IMG/VR virus record: IMGVR_UViG_3300043037_000040
Span: 1 to 46,237 of that record
Direction: 5' to 3' (one strand)
From: a virus
Length of the DNA: 46,237 bases
The notes under the pieces were generated by a model. It did no database searches, had not been told where the DNA came from, and saw only the letters and a program-made list of their open reading frames with translations. Positions 1 through 46,237 of the stretch are shown piece by piece. Both the position numbers and the translations under genes were made by a program. How positions within the stretch are numbered: the first letter of the stretch is position 1; each line of letters opens with the position of its first letter.

Positions 1-3000
1 GACCTAAGCCCGATCGACCGTGCCAAGTTCGAACAGCAGGCGCAGCAGTTGGAAGCGGTGATTGACCCGGCCTCGATCGATGACGTGGATATCGCCGTCA
101 ACCAGGCATGGATCCCGCTGTCGATCATCAGCGAGTACTTCACCGACAAGAACGCCAACGGCAACGAGTGGACCAAGAAACTTGCTCCGGTCGAAGTGAC
201 CTATGCCGACGGCATCTATACCGTGAGCGGGGGCAACGAGTACGGCGAGACCAAGCTGCTCGACACCTACCTCAACCGTACCGGCGTGCGCAAAGACGAC
301 AAGGCCACGCTCGAGGCGATGAATCGCGACTTCAAAACCTGGGCGCTGACGTCTGGTCACCGTGACGAACTGGAAGACCTGTACAACCGCAAGTTCCGCG
401 GCTTTGCCGAGCGCACCTATTCCGAAACGCCGTTCGAGATCCCCGGCCTGAATGCTGAAGGCCTGAAGACGTACCAATATTCCGGCCTGCGCTGGGCGAT
501 GGACGCCGGCAAGGGCATCATTGCCGCGGACGTCGGTCTGGGTAAGACGGCGCGGGGCCTGATCCTGGCGAGGATGGCCAAGGCCGATGGGAAGGCTGAT
601 CGCCCGATGATCGTGGTGCCGAAATCGGTCCTGGCCAACTGGTATGCCGAGGCTGAAAAGTGGTTCCCGGGTTCGCGTGTGCTGACGATCGGCGAGAGCT
701 ATTCGCGCGATGAAGACGGCAAGCTGATCGGCAAGCAGGACACCGTGGCCGAGCGCAAGCGCAAATACCACGACATGACCCAGAACGATTACGACTTCAT
801 CCTGATCAGCCAGCCGGCGTTCGAGGAGGTCGACGTCTCACCGGAGCTGAAGAACAACTACCTGTCCGATGACTTCTGGGTGCAGCGCGGCGAAAAGCTG
901 GGTAACGCGGGCGACAAGCGTATCAAGAAGGTCCGAGAAGCCTACGAGCAGTCCGTAGCCGGCCGAGAGTTCCAGGACCGCACCGACGCTATCAGCTTCG
1001 AGGACCTGGGCGTCGACATGCTTATCCTGGATGAAGGCCACGCCTACAAGAACCTGTACGCGGCGCGCAACCGCTTCGGCGAAACACCGAAGTTCCTCGG
1101 TGGCCAGGGCCAGTCGAACCGCGCGTTCGATATGTCGTTCAAAACCCGCTACATCCGCGACAACAACGACGGCAAGAACGTGTTCACCCTGACGGCCACG
1201 CCGACCAAAAACAGCCCGCTGGAAATCTACAGCATGCTGTCTTACGTCGCGCCGGAGGCCTTCGAAAAGATCGGGATCCGCAACAGCGAAGACTTCCTCG
1301 ATCGTTTCTGTGTGTTCACCACGGAAAACATCCTGAGCACCACCGGCGAGATCGAAGAGTCGTTGGTGACCAGCGGCTTCAAGAACATGGACGAATTGCG
1401 CGAGATCATGCGCCGCTACATCCACCGGACCACCGCTGAGGATGTCGGCCTGGTGCTGCCGTCGCGTGATGACCGCATGCACGCCGTTGATATGGATGAT
1501 CAGCAGAAAGCGGCTTACGTCGATCTGCGCGCCTTGGCTGAGGAGTCGGCCAAGAAGGACGACGCTACCGGCGACGGGCATATCTTCAGCATCATGGACA
1601 AGATGTCGAAGGCATCGATGGACCTGGAACTGTTGGATCCGGTCGCCTATGCCGGCCACGTTTCGCCGAAGTACCAGGCCGCGGCCAAGGAAATCACCAA
1701 CGGGGCCCAGGATGGCGGGCAAGTCGTGTTCTCTGACTTCGTCGCCTCCCACGAGAAAATCGCCGCTGAGCTGGTCAAGCGTGGCATCCCGCGCAACCAA
1801 ATCGCGATCATTAACGCCCAGGTGGCGAACAGCTCGCTGAAACGCCAGCGCATTGCCGACGATTTCAACGCCGGTAAAATCAAGGTGGTGATCGGCAACA
1901 CGGCCACCATGGGCGAGGGCATCAACCTGCAGGTGGGCACCACTGACATCCACCACCTTGATCTGCCGTGGGAGCCGGCGTCCATCCAGCAGCGCAACGG
2001 CCGAGGTCTGCGCCAGGGCAACATCAGCGAGGCGGTGCGGATTCACACCTACCTGTCCAAGGGCAGCTTTGACGGCTACAAATACCAGACCGTCGCCTCG
2101 AAGCGCGATTGGCAGGGCGATTTGTGGAACGGCGGCAACACGATCGCCAACCACAACCGGCCGGACAACCTGGCGCGCGAGGACATGCTGATCATGCTGG
2201 CCGCCGATCCGGACGAAGCCCGCAAGCAGTTCGCCGAGAACAAGTCGGCTGCGCTCGAGCGCCAGGGCAGCGAGAAACGTCGCGAAGTGGCCGTGCAGTT
2301 CACTCGCCTGCAAGGGCTCAAGCGCAGCTATTCGAAGCTGGCCGGCAAAGGTGGTCGCAGCGCGATCAAACTGGCGGCCGAGATCGAGAAAGCGCAAAAC
2401 AACCTGGCGAGTTCGAAGTGGTTCACCGCCAAGGATCTGTTGACCAGTGACGCTCCCGCGGTCGTGCACCCGGATACCGGCGCCGGGATTACCCTGGACA
2501 CCGTGCTGCATCTGGGGCCGAAGTCGAAAATCAGCGAGGGTGGTGATTGGGTGGTGACCGGGGTCAATCCTGAGGACGGCCGTCTGCGTCTGCGTCACTA
2601 CGCTGGTACCCGCTCGATGGGCGTGGAACTGTCCGATATCGGCAGCGACTTGTCCGTCAGCAAGCTGGACCATTCCGTTGAAGCCACCGAAATGGCGCGC
2701 CGTGCTGAAGAGACTGTCAGCTCCGGCGAGAACGCAATTACCTCCCCGGCGCAGGTGGCGCAGTTGCCGGCCGAAACCGTGAAGAAGCTTTACCCGCAGA
2801 TCCAGGCCCAGCTGAAGGAAGCACGCAAGGCGTACAAGATGCCCAGCGACTTCCAGAACGGCCGCGTGGGTTTGCTCGGCGCCGATGGTGTGCCGAAAGT
2901 GGTCACCTATTACAGCGACAAGGGCGAGGACGATTATCTGTTGGCCACCGATGAGCACCGGGCGAAAGTGCTTGATGCCTACGTCGGCGCCGAGCGCAGC

Positions 3001-3729
3001 AAGAAGTTCTCCATGGACTGGCAGTCGAACGGGCGCAAGAACAGCTCGGGCGGCAGCTACGTGTTTCGGCAGAAGTACGACGGCGGTTGGGACTGGTACA
3101 CAAACCCATGGGGCGAGGTCGGCAAAAAGCTGTTCGGTAGCGAGTTCGAGGCGGAAGCCATGCGCCGTGTGGCGCAGTCGGCCATCACTGAAGGGCGTCA
3201 CGCCAAGACACTGGCCGAAGCCTACCAGGCGCTGAAACCCCTGGCGCAGGTCGCTGGGTACGGCACGCCGAAGGTGACCATGCCGAAACGTGCCATCGCG
3301 ACCCTGTACGCCCAAGCGAAGCGCGTCGATCTGTTGGGCCAGGTGAGCAAATACGCCACCGGCGGTGACCAGAAGGCGGACCATCAGATTCTCAATGCGG
3401 ATCTGCCATTGATCAGTTCGCTGATCGAGCGTGCCAGTGTCTCAGGCCATCAGGACCTGGCGGCGGCAATGGTGCTCGACCACTGGAAGGATCAGCCGCG
3501 CAAGGCGCTGGAAATGCTCGCTACGGTGTCGGAGCAGCAACACGACAGCCGCTATTCTGGAACTACCACCGTTGTCGCGAAACAAGCCAAGCAGGCGATT
3601 CGTGTCCTGGTGCAGAATAATCCAGAGCTCGGCGCGCTGAAGATCGACGAGCTCCCTTGGGCGTTGAAGCATATCTACCCGGCACGGGCCGGAACCCTGG
3701 GTGAAGCCCTGCAGGAGAACGCAGCATGA
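1..3729 (+). CDS. SNF2/DarB-like helicase, 5' partial
   Basis: The reading frame is open at base 1, so the N-terminus lies outside the window; the first internal start is a TTG at 49. About 1242 residues are visible. Superfamily 2 helicase motifs appear in order: Walker A DVGLGKT (near visible residue 178), DEGH box (near 345), TATPT (near 398), and a C-terminal helicase half with a GEGINLQ and NGRGLRQGN arginine-finger region (near 640-670). The last 500 residues match no domain I recognise. Very long SNF2-type ATPases among head genes are typical of DarB-like antirestriction proteins that are packaged in the virion and injected, sometimes with an N-terminal methylase domain; such a domain could lie upstream. 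The helicase fold is clear from the sequence, and the antirestriction role is inference. The stop overlaps the next start by 4 bp (ATGA). Confidence 0.85.
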   Translation, partial: DLSPIDRAKFEQQAQQLEAVIDPASIDDVDIAVNQAWIPLSIISEYFTDKNANGNEWTKKLAPVEVTYADGIYTVSGGNEYGETKLLDTYLNRTGVRKDDKATLEAMNRDFKTWALTSGHRDELEDLYNRKFRGFAERTYSETPFEIPGLNAEGLKTYQYSGLRWAMDAGKGIIAADVGLGKTARGLILARMAKADGKADRPMIVVPKSVLANWYAEAEKWFPGSRVLTIGESYSRDEDGKLIGKQDTVAERKRKYHDMTQNDYDFILISQPAFEEVDVSPELKNNYLSDDFWVQRGEKLGNAGDKRIKKVREAYEQSVAGREFQDRTDAISFEDLGVDMLILDEGHAYKNLYAARNRFGETPKFLGGQGQSNRAFDMSFKTRYIRDNNDGKNVFTLTATPTKNSPLEIYSMLSYVAPEAFEKIGIRNSEDFLDRFCVFTTENILSTTGEIEESLVTSGFKNMDELREIMRRYIHRTTAEDVGLVLPSRDDRMHAVDMDDQQKAAYVDLRALAEESAKKDDATGDGHIFSIMDKMSKASMDLELLDPVAYAGHVSPKYQAAAKEITNGAQDGGQVVFSDFVASHEKIAAELVKRGIPRNQIAIINAQVANSSLKRQRIADDFNAGKIKVVIGNTATMGEGINLQVGTTDIHHLDLPWEPASIQQRNGRGLRQGNISEAVRIHTYLSKGSFDGYKYQTVASKRDWQGDLWNGGNTIANHNRPDNLAREDMLIMLAADPDEARKQFAENKSAALERQGSEKRREVAVQFTRLQGLKRSYSKLAGKGGRSAIKLAAEIEKAQNNLASSKWFTAKDLLTSDAPAVVHPDTGAGITLDTVLHLGPKSKISEGGDWVVTGVNPEDGRLRLRHYAGTRSMGVELSDIGSDLSVSKLDHSVEATEMARRAEETVSSGENAITSPAQVAQLPAETVKKLYPQIQAQLKEARKAYKMPSDFQNGRVGLLGADGVPKVVTYYSDKGEDDYLLATDEHRAKVLDAYVGAERSKKFSMDWQSNGRKNSSGGSYVFRQKYDGGWDWYTNPWGEVGKKLFGSEFEAEAMRRVAQSAITEGRHAKTLAEAYQALKPLAQVAGYGTPKVTMPKRAIATLYAQAKRVDLLGQVSKYATGGDQKADHQILNADLPLISSLIERASVSGHQDLAAAMVLDHWKDQPRKALEMLATVSEQQHDSRYSGTTTVVAKQAKQAIRVLVQNNPELGALKIDELPWALKHIYPARAGTLGEALQENAA

Positions 3730-4052
3730 CCGTCTCGGCAAAAGAATACGCGGCGAATGTGCGCAAGCTTCTGGATGAAGACCCGAAGCGCTATCGAAAC
3801 TTCGGCGTCTATTGGTTCTTCATCAAGGCGTTGCTGAAGAAGTTCTACGACCGCAACCAGATGCCAATACTGGGGCCTTATGTCGATCCCGAAGTGGTCG
3901 CCGCCATGCCTCCGTTCGAAACCCTGGAAGCGGCATTAACCGCCGCGGCCGAGGAATATGGCAGAAACGCCGTGTTCAATTTGGGCAGATCGACTGTAAC
4001 CGCCGAAAATGGTGAAGAAATAACGATATTTGATAACGATGTGGGGTTGTAA
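3726..4052 (+). CDS. hypothetical protein, 108 aa
   Basis: The start codon overlaps the stop of the helicase gene (ATGA), so the two are probably translationally coupled. The product is soluble, with a basic, aromatic segment near residues 20-45 (RNFGVYWFF, KKFYDRNQ) and an acidic C-terminus. No signal peptide, membrane segment or familiar motif is visible. It is the last gene before a 900-bp gene-poor region, and a 7-bp perfect hairpin with a GGGG loop (4082-4099) lies 30 bp after its stop. Function unknown. Confidence 0.7.
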   Translation: MTVSAKEYAANVRKLLDEDPKRYRNFGVYWFFIKALLKKFYDRNQMPILGPYVDPEVVAAMPPFETLEAALTAAAEEYGRNAVFNLGRSTVTAENGEEITIFDNDVGL

Positions 4053-4081
4053 TTCGTGTTGTCGTTGGTCTATTGTGCATC

Positions 4082-4432
4082 CAGCGATGGGGATCGCTGA
4101 TTGGGTGTTGTGTGTTCCCGGGCCAGCCGGGCTAGTTGAAGCACAAGGTTCCCTCCTTGCTTTGTGCAGACGCTGGGTAAGCTGGACGTCAGGGCGTGGA
4201 GAGGGCGGCTGAAAATCCCACGCAGTACGGCACGGGGTCACTTCCATAAAGTGTTCCGCCCTGGGAGCCGTCCTTAAAAACTGATAGACCTGTTGCGGTG
4301 GGGTGACGGGATCAGTAAGTAGAGGTCGCTGACAGTCTGGAAAGACAGACACAACTTTTTATCAGTGTGGTCCTTGGTCTGGTTGAAGACTCACTCGTCC
4401 TGATGCACTCGTCGGGTCAGGGACTACATCTA
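4082..4432 (+). ncRNA. candidate structured RNA upstream of tRNA
   Basis: There is no convincing gene in 4053-4444, but the stretch is dense in complementary segments. These are CAGCGAT/ATCGCTG (4082-4099); CCCGG/CCGGG (4117-4131); GCACAA/TTGTGC (4141-4167) enclosing a T-loop-like CAAGG-TTCCCT-CCTTG; GCGTGG/CCACGC (4194-4223); AGGGCGG/CCGCCCT (4202-4262), which competes with GGGCGGCT/AGCCGTCC (4203-4274); CACTT/AAGTG (4239-4253); a GGAA (GNRA) tetraloop on GTCT/AGAC (4335-4346); GTCT/AGAC (4377-4390); and CCTGA/TCAGG (4399-4421). CTGAT/ATCAG (4281-4315) and GACCT/AGGTC (4287-4327) would interlock as a pseudoknot. The pairs were found by eye. Whether this is one RNA, and its ends, cannot be settled here. 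Large ornate RNAs (GOLLD, ROOL) are known from phage genomes next to tRNAs; membership is speculation. Confidence 0.4.
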
Positions 4433-4444
4433 ATACAAAGTTTT

Positions 4445-4521
4445 TGCGGGGTAGAGCAGCCCGGTAGCTCGCAAGGCTCATAACCTTGAGGTCGCTGGTT
4501 CAAATCCAGCCCCCGCAACCA
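4445..4521 (+). tRNA. tRNA-Met (CAT), fMet-derived
   Basis: A full cloverleaf of 77 nt is visible. The acceptor stem is TGCGGGG/CCCCGCA, the D stem GAGC/GCTC, the anticodon stem CAAGG/CCTTG with loop CTCATAA (anticodon CAT), the T arm GCTGG-TTCAAAT-CCAGC, and discriminator A with encoded CCA. The body closely follows bacterial initiator tRNA-fMet (AGCCCGGTA D loop, GGTTCAAAT T loop). Two initiator hallmarks are changed: base 1 is T and pairs with A72, where initiators keep a C1-A72 mismatch, and the anticodon stem has A-T at 29:41 instead of the third G-C pair. It may therefore act as an elongator, or as an initiator-like tRNA with altered formylation or start selection. A run of five T ends at its first base. 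Confidence 0.95.
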
Positions 4522-4636
4522 TATTCGACTCTGCACAGCTTAAAACGCTGTCCTGACGAGAATGGCGGTAATGGCAAGCTTCTGGCCCATACATCCTGGA
4601 GAGACAGGACCGACGCAACCTGGCCGCCCAGGCTGT

Positions 4637-4797
4637 ATCGGACAAGTATCAAGCCTGCGCGGCATAGGCTGTACAACGGGAAGCGCATACACACTTGGCC
4701 CTGGGGGCTTCAAGTTCGCAGCCAACCGATGCCTGGGGTTCGAATCCCCCTAGATTGCGCAGTAAGCCGGGCCCGGCCTACTTGATACTTGTCCGAT
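4637..4797 (+). ncRNA. candidate structured RNA closed by 17-bp inverted repeat
   Basis: A perfect 17-bp inverted repeat (4637-4653 and 4781-4797; outer bases ATCGGACAAG and CTTGTCCGAT) closes a 127-nt segment. Inside lies a second stem, CTGCGCGG/TTGCGCAG (4655-4662 and 4755-4762, two G-T pairs). Within that are a hairpin GGCT/AGCC (about 4706-4722) and a TpsiC-arm consensus hairpin GGGG-TTCGAAT-CCCC (4735-4749). A 12-bp palindrome of G and C sits at 4766-4777. I could not fold a complete tRNA around the T-arm, because no matching D and anticodon arms or CCA follow. It could be a tRNA remnant, a tRNA-like domain of a larger RNA, or an attachment-site relic copied from a tRNA 3' end. No integrase is visible in the window. 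Confidence 0.45.
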
Positions 4798-4919
4798 GCA
4801 GAAAGCTCGTGACAACTGAAACATGAGATCGCCCCCGCTTCGCACAGTGGGCTTAGGTTCCGTCCCTTTGGGGTCACCGCGGGCCAAGGGGCGACAGGTA
4901 CCGAGTAGGGCTTTCTGCA
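4797..4919 (+). ncRNA. second inverted-repeat-bounded structured segment
   Basis: An inverted repeat with arms TGCAGAAAGC (4797-4806) and GCTTTCTGCA (4910-4919) is perfect over 10 bp and can be extended inward by a T-G and a C-G pair. It starts on the last base of the preceding 17-bp repeat, so the two structures abut. The interior is GC-rich, with GCCC/GGGC (4831-4852), CCC/GGG around 4865-4873 and another T-loop-like sequence GGTTCCGTCC. No credible gene is present on either strand. The HU gene starts 34 bp downstream, so this could also be the long 5' leader of that gene. Seen by eye only. Confidence 0.35.
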
Positions 4920-4953
4920 ACACCTTCAACCCAAAAGCACGGATGAGTACTCG

Positions 4954-5229
4954 ATGAATAAGCAAGATCTGATTGACGCAGTTGCAGAACGCGCCGCCGT
5001 CTCCAAGGCCGTCGCAAAGGATGTTCTTGATTCGATTCTGCATGAAGTGCAGGACGCATTGGCTCACGGCCAGGAAGTTCGCCTGGTGGGCTTCGGCACG
5101 TTCAAGACGACCGAACGCACCGCCCGTGTTGGCCGCAACCCTCAAACCGGCGCCGCGCTGCAGATTGCTGCTGCCATCGTACCGAAGTTCGCCCCGGGCG
5201 CTGACTTCAAGGCCGCTGTGAATCGCTGA
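4954..5229 (+). CDS. HU-family DNA-binding protein
   Basis: The 91-residue product has the length and layout of HU/IHF proteins. It opens with MNKQDLIDAVAERA, carries the dimer core ending in EVRLVGFGTF, and then the beta-arm with GRNPQTGAALQI (GRNP is the usual HU arm motif), ending FKAAVNR. HU proteins bind and bend double-stranded DNA without strict sequence specificity; in a phage they may compact DNA or serve as architectural factors in replication or transcription. The upstream 900 bp is non-coding and structured. A second, divergent HU/IHF-like gene lies at 41978-42256 on the other strand. The start at 4954 follows family length; the Shine-Dalgarno (CGGA) is weak. Confidence 0.95.
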   Translation: MNKQDLIDAVAERAAVSKAVAKDVLDSILHEVQDALAHGQEVRLVGFGTFKTTERTARVGRNPQTGAALQIAAAIVPKFAPGADFKAAVNR

Positions 5230-5302
5230 TTCAACCAACGCCACTGATGCCGATCTGGCCAGCCCGCACACGCGGTTAACCCTTCCCCCCGATCCAGAGG
5301 CA

Positions 5303-5623
5303 ATGCCGATGCGAATTTTCCGAAGTCTTTCCATGTTCTGCGCGATGGCTTTTGCCATGTGCGGGTTCCAGTTTGCCGGCGCCGCCGAGACCGTGGCATA
5401 TCGCCTGTGCTCGCTGTCGGCCTATGACGGCCTTGGCTATCACGCCAGCGTCGACAAGCTGCACGCCGAGTTGGCGTACAACGCCGATGCCAAGGTGGTG
5501 CTTGCCTCTACGGTAAATTCCGACTTGATGCGCGACAGTAACGGCTTCCGACAAACCTCTGCGATTGAGACCGGCGAACAGATCGGCGTCGGTGAAGGCA
5601 TTGCCAAGCCCAGTATCAGCTGA
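5303..5623 (+). CDS. small exported protein with Sec signal peptide
   Basis: The N-terminus reads as a signal peptide: MRIFR basic start, hydrophobic core SMFCAMAFAMCGFQF, then AGAAET as a likely cleavage region near residue 28 (signal peptidase I, AxA). The mature part of about 78 residues is short and polar, with one cysteine (C36), and matches no family I recognise. The start is ATG 5303 or ATG 5309; AGAGG lies upstream. A strong intrinsic terminator follows at 5642-5669. The product is probably periplasmic during infection. Function unknown. Confidence 0.65.
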   Translation: MPMRIFRSLSMFCAMAFAMCGFQFAGAAETVAYRLCSLSAYDGLGYHASVDKLHAELAYNADAKVVLASTVNSDLMRDSNGFRQTSAIETGEQIGVGEGIAKPSIS

Positions 5624-5641
5624 CTGAAAAAGTCGTCGTGT

Positions 5642-5669
5642 AAAAAACCCGCCATGCGCGGGTTTTTTT
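5642..5669 (+). terminator. rho-independent terminator
   Basis: Stem CCCGC (5648-5652) and GCGGG (5658-5662), extended by the A run before and the T run after it, closes a CATGC loop and is followed by seven T. It ends the HU/exported-protein unit. The A/T symmetry would also allow use in the other direction. Confidence 0.9.
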
Positions 5670-5680
5670 GTGCCTGCAAA

Positions 5681-5701
5681 TCGTGACGCCATGATGCGTC
5701 C
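5681..5701 (+). promoter_or_regulatory. phage late-promoter-like element, copy 1
   Basis: TCGTGAC-GC-CATGAT followed by GCGTCC, with ATA at offset 21 where other copies have ATG. It lies just after the terminator at 5642-5669 and 53 bp before the fibre-gene start at 5734. The first T is 5681; A at offset 10 and T at offset 14 are present. GACGC/GCGTC form a small hairpin inside it. Confidence 0.6.
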
Positions 5702-5733
5702 ATAGAATTCACGTTTCACGCGGGCGAGAACTG

Positions 5734-6045
5734 ATGATTATCAAACAGGGCGATACGTTTCTGCTGCCGCTCCAAATTTCCGTTGATGGGCAACCACAGG
5801 ACCTGACGGACTGGTCTATCAGATCCTGCGTGAGTAGCGTGTCCGGGGTCATGGCTGAGTTTGATATCGAGTATCCAGACCGTGCAGCTGGGAAAGTTCT
5901 GCTGCGGGCCGACACATCCGCCTGGAAGATCGGCACTTATTCATTCGATATCCGTTACACCACCGATTCTGAACAGGTCACCACCACCGCATCTGAGGTG
6001 ATCCAGGTGATCAAGTCAGACACGCCATCATTGGTGACACCATGA
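5734..6045 (+). CDS. small beta-rich structural protein
   Basis: The 103-residue product is predicted to be soluble and rich in beta structure (alternating hydrophobics such as TFLLPLQISVDG and YSFDIRYTTDSE). This is the pattern of small immunoglobulin-like phage fibre or tail accessory domains. It heads a run of five genes with 4-bp overlaps or gaps of a few bases, all short and structural-looking. Transcription probably starts at the TCGTGAC element 53 bp upstream; GGGCGAG before the ATG is a modest Shine-Dalgarno. I cannot name a specific family. Confidence 0.65.
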   Translation: MIIKQGDTFLLPLQISVDGQPQDLTDWSIRSCVSSVSGVMAEFDIEYPDRAAGKVLLRADTSAWKIGTYSFDIRYTTDSEQVTTTASEVIQVIKSDTPSLVTP

Positions 6046-6266
6046 TCATTGCTACGGCAAGTCGGAGCGGCACCATCACAGCAGTCGGCGAAATGTTGGT
6101 GTCTGGGGCGAAGCTGAAAATCAGTTTGCATTCCGTCAGTGCCTCGAGCATTGGCGGTCTGAGCATTAAAACCAGTGAAACTAGTCTACGTGGCCCTCCA
6201 GGGTTGCCCGGTGCAGGTTCACTCCCTACCGATCCGCTCGCCTACTACATCCTCGCCAAGGGGTAA
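6042..6266 (+). CDS. small fibre-like protein with Gly-Pro repeat
   Basis: The 74-residue product overlaps the previous gene by ATGA. Residues 1-50 are Ser/Thr/Ile-rich and beta-like; residues 50-60 contain a short collagen-like stretch (GPPGLPGAG); the end is LAYYILAKG. Such joints are common in phage fibres, where a Gly-Pro hinge links an attachment segment to a trimeric shaft. It may be a connector peptide for the fibre genes that follow. Function inferred from position and composition only. Confidence 0.6.
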   Translation: MIIATASRSGTITAVGEMLVSGAKLKISLHSVSASSIGGLSIKTSETSLRGPPGLPGAGSLPTDPLAYYILAKG

Positions 6267-6271
6267 TTTAT

Positions 6272-6754
6272 ATGTCTCTCGAAACGCAAATCACATCGCT
6301 GGTCACTGCTATCGGCACTGACATCAAAGCGTTAAGACTGGCTGATGGTGATCTTTCCACGCTGACCACTACGGCCAAATCTTCGTTGGTGGCGGCGCTG
6401 AACGAGCTGAAAACACTGATCGGAACCGGCGGTGGAGCGGCGATCAACGACGCCAGCACCACCAGCACCACCACAACCTGGTCAGCTCAGAAGTCGACAG
6501 CTGCTATCGATGCAGCCGTAACTGCACTGGTGGCAAGCTCTCCATCTACATTGAATACGCTCAATGAGCTGGCTACCGCACTGGGCAATGATCCGAACTA
6601 TGCAACAACCATCGCCACGGCAATGGGAAACCGTATCCGTTTTGATGCGGCGCAGACACTGACTACGCCACAACAGGCCCAGGCTTGCGCGAACATTGGT
6701 GTGGGTGATCCAGCGCATAACTTCGTCACTGACTACACCACCGCCAAGGCGTAA
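6272..6754 (+). CDS. putative virion (head or tail) fibre protein
   Basis: The 160-residue product has a helical N-terminus (MSLETQITSLVTAIGTDIKAL), a Ser/Thr/Gly-rich middle, and a segment LNTLNELATALGNDPNYAT that recurs in phage head and tail fibre shafts. The C-terminus (TPQQAQACANIGV, DYTTAKA) is also typical of fibre joints. The first 21 residues are nearly duplicated at the start of the next gene, which suggests a shared anchoring or trimerisation tag. Shine-Dalgarno AAGGGG lies upstream. Confidence 0.65.
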   Translation: MSLETQITSLVTAIGTDIKALRLADGDLSTLTTTAKSSLVAALNELKTLIGTGGGAAINDASTTSTTTTWSAQKSTAAIDAAVTALVASSPSTLNTLNELATALGNDPNYATTIATAMGNRIRFDAAQTLTTPQQAQACANIGVGDPAHNFVTDYTTAKA

Positions 6755-6756
6755 CC

Positions 6757-7242
6757 ATGAGCCTGATCGACACCATAACTGCGCTGGCCCAGGCGATCGG
6801 GGCCGACATAAAAAGTCTGACCGCGAACAAGGTGTCGGTTGTTGCGGGCAAGGGTTTGTCGACCAACGATTACACGACAGCGGAGAAAACCAAGCTCGGT
6901 ACTACGCGTGCGTCTGGGTTTGACGACCTGGTCACGATCTCGGCAGCTACTGGCACGGTGACACTGAACATGTCCTTGGCCACGTCGTTCGAGCTGACAC
7001 TGACCGGAAACACGACGATCGCGTTCTCGAACATGCCAGTGCCGTCTGGACAAGTGTTTTCGTTCGTGGTGCGGATCACGCAAGGTGCAACACTGCGCAC
7101 GGTGACCTGGCCGGGTTCTGTCACCTGGCTGACTGTGGGCGCCGTGAAGGTTGCTGACCCTGCCGTGAACAAGATGGTCGAGTACGTTTTTAGCACCAAA
7201 AACGGCACGGTGATCGAAGGCGGCAAAGGTAGGTACACATGA
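6757..7242 (+). CDS. putative virion fibre protein, paralogous N-terminus
   Basis: The 161-residue product begins MSLIDTITALAQAIGADIKSL, a near copy of the previous protein's start. It continues through a joint (GLSTNDYTTAEKTKL) found in many fibre proteins into a beta-sandwich-like C-terminal domain (residues about 65-160). In that domain, repeats such as GTVTLNMSLATSFELTLTGN resemble head-fibre and tail-fibre knob domains. The gene starts 2 bp after the previous stop and overlaps the next start by 4 bp. A role as a surface fibre is inferred from architecture; capsid and tail are both possible sites. Confidence 0.65.
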   Translation: MSLIDTITALAQAIGADIKSLTANKVSVVAGKGLSTNDYTTAEKTKLGTTRASGFDDLVTISAATGTVTLNMSLATSFELTLTGNTTIAFSNMPVPSGQVFSFVVRITQGATLRTVTWPGSVTWLTVGAVKVADPAVNKMVEYVFSTKNGTVIEGGKGRYT

Positions 7243-7880
7243 GCAATTTGGCCAGGCTATTGCTGCGGGCAATTAATGCTGACGCTGCCGCGCCTGCTAT
7301 TCCAGCGATTGGTGACGCCTATGGTGGCGGATACTTCGCTGGTCAGTTCCTTTTGGGTGGAAGCACTTACGGGCTGGTCCTTTCTCCTATTGCTGGGGAA
7401 GGCGGATACCTGCCTTATAGTCAGGTCGAAAGCACGTTCCCGGGCGGGGCATCGACCAATGACGGCATGCTGATCCGCACCAACATGATCGCTGCGGGTA
7501 TCGATAATTTTGACTCTCAGAAGTTTTGCGTGGGATTGAGTATTGGCGGGTTCACCGACTGGTATCTACCGACTAGCGATGAGCTTGAGATGCTGTACCG
7601 AAACTTCAAGCCGACCACGGATGCGAACAACACCACCACCGGTGCCAACACCAGCTCAATACCCAACACGGCTAATTACACGTCAGGCGTTCCGGCCCGA
7701 TCATCGATCGCCGCGTTCCAGTCTGGCGGGGCCCAGGCCTTCATGAGTTCGGACTATGGTTGTGCCACTTCAGATTCATTCAACTATGCGCTGAGAAGCA
7801 TGGTCAGCGGTGCGGTTGGCGCTTCCGGCTTCAATGGTTGGTTCCCAATAAGAGCTGTTCGCCGGGTTCTGATGAGCTGA
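7239..7880 (+). CDS. DUF1566-like (C-type-lectin-fold) surface protein
   Basis: The 213-residue protein ends in a pattern typical of DUF1566/Lcl C-terminal domains: GGFTDWYLPTSDELEMLYRN, then SGGAQAFMSSDY, and a final GWFPIRAVRRV. These domains adopt a C-type-lectin-like fold and act as ligand-binding tips. With the fibre genes before it, this looks like the distal binding module. Diversity-generating retroelements often target this fold, but no reverse transcriptase or template repeat is visible in the window. The start overlaps the previous gene by ATGA. Confidence 0.65.
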   Translation: MSNLARLLLRAINADAAAPAIPAIGDAYGGGYFAGQFLLGGSTYGLVLSPIAGEGGYLPYSQVESTFPGGASTNDGMLIRTNMIAAGIDNFDSQKFCVGLSIGGFTDWYLPTSDELEMLYRNFKPTTDANNTTTGANTSSIPNTANYTSGVPARSSIAAFQSGGAQAFMSSDYGCATSDSFNYALRSMVSGAVGASGFNGWFPIRAVRRVLMS

Positions 7881-7886
7881 TCTGCG

Positions 7887-7907
7887 TCGTGACCGCACCA
7901 TGCGGCC
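7887..7907 (+). promoter_or_regulatory. phage late-promoter-like element, copy 2
   Basis: TCGTGAC-CG-CACCAT followed by GCGGCC and directly by the ATG of the giant helicase gene at offset 21. No Shine-Dalgarno sequence is present. In read-through RNA, TCGTG/CATGA and CCGC/GCGG would form a hairpin that buries the start codon. Confidence 0.7.
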
Positions 7908-10900
7908 ATGACCGAAAATATCACGCACCGCCTCATCTTCCTGAAGGCCCTCGCTGAAGGCGAGCGCTGGATTACCGTCAAGGCCCCAGGCGCCGAGAAG
8001 GGTTCGCCCGTGCTCGTGCGTGAGAATCCGGACGGCTCTGCGTCCGTGATCGGCGGTGCCGGTGGCAAACTCAACCACTTGAAGCTCCGCGGCGTAAAGT
8101 CGAAAGAGCAGTACAAGAAAGAGTCCGGCGAGAAAGAGAAAACCAACCGCGAGGCGAAAAAGCAGGCGGTGGCTGCGCAGCGGGCCAAGGATAAAGAGGC
8201 TGGCATTGCCGGATCGAAAGCCAAAGTCCGCAAGGAGATCAAGGAACAGACACACGCCGAGGAGCGTGAATACGTCAAAGCAACAGCCAAGGTCATGGGC
8301 TGGGATGAAAAGGATCTGGCCTTCGACGAAGAGAAACATGCGGATCTGTCGCCGGCGGCCGTGACCAAGTTGGCGCGTGAGCACCATCGCGAGCTGGTGA
8401 AGAAAGCGAATGAAGCCTACGACCTGAACCGTCAAAGCCTGGCGATGGATTCCGAAGCGCGCCAACAGGCGAACATCGGCGGCGCCACCTACAAGCCTGA
8501 TGATCCCGACAGCATTTCAGTGGCCGACCTGGACCAGGCTGCGGGCCCGTCCACGGGACTGGGTTTCTCCCCTGAATATAAAGCGCGTGCCGAAGAGGCC
8601 GGACTGACTGATCCTGAATTGGAAAAGGAAGCCGGCCAGGTTCGCGAAAAGAAACAGGCGCAGATGTCCGAAGGCGAACGCAAAGCAGCGATCAACCGCG
8701 GGCAGTCGGCCAAGCTGGTGAAACAGGAGCTGCAGGGTGTTCGCGAGGATGACGCAGAGAAAACCGATCGACTCAAAGCGCACCTGGTGGAAGCGGATAA
8801 AGCGCTCGAGCTGATGAAGGCGAAAAAGCGCCTCGACCTAGCCCGCAAGAAAGCCTCTGACGCGCTGAAGAGCGTGGAAAAATCCAATGTCGAACCTAAG
8901 GCCTACGTGCTCGAAGTAGACGCCGCCGATGTTGACAGTGCGGTAGAGAGCCAAGTGGTCAACGATCTGCGCACCATCCGCACGCGAAACTTCCTGAGCG
9001 AAGCCGGCAAGGTGCCTGAAAAGTCGATCGGCTCCCACGTTGCCAGTGGCGCGTTCAACTCGATCAATAGCCTGTCGCTGGCGGCCACGGGCGCAGGCCT
9101 GATGGATCGTAGCACCGTTGACGTGCTCGGCGTGGCCGGTGCCGCTTCGGTCCTGGCTCGCCGGCTGCATACCGATCTGACGCCGGATGAAATGGCTCAA
9201 GTCGCCGAAGGCATGGAAGATTTCCACCAGCACCATTACATGGACCTATCCAAGAAATCCTTGGATGAGGCCAAAGCGCTGACGGATCAAGTCGAAAGTA
9301 TGACGCTGCCTACTGCTGACAATGGCGGTGACCTGGCAGCGCTCCAGGAGATAAACGCACGGCGCCGGGATGCACTGAATGAATCGACGCGTATCCTCGG
9401 TACCGCTGCCGGTGAAATGGAAGCCAACGCTGCGCTGGTACAAGCACTGCGTGACAAGCCGGCCGATAAGCTGGAAATTCCCATGGGCAAGGCGCAGCCG
9501 GAGGCGATCATCCGCCAGGCGCGCGCGCTTGGTTTGCAACGCGGTGATTACTCAATCGATCCCGTCGGCGGGCAAACCTTCCTGACCATCACCGCCAGCG
9601 GCATGGATCGCTTGGCCGAGCCGGTCGACCGTGAATCGATGCAGCAGATCCGCCGGAACCTGGACATCATCGAAGGCAAGCAGGACGAAGACCAATGGCT
9701 TCCTAAGGGTTTTGCCAACCGGCCAGATCTGGACCTGAAACCGAAACCGGGCGTCGCGGCGAAACTGGCCATCCCGTTCGAGGTTGGTGCTGACGCTGAA
9801 CAGTCGCTGGCCGATTACATTGGTGGGCGTGCAGCTGATGGTGATTCGCCTGCCGATATCGTCGCCGACTTGCAGTCCGAGACGTTCATGCAGAAGGCTG
9901 GCGATCGCCGTGACCAATACATGCAGGCGCTGGATAAGCTGGCGCCCGCCCAGGATGCAGACGGCAAGCAGATTCGGAACGAGTCGCTGCAATCGTCGTT
10001 CGAGAAAATGGCAGACGAGTTCGTCGAGAAACGCTACGGCGCTGATCTGACGCCGCTTCATCGTCAGCAGTTCGACATGGACCAGACGTCTGTCGATGCG
10101 TTGCACCGTGCCCTGTCGGCCGAGCCATCCGGGGTAGCCGCGTACAAGCCGATCGGCGAACTGGATCACAAAGACCAGCGCGCGCTACGGGAGTACTTCG
10201 CTCGTGAGGTTGCGCATGAGTCGCCCGAGGCCGGGGAGATCCGGCAGAAGCTGGACGCGCTCGTGGCGAATGAGCCTGAGCAGCATGTCACCGATATGTT
10301 TGGCGAGCAGGCGAATAACCCTGAGTGGCTGGCCTGGAAGTCCGAGCGTGATGACCTGGCTGCCCAGCACAACAGCAGCAGCCTGAGTTGGGGCAAATAC
10401 GTCAAGGCCATGGGCAGCACAGCCAAGGCTTACGAAGCGGCCCAGGATCTGATCCGCTCGAAGATCGCGAAAGGCTTTCACGAGAATTACAACACGCTCA
10501 ACCCGAAGGGTGCACTGAAACTCGGCCACACGGTGATCCGCAACAACCTGGACCACCTGGACACGGTCGATCCTAAAGCACGGGCCGCCAGGGAGGCGAA
10601 GGAAACTGCCTTGCGTGATGGTCTGCGCGAGCGCGTCGGCGGCAAGTACGCCAGTGGCAGCGTGATCGACAAGCTGGATCAGCAGCGGGAACAGCAGGCC
10701 GCTTTCGAGCAGTCGCAGCTCGGGATGTTTTCCTCTGAGGAAATGCCCGCCACCGAACAGGAAAAGGCGCTTGGTGCTGATGAGCGCTATACCCTGGGCC
10801 ATGCCGCCGAGCAGAAAATCGCCAGCATGATGTCCGTCGTGGGAAAGAATTTCAAACCGGGCCAGGCGCTGAAACTGTGGCAGCCAACGATGAGCGGGTC

Positions 10901-12461
10901 CGGGGCGCCGCGGCAGCGCGCTATCAAGCTCCTCGATGCGAACAAGCGGGTCGGTCTGGCGTTCGGCGTCGGCACGGGTAAAACCGCGATCGGCCTGGGC
11001 GGCTTCTCGCACCTGCACGAGCAGGGCAAAATCAAGAAGGGTTTGTTTGTCGTGCCATCGATCGTCCAGGGCCAGTTCGGCGGTGAGGCGCTGCGCTACC
11101 TGGAGCCTGGCAAATTCAAGTGGCATGCGGAGCCCGGCGCGTCGTTCGAGTCGCGTTTGCAGGCCTATAAGGATCCGGAAAACAGTTTCACCGTGGTGAC
11201 GCACCAATCGTTTCGCGATGACATGGTGAAACTCGGAGCGCAGCACGCGGGGATTCCTGAGGACCAGATGAGCCAGAAGCTGGGCGAAATGAGCCGGGGC
11301 GATCGCAAGGCCTGGATCCGCGCCGTGATGGACAAGGAAGGCATCGACCATCAGTACATCATGGTCGACGAAGGGCACAACACGCTGAACCGAAAAGGCA
11401 AAGAAGACAGCGGCATGGCCAATGTGATCGATGCCGCTACGGACAACAGCGAGTACTTCGTGAGCGCCACCGCGGACCCGGTCAAGAATGACCTGTCCGA
11501 GTTGCACGACGCCATGACCAAGCTGGCCGGCGGCAACTACATGGACCGCGATACCTTCATGCGTAAATACGGCGTCGACACCGCGGCAAGCAAGGATTCG
11601 TTGCGCCGGGAAATGGCGCGCTACTTCTACCCGTCGAAGATTGACCCTGAAACCGGCGCCAATCGCCAGGAGATCAAGGTCCAGCTCAACGACCAGCAGA
11701 AAACCGAACTGGAAAAGATCGACCGTCACGCGTTGGCTCTGCGCCTGGCGCGCATGGGTGGTCGCGTCGATATCGAGTCGGCCAAGGCCCTGGCGCCGGA
11801 ACAGTTCGCGGGTGTGCCTGAGGAGAGGCACGAAGCAATCGCCAAGGCCCTGCAGAAGAACATCGGCTTGCTTAAACGTCCGGCCGTGCGCCGGGTGATC
11901 AACAACCATCCGGACGGCGCCAAGTTTGAGGCCGCGGTGAACTATGCGCGTGAGCGCAAGGGTAAGCCCGGGGTGTTCTTCACACGCTCGCTCGAGGGTG
12001 TGGCGATTCTGAAAGCCAGGCTGGAAAAAGAAGGCTTCCGGGTGGCGACAATCACCGGCGCCGACAGCTCGAAGGAAAAGGAGGCCAAGCGGCAGATGTT
12101 CAACCCTGAGGGTGGTGCAGAAGCCCAGGCCGATATCCTGGTAGCCTCCGATGCGGCGGCGACCGGCATGAACATTCAGCGCGGTCAGTGGTTGACGGCG
12201 ATCGACACGCCGGAAACAGCTATGACCCATGCCCAGCGGCAAGGCCGGATCTACCGCACCGGGCAGAAGAACGACGTCGAGCTGGCTGACCTGGTGGCCG
12301 ATCATCCGATGGAACGGGCGGACAGGGCCAGGCTCCAGACGAAATACGCACTGCGTGACCTGGTCACCAGTCCGCTCGAAGGCCTGGATGATAGTGGCCT
12401 GGCGTATTTCCTCAAGCAGCGCCGTGATCGACAACAAGAGCAGTCCGGCAGCTTGTTTTAA
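7908..12461 (+). CDS. giant SNF2/DarB-like helicase
   Basis: The 1517-residue product has an N-terminal segment (1-110) with VLVRENPDGSASVIGGAGG. A long, charged alpha-helical middle (about 110-950) follows, then a C-terminal SNF2-type helicase: Walker A GVGTGKT (near 1023), VDEGH (near 1152), SATADP (near 1186), and a second lobe with GVFFTRSLEG (near 1354) and AHAQRQGRIYRTGQKN-like motif VI (near 1440). It is the second such helicase within 8 kb. Phage P1 DarB and relatives are virion-borne and protect injected DNA from restriction, so a packaged antirestriction role is a reasonable inference. The ATG lies at the end of a TCGTGAC element with no Shine-Dalgarno. A hairpin follows the stop. 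Confidence 0.85.
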   Translation: MTENITHRLIFLKALAEGERWITVKAPGAEKGSPVLVRENPDGSASVIGGAGGKLNHLKLRGVKSKEQYKKESGEKEKTNREAKKQAVAAQRAKDKEAGIAGSKAKVRKEIKEQTHAEEREYVKATAKVMGWDEKDLAFDEEKHADLSPAAVTKLAREHHRELVKKANEAYDLNRQSLAMDSEARQQANIGGATYKPDDPDSISVADLDQAAGPSTGLGFSPEYKARAEEAGLTDPELEKEAGQVREKKQAQMSEGERKAAINRGQSAKLVKQELQGVREDDAEKTDRLKAHLVEADKALELMKAKKRLDLARKKASDALKSVEKSNVEPKAYVLEVDAADVDSAVESQVVNDLRTIRTRNFLSEAGKVPEKSIGSHVASGAFNSINSLSLAATGAGLMDRSTVDVLGVAGAASVLARRLHTDLTPDEMAQVAEGMEDFHQHHYMDLSKKSLDEAKALTDQVESMTLPTADNGGDLAALQEINARRRDALNESTRILGTAAGEMEANAALVQALRDKPADKLEIPMGKAQPEAIIRQARALGLQRGDYSIDPVGGQTFLTITASGMDRLAEPVDRESMQQIRRNLDIIEGKQDEDQWLPKGFANRPDLDLKPKPGVAAKLAIPFEVGADAEQSLADYIGGRAADGDSPADIVADLQSETFMQKAGDRRDQYMQALDKLAPAQDADGKQIRNESLQSSFEKMADEFVEKRYGADLTPLHRQQFDMDQTSVDALHRALSAEPSGVAAYKPIGELDHKDQRALREYFAREVAHESPEAGEIRQKLDALVANEPEQHVTDMFGEQANNPEWLAWKSERDDLAAQHNSSSLSWGKYVKAMGSTAKAYEAAQDLIRSKIAKGFHENYNTLNPKGALKLGHTVIRNNLDHLDTVDPKARAAREAKETALRDGLRERVGGKYASGSVIDKLDQQREQQAAFEQSQLGMFSSEEMPATEQEKALGADERYTLGHAAEQKIASMMSVVGKNFKPGQALKLWQPTMSGSGAPRQRAIKLLDANKRVGLAFGVGTGKTAIGLGGFSHLHEQGKIKKGLFVVPSIVQGQFGGEALRYLEPGKFKWHAEPGASFESRLQAYKDPENSFTVVTHQSFRDDMVKLGAQHAGIPEDQMSQKLGEMSRGDRKAWIRAVMDKEGIDHQYIMVDEGHNTLNRKGKEDSGMANVIDAATDNSEYFVSATADPVKNDLSELHDAMTKLAGGNYMDRDTFMRKYGVDTAASKDSLRREMARYFYPSKIDPETGANRQEIKVQLNDQQKTELEKIDRHALALRLARMGGRVDIESAKALAPEQFAGVPEERHEAIAKALQKNIGLLKRPAVRRVINNHPDGAKFEAAVNYARERKGKPGVFFTRSLEGVAILKARLEKEGFRVATITGADSSKEKEAKRQMFNPEGGAEAQADILVASDAAATGMNIQRGQWLTAIDTPETAMTHAQRQGRIYRTGQKNDVELADLVADHPMERADRARLQTKYALRDLVTSPLEGLDDSGLAYFLKQRRDRQQEQSGSLF

Positions 12462-12467
12462 TGTTAC

Positions 12468-12487
12468 GGCTGCATAATAATGCAGCC
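12468..12487 (+). other. strong hairpin after helicase gene
   Basis: GGCTGCAT/ATGCAGCC, 8 bp with an AATA loop, lies 7 bp after the helicase stop. No T run follows, so it is not a standard intrinsic terminator. It may stabilise the mRNA 3' end or mark a processing site before the next Shine-Dalgarno (GGGGAG). Confidence 0.6.
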
Positions 12488-12514
12488 TGACTAATAAAAC
12501 GGGGAGCCGAGCTG

Positions 12515-12925
12515 ATGAAAGTGATTTATGTTGCTGGTCCATATCGCCACGCCACGCGCGCAGGCATTCAACTCAATATTCAGTCGTCGATGAAGGTCGG
12601 TTGCCTGGTCGCCCAGAAGGGCTATTCGCCGATCATCCCTCACATGAACACCGCGCACATGGACGAAGTCATTCGCCCAGGCGATGAGCAGTTTTGGCTC
12701 GATGCAACCATGGAGCTGATGCGCCGCTGTGATGCGGTCGTGCTTTGCCCAGGCTGGCAGATGTCCAGCGGCACCATCGGCGAGATCATCGAAGCGGTCC
12801 GCCTGGAAATCCCCGTATACGAATCGGTTGAAGTACTCCCGTGCCCGACAGTGTTCGTTCGAGCCCCGCGTATTCCGAAGTTCATCCAGCGCGCGATCAA
12901 GCAGGAGCTTGCCGCCAATGCTTGA
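12515..12925 (+). CDS. DUF4406 / nucleoside deoxyribosyltransferase-like protein
   Basis: The 136-residue product begins MKVIYVAGPY (the GPY motif of the nucleoside 2-deoxyribosyltransferase-like fold). It carries RCDAVVLCPGWQMSSGT and GEIIEA near residues 70-95, the usual second half of the nucleotide pocket. DUF4406 proteins are common in phages and are thought to act on nucleotides; no reaction has been established that I know of. It overlaps the next gene by 8 bp and so is co-translated with a PP-loop enzyme and a DNA methyltransferase, which hints at base or nucleotide modification. A good GGGGAG Shine-Dalgarno precedes it. Confidence 0.8.
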   Translation: MKVIYVAGPYRHATRAGIQLNIQSSMKVGCLVAQKGYSPIIPHMNTAHMDEVIRPGDEQFWLDATMELMRRCDAVVLCPGWQMSSGTIGEIIEAVRLEIPVYESVEVLPCPTVFVRAPRIPKFIQRAIKQELAANA

Positions 12926-13679
12926 TCGACCGATCATGGTCAGTTGCGGCCTTGGAACCAACAGCACTGCGATGCTGGTCGAGATGGTCAAGCGCTGCGA
13001 GAAGGTGGATGTCATCACCTTCGCCGACACTGGTGGCGAGCGTCCTGAAACCTACGCCTACCTGGAGATATTAAGTGCTTGGCTGGTTGCCCACGGGATG
13101 CCGCCCATCACTGTGGTTAAGAAAGGCGGAACCGTCGAAACCCTGGAACAGGTGCTGCTGCGACTGAAACAGCTACCGAGCGTTGCCTACGGCTTCAAGA
13201 CCTGTTCGCAGCGGTTCAAGGTTGAGCCTCAGGAGAAGTTCGCCAACAACTGGGCGCCGGCCAAAGAGGCATGGGCGGCCGGCATCCAGGTTGTGAAGTG
13301 CATCGGTTATGACGCGGGCGAGCCGCACCGTGCTGCGCGGTTCCAGGAAAGCAAAAAATACCTGTGGCGTTACCCGTTGATCGAGTGGGACATGGGGCGC
13401 GACGAGTGCATTGACTCGATCCGCGCTGCTGGTCTGCCGCTTCCAGGTAAGAGTTCGTGTTTCTTCTGCCCGAACAGCAAGATCCCCGAAATCCTGGCGC
13501 TGCCTCCTGAACTGAAGTTGCGCGCCATCGAGATGGAAGAGAATGCCGACCTGACCTCGATCAAGGGCCTGGGCCGTCGCTGGCGTTGGGCTGACCTTTT
13601 GCGCTCGCACCAAGAGCAAATGACAATGTTTGACCAGCCAGCCGATATGCCATGCGGCTGCTATGACGGGGATGATTAA
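12918..13679 (+). CDS. PAPS reductase-family PP-loop protein
   Basis: The 253-residue product has the ATP-pyrophosphatase PP-loop SCGLGTNS (residues 9-16) and FADTGGERPET (35-45), as in phosphoadenosine phosphosulfate reductase, DndC and thiolation enzymes. Cysteines that could bind a metal or Fe-S cluster are C96, C181 and C184 (SCFFCPN), with more at the C-terminus (PCGCYDGDD). The ATG at 12918 places the PP-loop at the N-terminus, as in the family; an in-frame extension upstream only shadows the previous gene. Phage members of this family are widespread with no proven function. Sulfur or adenylate chemistry on nucleotides or DNA is possible given the methyltransferase immediately downstream. 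Confidence 0.85.
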   Translation: MLDRPIMVSCGLGTNSTAMLVEMVKRCEKVDVITFADTGGERPETYAYLEILSAWLVAHGMPPITVVKKGGTVETLEQVLLRLKQLPSVAYGFKTCSQRFKVEPQEKFANNWAPAKEAWAAGIQVVKCIGYDAGEPHRAARFQESKKYLWRYPLIEWDMGRDECIDSIRAAGLPLPGKSSCFFCPNSKIPEILALPPELKLRAIEMEENADLTSIKGLGRRWRWADLLRSHQEQMTMFDQPADMPCGCYDGDD

Positions 13680-13680
13680 G

Positions 13681-14964
13681 ATGGCTGAATACACGCTGCA
13701 CCTGGGCGATTGCATTGAGGTCATGCGCACGTTGGCTGACAACTCAATCGACAGCATCTGCACAGACCCTCCCTACGGGATCAGATTTATGGGTAAGGCC
13801 TGGGATGGCAAGGACATCGAAGAGCGCACGGCGTATCGATCAAGCATGCCGTCACAGGCGCTCGCCGCCGGCGAAACAGGCGGGCACAACTCGCGCGCCG
13901 CTGAAGCTGGAAAGTACGACTTGACACCTGGTGGCATGAAGGCATTTCAGGCTTTCACATTCGAGTGGGCGAGTGAAGCGCTGCGGGTGCTCAAGCCTGG
14001 CGGTCACCTGTTGTCCTTCGCTTCGCCGCGCACCTATCACCACCTGGCGGTCGGGATTGAAATGGCCGGCTTCGAGATCCGCGACCAGATCATGTGGGTG
14101 TTCGGTTCCGGCTTCCCGAAGTCGCATAACCTCAAGGGCGACCATGAAGGCTGGGGCACTGCGCTCAAGCCGGCACACGAGCCGATCTGCATGGCGCGCA
14201 AGCCATTCCCGGCTACCGTAGCGGAAAACATGCTCGAGCATGGCGTGGGTGCGCTGAACGTCGACGCTTGCCGAATCTCAACCGAAGAAGATTTGAACGG
14301 CGGCGCGTACACCGAAGGTGGGCGTCGGTCGGTGTCCTCGGCCATGCGCCAGGGTAGCGGATTGAATGTGATCGGCGCGTCTGCGGGGGAATATGTCCAG
14401 CCTTCCGGACGATGGCCAGCGAACCTGATTCACGACGGTTGTGCTGAAGTGGTGGCGATGTTTCCGGCTGAGGCGGGTGCATCGGCGCCGGTCCTTGGCA
14501 CTGAGCCGACCGCCAACGGATTCAGCGGAAACGTAAAGTACAGCGGCATGATCGAACGAGTGGCCGGTGCTTTCCATGGTGACAGTGGCAGTGCGGCGCG
14601 CTTCTATTACTGCGCGAAGACCAGCCGCACCGATCGGCATGAAGGCATGTTGAATCCCGGGGCCCAGTTCAAGCAGGGGACCACTTTGCGTATGGTTGAA
14701 AACGCAGAGCTGAAAGGCAACACGCACCCGACAGTCAAGCCCACTGACCTGATGGCCTACCTTTTGCGCCTGGTGACGCCACCTGGTGGGACGGCGCTGG
14801 ATATGTTCGTCGGCTCCGGCAGCACGGGCAAGGCCGCCATGCTGGAAGGCTTCAACTTCATCGGCATCGACAATGACAAATCCTATCTGGCAATGGCTGA
14901 GGCGCGCATCTTGTACGCCCAGCAGTTCGCCAAGGATGAATCGAGTCAGCTCTCTCTGATCTGA
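13681..14964 (+). CDS. DNA amino-methyltransferase (N4-cytosine/N6-adenine), beta-type order
   Basis: The 427-residue product has catalytic motif IV DPPYG at residues 29-33 and the SAM-binding motif I (FVGSGSTGKAA) near 376-386, preceded by HPTVKPTDLMAYL (motif X). Motif IV before motif I marks the beta group, which includes CcrM-like and many N4 enzymes. The long middle (about 110-340) would hold the target-recognition domain. No cognate endonuclease is adjacent, so it probably acts as an orphan modifier protecting phage DNA or marking it for regulation. It starts 1 bp after the previous gene's stop. A terminator that overlaps a late-promoter-like element follows. Confidence 0.92.
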   Translation: MAEYTLHLGDCIEVMRTLADNSIDSICTDPPYGIRFMGKAWDGKDIEERTAYRSSMPSQALAAGETGGHNSRAAEAGKYDLTPGGMKAFQAFTFEWASEALRVLKPGGHLLSFASPRTYHHLAVGIEMAGFEIRDQIMWVFGSGFPKSHNLKGDHEGWGTALKPAHEPICMARKPFPATVAENMLEHGVGALNVDACRISTEEDLNGGAYTEGGRRSVSSAMRQGSGLNVIGASAGEYVQPSGRWPANLIHDGCAEVVAMFPAEAGASAPVLGTEPTANGFSGNVKYSGMIERVAGAFHGDSGSAARFYYCAKTSRTDRHEGMLNPGAQFKQGTTLRMVENAELKGNTHPTVKPTDLMAYLLRLVTPPGGTALDMFVGSGSTGKAAMLEGFNFIGIDNDKSYLAMAEARILYAQQFAKDESSQLSLI

Positions 14965-14972
14965 CCTTCAAG

Positions 14973-14993
14973 TCGTGACTTCATGATCCCCGC
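14973..14993 (+). promoter_or_regulatory. phage late-promoter-like element, copy 3
   Basis: TCGTGAC-TT-CATGAT followed by CCCCGCC. It overlaps the 5' arm of the terminator at 14986-15012. If initiation occurs about 21 bp after the first T, the new transcript lacks most of that arm and escapes the terminator, while transcripts from upstream would be stopped. Confidence 0.6.
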
Positions 14994-15012
14994 CACTGAG
15001 CGGGGATTTTTT
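14986..15012 (+). terminator. rho-independent terminator overlapping promoter-like element
   Basis: ATCCCCGC (14986-14993) pairs with GCGGGGAT (15000-15007) around a CACTGA loop, followed by six T. It closes the methyltransferase unit. The GGGGA of its 3' arm also lies in Shine-Dalgarno position for the ATG at 15013. Confidence 0.9.
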
Positions 15013-15273
15013 ATGCGCGACACCATCGACAACGTGCACAAGCAGCTGGCCAAGGTCGCCGGCCTACATGCGCGTGTCCAGGCTTCTGACGATCGCATCG
15101 GCCAATCGGCTGGCGATCGTCTGGCCAAGGTCGACCAGATGCTGGCCGAGTTGCGCCCGAATGTGATCCTCGATAGCGACGCGGCAGATGAATACATGGC
15201 CCTGGTGCAGGAGCGTGGTCAGCTCGTGACAACGCAACAGGCAACACGACAAAAGACTGGCTCGCAGTCGTGA
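15013..15273 (+). CDS. small helical protein, 86 aa
   Basis: The product (MRDTIDNVHKQLAKVAG...) is highly charged and mostly alpha-helical, with heptad-like spacing over residues 5-60. No signal peptide or motif is seen. An in-frame ATG at 14983 exists but would place the terminator hairpin inside the gene, so 15013 is preferred; GGGGA 8 bp upstream can serve as a Shine-Dalgarno. It precedes the prohead protease and its 3' end overlaps the next promoter-like element. It may be a small head-assembly factor. Function unknown. Confidence 0.6.
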   Translation: MRDTIDNVHKQLAKVAGLHARVQASDDRIGQSAGDRLAKVDQMLAELRPNVILDSDAADEYMALVQERGQLVTTQQATRQKTGSQS

Positions 15274-15289
15274 CAGCAGAATTCAGGCC
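15268..15289 (+). promoter_or_regulatory. phage late-promoter-like element, copy 4
   Basis: TCGTGAC-AG-CAGAAT followed by TCAGGCC and then the ATG of the prohead protease at offset 22. It overlaps the last codons of the preceding gene. Only a weak AGG lies before the start codon. Confidence 0.65.
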
Positions 15290-16204
15290 ATGAACGATAT
15301 AGGTGCAACGACGTTGACCGCGAATGATGAAGAACTGCTAGCAGAAGTCCCCGGCTTTATCAGCGTGGGTGGACTGCTCAAAGCAACCGCCTCTAGCGAG
15401 GACGGGGAGCGCTTCATCTATTTGGAAGCCAGCAATGAGGACGTCGACCACCAGAATGAAATCGTTCTGCAAAAGGCGCTCAAGGCCTCTTCTGAGTATT
15501 ACCTGCGCCACGGCAACATCGACCTGTCGCACTACTCGATCATGGGGCCGAAAGCCGGCATCCCGAACCATCTTGAATACGAAATCGGCAAGCCGGTGGC
15601 GGTCAGGATGGATGGCAAGAAGACCTTCGTGAAGGCCCAGCTTTACCGTGGCGACTCGCCCCAGGCGCGTAACGCCAATATGGTCTGGGAGACGCTGACG
15701 TCACAGAGTCCGCCGATGCGCTGGTATCCGTCCGTAGGTGGCGCGGTCCTGTCGAAGTCCGTCCAGTTCGATCCGAAGACCCAGCAGCGAGTTGCTGTGA
15801 TTGAGGAAGTGCGCTGGAACAACATCGCCCTCGATCGCTGCCCGGTCAACAAAACAGTTTCCGAAATCAATACCGCTCCGATTGGCGTTTTCGCCAAAGC
15901 GTTGAACGGTTTTGTCATGGCCAAGACGTTGGAAGCCGGTTACGGCACCGACTCGGCAACGCTTACTGGCGGCGGGGCCATGCGCACCCAAAGCCTGCAC
16001 GGAGCTCCAGCCAACTACTGGGACTTCCGCAACAAACTCGCCAGCGCCCTCAAAAACGGGAGTGCCGGTAAGAACCCTGGCGCGCGACAACTCGTTGAGT
16101 ATGCCGCCAAGACGTTCGGAGTGTCGCTGGATGAAGCGGCGAAAACCGTAGAGCGCTTCATGCGCGACCTTAATACCGAGCTGAAAAACCGGAGTAAATC
16201 ATGA
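15290..16204 (+). CDS. prohead maturation protease (HK97/U35-like serine protease)
   Basis: The 304-residue product follows the prohead-protease pattern. Residues 44-62 hold LEASNEDVDHQNEIVL; candidate catalytic histidines are H74 and H81 (HGNIDLSH). EIGKPVAVRMDG (98-109) and KAQLYRG follow, then a candidate nucleophile S148 in WYPSVGG, and LDRCPVN near 181-187. Such proteases cleave scaffold and capsid termini during head maturation. The C-terminal 90 residues are an extra helical tail, possibly a fused scaffold segment. Residues 215-230 (EAGYGTDSATLTGGGA) recur almost identically near the N-terminus of the capsid protein. The stop overlaps the next start by ATGA. It has no clear Shine-Dalgarno and starts at the end of a late-promoter-like element. 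Confidence 0.85.
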   Translation: MNDIGATTLTANDEELLAEVPGFISVGGLLKATASSEDGERFIYLEASNEDVDHQNEIVLQKALKASSEYYLRHGNIDLSHYSIMGPKAGIPNHLEYEIGKPVAVRMDGKKTFVKAQLYRGDSPQARNANMVWETLTSQSPPMRWYPSVGGAVLSKSVQFDPKTQQRVAVIEEVRWNNIALDRCPVNKTVSEINTAPIGVFAKALNGFVMAKTLEAGYGTDSATLTGGGAMRTQSLHGAPANYWDFRNKLASALKNGSAGKNPGARQLVEYAAKTFGVSLDEAAKTVERFMRDLNTELKNRSKS

Positions 16205-16854
16205 CTGGCACTACTGCAAATCCGTTTGACGCGCTGATCGCTGACCTGAACGCCTTGAAAGACGAAGGCGAAGTGATGCAGAAATCCTATGCCCCGAACG
16301 ACGACAAGGCCGATGACCAAAACATCGCCAATGCCGCCGACGACAAGGCCAATGGCGATCTGGATGACGACGGCACCAACGATAAAACCGGCAAGCCTGT
16401 CATCAAGAAGGAAGGCGATGAAGCCATGGGCAAATCGTTCGACCTGACTCTTGACGACGGCACCAAGGTTGAAGCCTTCGATGCCACCGAGTTGCTGAAG
16501 GCCCTCGGCGCACGCCAGGACGGTGTTGAAACTGCTCTGACCAAGGCCCTGGAAATCACCGTGGGCACCATCAAAACCCAAGGCGACATGATCAAGTCCC
16601 TGCAGGCTGACGTAACCCGTCTGGCCAATGCTGGCCGCGGTCGTAAAACCGCCGTGACCCTGGTCGACAAAGTTGATCCGGCTACCCTGGCGAAGTCCGA
16701 GCCGACCGGTATGGGTCCTGCTGAATTCATGGCGAAAGCACTCACTCTCCAGGAGCAAGGGAAACTCTCCGGCCTGGACGTGGCGCGTGCCGAGTCGTAT
16801 CTGAACCGCGGCATCGAAATCCCTGCGGATATTCGCGCCAAAGTAATGGCCTAA
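16201..16854 (+). CDS. putative capsid scaffold protein
   Basis: The 217-residue product is very acidic in its first half (DDKADDQNIANAADDKANGD region, residues 30-65) and helical in the middle (LLKALGARQDGVETALTKAL, 98-117). It lies between the protease and the major capsid gene, the usual place of the scaffold. Composition, size and position support the call; no sequence motif is diagnostic. It overlaps the protease gene by 4 bp and has GGAG as Shine-Dalgarno. A decoration role is less likely given the acidic, helical make-up. Confidence 0.7.
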   Translation: MTGTTANPFDALIADLNALKDEGEVMQKSYAPNDDKADDQNIANAADDKANGDLDDDGTNDKTGKPVIKKEGDEAMGKSFDLTLDDGTKVEAFDATELLKALGARQDGVETALTKALEITVGTIKTQGDMIKSLQADVTRLANAGRGRKTAVTLVDKVDPATLAKSEPTGMGPAEFMAKALTLQEQGKLSGLDVARAESYLNRGIEIPADIRAKVMA

Positions 16855-16894
16855 ACCGGCTGCCAAACCTTTAATCCTGCAATAGGGGCAACAA

Positions 16895-18340
16895 ATGAAC
16901 ATCAATCTGCCAGATTTGGCCGCCGGTTCTTCGACCACCGGCGGTATGCAAATGGAAAGCGTCGCCGAGCTGCGTAAAGCGCTCGAAGCCGGTTACGGCA
17001 CCGACGTTGCCACGCTCACCGGTGGTGGCGCGCTGCGTATCCAGTCCCTGGATAAAACCATGATGGCGACCATCCAGGAGAACAAGCACTTCCGCCTGTT
17101 CAACCTGATCGCCAAGGGCAACGCAACGGCGACCGTGGACGAATGGACTGAACAGTCCGGCGTCGGTGGTTTCCTGGGCGGTTCGACCAACACTGAATCC
17201 GGCACCATTGCCGCGGCAACCGGCGACTATGCTCGTCGCGTAGGTACTGTGAAGTACCTGATGACCCGTCGCGAAGTGACCCTGGTTCAATCGCTGCAAA
17301 ACACCATTGCTGACTCGGAAGCTGTCGAGCAGCAAAACGGCGCCAAGCAACTGCTGACCGACGCCGAGTTCCTGTGCTTCGAAGGCGACTCTTCGGTGGT
17401 TAACACCGAGTTCGACGGCATCGAAGTGCAGATCGCAAGCCTCGGTAGCTCGGATCACGTCCTGGACGCCCAAGGCGCGAGCCTGGCCTCTGTTGACCTG
17501 ATCAACAAAGCGGCCGCCACCATCAGTGGCTACGGCAACTTCGGTACGCCGACTCACCTGTTCATGTCCCAGTCGACTCAAAGCGACTTCGACACCGGCC
17601 TCGATCCGGCCTGGCGCGTAGCGCTGGATAACCAGCCGAACAGCATCATGCTGGGTTCGCCGGTTTCCGGCATCCGTACCAGCTGGGGCAACATCGCAGC
17701 CGTGCCGGACGTGTTCATCCGTGACGAAGCGCAGCAACTGCCGTTCCAGGTTGGTTTCTCGGCTCTGGCTGTGGCGAACGACACCTTCAAGCCTGCGAGC
17801 GTGACCCCGGTCGCGACCGTTGACAACGCCTCGTCCCAGTTCACTGCGGCGCGTGCTGGCAACTACTACTACCTGGTTACTGGCATCAACGCCAAAGGCC
17901 AGTCCACCGGGGTTATCACTTCCCAGGTGACGGTAGCAGCGGGCAAACAGGTTGCTCTGACCATCGCTCAATCGGTCGGCGGCGCTGAAACTGGCTACGT
18001 GATCTACCGTGGTCGCCAGAACGGCACCAACACTGTCACTGACTTCCGTCAGATGGCGCGTGTCGCTCGCACCGGTGCAAGCACCGTGTACACCGACCTC
18101 AACCGCGACATCCCGGGCTCGACCAGCGCCTACATCCTCAACTGCAACCCAGGCGATTCCGCGATCAACTGGCGCCAGCTGTTGCCGATGTTGAAGTTCC
18201 CGCTGTACCCAACCGTGAGCGCGGTAATTCCTTGGGCCCAGCTGATGTTCGGCTACCTGCGGATCGCCAAGCGCAAGCACCACGTTGTGATCAAAAACAT
18301 CGTGCCAAACGGCGCAGTCTGGCGTCCATTCACCGTTTAA
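16895..18340 (+). CDS. major capsid protein
   Basis: The 481-residue product sits after the protease and scaffold with an AGGGG Shine-Dalgarno, and its codons are strongly biased to G/C endings, as expected of an abundant protein. The N-terminal 60 residues look like a flexible arm. Phrases such as FRLFNLIAKGNATATVDEW, GTVKYLMTRREVT and HLFMSQSTQSDF fit phage capsid proteins of the HK97 fold. Residues about 300-405 form an added fibronectin/Ig-like domain (NYYYLVTGINAKGQST, YVIYRG, YTDLNRDIPG), probably exposed on the capsid surface. Residues 31-46 repeat a peptide from the protease tail. A short GC hairpin follows the stop. Confidence 0.88.
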   Translation: MNINLPDLAAGSSTTGGMQMESVAELRKALEAGYGTDVATLTGGGALRIQSLDKTMMATIQENKHFRLFNLIAKGNATATVDEWTEQSGVGGFLGGSTNTESGTIAAATGDYARRVGTVKYLMTRREVTLVQSLQNTIADSEAVEQQNGAKQLLTDAEFLCFEGDSSVVNTEFDGIEVQIASLGSSDHVLDAQGASLASVDLINKAAATISGYGNFGTPTHLFMSQSTQSDFDTGLDPAWRVALDNQPNSIMLGSPVSGIRTSWGNIAAVPDVFIRDEAQQLPFQVGFSALAVANDTFKPASVTPVATVDNASSQFTAARAGNYYYLVTGINAKGQSTGVITSQVTVAAGKQVALTIAQSVGGAETGYVIYRGRQNGTNTVTDFRQMARVARTGASTVYTDLNRDIPGSTSAYILNCNPGDSAINWRQLLPMLKFPLYPTVSAVIPWAQLMFGYLRIAKRKHHVVIKNIVPNGAVWRPFTV

Positions 18341-18365
18341 TTACGGTGGTAGGCTAGAATAGGAG

Positions 18366-18381
18366 CGCCCCAGCCGGGGCG
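18366..18381 (+). terminator. weak terminator/attenuator after capsid gene
   Basis: CGCCCC/GGGGCG with an AGCC loop is followed by TTCTT only. It probably reduces rather than stops read-through into the neck genes, consistent with high capsid expression. Confidence 0.5.
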
Positions 18382-18401
18382 TTCTTACTGGGAGATACCT
18401 G

Positions 18402-18830
18402 ATGACCAAGATTCGTTGCACTTTGCCGAACGCCTCCGAGGAGATGAACGGCATCAAATTTGCGGTAGACGCTGGCGGCGGTATGGTTTCCGTCGATGCG
18501 GTTCCTGAAGATCTGGCAGCCATTTTCCTGTCTGTGCCTGGCTTCATGGCCGAAGGTGGCAAGGCGAAAAAGGAAGATGATCCTGAAGCACTGGCCGAGG
18601 CTCAGCGCATCAAGGATCAGAAAGCCGCTGATGCCCAGGCTGCCAAGGACAAGAAAGCAACCGACGCGCAGGAAGCCAAAGAAAAAAAGGCCGCTGAGAA
18701 AGCTGGCAAAGGCAAAAAACCTGCCGAAGAAACCGCTCCAGTTGATCAAGCTGCTACCGGCACTGAATCCACTGGTACCGAATCCACCGCGCCTGCCGAC
18801 AAAGACGGCAAGCCAGAAGGCGAGGAATAA
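18402..18830 (+). CDS. Ala/Lys/Glu-rich small structural protein
   Basis: The first 60 residues look globular (IRCTLPNASEEMNGIKFAVD, LAAIFLSVPGF). The remaining 80 are low-complexity, built of Ala, Lys, Glu, Asp, Thr and Pro (KDKKATDAQEAKEKKAAEK), predicted helical then disordered. It lies between the capsid and neck genes, where head completion or decoration proteins are found, and has GGGAG as Shine-Dalgarno. I recognise no family. The low-complexity tail would be easy to misalign in searches. Confidence 0.65.
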   Translation: MTKIRCTLPNASEEMNGIKFAVDAGGGMVSVDAVPEDLAAIFLSVPGFMAEGGKAKKEDDPEALAEAQRIKDQKAADAQAAKDKKATDAQEAKEKKAAEKAGKGKKPAEETAPVDQAATGTESTGTESTAPADKDGKPEGEE

Positions 18831-18833
18831 GTC

Positions 18834-19052
18834 ATGGGTACCAGTGCAGGCCGTAACGCACGCGACGCGAAGGAATTGCTTAACAACTCCTCGCCCGCCG
18901 CTGAATACACGAAACTCGGAAATCTTCTCGACGAGATGATCACCAAGCATAACGCCCTGTGCGCCAAGCTTGATGCTGACGCCGGTGTGACCGACACCAA
19001 CTTTGCCGCAACCCTGGGCATCGCCACTCTGCAATCGCGTCTGGCGCCGTAA
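18834..19052 (+). CDS. small conserved-looking head protein, 72 aa
   Basis: A compact soluble product (MGTSAGRNARDAKELLNNSS, ending LGIATLQSRLAP) starts 3 bp after the previous stop with GAGGAA as Shine-Dalgarno. It is largely helical with no signal or membrane segment. Position in the head-completion operon suggests a minor head or neck factor; no family recognised. Confidence 0.65.
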   Translation: MGTSAGRNARDAKELLNNSSPAAEYTKLGNLLDEMITKHNALCAKLDADAGVTDTNFAATLGIATLQSRLAP

Positions 19053-19056
19053 GCCT

Positions 19057-19830
19057 ATGTCCATCTTCGTAAAGGAAACGATCGTTGCGGAGATGCGCGA
19101 GTGGCTGGCTCCAGCCATTCGCACCTATCTTGCCGGGGTTCCACTTTCAGATGATTTAATCTGGAACAAGATCCGGGCCGCCGAAGCGGATGCCGCACAG
19201 AAGCTGCGGGTCTTCCTCGAGCCTACCAAGGTTCTGCCGTTCGGACATGATCCGAGCGAGGAGCCGACCGATATGCCTTGGGCTGAAGAGCCGGCATATG
19301 ACTATGATCCTGATTTTTTCGTGAACAACCGCTGGGGTTACATCATCACCCGGCAGAGCCCGATCATTGAAGTCGAAAAAATGGAGTTCGCTTATCCAGC
19401 TCCGACGCAATCGATCTTGAAGGTGCCCGATGATTGGCTGCGCCTCGACAAGAAGTACGGGCATATTCGCCTGGTGCCGTCGACTCAGGCCTTCATGGCC
19501 CCGCTCGGCGCGTACATCATGCAGGCGCTCGGCGGTGGTCGAACCATCCCGCACATGATCCGTGTGACCTATGTTGCTGGCCTGAAGGACGTCTTCAACG
19601 ACTACCCTAACTTGATCGACCTGATCAAGATGATGGCCGGCCTCAAGATCATCCTCGGGGCATTCGTTCCGCAAAGCGGCAGCATTAGCGCCGACGGCTT
19701 GTCGCGATCGATGAGCACGGACACTTCGAAGTACCAGGACCAGATCGACTACGAGCTCAACGGGCCGAAGGGCAGCAACGGCGGTCTGATGAGTGAAATC
19801 CACGGCATTCGCAGCATGGTGATTATGTAA
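19057..19830 (+). CDS. putative head-tail connector (neck) protein
   Basis: The 257-residue product (from MSIFVKETIVAEMREW; an upstream in-frame start would only shadow the previous gene) has an N-terminal helical part and a beta-rich centre around FVNNRWGYIITRQSPIIEVEKMEF. A helical C-terminal region follows (LIDLIKMMAGLKIILGAFVP). Proteins with this layout of alternating tryptophan/proline strands after the capsid gene are usually head-completion or neck components that sit between portal and tail. The stop shares its last base with the next start (TAATG). Exact homologue uncertain. Confidence 0.65.
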   Translation: MSIFVKETIVAEMREWLAPAIRTYLAGVPLSDDLIWNKIRAAEADAAQKLRVFLEPTKVLPFGHDPSEEPTDMPWAEEPAYDYDPDFFVNNRWGYIITRQSPIIEVEKMEFAYPAPTQSILKVPDDWLRLDKKYGHIRLVPSTQAFMAPLGAYIMQALGGGRTIPHMIRVTYVAGLKDVFNDYPNLIDLIKMMAGLKIILGAFVPQSGSISADGLSRSMSTDTSKYQDQIDYELNGPKGSNGGLMSEIHGIRSMVIM

Positions 19831-20000
19831 TGGAAGCGCGACAGCTGGCGATCGGTGAAGAAATCACAATGAATGGCCAGCGGCTGCGCTACGTCGGCGA
19901 CGGTCGTTTCGAGCCGGTTTTCGAGCAGATGACGAAGCGTTTCGATGTTGCCGATATTCAGCCACTGCACCGGCCACTGTCTGACGGTGAAGCCCTGTGA
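19830..20000 (+). CDS. small protein, 56 aa, in neck operon
   Basis: The ATG at 19830 shares a base with the previous stop (TAATG), and the frame runs 56 codons to a TGA that itself overlaps the next start (TGATG). The product begins MEARQLAIGEEITMNGQRLR and ends HRPLSDGEAL. It reads as a small beta-rich domain (LRYVGDGRFEPVFEQ). Tight coupling on both sides is strong evidence that it is real. Probably a minor neck or head-closure component. Confidence 0.7.
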   Translation: MEARQLAIGEEITMNGQRLRYVGDGRFEPVFEQMTKRFDVADIQPLHRPLSDGEAL

Positions 20001-20644
20001 TGCACCTCAATCCCGACGAGTTCAATGCCCACCTGAATGACCTTGGCCAGCTGTTCGGCTGGCGGCCGTCGTTCGTCTGCCCGTGCTCGGTCGCCGGCTA
20101 CGGCTCGGCAGATCCTGAATGCCCGAACTGCCTAGGCCGCGGGCACATCTGGGAAGCGGAGCAGCAGGGGATGTCGGGCATCGCCGGGATGAAGATCCAG
20201 CGCCAGTGGGCCGACTTCGGTGGCTTCCAGGCGGGCGACGTGGTGCTGACCATTCCCAGTGATTCGCCGCTGTACGATATCGGTGATTACGATCGGGCCA
20301 CCATGCTGAACAGTTCGGAGCCGTTTTCCTTCGAGTTGACCCGTGGCGGCAATGACAAGCTGTGGTTTACCGTCGTATCGATCCGTCGTGTGTTCTGGCT
20401 GGATGAGAACAAGGCGATTGTCGACGGCGGCATTCCCGATGTAGCCGAGGACGGCACGCTGACCTGGGCATTCGGCGAGCCACCGATTGGCATGATGTAC
20501 AGCATCACCGGGCGCCGGCTCCCGGAGTATTTCTGCTACCAGGACTTCCCTCAGGATCGAGCCCACCATTCGGGCGCACGCCTGCCGCGCAAAGTGGTGC
20601 TGCGCAAGTTCGATCTGTTGGGGCGTGTCGAGAACGGTGCTTAA
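20000..20644 (+). CDS. structural protein with N-terminal zinc-finger-like cluster
   Basis: The 214-residue product carries a cysteine cluster at residues 27-46: CPCS then, 12 residues on, CPNCLGRGH. This resembles zinc ribbons seen in some phage neck and tail-completion proteins. The rest is beta-rich (DVVLTIPSDSPLYDIGDYDRA), like head-tail joining proteins. The ATG at 20000 overlaps the preceding TGA; a GTG 3 bp earlier is possible. Its stop overlaps the stop of a convergent gene, and no terminator separates them. Confidence 0.7.
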   Translation: MHLNPDEFNAHLNDLGQLFGWRPSFVCPCSVAGYGSADPECPNCLGRGHIWEAEQQGMSGIAGMKIQRQWADFGGFQAGDVVLTIPSDSPLYDIGDYDRATMLNSSEPFSFELTRGGNDKLWFTVVSIRRVFWLDENKAIVDGGIPDVAEDGTLTWAFGEPPIGMMYSITGRRLPEYFCYQDFPQDRAHHSGARLPRKVVLRKFDLLGRVENGA

Positions 20645-21495
20645 CCGCCGAGATCCAGCTTCACCGCTTCATGGAACACTTCTTCAGCGAGCGGCGTCAT
20701 GCGTTCGGCGACTTGCTTGGCGAGGAACAGGCCAGGCTTCGCCGGGATGATCCAGCCGCTAGAGCCTTCCATCATCACCCTGAACGTCATGTACGAGCTG
20801 CGGCTTTCGACGCCCGAGCTCGATTCCATGCGGACCATACCCGCATACCGGTTCTGAACGTCTTTCCCGTGCTTGGCCAGGTCGCCGCTTTTGAGTGCGC
20901 CGGCCCAGCGATAATCCCTGGACGGCACCATGGCGCGACCTTTGGTGCTCGGATCTGAGGCGAATTCTGGTTGCTTGCGAGCGACCACCATGCCGGCCCC
21001 GGGGATCAGGTGCACGGTGTGTCCGGCCAGGCGCTCGCCTTTGCCAACGATCAATGACTTGGCCAGGTCGCGCGCCTGTTGGTAGACGGCGAACGGCATT
21101 GCATTGCCACTGGCGTTGTTTCCTGGCGTGTTGTGGCGGAAGGGGATAATCAGGAATCGCTTGCCGCTGGCAGTCCGGCGCACCTTGAGGCTGGTATCCA
21201 GCATCTTTTTCAAGTCGCGTTCTGCGCGCCCGGTTTCGATCGCTTCAGCATTCTTGTAGGTGGCGACCACTTCTGCGGAGAATGCACCTTTATAGTCCCA
21301 GGTGATCGATCGTGCGTATTCCTGGCGTTCCTTCGACCATAGCGGGGCATTCATCACCGCGGCCGTCCAATCCCGGTGGGCCGCTGCAGCGACAGCGCCG
21401 ACAGCCTCGTGCAGGCGCGGGAAGATCTCCTTGCTCAGGTTCGGGGCAAGGTTCATCAGTTCGGACAAATCGACGTTAATGTTGAAGTAGGCCAT
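20641..21495 (-). CDS. putative virion morphogenesis/tail-completion protein on opposite strand
   Basis: The 284-residue product (MAYFNINVDLSELMNL...) has a helical N-terminus with LHEAVGAVAAAAHRDWTAAV. The ending GWIIPAKPGLFLAKQVAERM resembles HK97 gp10-like and other neck/tail-completion proteins, which bind at the head-tail interface. Residues 120-200 contain RFLIIPFRHNTPG and MVPSRDYRWAG. It is the only gene on the minus strand in the head-tail block, yet it has its own TCGTGAC element with the ATG at offset 21 and no Shine-Dalgarno. It is convergent with the neck gene and divergent from the next tail gene. Function uncertain; late timing is inferred from the promoter-like element. Confidence 0.65.
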   Translation of the reverse strand: MAYFNINVDLSELMNLAPNLSKEIFPRLHEAVGAVAAAAHRDWTAAVMNAPLWSKERQEYARSITWDYKGAFSAEVVATYKNAEAIETGRAERDLKKMLDTSLKVRRTASGKRFLIIPFRHNTPGNNASGNAMPFAVYQQARDLAKSLIVGKGERLAGHTVHLIPGAGMVVARKQPEFASDPSTKGRAMVPSRDYRWAGALKSGDLAKHGKDVQNRYAGMVRMESSSGVESRSSYMTFRVMMEGSSGWIIPAKPGLFLAKQVAERMTPLAEEVFHEAVKLDLGG

Positions 21496-21516
21496 GTAGC
21501 CATGTTCGCGTCACGA
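21496..21516 (-). promoter_or_regulatory. phage late-promoter-like element, minus-strand copy
   Basis: Read on the minus strand: TCGTGAC-GC-GAACAT followed by GGCTAC and the ATG of the 20641-21495 gene at offset 21. A at offset 10 and T at offset 14 are kept. It stands back to back with the plus-strand copy at 21522, 5 bp away. No Shine-Dalgarno is present. Confidence 0.7.
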
Positions 21517-21521
21517 TTAGG

Positions 21522-21543
21522 TCGTGACCGCATCATCCTGCCC
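21522..21543 (+). promoter_or_regulatory. phage late-promoter-like element, copy 5
   Basis: TCGTGAC-CG-CATCAT followed by CCTGCCC and ATG at 21544 (offset 22). This ATG, not an earlier in-frame codon inside the divergent gene, is taken as the start of the tail gene. No Shine-Dalgarno is present. Confidence 0.7.
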
Positions 21544-22371
21544 ATGATCTCATTCGCGCAATCCCTCGCCATTGGCAATGCCGTTCGCATTGTCCTATCG
21601 CCTCCAGCTGGCGCAACGCGCTGGCGCCTGCTGCGTAAAGCTACGGACACCTTTACAGGTCAGGACGATCCGGCAGCACTGGTTGTGCTGGATAGCAAGC
21701 AAACCATCAGTGCGGTCGATCGTACTGCGCTGACCAATACGAGCACCTATTTCTATCGGGTTTACTACCTGGCCGCCACGACCTGGTCCGGCTCGGCGAC
21801 AGTTCCGGTCACGGTGACCTCTGACTACCAGGAGGTCACGGACGATGTCCTAACCGTGGTGCTCGACCGGCTTAATCAGGGTCTATTTGTCGAGCTCCAG
21901 CGCGGCAAACTCAAGCACCCGAACAACCGCATTCCAGTGCTCCCAGCGTTCCCATTTCAGAAAGAAATTGCATGGCCTGTCGTGACAGTACATTTGTCGT
22001 CGGATGGTTCTGACGGGCGCGGTATAGGCGAAACGCTGGCGCCAGATGAGTTTGATGGTGATGACTGGGAAGTCGGTGAAGGCTGGTTGTCCCGTGTACG
22101 CCTGGACATTATCGGCTGGTCGCAGAACGCGATCGAACGGGCATCACTGCGGCAAGCCATTCGCCGTGTGCTTATCGCCAACCTTCCGGTATTCGACAGC
22201 GTTGGGATGATTCAGATCGACCTGAGCCAGTCTGACACCGAAGAGCCGCACGGCGAAAAGAACACCGTTATTTACAAAAGCGTTGGCAGTTTCTCCTGTG
22301 TGGCACCGGTTCAGATCGTCAGCAAACAGGATGAAATCATCGACGTTGAATTAACTGTAAACGTGCCGTAG
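21544..22371 (+). CDS. putative tail terminator/completion protein with Fn3-like N-terminus
   Basis: The 275-residue product starts at MISFAQSLAIGNAV. Residues about 5-100 look like a fibronectin type III-like domain (RWRLLRKATDTFTG, STYFYRVYYLAATTW). Residues 105-275 (VTDDVLTVVLDRLNQGLF, EIAWPVVTVHLSSDGSDG, SRVRLDIIGWS, ALRQAIRRVLIANL-type helix, SVGSFSCVAPVQIV) match the layout of tail-completion proteins encoded just before the sheath. It would cap the tail tube or sheath at the neck. An internal TCGTGAC-AG-TACATT at 21982 resembles the late element but lies in codons. Confidence 0.65.
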   Translation: MISFAQSLAIGNAVRIVLSPPAGATRWRLLRKATDTFTGQDDPAALVVLDSKQTISAVDRTALTNTSTYFYRVYYLAATTWSGSATVPVTVTSDYQEVTDDVLTVVLDRLNQGLFVELQRGKLKHPNNRIPVLPAFPFQKEIAWPVVTVHLSSDGSDGRGIGETLAPDEFDGDDWEVGEGWLSRVRLDIIGWSQNAIERASLRQAIRRVLIANLPVFDSVGMIQIDLSQSDTEEPHGEKNTVIYKSVGSFSCVAPVQIVSKQDEIIDVELTVNVP

Positions 22372-22400
22372 AGCGGCAAAATCCACCAAAAGGTGATCGC

Positions 22401-22616
22401 ATGAGCAAGAAAGAAGATACAGCCGCTCCGGCCCAGCCCGACGAGAGCGGTTTTCCGCTGACCCTCGACGAGTTTTGCACGCAGCTGTCGAGCAAAGACA
22501 AACGTGTCGCCCTGATCGGTGGGTTCCATCACACCGAAAAGGCCAATGGCACCATCAAGGACACCGTAGCCGCATTCTCCGCGCGCTACGAGGCCTTCAT
22601 CAAAAAACCTGCGTGA
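22401..22616 (+). CDS. small protein upstream of sheath
   Basis: The 71-residue product (MSKKEDTAAPAQPDESG...) has a disordered N-terminus and a helical rest (FCTQLSSKDKRVALIGGFHH). It lies between the tail-completion and sheath genes, with AAAAGG as Shine-Dalgarno, and probably is a small tail-assembly component. No family recognised. Confidence 0.65.
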   Translation: MSKKEDTAAPAQPDESGFPLTLDEFCTQLSSKDKRVALIGGFHHTEKANGTIKDTVAAFSARYEAFIKKPA

Positions 22617-22627
22617 GGGTCTAACAA

Positions 22628-24346
22628 ATGCCTGTTTTCTTTAATGGCCGGTTGTGGGTTTCGCCGGCGACCATGAGCGTGGTGGATGATTCCGCTATGT
22701 TCAACCGCGGCCTGTCGGTCGCCAACGTTCAGGCGATCGTCGGCCGATCGGTGGCGGGCAAGCCCAATACTGCATTGCGCTTCGGCAGTCCTTCTGAAGC
22801 CCGTAATATCCTGCAGGGTGGTGAGGGCCTGACCGCCATCGAAAAGGCGTTCGATCCGTCGTCGCAAACCGGCGCCGCATCGACCATCATTTTCGTGCGT
22901 GTCAACCCGGCCACTCAGGCAACGCTGGTGCTGAGCGACTTGACGCCGACGCCGGTGGTCAACCTCAAATCGACCGATTACGGTCTGGTGGCCAACCAGG
23001 TCAAGTTCAAGATCGAGGCAGCCACCAATCGTGGCTTGAAGGTCACAACCCAGCGCGGTAACGACTACTACTCTCAGGATGACGTCCACCGTGACGCGCT
23101 CCAGGTGCAGTATGTCGGCGGCGCAGCAAGTGGCGTGATGTCCATCACCGGCACGTCGGTGGTGTTGCAGGCCCCAACGGGGACCACCGTGGCTACCATC
23201 GATCTGGCAACTTACAAATCGGTGCAGGAGCTGGTCGATCGTATCAACGCAGTAAGCGGCTTCAGTGCAACCGTGCTCGATGGCAATGCCAACAAGCCGG
23301 CGCTCAATGGTCTGGATTACATCAGTGTCCAGGACATCAAAACGGCGGCCTACACCGTACAGGCTGACCTCCAGGCCTTCGTTGATTACATCAACGGCAG
23401 TGCTGAAGGGTTCGTCGATGCCGAGCGTGTAGCGGGTGTTGGCAAGCCTCCGGCGAACATCAACTGGACCTACCTGTCTGGTGGTTCGGATGGTGTGGTG
23501 ACTAACCAGGAATGGTCGGATGCCTTCGACGAAGTGCTCCAGGCTGAGGATGTCCAGTGGGTAACTCCTCTGAGTGCCGATCCGTCGATTCACGCCATGA
23601 CCGACTCCCACTGCGCCTACATGTCGAACATTGCTCGCATGGAGCGTCGTTCGATCTGTGGCATGGCCCTGGGCACCACCGATGATCAAGCGATTGCCGC
23701 GGCCAAAGCGCTGAACAGCGATCGTACCTCGCTGGTTCACCTGGGTTTCCACGACTATGACGCCGATGGCGCCTTGACGTTGTTCCCTCCGTACATCCTG
23801 GCGGCCCAAATCGGTGGCGCGTTCTGCGGCACCAACCCGGGTACCGCGATGACCAACAAAGCGCTGAAGGTTCGCGGCCTGGAACGCAAGCTGCGCAACC
23901 CAACCGACACTGATCGCCTGATCACTGGCGGCGTGCTCTGCGTCGAGGACGTGGCGACCGGCTTCAAGGTTGTGCAGTCGATCAGCACTTGGCTGATCAA
24001 CGACAACTACAACCGCGTCGAGCAATCGGTCGGTGTGGCGCTGGACTTCACCTCGCGGAACGTGCGCAACGCGCTGGACGTGTTGCGTGGTGAAAAGGCC
24101 AACCCGATCACCATGGCTCGCGCCCTGACGATCGTCGAAAGCACGCTGCGCCAACTGGCCATGTCGGAACCTCAGGGTCCTGGCGTGCTGGCAGGTGATG
24201 CCGAGAACCCAGCTTACAAAAACATCACGGTGTCCATCGAGGGCGACGTTCTGCGCGTTGAGTTCCAGTGCAGCCCAGTCATTCCGGTGAACTACATTCC
24301 TGTCACCATCTTCGCGGTGCCGTTCAGCGGCAGCGCAACCGCGTAA
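22628..24346 (+). CDS. contractile tail sheath protein
   Basis: The 572-residue product has the two-part sheath layout. A variable N-terminal domain carries RSVAGKPNTALRFGSPSEA and DLTPTPVVNLKSTDYG. The C-terminal part has typical sheath segments: ALGTTDDQAIAAAKALNSDR, LTLFPPYILAAQIGGAF, LITGGVLCVEDVATGFKVVQ and the closing FQCSPVIPVNYIPVTIFAVP. The sheath polymerises round the tube and contracts on host contact, which makes this phage a myovirus. The tube gene follows directly. Confidence 0.93.
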   Translation: MPVFFNGRLWVSPATMSVVDDSAMFNRGLSVANVQAIVGRSVAGKPNTALRFGSPSEARNILQGGEGLTAIEKAFDPSSQTGAASTIIFVRVNPATQATLVLSDLTPTPVVNLKSTDYGLVANQVKFKIEAATNRGLKVTTQRGNDYYSQDDVHRDALQVQYVGGAASGVMSITGTSVVLQAPTGTTVATIDLATYKSVQELVDRINAVSGFSATVLDGNANKPALNGLDYISVQDIKTAAYTVQADLQAFVDYINGSAEGFVDAERVAGVGKPPANINWTYLSGGSDGVVTNQEWSDAFDEVLQAEDVQWVTPLSADPSIHAMTDSHCAYMSNIARMERRSICGMALGTTDDQAIAAAKALNSDRTSLVHLGFHDYDADGALTLFPPYILAAQIGGAFCGTNPGTAMTNKALKVRGLERKLRNPTDTDRLITGGVLCVEDVATGFKVVQSISTWLINDNYNRVEQSVGVALDFTSRNVRNALDVLRGEKANPITMARALTIVESTLRQLAMSEPQGPGVLAGDAENPAYKNITVSIEGDVLRVEFQCSPVIPVNYIPVTIFAVPFSGSATA

Positions 24347-24358
24347 GGGGCGTAGAAA

Positions 24359-24784
24359 ATGTCCAGAGAGAACCTTCAAACGCGCACCGGCAACCGGATT
24401 GTCGTGCTGTTCGACGGCAAACAGGTTGGCCTGGTGCAAAGCGTCGGCATGAGCGACGATTACGCGCCTGAGCCGGCCAGCGGTATCGGTGACATTCACG
24501 TCGCCGAATACGTGCCGACCATGGCGCGACACTCGCTTAACGTGTCGGCCATGGTGTTGAACCGTGGGTCGCTGCGTGATGCCGGTATCGGTGCCGAGAA
24601 CGGTGACGATATGCTGCGCGGCCTGGTGTTCGACATCGTGGCGCTGTCCAAGGATGACGGCACTCAGTTGCGCAAGTACATCAGCTGCTCCTACGCTTCC
24701 GGCTCGATGGAAGTGTCGAAGCATGCGATTGTCATGGCCAACGCCACGTTCAACGCGCTTGACGTTACTGGTTTCGGCGGTTAA
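24359..24784 (+). CDS. tail tube protein
   Basis: The 141-residue product immediately follows the sheath, the standard order in contractile tails. It has beta-rich features of tube proteins (NRIVVLFDGKQVGLVQSV, HVAEYVPTMARHSLNVSAMV) and ends NALDVTGFGG. Tube subunits stack as hexamers inside the sheath. A strong terminator with a TACG tetraloop follows at 24804-24826. Confidence 0.88.
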   Translation: MSRENLQTRTGNRIVVLFDGKQVGLVQSVGMSDDYAPEPASGIGDIHVAEYVPTMARHSLNVSAMVLNRGSLRDAGIGAENGDDMLRGLVFDIVALSKDDGTQLRKYISCSYASGSMEVSKHAIVMANATFNALDVTGFGG

Positions 24785-24803
24785 CCGTCGGCCACCTGAT
24801 CTG

Positions 24804-24826
24804 AACGGCCCTACGGGGCCGTTTTT
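24804..24826 (+). terminator. rho-independent terminator after tube gene
   Basis: AACGGCCC (24804-24811) and GGGCCGTT (24816-24823) form an 8-bp stem with a TACG tetraloop, followed by five T. It would lower expression of the chaperone and tape-measure genes relative to sheath and tube. Confidence 0.92.
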
Positions 24827-24852
24827 CCATGAGTGATAAAAAGGATTACTCC

Positions 24853-25251
24853 ATGCGTATTGAAAGCAGCAGCGATTTCCCGGTAGTCGTCGAAGGTATC
24901 GGCACGTTCATGTTCGGCTATCGCAAGCTGGCCGATGAATTGCGGATCCAGGTCGAATACGCACGTATCACCGAGGGTGTCCAGGCCACTGTATGGCTAT
25001 TCAACCTGGCAACCTATCTTTCAGCCCTGCGGGTGCTGATGGTTAAGGCGCCGAAGGGTTGGGACATTGAAGAGCTCGACCCGCTGGATGAGGAAACTTT
25101 CGTCCAGATCGAACGGGTATTTAACCAGCTCCGCGCTAAGGAGGATGAGTTTCGCCCGCACCTCCGAAAAGCAAGCAAAGCGCCAAGCAAAACTGATGTA
25201 CCAGACGATGGGGTTTTGGTTCCGTCGGAAGTACAATCTGCCGCCGAATGA
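24853..25251 (+). CDS. tail assembly chaperone, short form (G-like)
   Basis: The product has about 132 residues from MRIESSSDFPVVVEGIG; an ATG at 24829 is in frame but sits on the terminator without a Shine-Dalgarno, whereas AAAAAGGA precedes 24853. The beta-rich front and helical rear fit G-type tail assembly chaperones, which coat the tape measure during tail assembly. A second frame (25154-25453) continues as the T-type extension. An AAGGAGG followed by TTTC at 25138-25153 is a candidate site for +1 frameshifting that would join them. Confidence 0.75.
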   Translation: MRIESSSDFPVVVEGIGTFMFGYRKLADELRIQVEYARITEGVQATVWLFNLATYLSALRVLMVKAPKGWDIEELDPLDEETFVQIERVFNQLRAKEDEFRPHLRKASKAPSKTDVPDDGVLVPSEVQSAAE

Positions 25252-25453
25252 TCCACGCTACCTTGAGCTGACACCTGATCAGATCATGGCTGAATATTGG
25301 GCGCATCAGTATGCAGAGAAAGGCATCCAGGATGAGGTCGAGGATGAAGACTTCGACATGGCGGCCGAGGTTGAACGCATCAATGCAGAAGCCGAAGCTG
25401 CGGCGGCACAAATTCCGCCAGAAGAATGGGAGCTTATAGACCTTGAGCAATGA
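25154..25453 (+). CDS. tail assembly chaperone frameshift extension (T-like)
   Basis: This frame encodes ARTSEKQAKRQAKLMYQTMG, then FWFRRKYNLPPNDPRYLELT, typical of the T part of G-T tail chaperones, then an acidic helical tail ending WELIDLEQ. It has no good start of its own: the ATG at 25145 abuts the AAGGAGG with no spacer. Ribosomes decoding the short form can slip +1 at TTTC (25150-25153), where tRNA-Phe re-pairs from TTT to TTC five bases after the AAGGAGG. That is an arrangement like the prfB site. GGGG at 25210-25213 is an alternative slip point. The fusion is inferred, not shown. Confidence 0.7.
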   Translation, partial: ARTSEKQAKRQAKLMYQTMGFWFRRKYNLPPNDPRYLELTPDQIMAEYWAHQYAEKGIQDEVEDEDFDMAAEVERINAEAEAAAAQIPPEEWELIDLEQ

Positions 25454-28193
25454 CATTCGCATTGGTGTAAACGCCGACTCCAGCGGCGCGACATCCGGCC
25501 TTGGCCAGGTGGAGAAAGGCGCCCGCAAGGTCGTCGACAGCGTCAAGCAGATCGACGACGCAGCCAAAAAAGCCGGCGACAATCTGAAGCGGCTCGAGGC
25601 GATCGCCAAAACTCTCTCCGTGGAGATGGGACGGGCGATCAATCCAAAACAGGCTGAGGAGTTTCTGCGCAACTTCGACCGGATCCGGAATAACAGGAGT
25701 ATTTCCGGTGGTTCGAAGATCCGTCAGTTCGGCAGCTTCGAGGATTGGCATGCGAATAATCACACGCTGTTTCTGAGACAGCGTGATGCCGAGAACTACA
25801 AGCGCCAGGTGTTCAACTTTGCCGGGCAGGGATTTCCAATTGGCGGCCATGGTGGCAGGCCTGGCAGCCCTTACCAGGCGGCAAACAGTCCTGGACATGG
25901 GAGCTTCCAGCCAAACTATCGGGCAGCTGCATCCTCGGGCATGAGTGGGTTGAAGATGGCAGCTGGCGCCGGTCTGGCGCTGGCAGGCATTACCAGCGTC
26001 ATGGCCATGGCCGGGCGAGCAGTGGACCTGGCACGCCAGGAATCCACCAGCACCGACCAACTGTTGCGCAGTGTCGGTGATCTGGACAGAACCTTTGATG
26101 ATCTGCGTTCGCGGGTTCGCTCGTCGGGCGAAGGCCTGGGCGTGCTCTATACCGAATCAGCGGCGCTGGCCAAGCAATACGCGAAGATCAACAACGGTGC
26201 CGGTGGCGATATCGGCGGCAACGTGCGCACCGGTTTCGGCCTGGCGCGGGGTTATGGCCTGGAACTCGGCGAAGGTGTCGGGTTCATGGCCAATGCTCGA
26301 CACTTCGGTCAGGTAGGTGCTGACGACAAGGATGGGCGCAAGTTCGCCCTGATGATTGCGGAAAGCATCGAGAAAGGCGGAAACACGGCGAAGGCCGGCG
26401 AAGTGCTGACCGCGGTGACCAACTTCAGTGCCCAGGTCGCTCGCCTGGCGCTGTCGACGCCAAATGCGGCCGGGTTTGCTGGTGCCCTGGCCGGGTTGAC
26501 CTCGACGCATGGGGTAGGCCTGGATCCAGCCAACGCGGCCTCTATGCTGATGCAGGTGGATGGTTCTATCCGCCAGGGCGGCGGCATGGGTGAAGCTGGT
26601 TTGAACTTCACCTACGGCGCACTCTCCCGGGCGATGCCTGGCATTGATCCGATCATGGCCAAGGCTGTGATGGAGCAGGGTGCGTTCGGTTCGGGCATCT
26701 CGCCTCAGGTTGCTGAGTATGCCAAGCGCAACGGTATCAAAACGCCAAACTTCACCGGCCAGGACAACCTGTCGCTGGTGATGGGCGAGATGGACAAGCA
26801 ATACGGCAACAGCATGGCGAAGCTGGACGCGACCAAAAACTACTTTGGCCTGAACAGCCTGTCGCAAGCCGCGGCCATTTCCAACATGGATCGCAAGAAG
26901 CTGGGCGGCCTGCAGGGGTTGATCGGGAACGACATCAGTACCTTGAGCGCTTCGGGCATCCAGAACGTGGCGCGGATCGGTTCGGCTGACGACGGCGAGT
27001 TGAAATCGATTGCCGCGAAGTTGCTGAAGGACGATCGCCTGACCGACACCGAGAAAGGTGCTATCTCGAAAAACCTCGACAGTGGCAACATGGAAGACTT
27101 GCGGTCGACCATGGCGAAGGCAGTCGCTGTGCGCGAGCAGGAAAAGAACGTCGGCACCGAGACGCGCGACGCTGTCTCCGAGCTCAACAACACGCTGACC
27201 AAGATTGGCGGCCAGATCCTCCCCGTCATCACCGGCATCCAGGAAGGCGTGGTGGCGATGGCGACCGCGCTGTCACCGAATTCTGATTACGCGAAAAAGA
27301 TGAAGCTGCAAGAAGGCCTCGGCGTGTACCAGGCGCAGAAAGTTGATTTGGTGGCGGGCCATGGCCGGCAGATGGATCGGCTCGAGCAGAGTTTGTCCGA
27401 TCGTGGCATCACCGGTCCACGGCGCGAACAGGCGCTGAAGAACCTGAAGGATATGCAGGCCGATGAGCTGTACAAGTTCACTCGGGAAAATGGCGACTAT
27501 GAAAAGTTGATTCAGCAGCAGTCGGCGACACCAGCAGCGGGCGGTGCGGCATCTGAGGCCAACGGTGCGCTTGACCTTGGTCCGATGGATGAAAGTGCAT
27601 CTAGCGATGGCGGGGCGCAGGTCGGTAAGGTGAAATTTACCGCTGATGAACTGAAGACGCTCGAGAAAGCTGCCGGTGGTGATCCGCGCAAACTGAGCAT
27701 GATGAAACGCTTACTGGCCATCGAAAACCGTGGCTTTGGCAAGCTGAACTACTCGGCATCCAGTCCGAAGGGCGCCGCGGGTCCGTTCCAGATCATGCCC
27801 GATACCTCAACGGCCTACGGTGTTCAAGATCCGAACAATCTTGAGGACGCTGCCGGCGGGATGTCGAAGTTTATCGACGACCTCGGTAAGCAGTACAACT
27901 GGAATGAGCAGGCCATGATGGCCCACTACAACGGTGGCAGCAAAGCCGGTGCCGACGTGGCGAGCGGCAAGCAGGCTCCATATGCTGAAACCCGTGATTA
28001 CCTCGGCATGGCTGATGGCCTGACGGGGAATATGCCAGGCGGCAGTTCTGCATCTGGAAGCGCAGAACCTGTGCGCGTGGAGCTGAGCTTAAATGGTACG
28101 CTGCACGGCATCGATGGTCAGGGCAAGGTAGGCGATATCGAGCCTCACCAGACCACGTTCTCCCTTCCAATGGCTGCCGGGGCTCGCAGATGA
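25443..28193 (+). CDS. tape measure protein with C-terminal lytic transglycosylase domain
   Basis: The 916-residue product begins at a TTG (MSNDIRIGVNADSSGATSGL) with GGGAG 9 bp upstream and overlaps the chaperone extension by 11 bp, as is usual. A coiled, Ala/Gly/Lys-rich body sets tail length; a hydrophobic stretch lies near 160-185 (MAAGAGLALAGITSVMAMAG). The C-terminus (about 735-860) is an SLT-type lysozyme: catalytic glutamate E761 in AIENRG, GAAGPFQIMPDT, AHYNGG and YAETRDYL. It would open peptidoglycan when the tape measure is ejected on infection. Confidence 0.93.
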   Translation: MSNDIRIGVNADSSGATSGLGQVEKGARKVVDSVKQIDDAAKKAGDNLKRLEAIAKTLSVEMGRAINPKQAEEFLRNFDRIRNNRSISGGSKIRQFGSFEDWHANNHTLFLRQRDAENYKRQVFNFAGQGFPIGGHGGRPGSPYQAANSPGHGSFQPNYRAAASSGMSGLKMAAGAGLALAGITSVMAMAGRAVDLARQESTSTDQLLRSVGDLDRTFDDLRSRVRSSGEGLGVLYTESAALAKQYAKINNGAGGDIGGNVRTGFGLARGYGLELGEGVGFMANARHFGQVGADDKDGRKFALMIAESIEKGGNTAKAGEVLTAVTNFSAQVARLALSTPNAAGFAGALAGLTSTHGVGLDPANAASMLMQVDGSIRQGGGMGEAGLNFTYGALSRAMPGIDPIMAKAVMEQGAFGSGISPQVAEYAKRNGIKTPNFTGQDNLSLVMGEMDKQYGNSMAKLDATKNYFGLNSLSQAAAISNMDRKKLGGLQGLIGNDISTLSASGIQNVARIGSADDGELKSIAAKLLKDDRLTDTEKGAISKNLDSGNMEDLRSTMAKAVAVREQEKNVGTETRDAVSELNNTLTKIGGQILPVITGIQEGVVAMATALSPNSDYAKKMKLQEGLGVYQAQKVDLVAGHGRQMDRLEQSLSDRGITGPRREQALKNLKDMQADELYKFTRENGDYEKLIQQQSATPAAGGAASEANGALDLGPMDESASSDGGAQVGKVKFTADELKTLEKAAGGDPRKLSMMKRLLAIENRGFGKLNYSASSPKGAAGPFQIMPDTSTAYGVQDPNNLEDAAGGMSKFIDDLGKQYNWNEQAMMAHYNGGSKAGADVASGKQAPYAETRDYLGMADGLTGNMPGGSSASGSAEPVRVELSLNGTLHGIDGQGKVGDIEPHQTTFSLPMAAGARR

Positions 28194-29794
28194 GAAATAA
28201 CAGAACACCGATTCCAGTTCATGAGCCGAAAATCAGCGTTCTACTGCTGAAGAACGTTGCCCGTGAATATGTGGCGGGTGGTGATGGGTTGGGCAGTGAA
28301 TCCCCGGCCTCAGGTCGATTCAAGGGCGTACAGAATCGAATCGACCTCACGCCTTACCTGGGCGAGTCCGGCGGTGTGCGTACAGCGAAGGGTGTGCGCG
28401 AGCCGGCCGGCAGCTTCACTGTCACGTTGGCAGATAAGATTTTCAATGGCGACAACGCGCAGATGGAATCCCTGTACGGGCTCATCGAGCCGATGGATGT
28501 AATTGAGATCCGCATGGCGCACGCGCCGACCAGTCCTGGGGTGGTGGCCGAGTACCAGGGCCTGGCCGAACAGTTACCGATCATCATGCGTGGCTTCGTT
28601 ACGTCACCGCGGCGGATGGAAAGTATCGATCCTAGCGGAAGGCCTCAGCGCTCGATCAGCATCAGCGGTATGGACTACGGCAAGCTGTGGCAAATCATTC
28701 AGATTCGCTACCTGGCGAACTACGTGTTGGGTCAAGAGTTGTTGACCACGCTGAAATTTGCCCAGAACTACGGGGTCAACTCGAACGTCGATTTCACGCC
28801 AAACCAGTTCATTTATGAGGTGGTGCAGAGCGTGCTGAATTCGTTCACCACCAACATGCGCACCAACTCGGGCATGGGCTTCGATGAAATGGGCGACAGC
28901 AACAGTCCTGTGCGTGACATCGAAGTGTTCGACCTGACGGTTCCAGATGCGCGCGTATCGGCCTTTGGCGTAAACAGCTTCTCCGGCGGCACGCTGTACC
29001 AAATGCTTTGCCACTACGGCGACGTCGGTCCGTGGAATGAGCTCTATATGGAAGACCGTGAGGACGGGGTGGCGATCGTCTACCGGCCAAATCCGTTTTT
29101 CACACCAGGCAATGACCTGGTGAATCCGCCGATTGATCCTTACGAGCCGCCGGATGGTGAAGGATTTGTGCAGGGCCTGGGGATCGTCACCATCGAGATC
29201 ACCGACATCGACGTGATCAGCATCAACACAGGCCGATCGGATGCCAACCTGGCTAACTACTTCTGGGTCGACAACCCATCGTTCTCGCTGATCCAGGGCG
29301 AGACGCTGCGCCTGCAAGCGGCCGGCCTGAATCCGGAAACCTACTTTATTGAGAACTACCGCAACAGCGCGCCATGGCTCTACGGTCTGCGCATGATGCA
29401 GGTGCAGACCAATCAGGGTGGCCGTTTCGATTCGCAGAAAGAACAGGAGATCCTGGCCGGAAAGGGTGCATTGCAATCATGGCTTGATGAGCGCCGTGCG
29501 ATCCTGGTGGCCAACAACCGTGACAACGTCGTGTTCGAAAGCGGGCAGATGGTGCTCAAGGGCAATGAGCAGATCAAAGCTGGCATGTACCTGCGCGTGT
29601 GGCGTGGCAACATGTACGCTGACTATTACCTGACTCGGGTTGAACACTCATTCATGCCGTTTCGTTCCTTCATCACCACGGTGACGTTCGAGCGCGGCAC
29701 CGGATTCATCGAGCGAGCCAAACGTGGCAACGGCTTGCAGTCGCCATACCTTTCTGAGCTGAATGGTGATGGCGTGTACAGGAGTGTCGAATGA
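28190..29794 (+). CDS. baseplate hub protein (gpD/gp27-like)
   Basis: The 534-residue product follows the tape measure with an ATGA overlap and precedes the spike gene, the standard hub position. GSFTVTLADKIFNGD, PIIMRGFVTSPRRMESIDPS and RSISISGMDYGKLWQIIQI are typical of hub first-domain strands. Later segments RMMQVQTNQGGRFDSQKE and YYLTRVEHSFMPFRSFITTV fit the second tube-like domain. Hub proteins form the trimer that joins tube and spike. Confidence 0.85.
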   Translation: MRNNRTPIPVHEPKISVLLLKNVAREYVAGGDGLGSESPASGRFKGVQNRIDLTPYLGESGGVRTAKGVREPAGSFTVTLADKIFNGDNAQMESLYGLIEPMDVIEIRMAHAPTSPGVVAEYQGLAEQLPIIMRGFVTSPRRMESIDPSGRPQRSISISGMDYGKLWQIIQIRYLANYVLGQELLTTLKFAQNYGVNSNVDFTPNQFIYEVVQSVLNSFTTNMRTNSGMGFDEMGDSNSPVRDIEVFDLTVPDARVSAFGVNSFSGGTLYQMLCHYGDVGPWNELYMEDREDGVAIVYRPNPFFTPGNDLVNPPIDPYEPPDGEGFVQGLGIVTIEITDIDVISINTGRSDANLANYFWVDNPSFSLIQGETLRLQAAGLNPETYFIENYRNSAPWLYGLRMMQVQTNQGGRFDSQKEQEILAGKGALQSWLDERRAILVANNRDNVVFESGQMVLKGNEQIKAGMYLRVWRGNMYADYYLTRVEHSFMPFRSFITTVTFERGTGFIERAKRGNGLQSPYLSELNGDGVYRSVE

Positions 29795-30600
29795 ACGACG
29801 GCATCAGTTTGGCGAAAGTGATGCGTGTGGTCCCTGGTGGCCATGCCGTCGACCTACTGTTCATGGATACCGGCGACCGTGTGCCGTCTGTTCAGGTGCT
29901 GGCGGGGTCTGCTGGCGGCGATACTGGACTGGTCAACCTGGTGCAGCCGGATCAGCCGGCGGCCGGGCAAGATCAGTGGGACCCGAACAGGATCGGCGAA
30001 CGTGAGGTGATCGCCTGTGTCGCCTATTACAAGAATCTGCCGGTGGTGATTGGCTTCCTGTTTCCTCAGGTCTGCCAGATGCTGTTCGACCGACAGAACT
30101 TCAAGGTGGACCGACACGCCTCGGACGTGTACACGACGACGGACAATGACGGCAACTATGAAATGTTCCATCCGTCAGGTACCTATCTGCGCATCGGCAC
30201 TGGGCCAGAGCATGAGGATCTGACCGGGCAGGATTTTGATGGAAAGTGGGCAATCGCCAACAACACCGATAAGGCCGTGCATGTGCATTTATCAGTGCGT
30301 AATGCGGGTGCGGAGGTGGCAAGCCTGGATATTGATCCGGCCGGCAATGTAACGCTGGGCCATGCCGGTAACTACACACAGAACGTCGGTGGTAATTACG
30401 CGCTGATCGTGGCTGGCAACGCAATGAAGAACGTTACCGGTTCCGATACGCTGGTGGCCAATACGATCGAGGCCACTAGCAGTTCTTCCGTGCAGATCAA
30501 CAGCGCCACGCTCAAGCACAATACTAAAAACGTTGGCGACACCCATGACCACGGTACTGGCGCGCTGATTCCTGGAAAAACTGCGGTGCCAAACCCCTAA
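29791..30600 (+). CDS. baseplate spike protein (gpV/gp5-like)
   Basis: The 269-residue product has an OB-fold-like N-terminal half (VMRVVPGGHAVDLLFMDTGD). It then has a repetitive beta-helix (LGHAGNYTQNVGGNYALIVA, NAMKNVTGSDTL) and a C-terminal HxH, H252-D253-H254 in DTHDHGTG. In P2 gpV and related spikes this motif binds an iron ion at the tip. It would pierce the outer membrane. The stop overlaps that of the convergent minus-strand gene. Confidence 0.9.
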   Translation: MNDGISLAKVMRVVPGGHAVDLLFMDTGDRVPSVQVLAGSAGGDTGLVNLVQPDQPAAGQDQWDPNRIGEREVIACVAYYKNLPVVIGFLFPQVCQMLFDRQNFKVDRHASDVYTTTDNDGNYEMFHPSGTYLRIGTGPEHEDLTGQDFDGKWAIANNTDKAVHVHLSVRNAGAEVASLDIDPAGNVTLGHAGNYTQNVGGNYALIVAGNAMKNVTGSDTLVANTIEATSSSSVQINSATLKHNTKNVGDTHDHGTGALIPGKTAVPNP

Positions 30601-31277
30601 CGGAATTGGGCTTGTGGGATAAAGCCCGGTACCACCTGACCGCCCACGGGAGCCTCGACAGCATAAACCTTGTTGTTCGGTTCCCCGGTCACGGTGACCA
30701 TGTCACCGGCAAACACTGCCGCACAGCCATTCTCGTCGATCAGCATCTTTGCCCCCTGAGAGTCACCAATATCCAGCCTTGACTGATACAGCTCGGCGGC
30801 GATCGCCTCACGGCACATAAACACGGTTTTCGTCAGTACGGTAGCTGATGCAGCTGGCATCAGGTCAGGCGCCGGTTTCAGCAGTGGCGTCAGGAAATAG
30901 CCGTCGACCACCTGGTTCTCCGTGTCGCGCATCAGGCCGCGGGAGGTGCCGTCATGTATTTCCGTGACTGCCACCACAAAGCCTTCTGGGGCTTCACCGC
31001 AATTCCCATCAGTCACCACCTGCAGATAACCCTGGTAGTCGTCTTCGAGAATGCGCGCCTTGGCGGCCATGGTCGTCTGCGGCTGAGGGCAATAAAAAGT
31101 GTCGGCGGCAACGCGGTAGGCTTCGACATCGTCGGAGGCCTGAGCTGGTGTAACCATGCTCACCAGGGCGAAGGCTGCAAGGATAACGCTGACGATTGCG
31201 AACGGGGCAGTCAGGATGGCCAATTTACGCTGGCGGCGAGCTTCGATCACGGTGTTGCGGGTGGCTTGCGATTTCAT
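30597..31277 (-). CDS. exported or membrane-anchored accessory protein
   Basis: The 226-residue product has a basic start (MKSQATRNTVIEARRQRKLA). A hydrophobic segment follows at residues 20-46 (ILTAPFAIVSVILAAFALVS, then MVTPAQASDD) that could be a cleaved signal (AQA-S) or an inner-membrane anchor. Four cysteines follow (in FYCPQ, GNCGE, FMCRE and NGCAA), suggesting disulfides in the periplasm. No family recognised. Shine-Dalgarno TAAGGAT. It ends the minus-strand cassette behind a host-type promoter at 31951-31979, so it is probably made early. Superinfection exclusion or envelope modification is possible, but the sequence does not show it. Confidence 0.75.
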   Translation of the reverse strand: MKSQATRNTVIEARRQRKLAILTAPFAIVSVILAAFALVSMVTPAQASDDVEAYRVAADTFYCPQPQTTMAAKARILEDDYQGYLQVVTDGNCGEAPEGFVVAVTEIHDGTSRGLMRDTENQVVDGYFLTPLLKPAPDLMPAASATVLTKTVFMCREAIAAELYQSRLDIGDSQGAKMLIDENGCAAVFAGDMVTVTGEPNNKVYAVEAPVGGQVVPGFIPQAQFR

Positions 31278-31302
31278 GATGCGTATCCTTATGGTCTGCT
31301 GT

Positions 31303-31446
31303 TTACCTGAATTCGACCGGGCAGAAGTCTCCGTGGTCGCCGAACATGTACCACTGAACTACCACGAACTGCGGCTCCAGCATGCGGATGTAGCCCAGGG
31401 AAATATCCGTGGTTCGTACTCCGTGGCTGTGGCGGCGATCGAGCAT
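31303..31446 (-). CDS. small protein, 47 aa
   Basis: A 48-codon frame (MLDRRHSHGVRTTD..., ending DHGDFCPVEFR) has AGGA 6 bp before its ATG and lies between two other minus-strand genes, where the opposite strand holds no gene. The middle (LEPQFVVVQWYMFGDHGDF) is aromatic and hydrophobic but too short for a sure membrane segment. No family recognised. Supported by position and ribosome-binding site only. Confidence 0.5.
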   Translation of the reverse strand: MLDRRHSHGVRTTDISLGYIRMLEPQFVVVQWYMFGDHGDFCPVEFR

Positions 31447-31473
31447 TTCAGATCCTACGTGGTGGTACTGGCA

Positions 31474-31493
31474 AAGCCCCAGTTAAGGGGCTT
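31474..31493 (-). terminator. weak terminator inside minus-strand cassette
   Basis: On the minus strand AAGCCCC and GGGGCTT form a 7-bp stem with a 6-nt loop, followed by TTTGCC. It lies between the 49-aa and 47-aa genes and probably attenuates rather than ends transcription. Confidence 0.5.
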
Positions 31494-31510
31494 GAGGTGG
31501 GCGGGGTTGG

Positions 31511-31660
31511 TTAGTCAGAAATACTGACTTGGTTGAAGCCGTCGTACCAACCACGTCCATACGCCTCTTGCGCAAACGTAGGCCATTGGCGTGACTCTCG
31601 TTGAAGCTTGCGGCCCCCGTGAAGTTTGCCGAGCCAGTAAAACCATTTCTTGCCTGTCAT
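31511..31660 (-). CDS. small protein, 49 aa
   Basis: A 50-codon frame encodes a basic, aromatic protein (MTGKKWFYWLGKLHGGRKLQ..., ending GFNQVSISD) with GGAG about 9 bp before the ATG. It fits tightly in the minus-strand cassette. Segments WFYWLGKLHGG and YGRGWYDGFN resemble small phage proteins of unknown function. No family recognised. Confidence 0.6.
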   Translation of the reverse strand: MTGKKWFYWLGKLHGGRKLQRESRQWPTFAQEAYGRGWYDGFNQVSISD

Positions 31661-31693
31661 CTCGTCTTGCTCCGTTGTTCGTTCCAGTGAAGA

Positions 31694-31709
31694 GCCCGGT
31701 TTCCCGGGC
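31694..31709 (-). other. GC hairpin after minus-strand gene
   Basis: GCCCGG/CCGGGC with a 4-nt loop lies 7 bp after the stop of the 31717-31911 gene; on the minus strand it is followed by TCTTC. Probably a partial terminator or mRNA-stabilising hairpin. Confidence 0.45.
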
Positions 31710-31716
31710 GGGTAGA

Positions 31717-31911
31717 TTAGGCGTCGAGACGAGCGTTGATGGTCAGAAGTAAGCTAACTTCGCGATGAGCAAACAGGCTTTTGTCTTCCTTGGTGGTGTA
31801 ACCCAAAATCCGATCCTTAGTCAGCGTGTAGCCCCGGTATACGAACTCGCCACCAACCTTTGTTTTCTTGTGATCTAGCTTCGAACCGTCGCACATTTTG
31901 TAGTTGCTCAT
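31717..31911 (-). CDS. small basic protein, 64 aa, first gene of minus cassette
   Basis: The product (MSNYKMCDGSKLDHKKTKVG...) is soluble, basic and beta-like (GGEFVYRGYTLTKDRILGYT). It ends SLLLTINARLDA. It has an excellent Shine-Dalgarno (GGAGG) and lies 40 bp after a sigma-70-type promoter. It is the first of four minus-strand genes inserted between the spike and the wedge genes. AT content here is higher than in the flanking structural genes, which suggests separate origin. Function unknown; an early host-takeover role is only a guess from the promoter type. Confidence 0.7.
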   Translation of the reverse strand: MSNYKMCDGSKLDHKKTKVGGEFVYRGYTLTKDRILGYTTKEDKSLFAHREVSLLLTINARLDA

Positions 31912-31950
31912 CTCTTCTTCCTCCGCGTCGTTCTTCTTACCTACAACTTA

Positions 31951-31979
31951 AATATAGTCGCAGATGTATATCTTTGCAA
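31951..31979 (-). promoter_or_regulatory. sigma-70-type promoter for minus-strand cassette
   Basis: On the minus strand, -35 TTGCAA (31979-31974), exactly 17 bp spacer, then -10 TATATT (31956-31951). It is the best host-type promoter seen in the window and points at the 31717-31911 gene. The late-type element for the baseplate genes lies 30 bp away, facing the other way. Confidence 0.75.
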
Positions 31980-32008
31980 CTGCACATACAAAGTAATTGC
32001 ACCGCTTG

Positions 32009-32029
32009 TCGTGACAGCACCATCCTGTC
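32009..32029 (+). promoter_or_regulatory. phage late-promoter-like element, copy 6
   Basis: TCGTGAC-AG-CACCAT followed by CCTGTC and ATG at offset 21. TCGTGACAG can pair with CTGTCATGA (one G-T), so a longer transcript would hide the start codon in a 9-bp hairpin. No Shine-Dalgarno is present. Confidence 0.7.
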
Positions 32030-33193
32030 ATGAGCACACCATCGTCCCAGAAATCAGCCGTTCGCCCGATCAGCTTCCTGCTCCAGGATCTGAGCAATGG
32101 CAACGACCTGACCAGCGTCCCACTGAACATCCGCCCAGCTGATCTGACGCGGGTGGAGCCGTCGCGCGCCACTGTGCAGCAGACGCTCGGCGGGGCCTGG
32201 CTGGATAACTGGGGGCCAGGCATTCGCCAGGTGAACATCAACGGTCATACCGGCTGGCGTGGCAGTTATCTGGAGGATGGGGTCGAGGCGTTCAAGACAC
32301 TGAACAACACCGTGTTCAAGAGCTGGCATGAGAAACGCCGTCTAGCGATTGCTGCCGGGCGTGACCCTGAGCTGATTCAGCTGATCTTTGCCGATCTGCT
32401 CGACGACTTCGTGTACGTGGTGGCCCCGATGGCCTTCACGCTGCGTCGTAACAAACAGAGCCCGCTGCTGATGCAATACCAGATCAGCATGCTGGTGCTG
32501 TCAGAAGACCTGGTGGAGCTCAAGGACAAACTCAGGCCGCCAGTGATCTTGCCGGGTGACGTGGCCGTTCCCGAGGCGCTGAAAACGCTCCGGGAGATCC
32601 TGGGCCGTATCCGCAACTTCGCCACCACCGTGGGCAACTTCATCAACGGTACGATCGGCGCCGCGGTTCGTTCCTTCATGAACCTGACGGCCAACGTGCT
32701 GGCGGTAACGGTCGAGACGATCAGCTCCTTGAAGGGATCGTTTGATGAGGTGGCCGGACCTTTGATGTCGATCGCCACTGACCTGGCCCAGGCCGGCCGC
32801 AACATCATGGCGAGCGTGGCCTCGGTCCAGTCCCTTGGCACGTTCGTCAAATCCAGGATCATGGAAATCGGCGGCGCCTTCACTTATGCCTTGTGCTTGC
32901 TGAAAAACGCTTTCGGCGGCGGCAAGAAATACCCGAATTATTCCGACTGGTACGGTGCGAGCAACTGTTCCTCGATTTCCGGCGGGCGTCCACTGTCGCC
33001 GCTGCGCTTCGAGAACCCTTTCTACAAGTTGGCACCGAGCGCCAGCACGCCGATCACGCAAACACCTGAAGCACGCAGCGCCATGAAGCTGCTGGTTGGT
33101 ATGGACGTGCTTTCGGCAACGCCGACGATGGATATGGAATCCAATATTCGCTCGGTCAATGACGGGACGGTTGTTGTCGAGGCTACAGCATGA
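32030..33193 (+). CDS. baseplate/distal tail-like protein
   Basis: The 387-residue product has an N-terminal domain (residues 10-165) with VPLNIRPADLTRVEPSR, TLGGAWLDNWGPG, VNINGHTGWRG and LIFADLLDDFVYVV. This is a conserved set in phage baseplate proteins that resemble distal-tail subunits linking tube and wedge. The second half is helical (170-280) and ends in a linker with ITQTPEARSAMKLLV. The gene starts a new transcription unit after the minus-strand cassette, at an ATG with no Shine-Dalgarno, and overlaps the next gene by ATGA. Confidence 0.7.
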   Translation: MSTPSSQKSAVRPISFLLQDLSNGNDLTSVPLNIRPADLTRVEPSRATVQQTLGGAWLDNWGPGIRQVNINGHTGWRGSYLEDGVEAFKTLNNTVFKSWHEKRRLAIAAGRDPELIQLIFADLLDDFVYVVAPMAFTLRRNKQSPLLMQYQISMLVLSEDLVELKDKLRPPVILPGDVAVPEALKTLREILGRIRNFATTVGNFINGTIGAAVRSFMNLTANVLAVTVETISSLKGSFDEVAGPLMSIATDLAQAGRNIMASVASVQSLGTFVKSRIMEIGGAFTYALCLLKNAFGGGKKYPNYSDWYGASNCSSISGGRPLSPLRFENPFYKLAPSASTPITQTPEARSAMKLLVGMDVLSATPTMDMESNIRSVNDGTVVVEATA

Positions 33194-33813
33194 GTGAATT
33201 TGACCGTCCTCTGATTGGCTACCGCCTGGTCGATACGCTGTATGGCGACACCTTGCAGCGGGTTGCCGCGCGCGAGCTGGGCAATGCCGATCGCTGGCCG
33301 GACCTGGCCAACATCAATAACCTGCTGCCGCCCTACATTACTGACGATGCATCGCTCGCTTCCGATCGAGTTGTGCTGTCTGGGAAACAAATCGTTGTCC
33401 CAGCACAGAGCAAGATTTCTGAGGCGTCTGATTCCACTGATCCTGATGAGATCTATCAGCTCGACATGGGGCTGATCGATGGTGACCTGTCGGCCGATGA
33501 GGGTGGCGACTTCGTCATATTCGACGGCCGTGCAAACCTGAAGCAAGCACTCGAGCACCGTGTGGATGTGGAGCGCGGTGAGCTGCTGTGGCATCCGGAA
33601 TACGGCTCGCTGCACCGGGCGCTGATTGGCACGGTGAATGGCCCAACGGCTGCCACGCTGGCGGCCAAGTACGTGGCAGCCACCTTAAAGGCTGATCCGC
33701 GCGTCCAGGAAGTCACCAGCGTGGTCGCTAATGTAGTCGGCGATCAGATCCAGGGCACCGCTGACGTGTTGCCCATCATTGGGCGCTCAATGAAAATCGA
33801 AGTGGGGATCTAA
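33190..33813 (+). CDS. LysM-like and gp25-like baseplate wedge fusion
   Basis: The 207-residue product joins two baseplate modules. Residues 8-75 (YRLVDTLYGDTLQRVAAREL, DRWPDLANINNLLPPYI, GKQIVVPA) form a LysM/gp53-like domain. Residues 110-207 (QALEHRVDVERGELLWHPEY, GSLHRALIG, TSVVANVVGDQIQG) are a GPW/gp25-like wedge domain with the expected E-L-W-H-P-E-Y-G core. In T4 gp53 and gp25 are separate, neighbouring wedge proteins; here they appear as one chain. Followed by the J-type wedge gene. Confidence 0.85.
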   Translation: MSEFDRPLIGYRLVDTLYGDTLQRVAARELGNADRWPDLANINNLLPPYITDDASLASDRVVLSGKQIVVPAQSKISEASDSTDPDEIYQLDMGLIDGDLSADEGGDFVIFDGRANLKQALEHRVDVERGELLWHPEYGSLHRALIGTVNGPTAATLAAKYVAATLKADPRVQEVTSVVANVVGDQIQGTADVLPIIGRSMKIEVGI

Positions 33814-33814
33814 C

Positions 33815-34945
33815 GTGGCGTTTCAAATAAAGGACTTCGTCTCGATTACCGCATCGATGATCAATCTGATGCGGGCGAGCACCAAAAAGATTACCGACTT
33901 CAACGTCGGGTCGGTGGCGCGCACGCTGATTGAGGCGCCGGCCTCCGAGCTGGACCAGCTTTACCAGGAGATGTTCCACGGCCTGAAGGAAGCCATTCCG
34001 GTCGCGACCTACAACACGTTCGAATTCCCGTTGCTGCCGGCCTCGGCTGCTAACGGCGTGCTGACTTTCTACGCCAGCGGTGGCCATGCTGCGCCAATCC
34101 TGATTGCCACAGGCACGCTGGTTAAAAATCCGACCACCAACAAGATTTACCGGACCATTCGCGATGTATTCCTGGAGGTTGGTGAAGCACAGGTATCTGT
34201 GGCCGGCGTGGCTGACACGGTTGGCTCCGATACAAACTGCGACGCGAATACCATCCTGGTGCTGATCGGGGCGATTTCCGGAATTTCCGGAGTTTCCAAC
34301 CTGACGCCATTTTCTGGCGGCCGGGATGTTGAAACAGACGACGAGCGCAAGCTGCGTTTTCAGGGCTTCATCAGTACGCTACAGCGCGGCACCTTGGCGG
34401 CAATTCGCTACGGCGCCAGCACAGCGGTGGTCACTGATGTTAACGGGATCATCATCGAGCGCGTGGTGTTCATCGGCATCATCGAACCCTACGAAGTGGA
34501 TCCGGTCGCTAATGATCCGGGTTATGTCGAGGTGTACATCCACAACGGGGTTGGCGGTACATCGCCGACGCTGGTGGACAATGCTCAGGTGATTATCGAT
34601 GGGTCCTACGACGCGGACGGGAACCCTATTCCTGGCTGGAAGGCCGCCGGGGTAGTGGTTGATTGCTTCGCTGCGACCGAAGTGCTCCAGGCAGTTACCG
34701 GCTCGATCTACTTCCTGGCTGGGTATCAGAGTGCTGACGTCTTGGCCGCCTGTACGACGGTGGTTCGCTCGTACCTGCTTTCGCTGAAGGTCGGTGAGAA
34801 ATCGGTGAAGAACGAAATCATCGAGCGGATCATGGCGGTGCCTGGCGTTTACAACCTGGTGCTGGCGGCGCCGACTTCCGACCTGGCTCCGAGCGCTTCT
34901 GAGAAAATCATGCCGGGTGTCGTCACGCTGACAGCGGGGGTCTAA
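33815..34945 (+). CDS. baseplate wedge protein J/gp6-like
   Basis: The 376-residue product from a GTG start has the baseplate J layout. It contains DFNVGSVARTLIEAPASELD, then ANGVLTFYASGGHAAPILIA with GTLVKNPTTNKIYRT, then GGRDVETDDERKLRFQGFIS with LQRGTLAAIRYGAS, and the C-terminal VGEKSVKNEIIERIMAVPGV. J-type proteins form the wedge ring around the hub. It follows the gp25 gene as expected and is itself followed by the I-type gene. Confidence 0.88.
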   Translation: MAFQIKDFVSITASMINLMRASTKKITDFNVGSVARTLIEAPASELDQLYQEMFHGLKEAIPVATYNTFEFPLLPASAANGVLTFYASGGHAAPILIATGTLVKNPTTNKIYRTIRDVFLEVGEAQVSVAGVADTVGSDTNCDANTILVLIGAISGISGVSNLTPFSGGRDVETDDERKLRFQGFISTLQRGTLAAIRYGASTAVVTDVNGIIIERVVFIGIIEPYEVDPVANDPGYVEVYIHNGVGGTSPTLVDNAQVIIDGSYDADGNPIPGWKAAGVVVDCFAATEVLQAVTGSIYFLAGYQSADVLAACTTVVRSYLLSLKVGEKSVKNEIIERIMAVPGVYNLVLAAPTSDLAPSASEKIMPGVVTLTAGV

Positions 34946-34949
34946 CAGC

Positions 34950-36065
34950 ATGAAGCTGACTCAAAAACTTCTTGGCTACCTGAATCGGGCATTCAGTCGC
35001 GATCCGGTGCAGTTCATGGCGCTGCGTATCAGTTATGACGGCGGCATGGTCTGGACCATTGAAGATGCGGTGCTGACTACTACCGTGACGGGCGGATCGG
35101 GTGATAGCCAGGTGGTTGAACTGGCTGACTACAACCTGGCGCAGCTGGCGAATCACTTTTCCGCGTTGCCCGGGTATTCGGTGCCGTTCCAAATTTCCGG
35201 CACGGCATCGACGCTCGGCGCGCGTGTGCTGATGGATAGCACTGGTGATCAGGCGCAATCGAATGGCGATCACCTGTACGCCTACACGTCTCTGACCTGG
35301 GCGTTTCTCGAAGCCAGCGCCTACGAGCTCAAGCGTGCGCGCGAACAGATCTATCAGATGCTGCGGCAGATGGTCGTGCCAACGGCTGAGGATGAGTGGC
35401 TGGATGAAATCGGCGACTATTACAACGTCAAGCGCCAGAACGAAGAAACCGATGAGGTTTACGGTCCGCGAATCATCTATGAGGTGATCCGCCCGCGGAA
35501 CAACAACAAGGCGATCGAGATTGCCATCAGTCAGGCCACTGGGGGCCTACCGTCCAAAGTGACCGACGTTACGTTGCCCGGTGATATTTCAACCGCCTAT
35601 GACGGTGCGGTCGATCATGACGGTAGCAGGCTGTATAACGCGACGAGCAAATATCAGCGCAACCTTTTCGACGTGGAATATGCTTTCGACCTGGAAGGGT
35701 CTGAGGACATTGCCCCGTTCACTGCGCGTGTGCTCGGCATCATTGACCAGTTTCGATCGGCCGGCACGCACCTGCGGCAGATATTGTTGCAATCTGGTCA
35801 GCTGGTCGACAACGCCACCTACAACTTTACCGAAAGCCTGAGTTTTGCCGGTGAAGTGACACTGATCGATTCGGTCGATGCTCAGACTGATTCCATGGCA
35901 CTTTCTGCCACGTTGTCATTGGTCGAGAGCGCAGTCATGCCAGTGGATGGTGACCTGGTAATAGAGTCGCTGAGTGTCCACACGTATAACGGCGCGCGAA
36001 CGCATGGCGGGGTAGGTCGTCTGGCCTATTACAACAGCGGCGTAACCACCACTGAAACGCTGTAG
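34950..36065 (+). CDS. baseplate protein I-like (wedge/fibre connector)
   Basis: The 371-residue product occupies the position of gpI/gp7-like wedge proteins, after J and before the fibre genes. Residues 105-190 (ASAYELKRAREQIYQMLRQM, DEWLDEIGDYYNVKRQNEET, RIIYEVIRPRNNNKAIEIAI) are characteristic. The C-terminal third (about 285-371) is beta-rich (LSFAGEVTLIDSVDAQTD, HTYNGARTHGGVGRLAYY) and may anchor the fibre. A late-promoter-like element follows within 5 bp of the stop. Confidence 0.75.
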   Translation: MKLTQKLLGYLNRAFSRDPVQFMALRISYDGGMVWTIEDAVLTTTVTGGSGDSQVVELADYNLAQLANHFSALPGYSVPFQISGTASTLGARVLMDSTGDQAQSNGDHLYAYTSLTWAFLEASAYELKRAREQIYQMLRQMVVPTAEDEWLDEIGDYYNVKRQNEETDEVYGPRIIYEVIRPRNNNKAIEIAISQATGGLPSKVTDVTLPGDISTAYDGAVDHDGSRLYNATSKYQRNLFDVEYAFDLEGSEDIAPFTARVLGIIDQFRSAGTHLRQILLQSGQLVDNATYNFTESLSFAGEVTLIDSVDAQTDSMALSATLSLVESAVMPVDGDLVIESLSVHTYNGARTHGGVGRLAYYNSGVTTTETL

Positions 36066-36069
36066 TCGG

Positions 36070-36090
36070 TCGTGACATTACCCTCCTGTC
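36070..36090 (+). promoter_or_regulatory. phage late-promoter-like element, copy 7
   Basis: TCGTGAC-AT-TACCCT followed by CCTGTC and ATT (offset 21). Here the gene starts 21 bp further on and uses a strong Shine-Dalgarno, so this copy would give a short leader of about 20 nt. Confidence 0.6.
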
Positions 36091-36102
36091 ATTAAAGGAG
36101 GG
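36081..36102 (+). promoter_or_regulatory. Shine-Dalgarno-sequestering hairpin
   Basis: CCCTCC (36081-36086) can pair with GGAGGG (36097-36102), which is the Shine-Dalgarno of the fibre gene at 36112. In read-through RNA the site would be masked. In RNA begun near 36091 the masking strand would be absent. Confidence 0.5.
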
Positions 36103-36111
36103 CATCCCCCC

Positions 36112-36576
36112 ATGATCCAACTCATTGACGACGTGAATTACGGCGACCCCGAGTATCGGCCGGTCGGAATTTTCACGCTGAACATTTACCGCAAAGGCGT
36201 GCTGGTTGAGGTCTACGAAGACAACAACCTGGTCGTTGACCTTTCCAAACAACAGCTGGCCAGGTTGATCGGCGGCGATGTGACCAACCGGTCGCTGACC
36301 AAAATGGGCTGGGGCACCTCGGGTACGGCTCCATCTGCGGGGAATACATCGCTGACAGGGGCCTATGTTAATGCGCTGGGGGCTGTCACCTACCCGGCGA
36401 CCAACTCTGTGCAATACGCCTTTGCCCTGAGCACGTCAGAAGCCAATGGCCTGTCCATCCTGGAATTCGGCCTGTTCACCGCTGGTGATGTGCTTTTTGC
36501 TCGAAAAACCCGTGCCGGTGCCATTGTGAAAGATTCCGATCTTTCGCTTGCGGGCACCTGGCGCATCAACTTTTAA
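36112..36576 (+). CDS. tail fibre-associated (connector) protein
   Basis: The 154-residue product (MIQLIDDVNYGDPEYRPVGI...) has NIYRKGVLVEVYEDNNLVVD then LSKQQLARLIGGD. This pattern is found in short phage tail proteins that attach fibres to the baseplate. The C-terminal half is beta-rich (SNSVQYAFAL-type strands, LSILEFGLFTAGDVLFARKT). It is the first gene of the fibre unit and has AAAGGAGGG as Shine-Dalgarno. Specific role inferred from position. Confidence 0.65.
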   Translation: MIQLIDDVNYGDPEYRPVGIFTLNIYRKGVLVEVYEDNNLVVDLSKQQLARLIGGDVTNRSLTKMGWGTSGTAPSAGNTSLTGAYVNALGAVTYPATNSVQYAFALSTSEANGLSILEFGLFTAGDVLFARKTRAGAIVKDSDLSLAGTWRINF

Positions 36577-36587
36577 GGGGCTGGTAA

Positions 36588-37346
36588 ATGGCGAACCTTC
36601 CAGAATCAGCCGCGTATGACGCTGGCATTTACCAAATCGAACTTGTCGATGCGGTGATTGGTGGCGTCAACGGGATCTCCAACCTGCAGGCCAAGGGCTT
36701 GGCGAACCGGACCACCTGGCTGAAGGCCCAGGTCGACGCACTGAATGCGCTGAAAGGTACAGGCACTGCCGCATTCAGTGCTGGTAGCAGTTATTCCGGC
36801 GGCCAGCAGGTGATCTACCAGAAGAACATCTGGCAGGCCAATACCTCGATCAGTCCTGGAGCCTTTAACCCAGCCAACTGGACTCGTCAGCTTGGGGTTG
36901 CAGCTGAAAGTTCGCTAGCCGATGCAGTTCCGCTGATGGATGGTGTTGCCGCCGTTGGCACATCGACCGACGTTGCTCGTGAGGACCATGTCCATCCGAC
37001 GGACACCTCTCGCGCTGCGCTTGGTACGACGGTCCAGAAGGATTCGAACACCGGTGCTGCGGAGCTCCCTGTCGGCACCATCGTGCAACGCCCGAGCAAC
37101 GGTGCGGGCAAGCTGCGTTACAACAGCGACACGTCCAGATTCGAAGGCAACAACGGTGCGGCCTGGGGTTCCTTGGGCGGTGCAACGGGTGGCGGCACCG
37201 ACGCGGTGTTCTATCTGAACGATCAGACCATCAACAACGACTACACCGTTACCGGTACGCAGAATGCCATGACTGCCGGCCCTATCACCATTGCCAGCGG
37301 CAAGACAGTCACGGTTGCATCCGGCGCTGTCTGGACCGTGGTTTAA
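36588..37346 (+). CDS. tail fibre protein with CBM5/12-like module
   Basis: The 252-residue product has a fibre N-terminus (GISNLQAKGLANRTTWLKAQ). At residues 58-105 it has a chitin-binding type 3-like module (YSGGQQVIYQKNIWQANTSI, PGAFNPANWTR). A repetitive joint follows (VGTSTDVAREDHVHPTDTSR), then the C-terminal DAVFYLNDQTINNDYTVTG region. DHVHPTD occurs in many phage fibres. It probably binds cell-surface glycans. The next three genes encode tip-like paralogues. Confidence 0.8.
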   Translation: MANLPESAAYDAGIYQIELVDAVIGGVNGISNLQAKGLANRTTWLKAQVDALNALKGTGTAAFSAGSSYSGGQQVIYQKNIWQANTSISPGAFNPANWTRQLGVAAESSLADAVPLMDGVAAVGTSTDVAREDHVHPTDTSRAALGTTVQKDSNTGAAELPVGTIVQRPSNGAGKLRYNSDTSRFEGNNGAAWGSLGGATGGGTDAVFYLNDQTINNDYTVTGTQNAMTAGPITIASGKTVTVASGAVWTVV

Positions 37347-37356
37347 GGAGCTTCAG

Positions 37357-37755
37357 ATGAGTCTTACACTTCCTGGCACTGGGCCGATGACGTTGCCGAC
37401 TGGGTCGCTGCTGGCGGCCTCGCCTGCGACTGGTGACCGGACGGAGTTGGTCGCCACGATGAAGAAGTTTGCAGATGAGTTTGGTTCTTTGCTGGCTACC
37501 AACGGCTGGCAGAAGTTACCAAGTGGATTGATTATTCAATGGGGATTAACTGGTACCGGGGGTACTGTTACTACAGTGTTCCCGATCGCATTCCCTACAG
37601 CATGTTTTTCTGTTGTTGCTACGGCCAATGGTACTACTGGCGGTGCTGATGAGGTCGAGTTGTCGACTGTAACAGCTGTCCAGTTTATTGCGAACCACGC
37701 GAACAGTGGAGTCAACTCATCTGGCAACTCCCGCTGGATTGCCATCGGCTATTAA
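37357..37755 (+). CDS. receptor-binding fibre tip, paralogue 1
   Basis: The 132-residue product starts at MSLTLPGTGPMTLPTGSLLA behind AAGGAG. Residues 50-132 form a gp53-like C-terminal fibre domain: WQKLPSGLIIQWG, VFPIAFPTACFSV, and the closing RWIAIGY. Two more genes carrying the same domain follow directly. The framework motifs are kept while the intervening strands differ, as in receptor-binding tips. Base composition of the variable half is more AT-rich than its neighbours, a sign of exchange. Confidence 0.8.
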   Translation: MSLTLPGTGPMTLPTGSLLAASPATGDRTELVATMKKFADEFGSLLATNGWQKLPSGLIIQWGLTGTGGTVTTVFPIAFPTACFSVVATANGTTGGADEVELSTVTAVQFIANHANSGVNSSGNSRWIAIGY

Positions 37756-37764
37756 GGACCCATC

Positions 37765-38229
37765 ATGAGCACACTCAAAACAAACCGGGTCCAGCTCGGG
37801 CTGTCTGGTACCGCTACGCAGAACTTCACGTTTGACGCCTCGGCGGCGGACGGCACGATGAAGTTGGCGCGCGGGGTGGCCGGTGCGACTACGCAAGACA
37901 TTTTGACCATCAACGCCTTGGGCGAGGTTGATTTTCCACAGTTGGTTCGGTCGTATGGCACCCAAGGGTATCAAAAGCTTCCTGGTGGACTGATCATTCA
38001 GTGGGGTACTACTGGAGGCATAAATCCTGGCAGTAGTGTGTCAGTTACATTCCCAATTGCCTTTCCAAATAAGGCCTTGTCGGCGATTGCTGGTTTTTGG
38101 GCGGCAGCTGCAATTAGCGCAGCAACATTTGCTACGAACGTAGGTTCAGGAACGGCAGTTTCGCAAATGACCGTATTTTTTGCTGGCGGCTCACCGCAAC
38201 CTGCCCAATGGATCGCCATCGGCTACTGA
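37765..38229 (+). CDS. receptor-binding fibre tip, paralogue 2
   Basis: The 154-residue product has a distinct N-terminal 70 residues (TNRVQLGLSGTATQNFTFDA with GATTQDILTINALGEVDFPQ), as used in fibre attachment. It then has the gp53-like tip GYQKLPGGLIIQWGTTGG, VTFPIAFPNKALSAI and WIAIGY. Shine-Dalgarno AAGGA. It differs from its neighbours chiefly between the two framework motifs. Its AT-rich middle stands out from the GC-rich surroundings. Confidence 0.8.
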   Translation: MSTLKTNRVQLGLSGTATQNFTFDASAADGTMKLARGVAGATTQDILTINALGEVDFPQLVRSYGTQGYQKLPGGLIIQWGTTGGINPGSSVSVTFPIAFPNKALSAIAGFWAAAAISAATFATNVGSGTAVSQMTVFFAGGSPQPAQWIAIGY

Positions 38230-38241
38230 GGAGAAAAATCT

Positions 38242-38688
38242 ATGTCTGTTTCCCTGAGGGCCGATGCTGGCGGCGCTGTCGGCGCATTGCAGCTGAATGG
38301 CGCTGATCGCCTCGTCCTGAATGCCGACGGTACGTTGAGCGGGACCGTTAACCCGACTACCGGTGTGCGCAGCAACGTGCTGGCGACCATGCAGAAGTTT
38401 GCGGATGAGTTTGCTTCATCGTTGACAACGAGTGGTTATCAGAAGCTTCCGAGCGGATTGATTATTCAATGGGGCACTACAGGAAGCGTCACTACGTCAA
38501 TTGCAATTACCTTTCAGCTTGCATTCCCAAATGGCGTTTTAACAACAGGATATGGCGGAAAGCTTTCAGGTGATGCGGCGCAATACAACAACGTTGGTTT
38601 CAGTTCTGTTACTAACACAGGGATGACTTTCTTTACTGGAACTGGAACGACGGGCTCAGGAGTCCGCTGGATTGCTATCGGCTACTGA
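38242..38688 (+). CDS. receptor-binding fibre tip, paralogue 3
   Basis: The 148-residue product begins MSVSLRADAGGAVGALQLNG and shares with paralogue 1 the joint ATMQKFADEFASSLTTSGYQ (ATMKKFADEFGSLLATNGWQ there). The tip LPSGLIIQWGTTGSV, AFPNGVLTTGYGG and RWIAIGY closes it. It is the third consecutive gene of this type; the three may form hetero-oligomeric or alternative tips. Shine-Dalgarno GAGGAG. Confidence 0.8.
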   Translation: MSVSLRADAGGAVGALQLNGADRLVLNADGTLSGTVNPTTGVRSNVLATMQKFADEFASSLTTSGYQKLPSGLIIQWGTTGSVTTSIAITFQLAFPNGVLTTGYGGKLSGDAAQYNNVGFSSVTNTGMTFFTGTGTTGSGVRWIAIGY

Positions 38689-38702
38689 TTCATAAAATCT
38701 TG

Positions 38703-38723
38703 TCGTGATTTCACGATTCACTT
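38703..38723 (+). promoter_or_regulatory. phage late-promoter-like element, copy 8
   Basis: TCGTGAT-TT-CACGAT followed by TCACTTG. It has one change in the first block (T for C) and contains a perfect 6-bp palindrome TCGTGA/TCACGA. The next start is at 38770 with AAAGGA as Shine-Dalgarno, so a leader of about 45 nt is expected. It would serve the fibre-assembly and lysis genes. Confidence 0.55.
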
Positions 38724-38769
38724 GCAGTCGATTCGTCGACATCGATGATCACATTCAAAGGAAAAGACC

Positions 38770-39297
38770 ATGTTCGGCTCAAAATCTACCGGCGGTTTTT
38801 ACGATCCAGAAATCCACACTTCGATGCCGGAGGATGTGGTCGAGTTGCCTGAAGGCCTGCATGCAGCGCTGATGGCCGGTCAGTCAGAAGGTAAGGTGAT
38901 TAGCTGGGGCGAGGATGGTTTTCCTTTTCTCGCCGATCAAGCATTGCCGACGGCCGATCAAATCTGGTTGCAGATCAAAGCTGAGCGTGATCGCCGCAAA
39001 GCCCTCGGCGTCAAGGTCGGAAACATTTGGTTCCACTCCGACGACGCCAGCCGTATCCAGCAACTGGCTCTGGTGATCATGGGTGCCAACATGCCGGCCG
39101 GTATCCAGTGGAAAAGCATGGGCGAAGAGTTTGCGTTGATGACGCCGACCCTGGCCATGCAGATTTTCACCGCCACTGCGACGCTTGATCAGACGCTGTT
39201 CGCCAAGGCAACCGAACACCGCCTTGCCATGGAAGCCTCAGCCGTTCCGAGCGAATACGATTTTTCCACTGGCTGGCCTGCGTTCTACCAGGAGTAA
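38770..39297 (+). CDS. tail fibre assembly protein (DUF4376-like)
   Basis: The 175-residue product follows the fibre genes, the usual place of the fibre chaperone. The N-terminal part (GGFYDPEIHTSMPEDVVELP, EGLHAALMAGQSEGKVISWG, EDGFPFL) is a fibre-assembly signature. The C-terminal part (DRRKALGVKVGNIWFHSDDA then SRIQQLALVIMGANM) is DUF4376-like. Such proteins help fibre trimers fold and attach. Confidence 0.88.
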   Translation: MFGSKSTGGFYDPEIHTSMPEDVVELPEGLHAALMAGQSEGKVISWGEDGFPFLADQALPTADQIWLQIKAERDRRKALGVKVGNIWFHSDDASRIQQLALVIMGANMPAGIQWKSMGEEFALMTPTLAMQIFTATATLDQTLFAKATEHRLAMEASAVPSEYDFSTGWPAFYQE

Positions 39298-39303
39298 CCC
39301 GTC

Positions 39304-39741
39304 ATGCAGCTCGCTTTCTATCGAGGTAAAACCAGGCTGTTCAACATCCTCACCGCCTGGTGGACTCGTGGTCCGTTCTCGCACTGCGAGCTGATTGTCG
39401 GGTATGACGACAAGGGGTTTGCCGAGTGCTGGTCGTCGTCGTTCATGGATGGCGGTGTCCGCCGGAAAATGATCGAACTGGATCCGGCGCACTGGGTAAT
39501 TGTGCCGATGGCCTTGTCTCCAGATGAAGAGGCCACCGCCGTCGCTTGGTTTGCCGAACACAATGGCAAAAAATACGACACGCTGGGCCTTGTTGGCTTT
39601 CTGTGGCGGCCTTTCTCCGGCAGCCAGTCCAAGTGGTTCTGTTCCGAAGCACTGGCCGCGGCGCTGGGCTTTCAGGAGTCTTGGCGGTTCTGCCCGAATA
39701 CTCTGCATGCGTCCGTAACGCGCAAGGCGGTATTCGCATGA
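39304..39741 (+). CDS. permuted papain-like (YiiX/C92-type) cysteine hydrolase
   Basis: The 145-residue product has the permuted NlpC/P60 order. The catalytic histidine comes first (H27 in GPFSHCELIVGY, with an adjacent C) and the cysteine near the C-terminus (C113 in KWFCSEALAAALG). Family members are amidases or peptidases acting on peptidoglycan peptides or lipoyl/acyl substrates. It stands at the head of the lysis genes, so it may be an accessory lysis enzyme or a virion component. There is no signal peptide. It overlaps the next gene by ATGA. Confidence 0.75.
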   Translation: MQLAFYRGKTRLFNILTAWWTRGPFSHCELIVGYDDKGFAECWSSSFMDGGVRRKMIELDPAHWVIVPMALSPDEEATAVAWFAEHNGKKYDTLGLVGFLWRPFSGSQSKWFCSEALAAALGFQESWRFCPNTLHASVTRKAVFA

Positions 39742-40229
39742 TCACCCGTGACAGCATGCGCACGGTGATGGTGCTATGCCTGATGCTGGGTATGGCCCTG
39801 GTGTGCAACATGGAGCCTTTCGAATCGCGATCTTGGCACATTGGTCAGCTGTTCCTGGTGGGCGGCGTGTACATCGCTAGGGATTATTTGCAGACCCTTA
39901 TCGGTGATTACCTGGTGTTGATCCCGATGGGGTTGCTGGTTCTGATCATCTGGTCTGCCTCAGATAATCCCTACGCCTCTTCGAGCGGATTCCTGATAGG
40001 GCTGACGTTTGGTTGGGCGATATTTTCACAGTCGCAACAACCCTCTGTGCTCAAACGGATGTTGTCATCCGTGCTGGTGGCATGTGCCGTCGATAGCGGG
40101 ATTTACCTGTCCGCAGTCGGACGAATGGATGGATTCGTTTTCGATACGGCCATGAAGGTCGTGCCGTTAGCATTGTTGTATACCGTAGTGAGGACACGAC
40201 AGTGCCTGAAGACCATCAAGAGCACGTAG
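39738..40229 (+). CDS. multi-pass membrane protein (VUT-like?)
   Basis: The 163-residue product has about five hydrophobic segments, for example VMVLCLMLGMALVCN, YLVLIPMGLLVLIIWSA, SGFLIGLTFGWAIF, VLVACAVDSGIYLSAV and VVPLALLYTVV. YIARDYLQTLIGD and VDSGIYL resemble positions in VUT/YhhQ-type queuosine-precursor transporters, but the similarity is slight and the protein is shorter. Position between a peptidoglycan hydrolase and holin-like genes makes a membrane role in lysis equally plausible. It overlaps both neighbours. Confidence 0.65.
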   Translation: MITRDSMRTVMVLCLMLGMALVCNMEPFESRSWHIGQLFLVGGVYIARDYLQTLIGDYLVLIPMGLLVLIIWSASDNPYASSSGFLIGLTFGWAIFSQSQQPSVLKRMLSSVLVACAVDSGIYLSAVGRMDGFVFDTAMKVVPLALLYTVVRTRQCLKTIKST

Positions 40230-40576
40230 GCCATGCCGAATCGGACATGGAGTCCCTGCGTCGCGAAGTCGTCAATAACTCCAACCTGATCAAAGAGGTG
40301 GTGCATCTGCACCGTCGTCTGACCGATAACTTTCAGGAGATGGTGAAGCTGGATACGAAAGTCTCCGACGTCACTGAATCGATCGTGGAAATGCAGAACC
40401 TGCTCAGTAGGCAGCAATCCATGCTCGACATCCTGATGACCTGGCACAACAACCAGAAAGCCTTGCGCGGTGCGCTGGGTTGGCTGATCGATAAGGCCCC
40501 GACACTGGCCGCGGTAGCGGTATTCCTGTTCTGGGTCCTTGACCAATGGCAAAACAAGAAGGGCGGTGGCAGCTGA
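40202..40576 (+). CDS. holin-like protein, coiled coil plus C-terminal membrane segment
   Basis: The 124-residue product starts at a GTG (GAGG 8 bp upstream). Residues 12-80 are a coiled coil (LRREVVNNSNLIKEVVHLHR, then LTDNFQEMVKLDTKVSDVTE). One membrane segment lies near 100-113 (PTLAAVAVFLFWVL) with a basic tail (WQNKKGGGS). This is the layout of XhlA-type haemolysin/holin partner proteins. It overlaps the next gene by 1 bp. Confidence 0.75.
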   Translation: MPEDHQEHVGHAESDMESLRREVVNNSNLIKEVVHLHRRLTDNFQEMVKLDTKVSDVTESIVEMQNLLSRQQSMLDILMTWHNNQKALRGALGWLIDKAPTLAAVAVFLFWVLDQWQNKKGGGS

Positions 40577-40818
40577 TGAAAATTATTCCGGAATGGCGTG
40601 AAGCATGGCGCTTCACCAGTGTGCAGGCGCTGTTGCTGTTGCAGTTTCTGCCGGAGCTGATCAGCTCATTCATCGATTACGCACCAGAAACAATGGACCT
40701 GACGATTTACCGCGTGGCCCTGGCCATCGCTTTGATCGCTCGTTTCATCTATCAGCCAAAAGCCCGTGAAGCCACCGCGAGTGACGACAATGCCGCTGCC
40801 ACTGAAAAACAACCGTAA
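40576..40818 (+). CDS. putative holin (DUF7940-like)
   Basis: The 80-residue product starts MKIIPEWREAWRFTSVQALL; an in-frame ATG 30 bp earlier lies inside the previous gene. Two hydrophobic segments (SVQALLLLQFLPELISSF and YRVALAIALIARFIY) are joined by a short acidic loop, and the C-terminus is charged. The EWREAWRFTSVQ start is typical of a phage holin-like family found next to endolysins. It overlaps the endolysin start by 29 bp. Confidence 0.75.
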   Translation: MKIIPEWREAWRFTSVQALLLLQFLPELISSFIDYAPETMDLTIYRVALAIALIARFIYQPKAREATASDDNAAATEKQP

Positions 40819-41329
40819 GTCCTGGCTGAGTGGTGCCGTGCTGGCCCTGGTGGCCGCCGGTGCCGGTGCTCCGGCGATCTTGGACCAGCTCACGATGGAG
40901 CGTGAGAGTGGCGGCCGATATGAGCTGAAGGCCTACCAGGATGGCGCCCGGGTTTGGACGGTCTGCGACGGCAAAACCGCCGGTGTCACGGCCACCACCA
41001 CCATGACCAAAGAGCAGTGCGACACCTGGCGCCAGTCAGAGATTGGCCGGCGCCTGACGTTCGCCCATAACACGGTCAAGGTTCCGATGAGCGAGCCAGC
41101 CTGGGCCGCATTTGGGCGGTTCTGCTACAACGTCGGCAATGCTGGATGTGCCGGATCGAATACGGCCAAGCTGTTGAATCAGGGCAAGCAGCTGGAAGGC
41201 TGCAAGGCCATGCTCAACTGGCGCTACATTACCCGCGACGGCAAGAAGATTGATTGCTCAACCGAACAGCCGTATTGCAAAGGCCTGTGGGAAGATCGCC
41301 AGGCCACCGCTGAGTTGTGCACGCTGTGA
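40790..41329 (+). CDS. SAR-type GH24 endolysin
   Basis: The 179-residue product has a basic start then a weakly hydrophobic, Ala/Gly-rich N-terminal segment (LSGAVLALVAAGAGAPAIL). This is typical of signal-anchor-release endolysins such as P21 R. The lysozyme core follows: a candidate catalytic glutamate in ERESGGRYE, YQDGARVWTVCDGKT, then AFGRFCYNVGNAGC and a WRYITRDGKK region. Several cysteines allow disulfide control. The protein would be exported inactive and released by membrane depolarisation. It overlaps the holin gene upstream and the inner spanin downstream. Confidence 0.9.
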   Translation: MPLPLKNNRKSWLSGAVLALVAAGAGAPAILDQLTMERESGGRYELKAYQDGARVWTVCDGKTAGVTATTTMTKEQCDTWRQSEIGRRLTFAHNTVKVPMSEPAWAAFGRFCYNVGNAGCAGSNTAKLLNQGKQLEGCKAMLNWRYITRDGKKIDCSTEQPYCKGLWEDRQATAELCTL

Positions 41330-41859
41330 CTGCCTTGTTCAAGCTGGTCCCCATCTGGGTATGGGTTGCGATCGCGGCAGCGGCTGGCTTGTTCGTGCAG
41401 CACACGATGTTGAATGCGGCACACGCCGAAGTGGCGACCATCAGCCTCGAGCGTGATCAATTCAAAGAGCGTGCAAGTCAGGCTGAAGCCCGGGTGGTAT
41501 CGTTGCAAACCACTGCCAAGCTGCAACGCCAACTCACCGCCGACACCGAAAAGCGGGTCAGCGATTACGACGGGGAACTGAAGAATGCAAATGCCGAACG
41601 CGAAACCCTGGCTGCTGGCCTCGCTGATGCTACTTACCGCCTGCGCATCAAAGCCCACTGGGTCCCCGCCAGCAGAGTTAAGCCAGGCTCCGATGTCAGC
41701 ACCGCCGGCGAATCTGATGCAGGAACCATCCGACTTGATGCCTCTGCTGAACGAGCTTATCCAAGTCTTGCCGCCGGAATCAAAACCCAGCGCGCCCAAA
41801 TAATCGGCCTGCAGGGTTACGTGCGCGATTTGATGAAGGTCTGCAAGATCAGTCCGTGA
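41317..41859 (+). CDS. inner-membrane spanin (Rz-like)
   Basis: The 180-residue product starts at GTG 41317 or GTG 41326 (GTGA overlap with the endolysin stop). One N-terminal membrane segment (VPIWVWVAIAAAAGLFVQH) is followed by a periplasmic coiled coil (residues 40-105). It encodes the outer spanin entirely within itself in another frame, the Rz/Rz1 arrangement. The pair joins inner and outer membranes and disrupts the outer membrane at lysis. Confidence 0.88.
   Translation: MHAVTALFKLVPIWVWVAIAAAAGLFVQHTMLNAAHAEVATISLERDQFKERASQAEARVVSLQTTAKLQRQLTADTEKRVSDYDGELKNANAERETLAAGLADATYRLRIKAHWVPASRVKPGSDVSTAGESDAGTIRLDASAERAYPSLAAGIKTQRAQIIGLQGYVRDLMKVCKISP
41585..41803 (+). CDS. outer-membrane lipoprotein spanin (Rz1-like), nested
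   Basis: The 72-residue product lies wholly inside the inner spanin gene in a different frame. It has a lipoprotein signal (PWLLASLMLLTAC) with a lipobox L-T-A-C20, then a short proline-rich body (PTGSPPAELSQAPMSAPPAN, PPESKPSAP), as is usual for Rz1. ATG 41585 or 41591 can serve as start. Lipobox, proline content and nesting together make this call firm. Confidence 0.88.
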   Translation: MQMPNAKPWLLASLMLLTACASKPTGSPPAELSQAPMSAPPANLMQEPSDLMPLLNELIQVLPPESKPSAPK

Positions 41860-41937
41860 TGCTATAGTCCAGGTTCCTTGTATTGATTTGAGCATATCGA
41901 CAACGAACCCTGAGGGCTGCGCCATGTGACCGCCAAC

Positions 41938-41962
41938 AAAAAAGGCCCCTCGGGGCCTTTTT
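41938..41962. terminator. bidirectional intrinsic terminator
   Basis: AAAGGCCC-CTCG-GGGCCTTT with A runs before and T runs after on both strands. It separates the plus-strand lysis genes from the convergent minus-strand recombination genes and can serve both. Confidence 0.92.
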
Positions 41963-41977
41963 CTATGGTGCTGCTGT

Positions 41978-42256
41978 TCAATTCAGAGCGTCTTTGATTT
42001 GCTTGGCAGGGATGAACTTCACAGCGATTGTCTCCGGGATCTCGCCCATTGTCCCGTGCTGTATGTCATATCCCTTGCGGGCTTTGCGGCGATACTTTTT
42101 CAGGGTGCCGACCCCGGGCAAAACAGCCTTTCCGTCGGCGAGCAGCGTGTGGGCCAGGTCATTCATGATCTCGGTGAAAATGCTGTTGGCAGCCTTGTGC
42201 GTGTAACCGCGCGAGGTCAGGCTGTAAATGCAACGCTCTCTTAATTCGTTCGACAT
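41978..42256 (-). CDS. HU/IHF-like DNA-binding protein
   Basis: The 92-residue product starts MSNELRERCIYSLTSRGYTH, with AAAGGA upstream; longer in-frame extensions run into the preceding gene. Residues 38-60 (HTLLADGKAVLPGVGTLKKY) match the core of HU/IHF proteins (the usual V-x-GFGTF appears as PGVGTLK). A basic arm RRKARKGYDI follows and a C-terminal VKFIPAKQIKDALN. It is quite diverged from the HU at 4954. It is the last gene of the minus-strand recombination unit and may assist DNA packaging or recombination. Confidence 0.8.
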   Translation of the reverse strand: MSNELRERCIYSLTSRGYTHKAANSIFTEIMNDLAHTLLADGKAVLPGVGTLKKYRRKARKGYDIQHGTMGEIPETIAVKFIPAKQIKDALN

Positions 42257-42287
42257 CTGTTGCATCCTTTGTGCGGGTGGGTAGACT

Positions 42288-42629
42288 CTAGAACGGCACA
42301 TCGTCATCTTTATTCGGTGGTCGCTGTTGTGGCGGCGCCTGGGGCCGCGGTTGTTGTGGCGTAGGTCGTTGCGCTGGTGCACGCTGTTGCTGAGTGGCTG
42401 GCGCGGCTGTCCGGTTGTCCTTCGGATCAAACATCGACACCAGCAACGAAGCGCGGCCTTCAGGGTTTGGCACGCCGGCCGGATTGAAATAACGATCGAG
42501 CATCAAGTACTGGCCACCGTTACCATCATCCATCAGCGCGCCTACGTTGTGCCATCTGCTCTTCTTTTCGCCTTGTGATTCGTACTCCCCAACCTTTACG
42601 GCCAGGTCCTTCAACTTTCTATGAGCCAC
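42288..42629 (-). CDS. SSB-like protein with DDDVPF tail
   Basis: The 113-residue product from a GTG start (AAGGGG upstream) has a compact N-terminal domain. It carries RKLKDLAVKVGEYES, then KKSRWHNVGALMDDGNGGQY and LMLDRYFNPAG, like the small OB-fold SSB-type proteins of phages. A Pro/Gln-rich linker (residues 75-105) follows, and the chain ends DDDVPF. The last matches the acidic SSB tip (DDDIPF) that recruits RecQ, RecO, PriA and other repair proteins. It lies in the recombination module, next to an annealase-like protein with a similar tail. Confidence 0.75.
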   Translation of the reverse strand: MAHRKLKDLAVKVGEYESQGEKKSRWHNVGALMDDGNGGQYLMLDRYFNPAGVPNPEGRASLLVSMFDPKDNRTAAPATQQQRAPAQRPTPQQPRPQAPPQQRPPNKDDDVPF

Positions 42630-42650
42630 GGAGTTCCCCTTGCTCTGTTG

Positions 42651-42731
42651 GAAACACCCAATTCTGCGGGCACGACTACCTGGGTGTTTTCATCCATTGG
42701 CAGATCGGGCGCCGACGTCCTGGCGCCCGAT
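42651..42731 (-). other. two strong hairpins between minus-strand genes
   Basis: ATCGGGCGCC/GGCGCCCGAT (42704-42713 and 42722-42731) is a perfect 10-bp stem. GAAACACCCA/TGGGTGTTTT (42651-42660 and 42681-42690) is a second, nearly perfect stem. Neither is followed by a full T run in the minus direction, so they look like a processing or attenuation device just before the SSB-like gene rather than a strict terminator. Confidence 0.55.
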
Positions 42732-42738
42732 GGTCCCG

Positions 42739-44436
42739 TTATGCAGTAGCGGTCGAGCGCTCGACAACCTCCCCATCTTCGATCCAATAAGAATTGCCTT
42801 TGCCAGATTTTGCCAGGTCTGGCAGTTCGCTAACTGATGCCAGGGACATAAACAGCAGGGTATCGATGCCCGACTTGATCAGCATTTTCACAAGGCTGTT
42901 ACGCCCGGTCCGCATCAGGATGTCGGCCGCATCGATCACCATTACCTTGTCGCCGAGCTTCATCGCCATGGCGGTCTGGAGCACCACGCGGACAATGTAT
43001 TTCTCCGCTTCCGACAGCATCAGGTAAACGCGATCGCCCAGGGTCAGCGACAGCTCGCGGTCAATTGCCACGGAAGGGAAGCCCGATGCCTTGATCAGTG
43101 GCTTGACCCACTCGTCGCAGAATTTGCGAACGGCTGCATAAAGCACATTCAAACGCAGACCGCTGGGGGCCAGGATATCGACCACCAGTTGGTTTTTCTC
43201 GATCGCGGCGTGGATGCGATCGGCGTCGTGCTTCTTCTTGAATGATCCCAGGCGCGCTTCGGCGGCTGCCAGGCTGGCGCGGGCGCCTTCCACGTCTACT
43301 TCGGTTTTATCACCTTCGGCTTCAGCCGCCTCATCCAGTGCGTGTACCTTGGCCTGGGCGTCTTTGGCCTCGGTCAGTTTGGACTGGGCCGCGCCATGCT
43401 CGGCGCCGATGGTTTGCGACAGTTCCCGGGCGGTGGCCGCTGCATTGCGGGCGTCCATGTGGGCGGTCTGCATCTCGGCGAATTTCTCGGGAGACAGCGT
43501 GTCCTCGACCTTGAACAGCTTGCCGCCGCGGATAATGACGGCCATGGCGCAGTGCGGGCAGTCCACGGTGGTTGGCAGTGCCGTCGGCATTGGATTATCG
43601 GTGACGGCCTGGTTCGCCAGGTCTTCAGCCTCACGGGCTGCCTTCAAGCGGCCGGCGACTTCGTCCAGTGCTTGGTGACGCTCACCCTCGGTATCGGCCA
43701 GTTCTTGCAGGCGGGAATACTCCGCAAAGTCGACGGCGCTGGCGGCGATCGCCGATTCCAACTCGGATTTGTAATTGTCGACGTCGGCCTGCAACTGTTC
43801 GAGGTTGGTCCCTTCCTTGTCGAGTTCATAATCCCAGTCGGCCGGAACATAGCTCTCGCCTTTTTTGCTCCCCCAGTTTTCACCGGTGATGTTCTTCCAC
43901 TGGAATTTGTACTCTTTGCCTTTGTCGCGGGCCTTGCGTTCGGATTCCTCCCAGCCAAACTCGGTGATCATCGCCCACAATTGTTCGGTGGCCTTTTCAG
44001 AGATCTCCGCTTTCTTCAGCTCGGCCGCCAGGTCTGCTTTGCTCGGCACGGCTTGCAGGAAGTCAGTCAGTGCAACGCTGCGTTCCTGCGGGTCCATATG
44101 CGCAAGGCTGATCAGGCCGGCGGCCCATTCGGTGGCTGTCGGCGGGGTTGGGCCTTCAGTTGATACTTCGGCTTTCGGCCAATTGATCCGTACCACACTT
44201 TCATTATCGTCGGTGGCTACCTCGACGAAGGCTTTGGTTGCGCCGCTGCGCACCAGCAGGCCGGCCATGGCTTTGGTCATGCCTTTGAGCGGGAGCGGGC
44301 GCCCGGTCAGCGCAGCACCAACGGCCTGGGCCAGGGATGACTTGCCCGCGTAGTTGTCCGCACCGATCAGGGTCAGGCCTTTGATCTGGAAGTCGCCTCG
44401 GCGAATCCCTCGGAAATTTTCGATTCTCGCTAACAT
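42739..44436 (-). CDS. SbcC/Rad50-like ATPase with zinc hook
   Basis: The 565-residue product has Walker A GADNYAGKS (residues 25-33). Long coiled coils lie on either side of a CPHC hook (C293-P-H-C296), and near residue 490 is a Walker B-like VMVIDAADIL. This is the plan of SbcC/Rad50 and phage gp46-like recombination ATPases, though shorter than SbcC. The partner nuclease (SbcD/gp47) is not visible; a PD-(D/E)XK nuclease lies two genes upstream. It has GAGGAA as Shine-Dalgarno. It probably processes DNA ends for replication or recombination. Confidence 0.85.
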   Translation of the reverse strand: MLARIENFRGIRRGDFQIKGLTLIGADNYAGKSSLAQAVGAALTGRPLPLKGMTKAMAGLLVRSGATKAFVEVATDDNESVVRINWPKAEVSTEGPTPPTATEWAAGLISLAHMDPQERSVALTDFLQAVPSKADLAAELKKAEISEKATEQLWAMITEFGWEESERKARDKGKEYKFQWKNITGENWGSKKGESYVPADWDYELDKEGTNLEQLQADVDNYKSELESAIAASAVDFAEYSRLQELADTEGERHQALDEVAGRLKAAREAEDLANQAVTDNPMPTALPTTVDCPHCAMAVIIRGGKLFKVEDTLSPEKFAEMQTAHMDARNAAATARELSQTIGAEHGAAQSKLTEAKDAQAKVHALDEAAEAEGDKTEVDVEGARASLAAAEARLGSFKKKHDADRIHAAIEKNQLVVDILAPSGLRLNVLYAAVRKFCDEWVKPLIKASGFPSVAIDRELSLTLGDRVYLMLSEAEKYIVRVVLQTAMAMKLGDKVMVIDAADILMRTGRNSLVKMLIKSGIDTLLFMSLASVSELPDLAKSGKGNSYWIEDGEVVERSTATA

Positions 44437-44499
44437 GCTGGTGTTCCTCTGCGGCCGCCGGGCACGATGCCCGACGGTGCTGGTAATAAATGGAGTTGG

Positions 44500-45642
44500 T
44501 TAGAACGGTGCGTCGTCGTCGTCTGTTTCAGCGTCTGGATCTGTGTCTTGGGTTTGTTGATCAGCGCCAAACATATCGCCGAGTTCAGTGGCTGGATCTT
44601 CGAGCACCGGATCCTCGATCACTGGGTCGGTGTTGTTCAGCTGCTCATCTACGATATTGATGTTTTCTTCATTTTTCGGTGTCTCAGGCTCGGCTGGTTC
44701 GACTGGCTTGTCCGCCGGCTTCGCGCGAGTCTGACGTTGGCGTGTAGGAGCCGGGTCTTTGATAGCTGCGCCGGTAGTGCCGGCTGTGTCGTCAGCTGCA
44801 GGAGCCTTCGGCTGTTCAGGCTCCTTGACCACTGGCTGTTCGGTTTTGGCTTCGAAGGCTTCGGCGGCGCTGACGTTGCCGTCTTTAACCGAGTTGTAAA
44901 TACCGATCAGAGTGACGATATCGTCAGGCATGATGTCGATCAGCTTTTTGCCCAGATGCGTTTCGACGTGCTTCTGTGTGATGCCGAACGGGGCGAACTT
45001 GGTCAGCATGGTTTTTACGCGTTCGCTGAGGGGGACACCACTACCGCCCTGCAGGGTCAGGCGGCAACGCTCTTCGGCAGCCTTGACGATATCGGCCGGC
45101 AACACAGCCAGGATACGGGCACGCATCCGCCGTGCGCCCATGTTGGCCCCGAGTTCATAGATGTCGCGCTGATCGGTCAGCGCGTAACCACCGCCCTTGG
45201 TGTCGCGCTTGTGGTGCACGGTGAAACGCTGCGTAGTCAGGGTGTTGGTTTCCAGGTCCCAGGCATACGCCTCGAGTTCGGTCACGCCGTCCTTGTTCGA
45301 CAGCTCGCGCATGCCGTAGTCGATGTTGCCCCAGGCGCTGGCCAACGCTTCCGCCAGGCGGATCGATGGGCCGGTGACTTCTTGGCCGCCACGTTTATAG
45401 GAGTAGAACGCCGCTTCGGCCATACCTGGAAGAGAGCAGGCCTTCATGACCTTTTCCCAGGCAGCAACGGGATCCCGCGGCATGGACTTGGCGATCATCA
45501 GCTTGGCCTGTACTTCGGCGATCGCGCGTTGGACCTCGATCGTCACCGTACCGGCGTTCACGCCTTCAGGCAGATGTGTTCCGCCAGCTTGAAGCGCGTA
45601 GGGGTTGACCATCTTGGCCGGTTTTGCCACTTCGTTACTCAT
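44500..45642 (-). CDS. putative ssDNA annealing/recombination protein with SSB-like tip
   Basis: The 380-residue product has a conserved-looking core in residues 30-235. It includes TIEVQRAIAEVQAKLMIAKS, SIRLAEALASAWGNIDYGMR, AYAWDLETNTLTTQRFTVHH and ELGANMGARRMRARILAVLP. Proteins of this type occur beside exonucleases in phages and are taken as annealases or RecT/Rad52-like partners; I cannot assign a named family. The C-terminal 110 residues are acidic and disordered and end DDDDAPF, an SSB-type tip. The start overlaps the stop of the upstream nuclease gene (ATGA), implying a functional pair. Confidence 0.6.
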   Translation of the reverse strand: MSNEVAKPAKMVNPYALQAGGTHLPEGVNAGTVTIEVQRAIAEVQAKLMIAKSMPRDPVAAWEKVMKACSLPGMAEAAFYSYKRGGQEVTGPSIRLAEALASAWGNIDYGMRELSNKDGVTELEAYAWDLETNTLTTQRFTVHHKRDTKGGGYALTDQRDIYELGANMGARRMRARILAVLPADIVKAAEERCRLTLQGGSGVPLSERVKTMLTKFAPFGITQKHVETHLGKKLIDIMPDDIVTLIGIYNSVKDGNVSAAEAFEAKTEQPVVKEPEQPKAPAADDTAGTTGAAIKDPAPTRQRQTRAKPADKPVEPAEPETPKNEENINIVDEQLNNTDPVIEDPVLEDPATELGDMFGADQQTQDTDPDAETDDDDAPF

Positions 45643-46237
45643 ACAGGGAAGTCCTCTTCTTTAGGTTTGGCTGCCTGATATTTCCAGGCGTTACAAAATT
45701 CGGTGCCGTGGGCCGGGCAATACTTGTCCGAGCACAGCATGCTCATCGGGTTTGCGGGAAATGACTGATAAAGCCGGTCTGGATCCTTTCGGAACTGCTG
45801 GACGTCCATCTTGATGCGTTGAATCACTTGATAGGCGTCTGTTTGTGACTGCTGAAGCGGGTAGGTGGTGGTGGTCACCGGTGGTTGATGCTTCGTTTTG
45901 CCGACCCGAGGAATCCAGTCGACGTTAAGGCTCTTCACTTCATGCCCGGCGGATTTGGCCAACAAGGCATAACCGCCCAGCTGCAACCAGAATTGTCCTT
46001 CCCGAGCGCCGTATTTCTCATCCCGGATCGCACCGTTGTGCTCGAGGATGTCGATGTGGCCGGCCAGTGTAAACCCATCGCCGACATCGGCACTTAGGGA
46101 AATCTCCACCGCTTTAGGGTCAAGCAGTGCGGCGATGGGCATATAGGCCTGCACCTGGCGACGTAGCTGGACGATCGCAGCATTGAGGCTGGGCGTGGTG
46201 TCATCCCAAATCACGCCGTCGGTGATTTCCTCGCTGA
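45639..46237 (-). CDS. PD-(D/E)XK exonuclease, RecB/Cas4-like, 5' partial
   Basis: The frame is open at the window's right end, so the N-terminus is missing. The visible 199 residues contain a nuclease core: GFTLAGHIDILEH (aspartate), IRDEKYGA (D-E-K), then QFWLQLGGYALLAKSAG (Q-x3-Y helix, as in RecB and Cas4). Cysteines near the end (MLCSDKYCPAHGTEFCNAW) may hold a Fe-S cluster, as in Cas4/AddB-type enzymes. Coupled by ATGA to the annealase-like gene, it probably resects DNA ends to give single strands for annealing. Confidence 0.8.
   Translation of the reverse strand, partial: SEEITDGVIWDDTTPSLNAAIVQLRRQVQAYMPIAALLDPKAVEISLSADVGDGFTLAGHIDILEHNGAIRDEKYGAREGQFWLQLGGYALLAKSAGHEVKSLNVDWIPRVGKTKHQPPVTTTTYPLQQSQTDAYQVIQRIKMDVQQFRKDPDRLYQSFPANPMSMLCSDKYCPAHGTEFCNAWKYQAAKPKEEDFPV

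Follow-up and report, generated by a model that had tools for sequence, protein, structure and literature searches.

A probable modular array of structured RNAs around a phage tRNA gene

The interval that separates an Ulx-like anti-restriction gene from an HU-family gene in the viral record IMGVR_UViG_3300043037_000040 (the window, meaning the whole stretch of 46,237 nt that we analysed) is a genuine gap of 901 nt and is non-coding, and it is likely that the region is a modular array of phage structured RNAs that act as RNA. Modules A and B within it are conserved structured RNAs, modules have been gained and lost as units, and similar arrays occur in unrelated phages. The initial annotation was right in reading the region as a structured non-coding phage RNA that adjoins a tRNA and is selected for structure. 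A gap that annotation had left empty holds conserved RNAs.

A gap between two phage genes

The gap (4053-4953) is bounded exactly by the two ORFs, and the tRNA-Met is the sole annotated feature within it. The features on which the argument depends are these:

3726-4052, + strand: upstream gene, Ulx-like anti-restriction ORF (108 aa; PHROG 1629, E 1.8e-14)
4121-4187, + strand: module A 5' arm (RNAalifold, three lineages; alignment with the RF03044-positive PHB04 sequence)
4180-4442, + strand: module A core, an extended Proteo-phage-1-like structured RNA of ~263 nt (conservation, covariation, covariance model R2)
4194-4223, + strand: module A hairpin GCGTGG...GAAAA...CCACGC, corresponding to the second helix of Proteo-phage-1 RNA
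4335-4350, + strand: M hairpin, GTCTG-GAAAGA-CAGAC (pairing at recurring sites in phage loci)
4354-4441, + strand: 3' long-stem domain of module A, 22 pairs, capped by two hairpins (three-lineage consensus)
4445-4521, + strand: tRNA-Met (CAT), CCA encoded, initiator-type D-arm A11:U24 (ARAGORN; RF00005, 67.8 bits)
4633-4801, + strand: module H, hairpin with a 21-bp stem (4633-4653/4781-4801; inverted repeat, equivalent stems elsewhere)
4797-4919, + strand: module B, structured RNA closed by 4797-4806/4910-4919, core CTGAAACATGAGATCGCCCC ... GGGGCGACAGG (covariance model R3)
4954-5229, + strand: downstream gene, HU-family DNA-binding protein (91 aa; PF00216, E 4.9e-31)

The suggestion that about 1 kb lacks a credible gene is borne out by comparison with the related loci L004 and L005. 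The core of module A keeps no conserved reading frame: single-base indels break the frames, and the differences fall across frame positions as 9/4/6 and 18/10/9, without the codon periodicity of ulx (4/4/33). On the minus strand the window has an open ORF at 3936-4352; the aligned frame is shifted in L005, and we rejected this ORF as a gene. The region had also been called GC-rich, which is wrong: its GC content is 53-57%, as against ~60% for the upstream genes. The single-strand fold of the region beats shuffled sequence (z -2.5, 20 shuffles), which taken alone is weak evidence; the comparative evidence is strong.

Searches for familiar signals returned little. We found no sigma-70 promoter within the array or just 5' of it, and neither ARAGORN nor Rfam places a tmRNA in the window. 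Blast comparison of the parts on either side of the tRNA with phages and plasmids gave a 25-nt match in Xanthomonas phage FoX4 and nothing more; that match is real, since a covariance model confirmed the FoX4 site. Additional matches to the pattern GAGAGGGNGGCTNAAAATC in L037-L039 were dismissed as chance. The tRNA at 4445-4521 is a true member of its family by both its cloverleaf and its covariance match. It is an initiator-like phage tRNA-Met with U1-A72 and an altered anticodon stem; its counterparts at L004:5875-5951 and L005:5653-5727 have the anticodon stem GGG/CCC, and that of L004 also has a U1-U72 mismatch.

Homologues of ulx were found at 19 viral loci, and the locus is shared with L002 (identical), L003 and L004 (Ulx 94% identical), and L005 (Ulx 62%). 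In distant relatives such as L022 and L028, a helicase gene directly follows Ulx, and the block has therefore been inserted, or was lost there. The Ulx-RNA-HU block is flanked by two large helicase/DarB-like genes (window 49-3729 and 7908-12461), as in P1-like phages. A DarB-like helicase ORF at L006:28-5001 has an apparent intein in its ATP-binding motif (GLGK, an insert ending VTHN, then T).

Module A and the Proteo-phage-1 family

Module A is conserved beyond its neighbours. Across 4180-4442 the window is 92.8% identical to L004 and 86.9% to L005; the corresponding values are 87.5% and 66.7% for ulx, and 85.9% and 67.8% for HU. Comparison of three lineages gave compensatory changes: the consensus has 87 pairs, 98.1% of cells are paired, 9 pairs show double changes, and this level was reached by 0 of 500 shuffles and by no slid control. 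The evidence for module A comprises three close lineages and two remote matches. Because the set of three is small and itself yielded the consensus, the independent matches weigh more.

Those matches were obtained with model R2, built from the window lineages, which finds a site after ulx in Bordetella phage PHB04 (31.9 bits) and another in L160 (31.6 bits); E-values of the covariance models built in this analysis are rough. At the same places the Rfam family RF03044, an sRNA of unknown function with an 82-nt model and a gathering score of 42 bits, scores 60.6 bits (PHB04, at 25.8 kb) and 75.5 bits (L160). Among 50 records checked, only these two pass the RF03044 cut-off, and both are R2-positive. 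The connection thus runs through an intermediate, in that a model of the window lineages retrieves the records that pass RF03044; the RF03044 model itself finds nothing in the window at E-values up to 10, nor anything in the full record at E-values up to 1. The best reading of module A is thus a divergent relative of Proteo-phage-1 RNA, extended on the 3' side, that falls outside the family when judged by the Rfam model. An uncharacterised Rfam family is in this way tied to a larger RNA and to modular, tRNA-bearing arrays. We found no paper using the name Proteo-phage-1 in the open-licence literature.

Several structural details can be assigned. In the 5' arm, the helix CCAGC (4123-4127)/GCTGG (4181-4185) encloses a variable hairpin and corresponds to the first helix of Proteo-phage-1 RNA. 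The stem of the hairpin at 4194-4223 is invariant in three lineages and altered in PHB04. The bases of a pseudoknot proposed at 4281-4327 are invariant among the three lineages; a nested hairpin in the same place (4280-4316) has 3 compensatory pairs. In both PHB04 and L160 the RNA continues 3' past the Rfam model to a hairpin with the loop GAAAGA or GGAAGA.

The corresponding hairpin of the window, the M hairpin, had been credited with a GNRA loop. The hairpin itself is genuine and covarying, with recurrences in other phages, but its loop is the hexaloop GAAAGA. When sites in fetched phage loci were chosen by GAC[AG]N4GGAAAGAC alone, 12 of 17 paired at all 4 free positions, with many different stems. 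R2 matches in L138, L144 and L115 consist almost solely of the GAAAGA hairpin, and we rejected them as module A and counted them as M-hairpin sites.

Modules H and B, and element D of related phages

On the other side of the tRNA, a long inverted repeat that had been noted was confirmed: 4633-4653 pairs with 4781-4801 at 20 of 21 positions, and equivalent stems occupy the same place in relatives with other sequences. Such stems, again different in sequence, are found in L004, L005, P1 and FoX4. The interior of module H is variable and includes one T-arm-like hairpin, GGGGTTCGAATCCCC, near 4735; among three T-loop-like hairpins first listed outside the tRNA, only this one has the canonical T-loop sequence. 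The 3' strand of H shares five bases (4797-4801) with the closing strand of module B. A tRNA-like unit lies inside a long hairpin in L083 (reverse complement, 2620-2760), with recognisable D-, anticodon- and T-arms and ~60 nt in the variable region; after this example, H units may be derived from tRNA genes.

Module B is a conserved structured RNA that is absent from Rfam. Its model, R3, was built from the window, L004 and L083, and outside this training set it matches FoX4 (47.8 bits) and PHB04 (35 bits). Both the closing stem and the core helix TCGCCCC/GGGGCGA show compensatory changes, and FoX4 has the same order as the window, a long hairpin and then B.

These two modules bear on the possibility that the region is a decaying tRNA array, a series of functionless pseudo-tRNAs and spacers. 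Such decay could account for the T-arm-like remnants in H units and for H interiors that are wholly different between relatives. It is disfavoured for A and B: the core of module A changes at a slower rate than the genes beside it, B has 95% identity to its L004 counterpart where HU has 86%, and double changes keep the helices. We regard decay as very unlikely.

Relatives carry a further unit. Ahead of its tRNA, L004 carries 161 nt that are missing from the window, and in both L004 and L005 an additional unit before the HU gene contains an element, D, that the window does not have; the best D-model score in the window is 6.4 bits, on the tRNA itself. The idea that the H unit is a degenerate D was rejected, since it scores 2.4 bits against the D model, which is not significant. 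Relative to L004, the window has lost a whole H-D unit, bounded by the repeated closing strand TCTGCA. A stretch of 48 nt around AGAGAGATGCGACCCTGGAATCTTTTTCAATAAGTCTGGATCGC is identical between about L004:6117-6164 and L005:5807-5854, whose Ulx proteins are ~60% identical; the window lacks it, and L083 has an altered form.

Element D emerged from a 132-nt part of the extra unit of L004 and L005 that is 85% identical to Pseudomonas phage phPA-G and whose core led to the element. It consists of a closing stem, a hairpin GCGC-AGGCTGAT-GCGC, an insert of ~12-180 nt and a hairpin GCCGG-AGATCAGCA-CCGGC; the two loops are complementary over six bases, as in a kissing loop, and because this contact is almost invariant it is backed by complementarity, not covariation. 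We counted the 16-mer core in at least 120 virus-contig stretches, the partner hairpin lies upstream at 100 of 123 core sites, and ~100 viral contigs carry the element. In 79 distinct closing stems from motif-only sites, pairs 1-7 form in 72-77 and pair 8 in 55, after which pairing is near chance. All 9 closing pairs show changes on both sides, and P3 is fully paired; the sequences behind the both-side changes were chosen partly for pairing, and the helix count was repeated on the motif-only sites. Inserts vary widely even between elements that share a closing stem.

The M hairpin keeps company with this element. At GGAAAGAC sites no more than 700 nt from D, 23 of 26 pair at 3 or more of 4 positions; away from D, 16 of 54 pair at three or four positions, 3 of these 16 being module A copies.

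D occurs twice in P1 (L047:894-1033 and 1323-1429), beside tRNA-Asn/Thr genes, and phage ZC03 has it within a tRNA cluster. Of 5,426 complete E. coli genomes, 840 (~15%) carry it, with no annotated feature among the matches listed; one E. coli prophage copy (L171:4000-4139) lies upstream of yfdP. In phPA-G (L046:4413-6132), D lies ~1.3 kb upstream of an RT module annotated as a diversity-generating retroelement (Avd, RT-15 RNA, reverse transcriptase). Although P1 is a much-used phage, D is absent from Rfam, and its presence in P1 and E. coli opens its function to direct deletion tests. A search of the open-licence literature for the core sequence found no paper, and D could be published under another name. 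We considered the Pas sRNAs of E. coli prophages (PMC13192938) and rejected them as D; every flanking RNA that the paper names belongs to an Rfam family, and D belongs to none. The early suggestion of a new class of RNA therefore stands for modules B and D, which Rfam does not hold, but not for module A, with its link to Proteo-phage-1 RNA.

The orientation of D also argues on a second alternative, that the region is a DNA-level element (a replication origin, or a packaging or recombination site) whose palindromes mimic RNA structure. Long inverted repeats and a neighbour encoding an HU protein could be taken in its favour. However, G-U as well as Watson-Crick pairs are kept, which fits RNA better than cruciform DNA, and D near tRNAs is always on the tRNA strand: of 103 D sites, 14 lie within 600 nt of a tRNA, 14/14 on its strand (background 5). 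The majority of D sites have no tRNA nearby. A DNA-level role seems highly improbable.

Arrays in other phages, possible function and known systems

Comparable arrangements exist elsewhere. A ~3-kb array in L083 holds several tRNAs, B, two D elements and an M-type hairpin, with a 161-nt stretch 89% identical to L005. In PHB04, 2.7 kb (45.1-47.8 kb; L188:1577-4284) is nearly gene-free, with one tiny annotated ORF, and contains three tRNAs, a permuted tmRNA (RF04321, 104.5 bits), B and a D-like match of 31.6 bits; a permuted tmRNA on a phage seems unusual. In L144 a promoter-like site, M hairpin, D and terminator-like site follow in series over ~410 nt, which, as a pattern match only, suggests a free-standing RNA gene.

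This independence of parts decides against a single ornate RNA of some 900 nt, a possible relative of GOLLD or ROOL with an embedded tRNA, as first supposed. The gap's size, its tRNA position and its phage origin do fit what has been published for those RNAs (PMC12286853). Yet in cmscan of the gap, even with permissive filters and E up to 10, Rfam matches only the tRNA, the remainder being chance matches far below the cut-off and neither GOLLD nor ROOL among them, and the modules of relatives are separable, gained and lost independently, and differ in phylogenetic range, order and number. One large fold of this type is largely refuted and merits almost no credence.

We favor instead the modular array. 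It would be transcribed on the + strand as one transcript with the tRNA in the middle, which tRNA-processing nucleases would cut, with RNase P acting at the 5' end of the tRNA and RNase Z or exonucleases acting at its 3' end; stable RNAs would thereby be freed on both sides, module A from one and H-B from the other. The released RNAs could act in trans during infection, binding or occupying a host factor, for example as decoys for an RNA- or tRNA-handling host or defence protein. Host-factor binding is the best fit because constant scaffolds are combined with hypervariable interiors and with tRNA mimicry in several units; the decoy step, taken alone, is doubtful. Recombination could swap units through the near-identical closing stems of successive units.

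A or B could instead be a cis-acting leader that controls the HU-like gene or its operon by attenuation or translation control. The array is immediately 5' of the HU gene and shares its strand, and TTTTT follows the hairpin at 4335-4350, those U residues being paired in the consensus, like a terminator/antiterminator pair. But module A has other neighbours elsewhere (in PHB04 it is directly upstream of a helicase, with no HU gene), B precedes different genes in FoX4 and PHB04, and the tRNA sits between module A and the HU gene. Control in cis is, on balance, unlikely.

In a larger context, and tentatively, we speculate that proteobacterial phages may share a kit of RNA cassettes (the A/Proteo-phage-1 type, B, H, D and the M hairpin) that are exchanged whole by recombination, in many cases within tRNA clusters, with constant scaffolds such as D showing hypervariable inserts for an arms race with the host, as decoys for instance; the window would be one such array.

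The tRNA cluster of phage T4 contains stable non-tRNA RNAs of unknown function. Our array would resemble it in placing stable RNAs other than tRNA among phage tRNA genes, a lead drawn from description and not from sequence. GOLLD and ROOL resemble the array in being phage-encoded, structured and near tRNA genes; they differ in that the array is modular, not one large fold, and has no covariance match to them. In its architecture, D of the relatives recalls a tRNA: a 7-8 bp closing stem stacks without a linker on a 5-bp hairpin arm, and a 3-nt linker, a 4-bp arm with an 8-nt loop and a loop-loop contact follow. The tRNA-like stack, a ~7-bp closing stem set directly on a 5-bp arm (12-13 bp in all), is indeed present. 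D differs from a tRNA in that RF00005 does not match it, its kissing contact spans 6 bp, and the anticodon arm is replaced by a hypervariable insert; an encoded CCA stands at the expected place 3' of D in 5 of 79 cases, the same as at other offsets, and tRNA mimicry is weakened because CCA is not above chance. Module A departs from Proteo-phage-1 RNA in having an extra long hairpin in the first arm, another second hairpin and ~200 further conserved nt on the 3' side (the GAAAGA hairpin and long-stem domain). It resembles that RNA in two helices, the CCAGC/GCTGG arm and the GAAAA-loop hairpin, which align with RF03044 in PHB04, and in position, the PHB04 copy also lying directly after ulx.

Follow-up and report, generated by a model that had tools for sequence, protein, structure and literature searches.

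Repeated TCGTGAY boxes at virion gene starts in a wide family of myoviruses: a probable promoter class resembling P1 Lpa promoters and predicted to be leaderless at about half of its copies

The window analyzed here is the whole 46,237-nt stretch covering positions 1 to 46,237 of viral record IMGVR_UViG_3300043037_000040, in which a first-pass annotation had reported nine copies of an element written as TCGTGAC-N2-CANNAT. All nine lie where they were reported, eight on the plus strand and one on the minus strand, and in each the claimed A and T follow the first T at offsets 10 and 14, respectively. The full formula holds for six copies (5681, 7887, 14973, 15268, 21522, and 32009) but not for the other three, which have GAACAT (21516, minus strand), TACCCT (36070), or TCGTGAT (38703). 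A tenth copy with A10 and T14, at 21980 inside a gene, had been missed. The copies and associated genes are as follows.

4445..4521, plus strand: initiator-like tRNA-Met(CAT)
5681..5695, plus strand: motif TCGTGACGCCATGAT, exact match; leadered, with the start predicted at 5702 and gene 5734-6045 next
45 nt from the first T of the 5681 copy, plus strand: GAGAACTGATG
7887..7901, plus strand: motif TCGTGACCGCACCAT, exact match; predicted leaderless; ATG at 7908, offset 21
7908..12461, plus strand: 1517-aa ORF, large DNA helicase-type gene behind 7887 (phrog_62, E 2e-167)
14973..14987, plus strand: motif TCGTGACTTCATGAT, exact match; overlaps a terminator hairpin (5' arm)
15268..15282, plus strand: motif TCGTGACAGCAGAAT, exact match; predicted leaderless; ATG at 15290, offset 22
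15290..16204, plus strand: head maturation protease gene behind 15268 (phrog_1028, E 5e-41)
20641..21495, minus strand: neck-region gene behind 21516 (phrog_16819, function unknown)
21502..21516, minus strand: motif TCGTGACGCGAACAT, one mismatch; predicted leaderless; ATG at 21495, offset 21
21522..21536, plus strand: motif TCGTGACCGCATCAT, exact match; predicted leaderless; ATG at 21544, offset 22
21544-22371, plus strand: 275-aa ORF, neck/adaptor-type gene behind 21522
21980..21994, plus strand: tenth A10/T14 copy TCGTGACAGTACATT, within gene 21544-22371
32009..32023, plus strand: motif TCGTGACAGCACCAT, exact match; predicted leaderless; ATG at 32030, offset 21
32030..33193, plus strand: virion structural (baseplate-region) gene behind 32009 (phrog_1011, E 6e-39)
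36070..36084, plus strand: motif TCGTGACATTACCCT, A10/T14 kept; predicted start 36091
38703..38717, plus strand: motif TCGTGATTTCACGAT, A10/T14 kept; leadered
38770-39297, plus strand: tail fibre assembly type gene behind 38703 (phrog_188/2837)

In 200 dinucleotide shuffles of the window, TCGTGAYN3AN3T occurred 0.65 times on average and at most 4 times, against 10 observed, and the exact full motif had a mean of 0.03 and a maximum of 1, against 6 observed. The excess was weaker when two mismatches were tolerated (23 versus a mean of 12.3, with 1 of 100 shuffles reaching 23), and the 7-mer TCGTGAC by itself occurs 12 times. The copies do stand at gene starts, as their earlier module-boundary labels implied, but some labels needed adjustment: the 21522 copy, assigned to the sheath, directly precedes the neck/adaptor-type gene, with the sheath two genes beyond, and the gene that follows the 14973 copy has its start at 15013. 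The 21516 (minus) and 21522 (plus) copies stand head-to-head. The original observation is thus confirmed, and it is larger than the first-pass annotation saw.

The motif is common to a wide family of myoviruses, the longest records of which are 80 to 98 kb. A motif search over related phages, as had been proposed, recovered it in most of the records scanned, and its strict form is present in at least 120 IMG/VR stretches. Isolates in the motif-bearing group include Touem01, PHB04, Jeremy, ST4, fHe-Yen8-01, and phiT5282EW. The promoter reading was to fall if full motifs proved as frequent within genes as between them, and this check, made in two annotated isolates, did not refute it: intergenic DNA makes up 9 to 10% of these genomes, yet 29 of 31 full motifs were intergenic (each isolate has a single genic copy, among 15 and 16 motifs; 21980 in the window is also genic), compared with only 3 of 42 occurrences of the 7-mer without A10/T14. 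In 14 of these 31 full motifs, an annotated CDS begins no more than 1 nt away from the predicted start. Spacing is also constrained: A10 and T14 occur together in 144 of 364 TCGTGAY sites, whereas shifts of 1 to 3 nt give only 8 to 19.

On the coding strand, the consensus reads G-TCGTGAY-G-S-C-A-n-n-[A/C]-T, followed by 6 nt and a predicted +1 at A. The A and T would then occupy positions -11 and -7, the usual sigma-70 contacts in a -10 element. The earlier placement of the start near offset 21 agrees with both the spacing and the gene-start placement across the family. Among the aligned sites there is no conserved -35 element or any conserved position from -51 to -23, and this, together with the fixed distance from box to -10, supports the proposal that the box stands in place of a -35 element. 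Like P1 Lpa-type promoters, the sites have a -10 element without a -35; both A-11 and T-7 are under selection here, at a constant distance from the box. The repeats are very probably transcription start signals.

The most unusual feature of this promoter class is a start codon on the predicted start site, which had been overlooked. Five of the nine copies (7887, 15268, 21516 on the minus strand, 21522, and 32009) have ATG at offset 21 or 22, leaving no room for a Shine-Dalgarno (SD) sequence before it. Among 149 unique sites, 76 have ATG at offset 20 to 22 (offset 21, n = 54; offset 22, n = 18; offset 20, n = 4). One set of 15 records gave 74 matches to this pattern, in 13 of them, and a partly overlapping set of 37 gave 190, in 34 of them; the reversed-pattern control gave none in either set. 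In Jeremy, the A10/T14 sites at 6504, 9946, 16287, 25586, and 86290 have their predicted start at the ATG, whereas those at 30001 and 32427 are leadered. Orthologous genes recur behind such copies, namely, the plus-strand neck gene (13 of 15 records), protease gene (12 of 15), baseplate gene (10 of 15), and portal gene (9 of 15). About half of the copies would therefore seem to start their mRNA exactly at the start codon: where +1 is the A of ATG, the mRNA would be leaderless.

We infer from the motif, its fixed spacing, its placement at gene starts, its family-wide recurrence, and its variants that these are promoters for host RNA polymerase, acting in a manner similar to that of P1 Lpa promoters and leaderless at about half of the copies (probability, about 0.82). 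They would drive the phage morphogenesis regulon, presumably late, a timing suggested by the genes served, although some of the genes behind these sites have no known timing. The role of the -35 element would fall to the box (about -22 to -14), and a phage-encoded protein would read it and keep host RNA polymerase there, as Lpa does in P1.

A phage-encoded sigma factor, rather than an activator of the host sigma-70 polymerase, might instead read the whole element from -22 to -7. The element forms one uninterrupted block (about 16 bp) and has mostly C (55%) rather than T at -12, which would suit such a factor, but A-11 and T-7 resemble sigma-70 contacts, and we consider this reading unlikely. 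A sigma-like phage protein had also been suggested earlier, but no Sigma70_r4 match exceeded the cut-off in 15 records; three stretches below it lie in two of the 15 (Mecenats66 and G002), and a divergent sigma factor may be present.

The best candidates for the factor are two conserved, adjacent Cys-rich proteins, cA and cB, and we name them only tentatively. Both were found in all 13 full genomes tested, as were many structural and replication genes, and relatives of cA occur in Mecenats66 and G031, both of which lack the TCGTGAY leaderless pattern. A Pfam search with cA found no family above the cut-off, and its predicted fold had no PDB match with an E value of ≤0.001, one such match in BFVD (unnamed), and a best VIA Z of 2.3. 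The fold search with cB gave weak matches only; the top four were to RNA polymerase II chain I (E values, 0.4 to 1.2), presumably RPB9 in three of them. Neither predicted fold matched a known DNA-binding protein in these searches. In G031, a variant box, TCGGGAC, stands at the same genes, although none was found before the baseplate orthologue, and Mecenats66 has single variant examples. GGGAC in leaderless context occurs 3 times in G031, against 0.19 expected, which is thin support. Such variation at the same genes fits a phage-encoded reader. The AraC-type regulator encoded at 8850-9716 in Touem01 is no universal factor, since only 6 of the 12 other full genomes contain a relative. Also rejected was a homologue of P1 Lpa: PF25716 exceeded the cut-off in P1 only (1 of 15 records) and in none of the 14 non-P1 records, blast and phmmer on a subset of loci found none, and fHe-Yen8-01 has one match below the cut-off that is interrupted by a stop. 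Somewhat more doubtful still is the fuller proposal that cA and cB form a new two-protein, zinc-binding activator that replaces -35 recognition by the host polymerase and drives dispersed, largely leaderless virion promoters in a large, unrecognized myovirus family, with an initiator-type tRNA of their own favoring leaderless translation in some members.

The sites could also be operators at which a phage repressor or silencer acts over ordinary promoters, and the box does contain a short inverted repeat (GTC-GT-GAC), with many genomes encoding a small HTH protein, cC. However, the box keeps a fixed spacing to the -10-like element, and with no conserved -35 there would be no full promoter without it. 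Moreover, searches for cC came up empty in 10 of 28 records, among them five with 6 to 9 leaderless sites, and it is present in G030 and G031, which lack the TCGTGAY leaderless pattern. We regard operators as improbable, and the same distribution, with motif-rich records among those lacking cC, led us to reject cC as the activating factor.

That ATG lies at offset 20 to 22 in about half of the sites would also be expected of a translation-start signal in the mRNA, a ribosome or RNA-binding element 15 to 21 nt before AUG. Nevertheless, 73 of the unique sites have no start codon there, and these keep the box and the -10-like bases and have A at offset 21 in 42% of cases (P = 7e-5 against an assumed background of 22%). 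Some of these carry leaders, some with SD sequences, and others overlap terminator hairpins; in fHe-Yen8-01 and phiT5282EW, the motif is retained before the protease gene but is followed by a leader with an SD-like stretch. A translation signal is thus very unlikely. Under the promoter reading, the remaining copies would have a short leader after the start, as at 36070 (a 21-nt leader with AGGAGG and then gene 36112-36576), or would sit within an upstream terminator, in its 5' arm; RNA reading through from farther upstream would then end there, but newly started RNA, without most of that arm, would pass. At 14973, the stem spans offsets 12-20/27-35 with a TTT tail, and the predicted start, 14994, falls in the loop. 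Hairpins of 8 bp or more begin at offsets 9 to 17 and none begin at 18 to 89, but with a loose stem criterion the excess was modest (23 of 74 sites, compared with 0 to 16 of 74 when control positions were used).

In Pseudomonas phage tf, the virion DNA carries single-strand nicks at specific sites (TACT/RTGMC; mostly TACTGTGAC and on one strand, according to PMC3517423), and these share GTGAC with the motif. The consensus here lacks TACT, however, the copies keep a set position relative to gene starts and to a -10-like element, and divergent pairs occur on both strands, and we dropped the reading of the copies as nick sites as having next to no likelihood.

The promoter class had been put forward as a candidate novel one, but its novelty is reduced by the P1 Lpa-dependent late promoters, which already pair a -10 hexamer with a box built around GTGA[CT]. 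Both systems have dispersed copies at morphogenesis genes and positive control by a phage protein (here inferred). The P1 box is AAGTGACTT-like and ends 4 nt before the hexamer in four of the five annotated late promoters examined (of 11), whereas the box here, GTCGTGAY(G), has its C/T just 2 nt before the hexamer and lies about 4 nt nearer to the -10. The 9-bp inverted repeat of P1 (AAGTGACTT type), centered near -22, is absent here, and the boxes have no more in common than the GTGA[CT] core. ATG stands at the start site in none of three printed P1 sequences, compared with about half of the copies here. In T4 middle and late promoters (MotA/AsiA and gp55/gp33) and other cases of sigma appropriation, a phage protein likewise permits a host-polymerase start without a -35 element, but the T4 promoter DNA sequence differs from this motif.

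Among the open-access papers listed in searches run without the names Dolphis, Jeremy, ST4, and phiT5282EW, none describes the motif or such a promoter class in its title or the opening of its abstract, and the words "promoter" and "late gene" are absent from the main text of the Mecenats66 paper (PMC9503643), the title of which names this member of the family. Lambda cI mRNA has been described as leaderless, its RNA beginning at or close to the start codon, and leaderless mRNAs as rare in enterobacteria (PMC9031893), and phage transcripts have been remarked to be often leaderless (PMC5312081). Unlike these cases, a dispersed virion gene set is predicted here to be leaderless through the distance from promoter to ATG, in proteobacterial phages that apparently use the host polymerase. 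For the virion genes of a widespread phage group, the motif provides a map of predicted start sites that is defined by sequence and can be tested. Starts at offset 21, if borne out, would show a phage linking its virion genes to leaderless translation in proteobacteria; gene starts would be corrected, a new activator indicated, and an orthogonal promoter for Pseudomonas provided. The tRNA-Met(CAT) gene of the window is possibly linked to such leaderless translation.

The first-pass annotation described nine copies of a promoter-like element in the window, with a TCGTGAC box and, counted from its first T, an A at offset 10 and a T at offset 14 (A10 and T14), which would be -11 and -7 if transcription began at offset 21. 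All nine sites were present as described and kept A10 and T14, but the full pattern was exact in six and deviated in three. The window holds 10 copies of TCGTGAYN3AN3T (shuffle mean, 0.65; largest, 4) and 6 copies of the exact full motif (shuffle mean, 0.03); with two mismatches allowed, there were 23 matches versus 12.3 in shuffles. At five of the nine sites, an ORF begins with its start codon at offset 21 or 22, which leaves no space for a Shine-Dalgarno (SD) sequence; such copies are predicted to give leaderless mRNAs and are called leaderless below. Two features lie at the neck genes:

Window 21502-21536, both strands: head-to-head motif pair, boxes 5 bp apart, before divergent neck genes; predicted promoters
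Window 21980-21994, plus strand: tenth motif copy, within a neck gene

Divergent pairs at varying distances were also found in the isolate Touem01, in the records G002, G010, G011, G013, G040, and G042, and, with a variant box, in G031. The tenth copy may be an internal promoter or merely conserved coding sequence; the sequence pieces L007-L010 and L023 contain it too.

The window spans its entire IMG/VR record (46,237 bases), which may be a genome fragment, and encodes a contractile-tail phage with DarB-like methylase/helicase, head protease, major capsid, sheath, lytic tail protein, baseplate, and tail fibre genes. A protein at 39304-39741 (plus strand), encoded beside the tail fibre assembly gene, matches phrog_1128 (enoyl-CoA hydratase/carnitine racemase-like). 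Capsid relatives were found in 631 phage records, the best matches being six isolates of 86 to 95 kb (Touem01, Mecenats66, PHB04 [two records], ST4, Jeremy, and Dolphis; 46.7 to 51.5% identity); the capsids of phiT5282EW (T5282) and fHe-Yen8-01 (Yen8) are 42 to 44% identical to the window's, and 20 IMG/VR loci carry relatives at 61 to 100%.

Across 15 records (the window, G001-G007, and seven isolates), TCGTGAY with A10 and T14 occurred 5 to 16 times per record in 14, where base composition predicts 0.6 to 1.9. Mecenats66 had two copies (expected, 1.5), and the count for the reversed 7-mer was 0 to 4 per record. In the 13 records other than the window and G001, A and T stood at the exact spacing in 144 of 364 TCGTGAY sites, compared with 8 to 19 at shifts of 1 to 3 nt. 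The leaderless pattern, TCGTGAYN3AN3T-N6/7-ATG, was sought in G001-G007, the seven isolates, and phage P1; 13 of these 15 records had a total of 74 matches, P1 and Mecenats66 had none, and the reversed pattern had zero. Among 37 records picked for encoding the protein cA (from 80 cA loci, mainly longer contigs), 34 held a total of 190 matches, G030, G031, and G043 held none, and the reversed pattern was absent from all 37; the two sets overlap (G002 is in both), some records are closely related to one another, and selection by cA or capsid makes the sample non-random.

The proposal would have been undermined by full motifs as common inside genes as between them, and in the annotated Touem01 and PHB04 genomes 29 of 31 were intergenic, where intergenic DNA makes up 9 to 10%, versus 3 of 42 TCGTGAY sites without A10/T14 (Fisher P = 1e-14). 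For 14 of the 31, the predicted start coincided with an annotated CDS start to within 1 nt; it lay 10 to 39 nt upstream of one for 12 and 78 to 312 nt upstream for 5. Leaderless copies precede orthologous genes among the 15 records, namely, the plus-strand neck gene (13), protease (12), baseplate gene (10), and portal (9) and, in fewer records, gp34505, the large helicase, the minus-strand neck gene, and the terminase. Overall, 78 of 166 classified sites were leaderless and 88 were not, a set that takes in window/G001 duplicates and Mecenats66; with duplicates, G001, and Mecenats66 removed, 76 of 149 unique sites had ATG at offset 20 to 22 (54 at 21, 18 at 22, and 4 at 20).

Several features argue for a promoter. 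In the 73 unique sites lacking a start codon at offset 20 to 22, A occupies offset 21 in 42% (P = 7e-5 against an assumed background of 22%), as the -10 geometry predicts, and C is the commonest base just before it (47%). Some motifs are followed by SD-bearing leaders, such as window 36070 (AGGAGG), and the protease genes of Yen8 and T5282 keep the motif but have a leader with an SD-like stretch. Other motifs overlap a terminator's 5' arm (window 14973, Jeremy 30001, Yen8 30138 and 60225, T5282 4150, and ST4 3896), and a transcript initiated at offset 21 would be missing most of that arm. Stems of at least 8 bp began 11 times in bins at offsets 9 to 17 and 8 times between -39 and -25, the expected place of ordinary upstream terminators, but never from 18 to 89 (64 sites, excluding G001, G002, and Mecenats66; 3-nt bins, with one site able to enter two). 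A 7-bp threshold gave two downstream stems, and a looser criterion separated less (a stem at 23 of 74 sites, versus 0 to 16 of 74 at the five positions used as controls; a TTT tail followed in 9 versus 0 to 6). Across 152 sites, no conserved position was found from -51 to -23; conservation outside the box comprised -22 G (84%), -14 G (55%), -12 C (55%), -8 A/C (93%), and +1, and -11 A and -7 T also carry information but were selected for. We infer late timing and leaderlessness, as we do the factor considered below.

The P1 record's annotated late promoters combine a 9-bp "-22 region," a 4-nt gap, and a hexamer; those compared lie outside P1 30,001-82,999, where the remaining ones would lie:

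LPmat, P1: AAGTGACTT
LPpro, P1: AAGTGACTA
LPlyz, P1: AAGTGATTT
LPpac, P1: also a 4-nt gap, from annotated positions only
LPhot, P1: 9-nt gap, from annotated positions only

Because these Lpa promoters and the window motif have a common GTGA[CT] core and both lack a -35, P1 is the closest working analogue. However, the window-family box differs in sequence and sits ~4 nt closer to the -10, and no Lpa profile match exceeded the cut-off in 14 non-P1 records. We therefore liken the window-family promoter to an Lpa promoter, in whose manner it may work, rather than equate the two.

As the reader of this box we tentatively propose cA (Touem01 91020-91565, L028 46021-46566) and cB (Touem01 84-398, L027), function-unassigned core proteins with conserved Cys pairs, each present in 13 of 13 full genomes, with relatives also in L090-L169. 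In all 30 cA loci examined (a forward-strand subset of the 80), cB lies close downstream in the same direction; in G006, it is ~3 kb from cA, and in PHB04, the pair heads a gene block running toward the late genes. Among the matches listed, 20 motif-only records were picked for length from 80 loci: both proteins occurred in all 8 that reached 75 kb or more, cA was not found in 10 of 12 shorter ones, and 16 of 20 had a capsid relative. Co-distribution does not single out cA/cB, because the capsid gene and other core genes show it too. The predicted models (pLDDT, 87.7 for cA and 89.3 for cB) gave no confident PDB fold match, and cA had no Pfam family over the cut-off. In 10 of 28 records, no copy of the small HTH protein cC was found.

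A box change inside the family would fit a reader encoded by the phage. In G031 (capsid 68% identical to that of the window), TTGGGAC, CCGGGAC, or TCGGGAC replaces the usual box at gp34505 and both neck genes, with ATG at offset 21 to 22, and a leadered TCGGGAC stands upstream of the protease gene:

G031 29225, 48100, 54321 (minus strand), and 54329: GTGAC-to-GGGAC box, promoter layout unchanged

GGGAC is the most enriched 5-mer in leaderless context in G031, at just 3 observed versus 0.19 expected; no variant box precedes the baseplate orthologue, and three TCGTGAY sites with A10/T14 are retained. This change is possibly a specificity switch within the family. Mecenats66 offers single examples, such as TAGTGATAATAAAAT plus a hairpin before the holin gene and TCGTGATGGGATAAT before a neck gene.

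Outside the main claim, a tRNA may bear on leaderless translation:

Window 4445-4521, plus strand: tRNA-Met(CAT)

Its identity to tRNA-Met genes that E. coli genomes carry at a median of four places each is 86.8% over 99%, and the tRNA of G001 has the identical sequence. The PHB04 and G002 tRNAs, with GGG:CCC anticodon stems and C:A and T:T end pairs, respectively, look to us like initiator tRNAs, and those of the window and G007 (T:A end pair, AGG:CCT stem) are initiator-like; that of G031 (G:C end pair) is elongator-like. Extra initiator tRNA strongly enhances leaderless translation (PMC9031893). No tRNA-Met was found in the rest of the family, a scan that covered all remaining records but the short pieces L047 and L086, so we regard this possible link as a lead. 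In the Bordetella phage PHB04, ARAGORN also called a tmRNA (L029 46061-46432) near three tRNAs.
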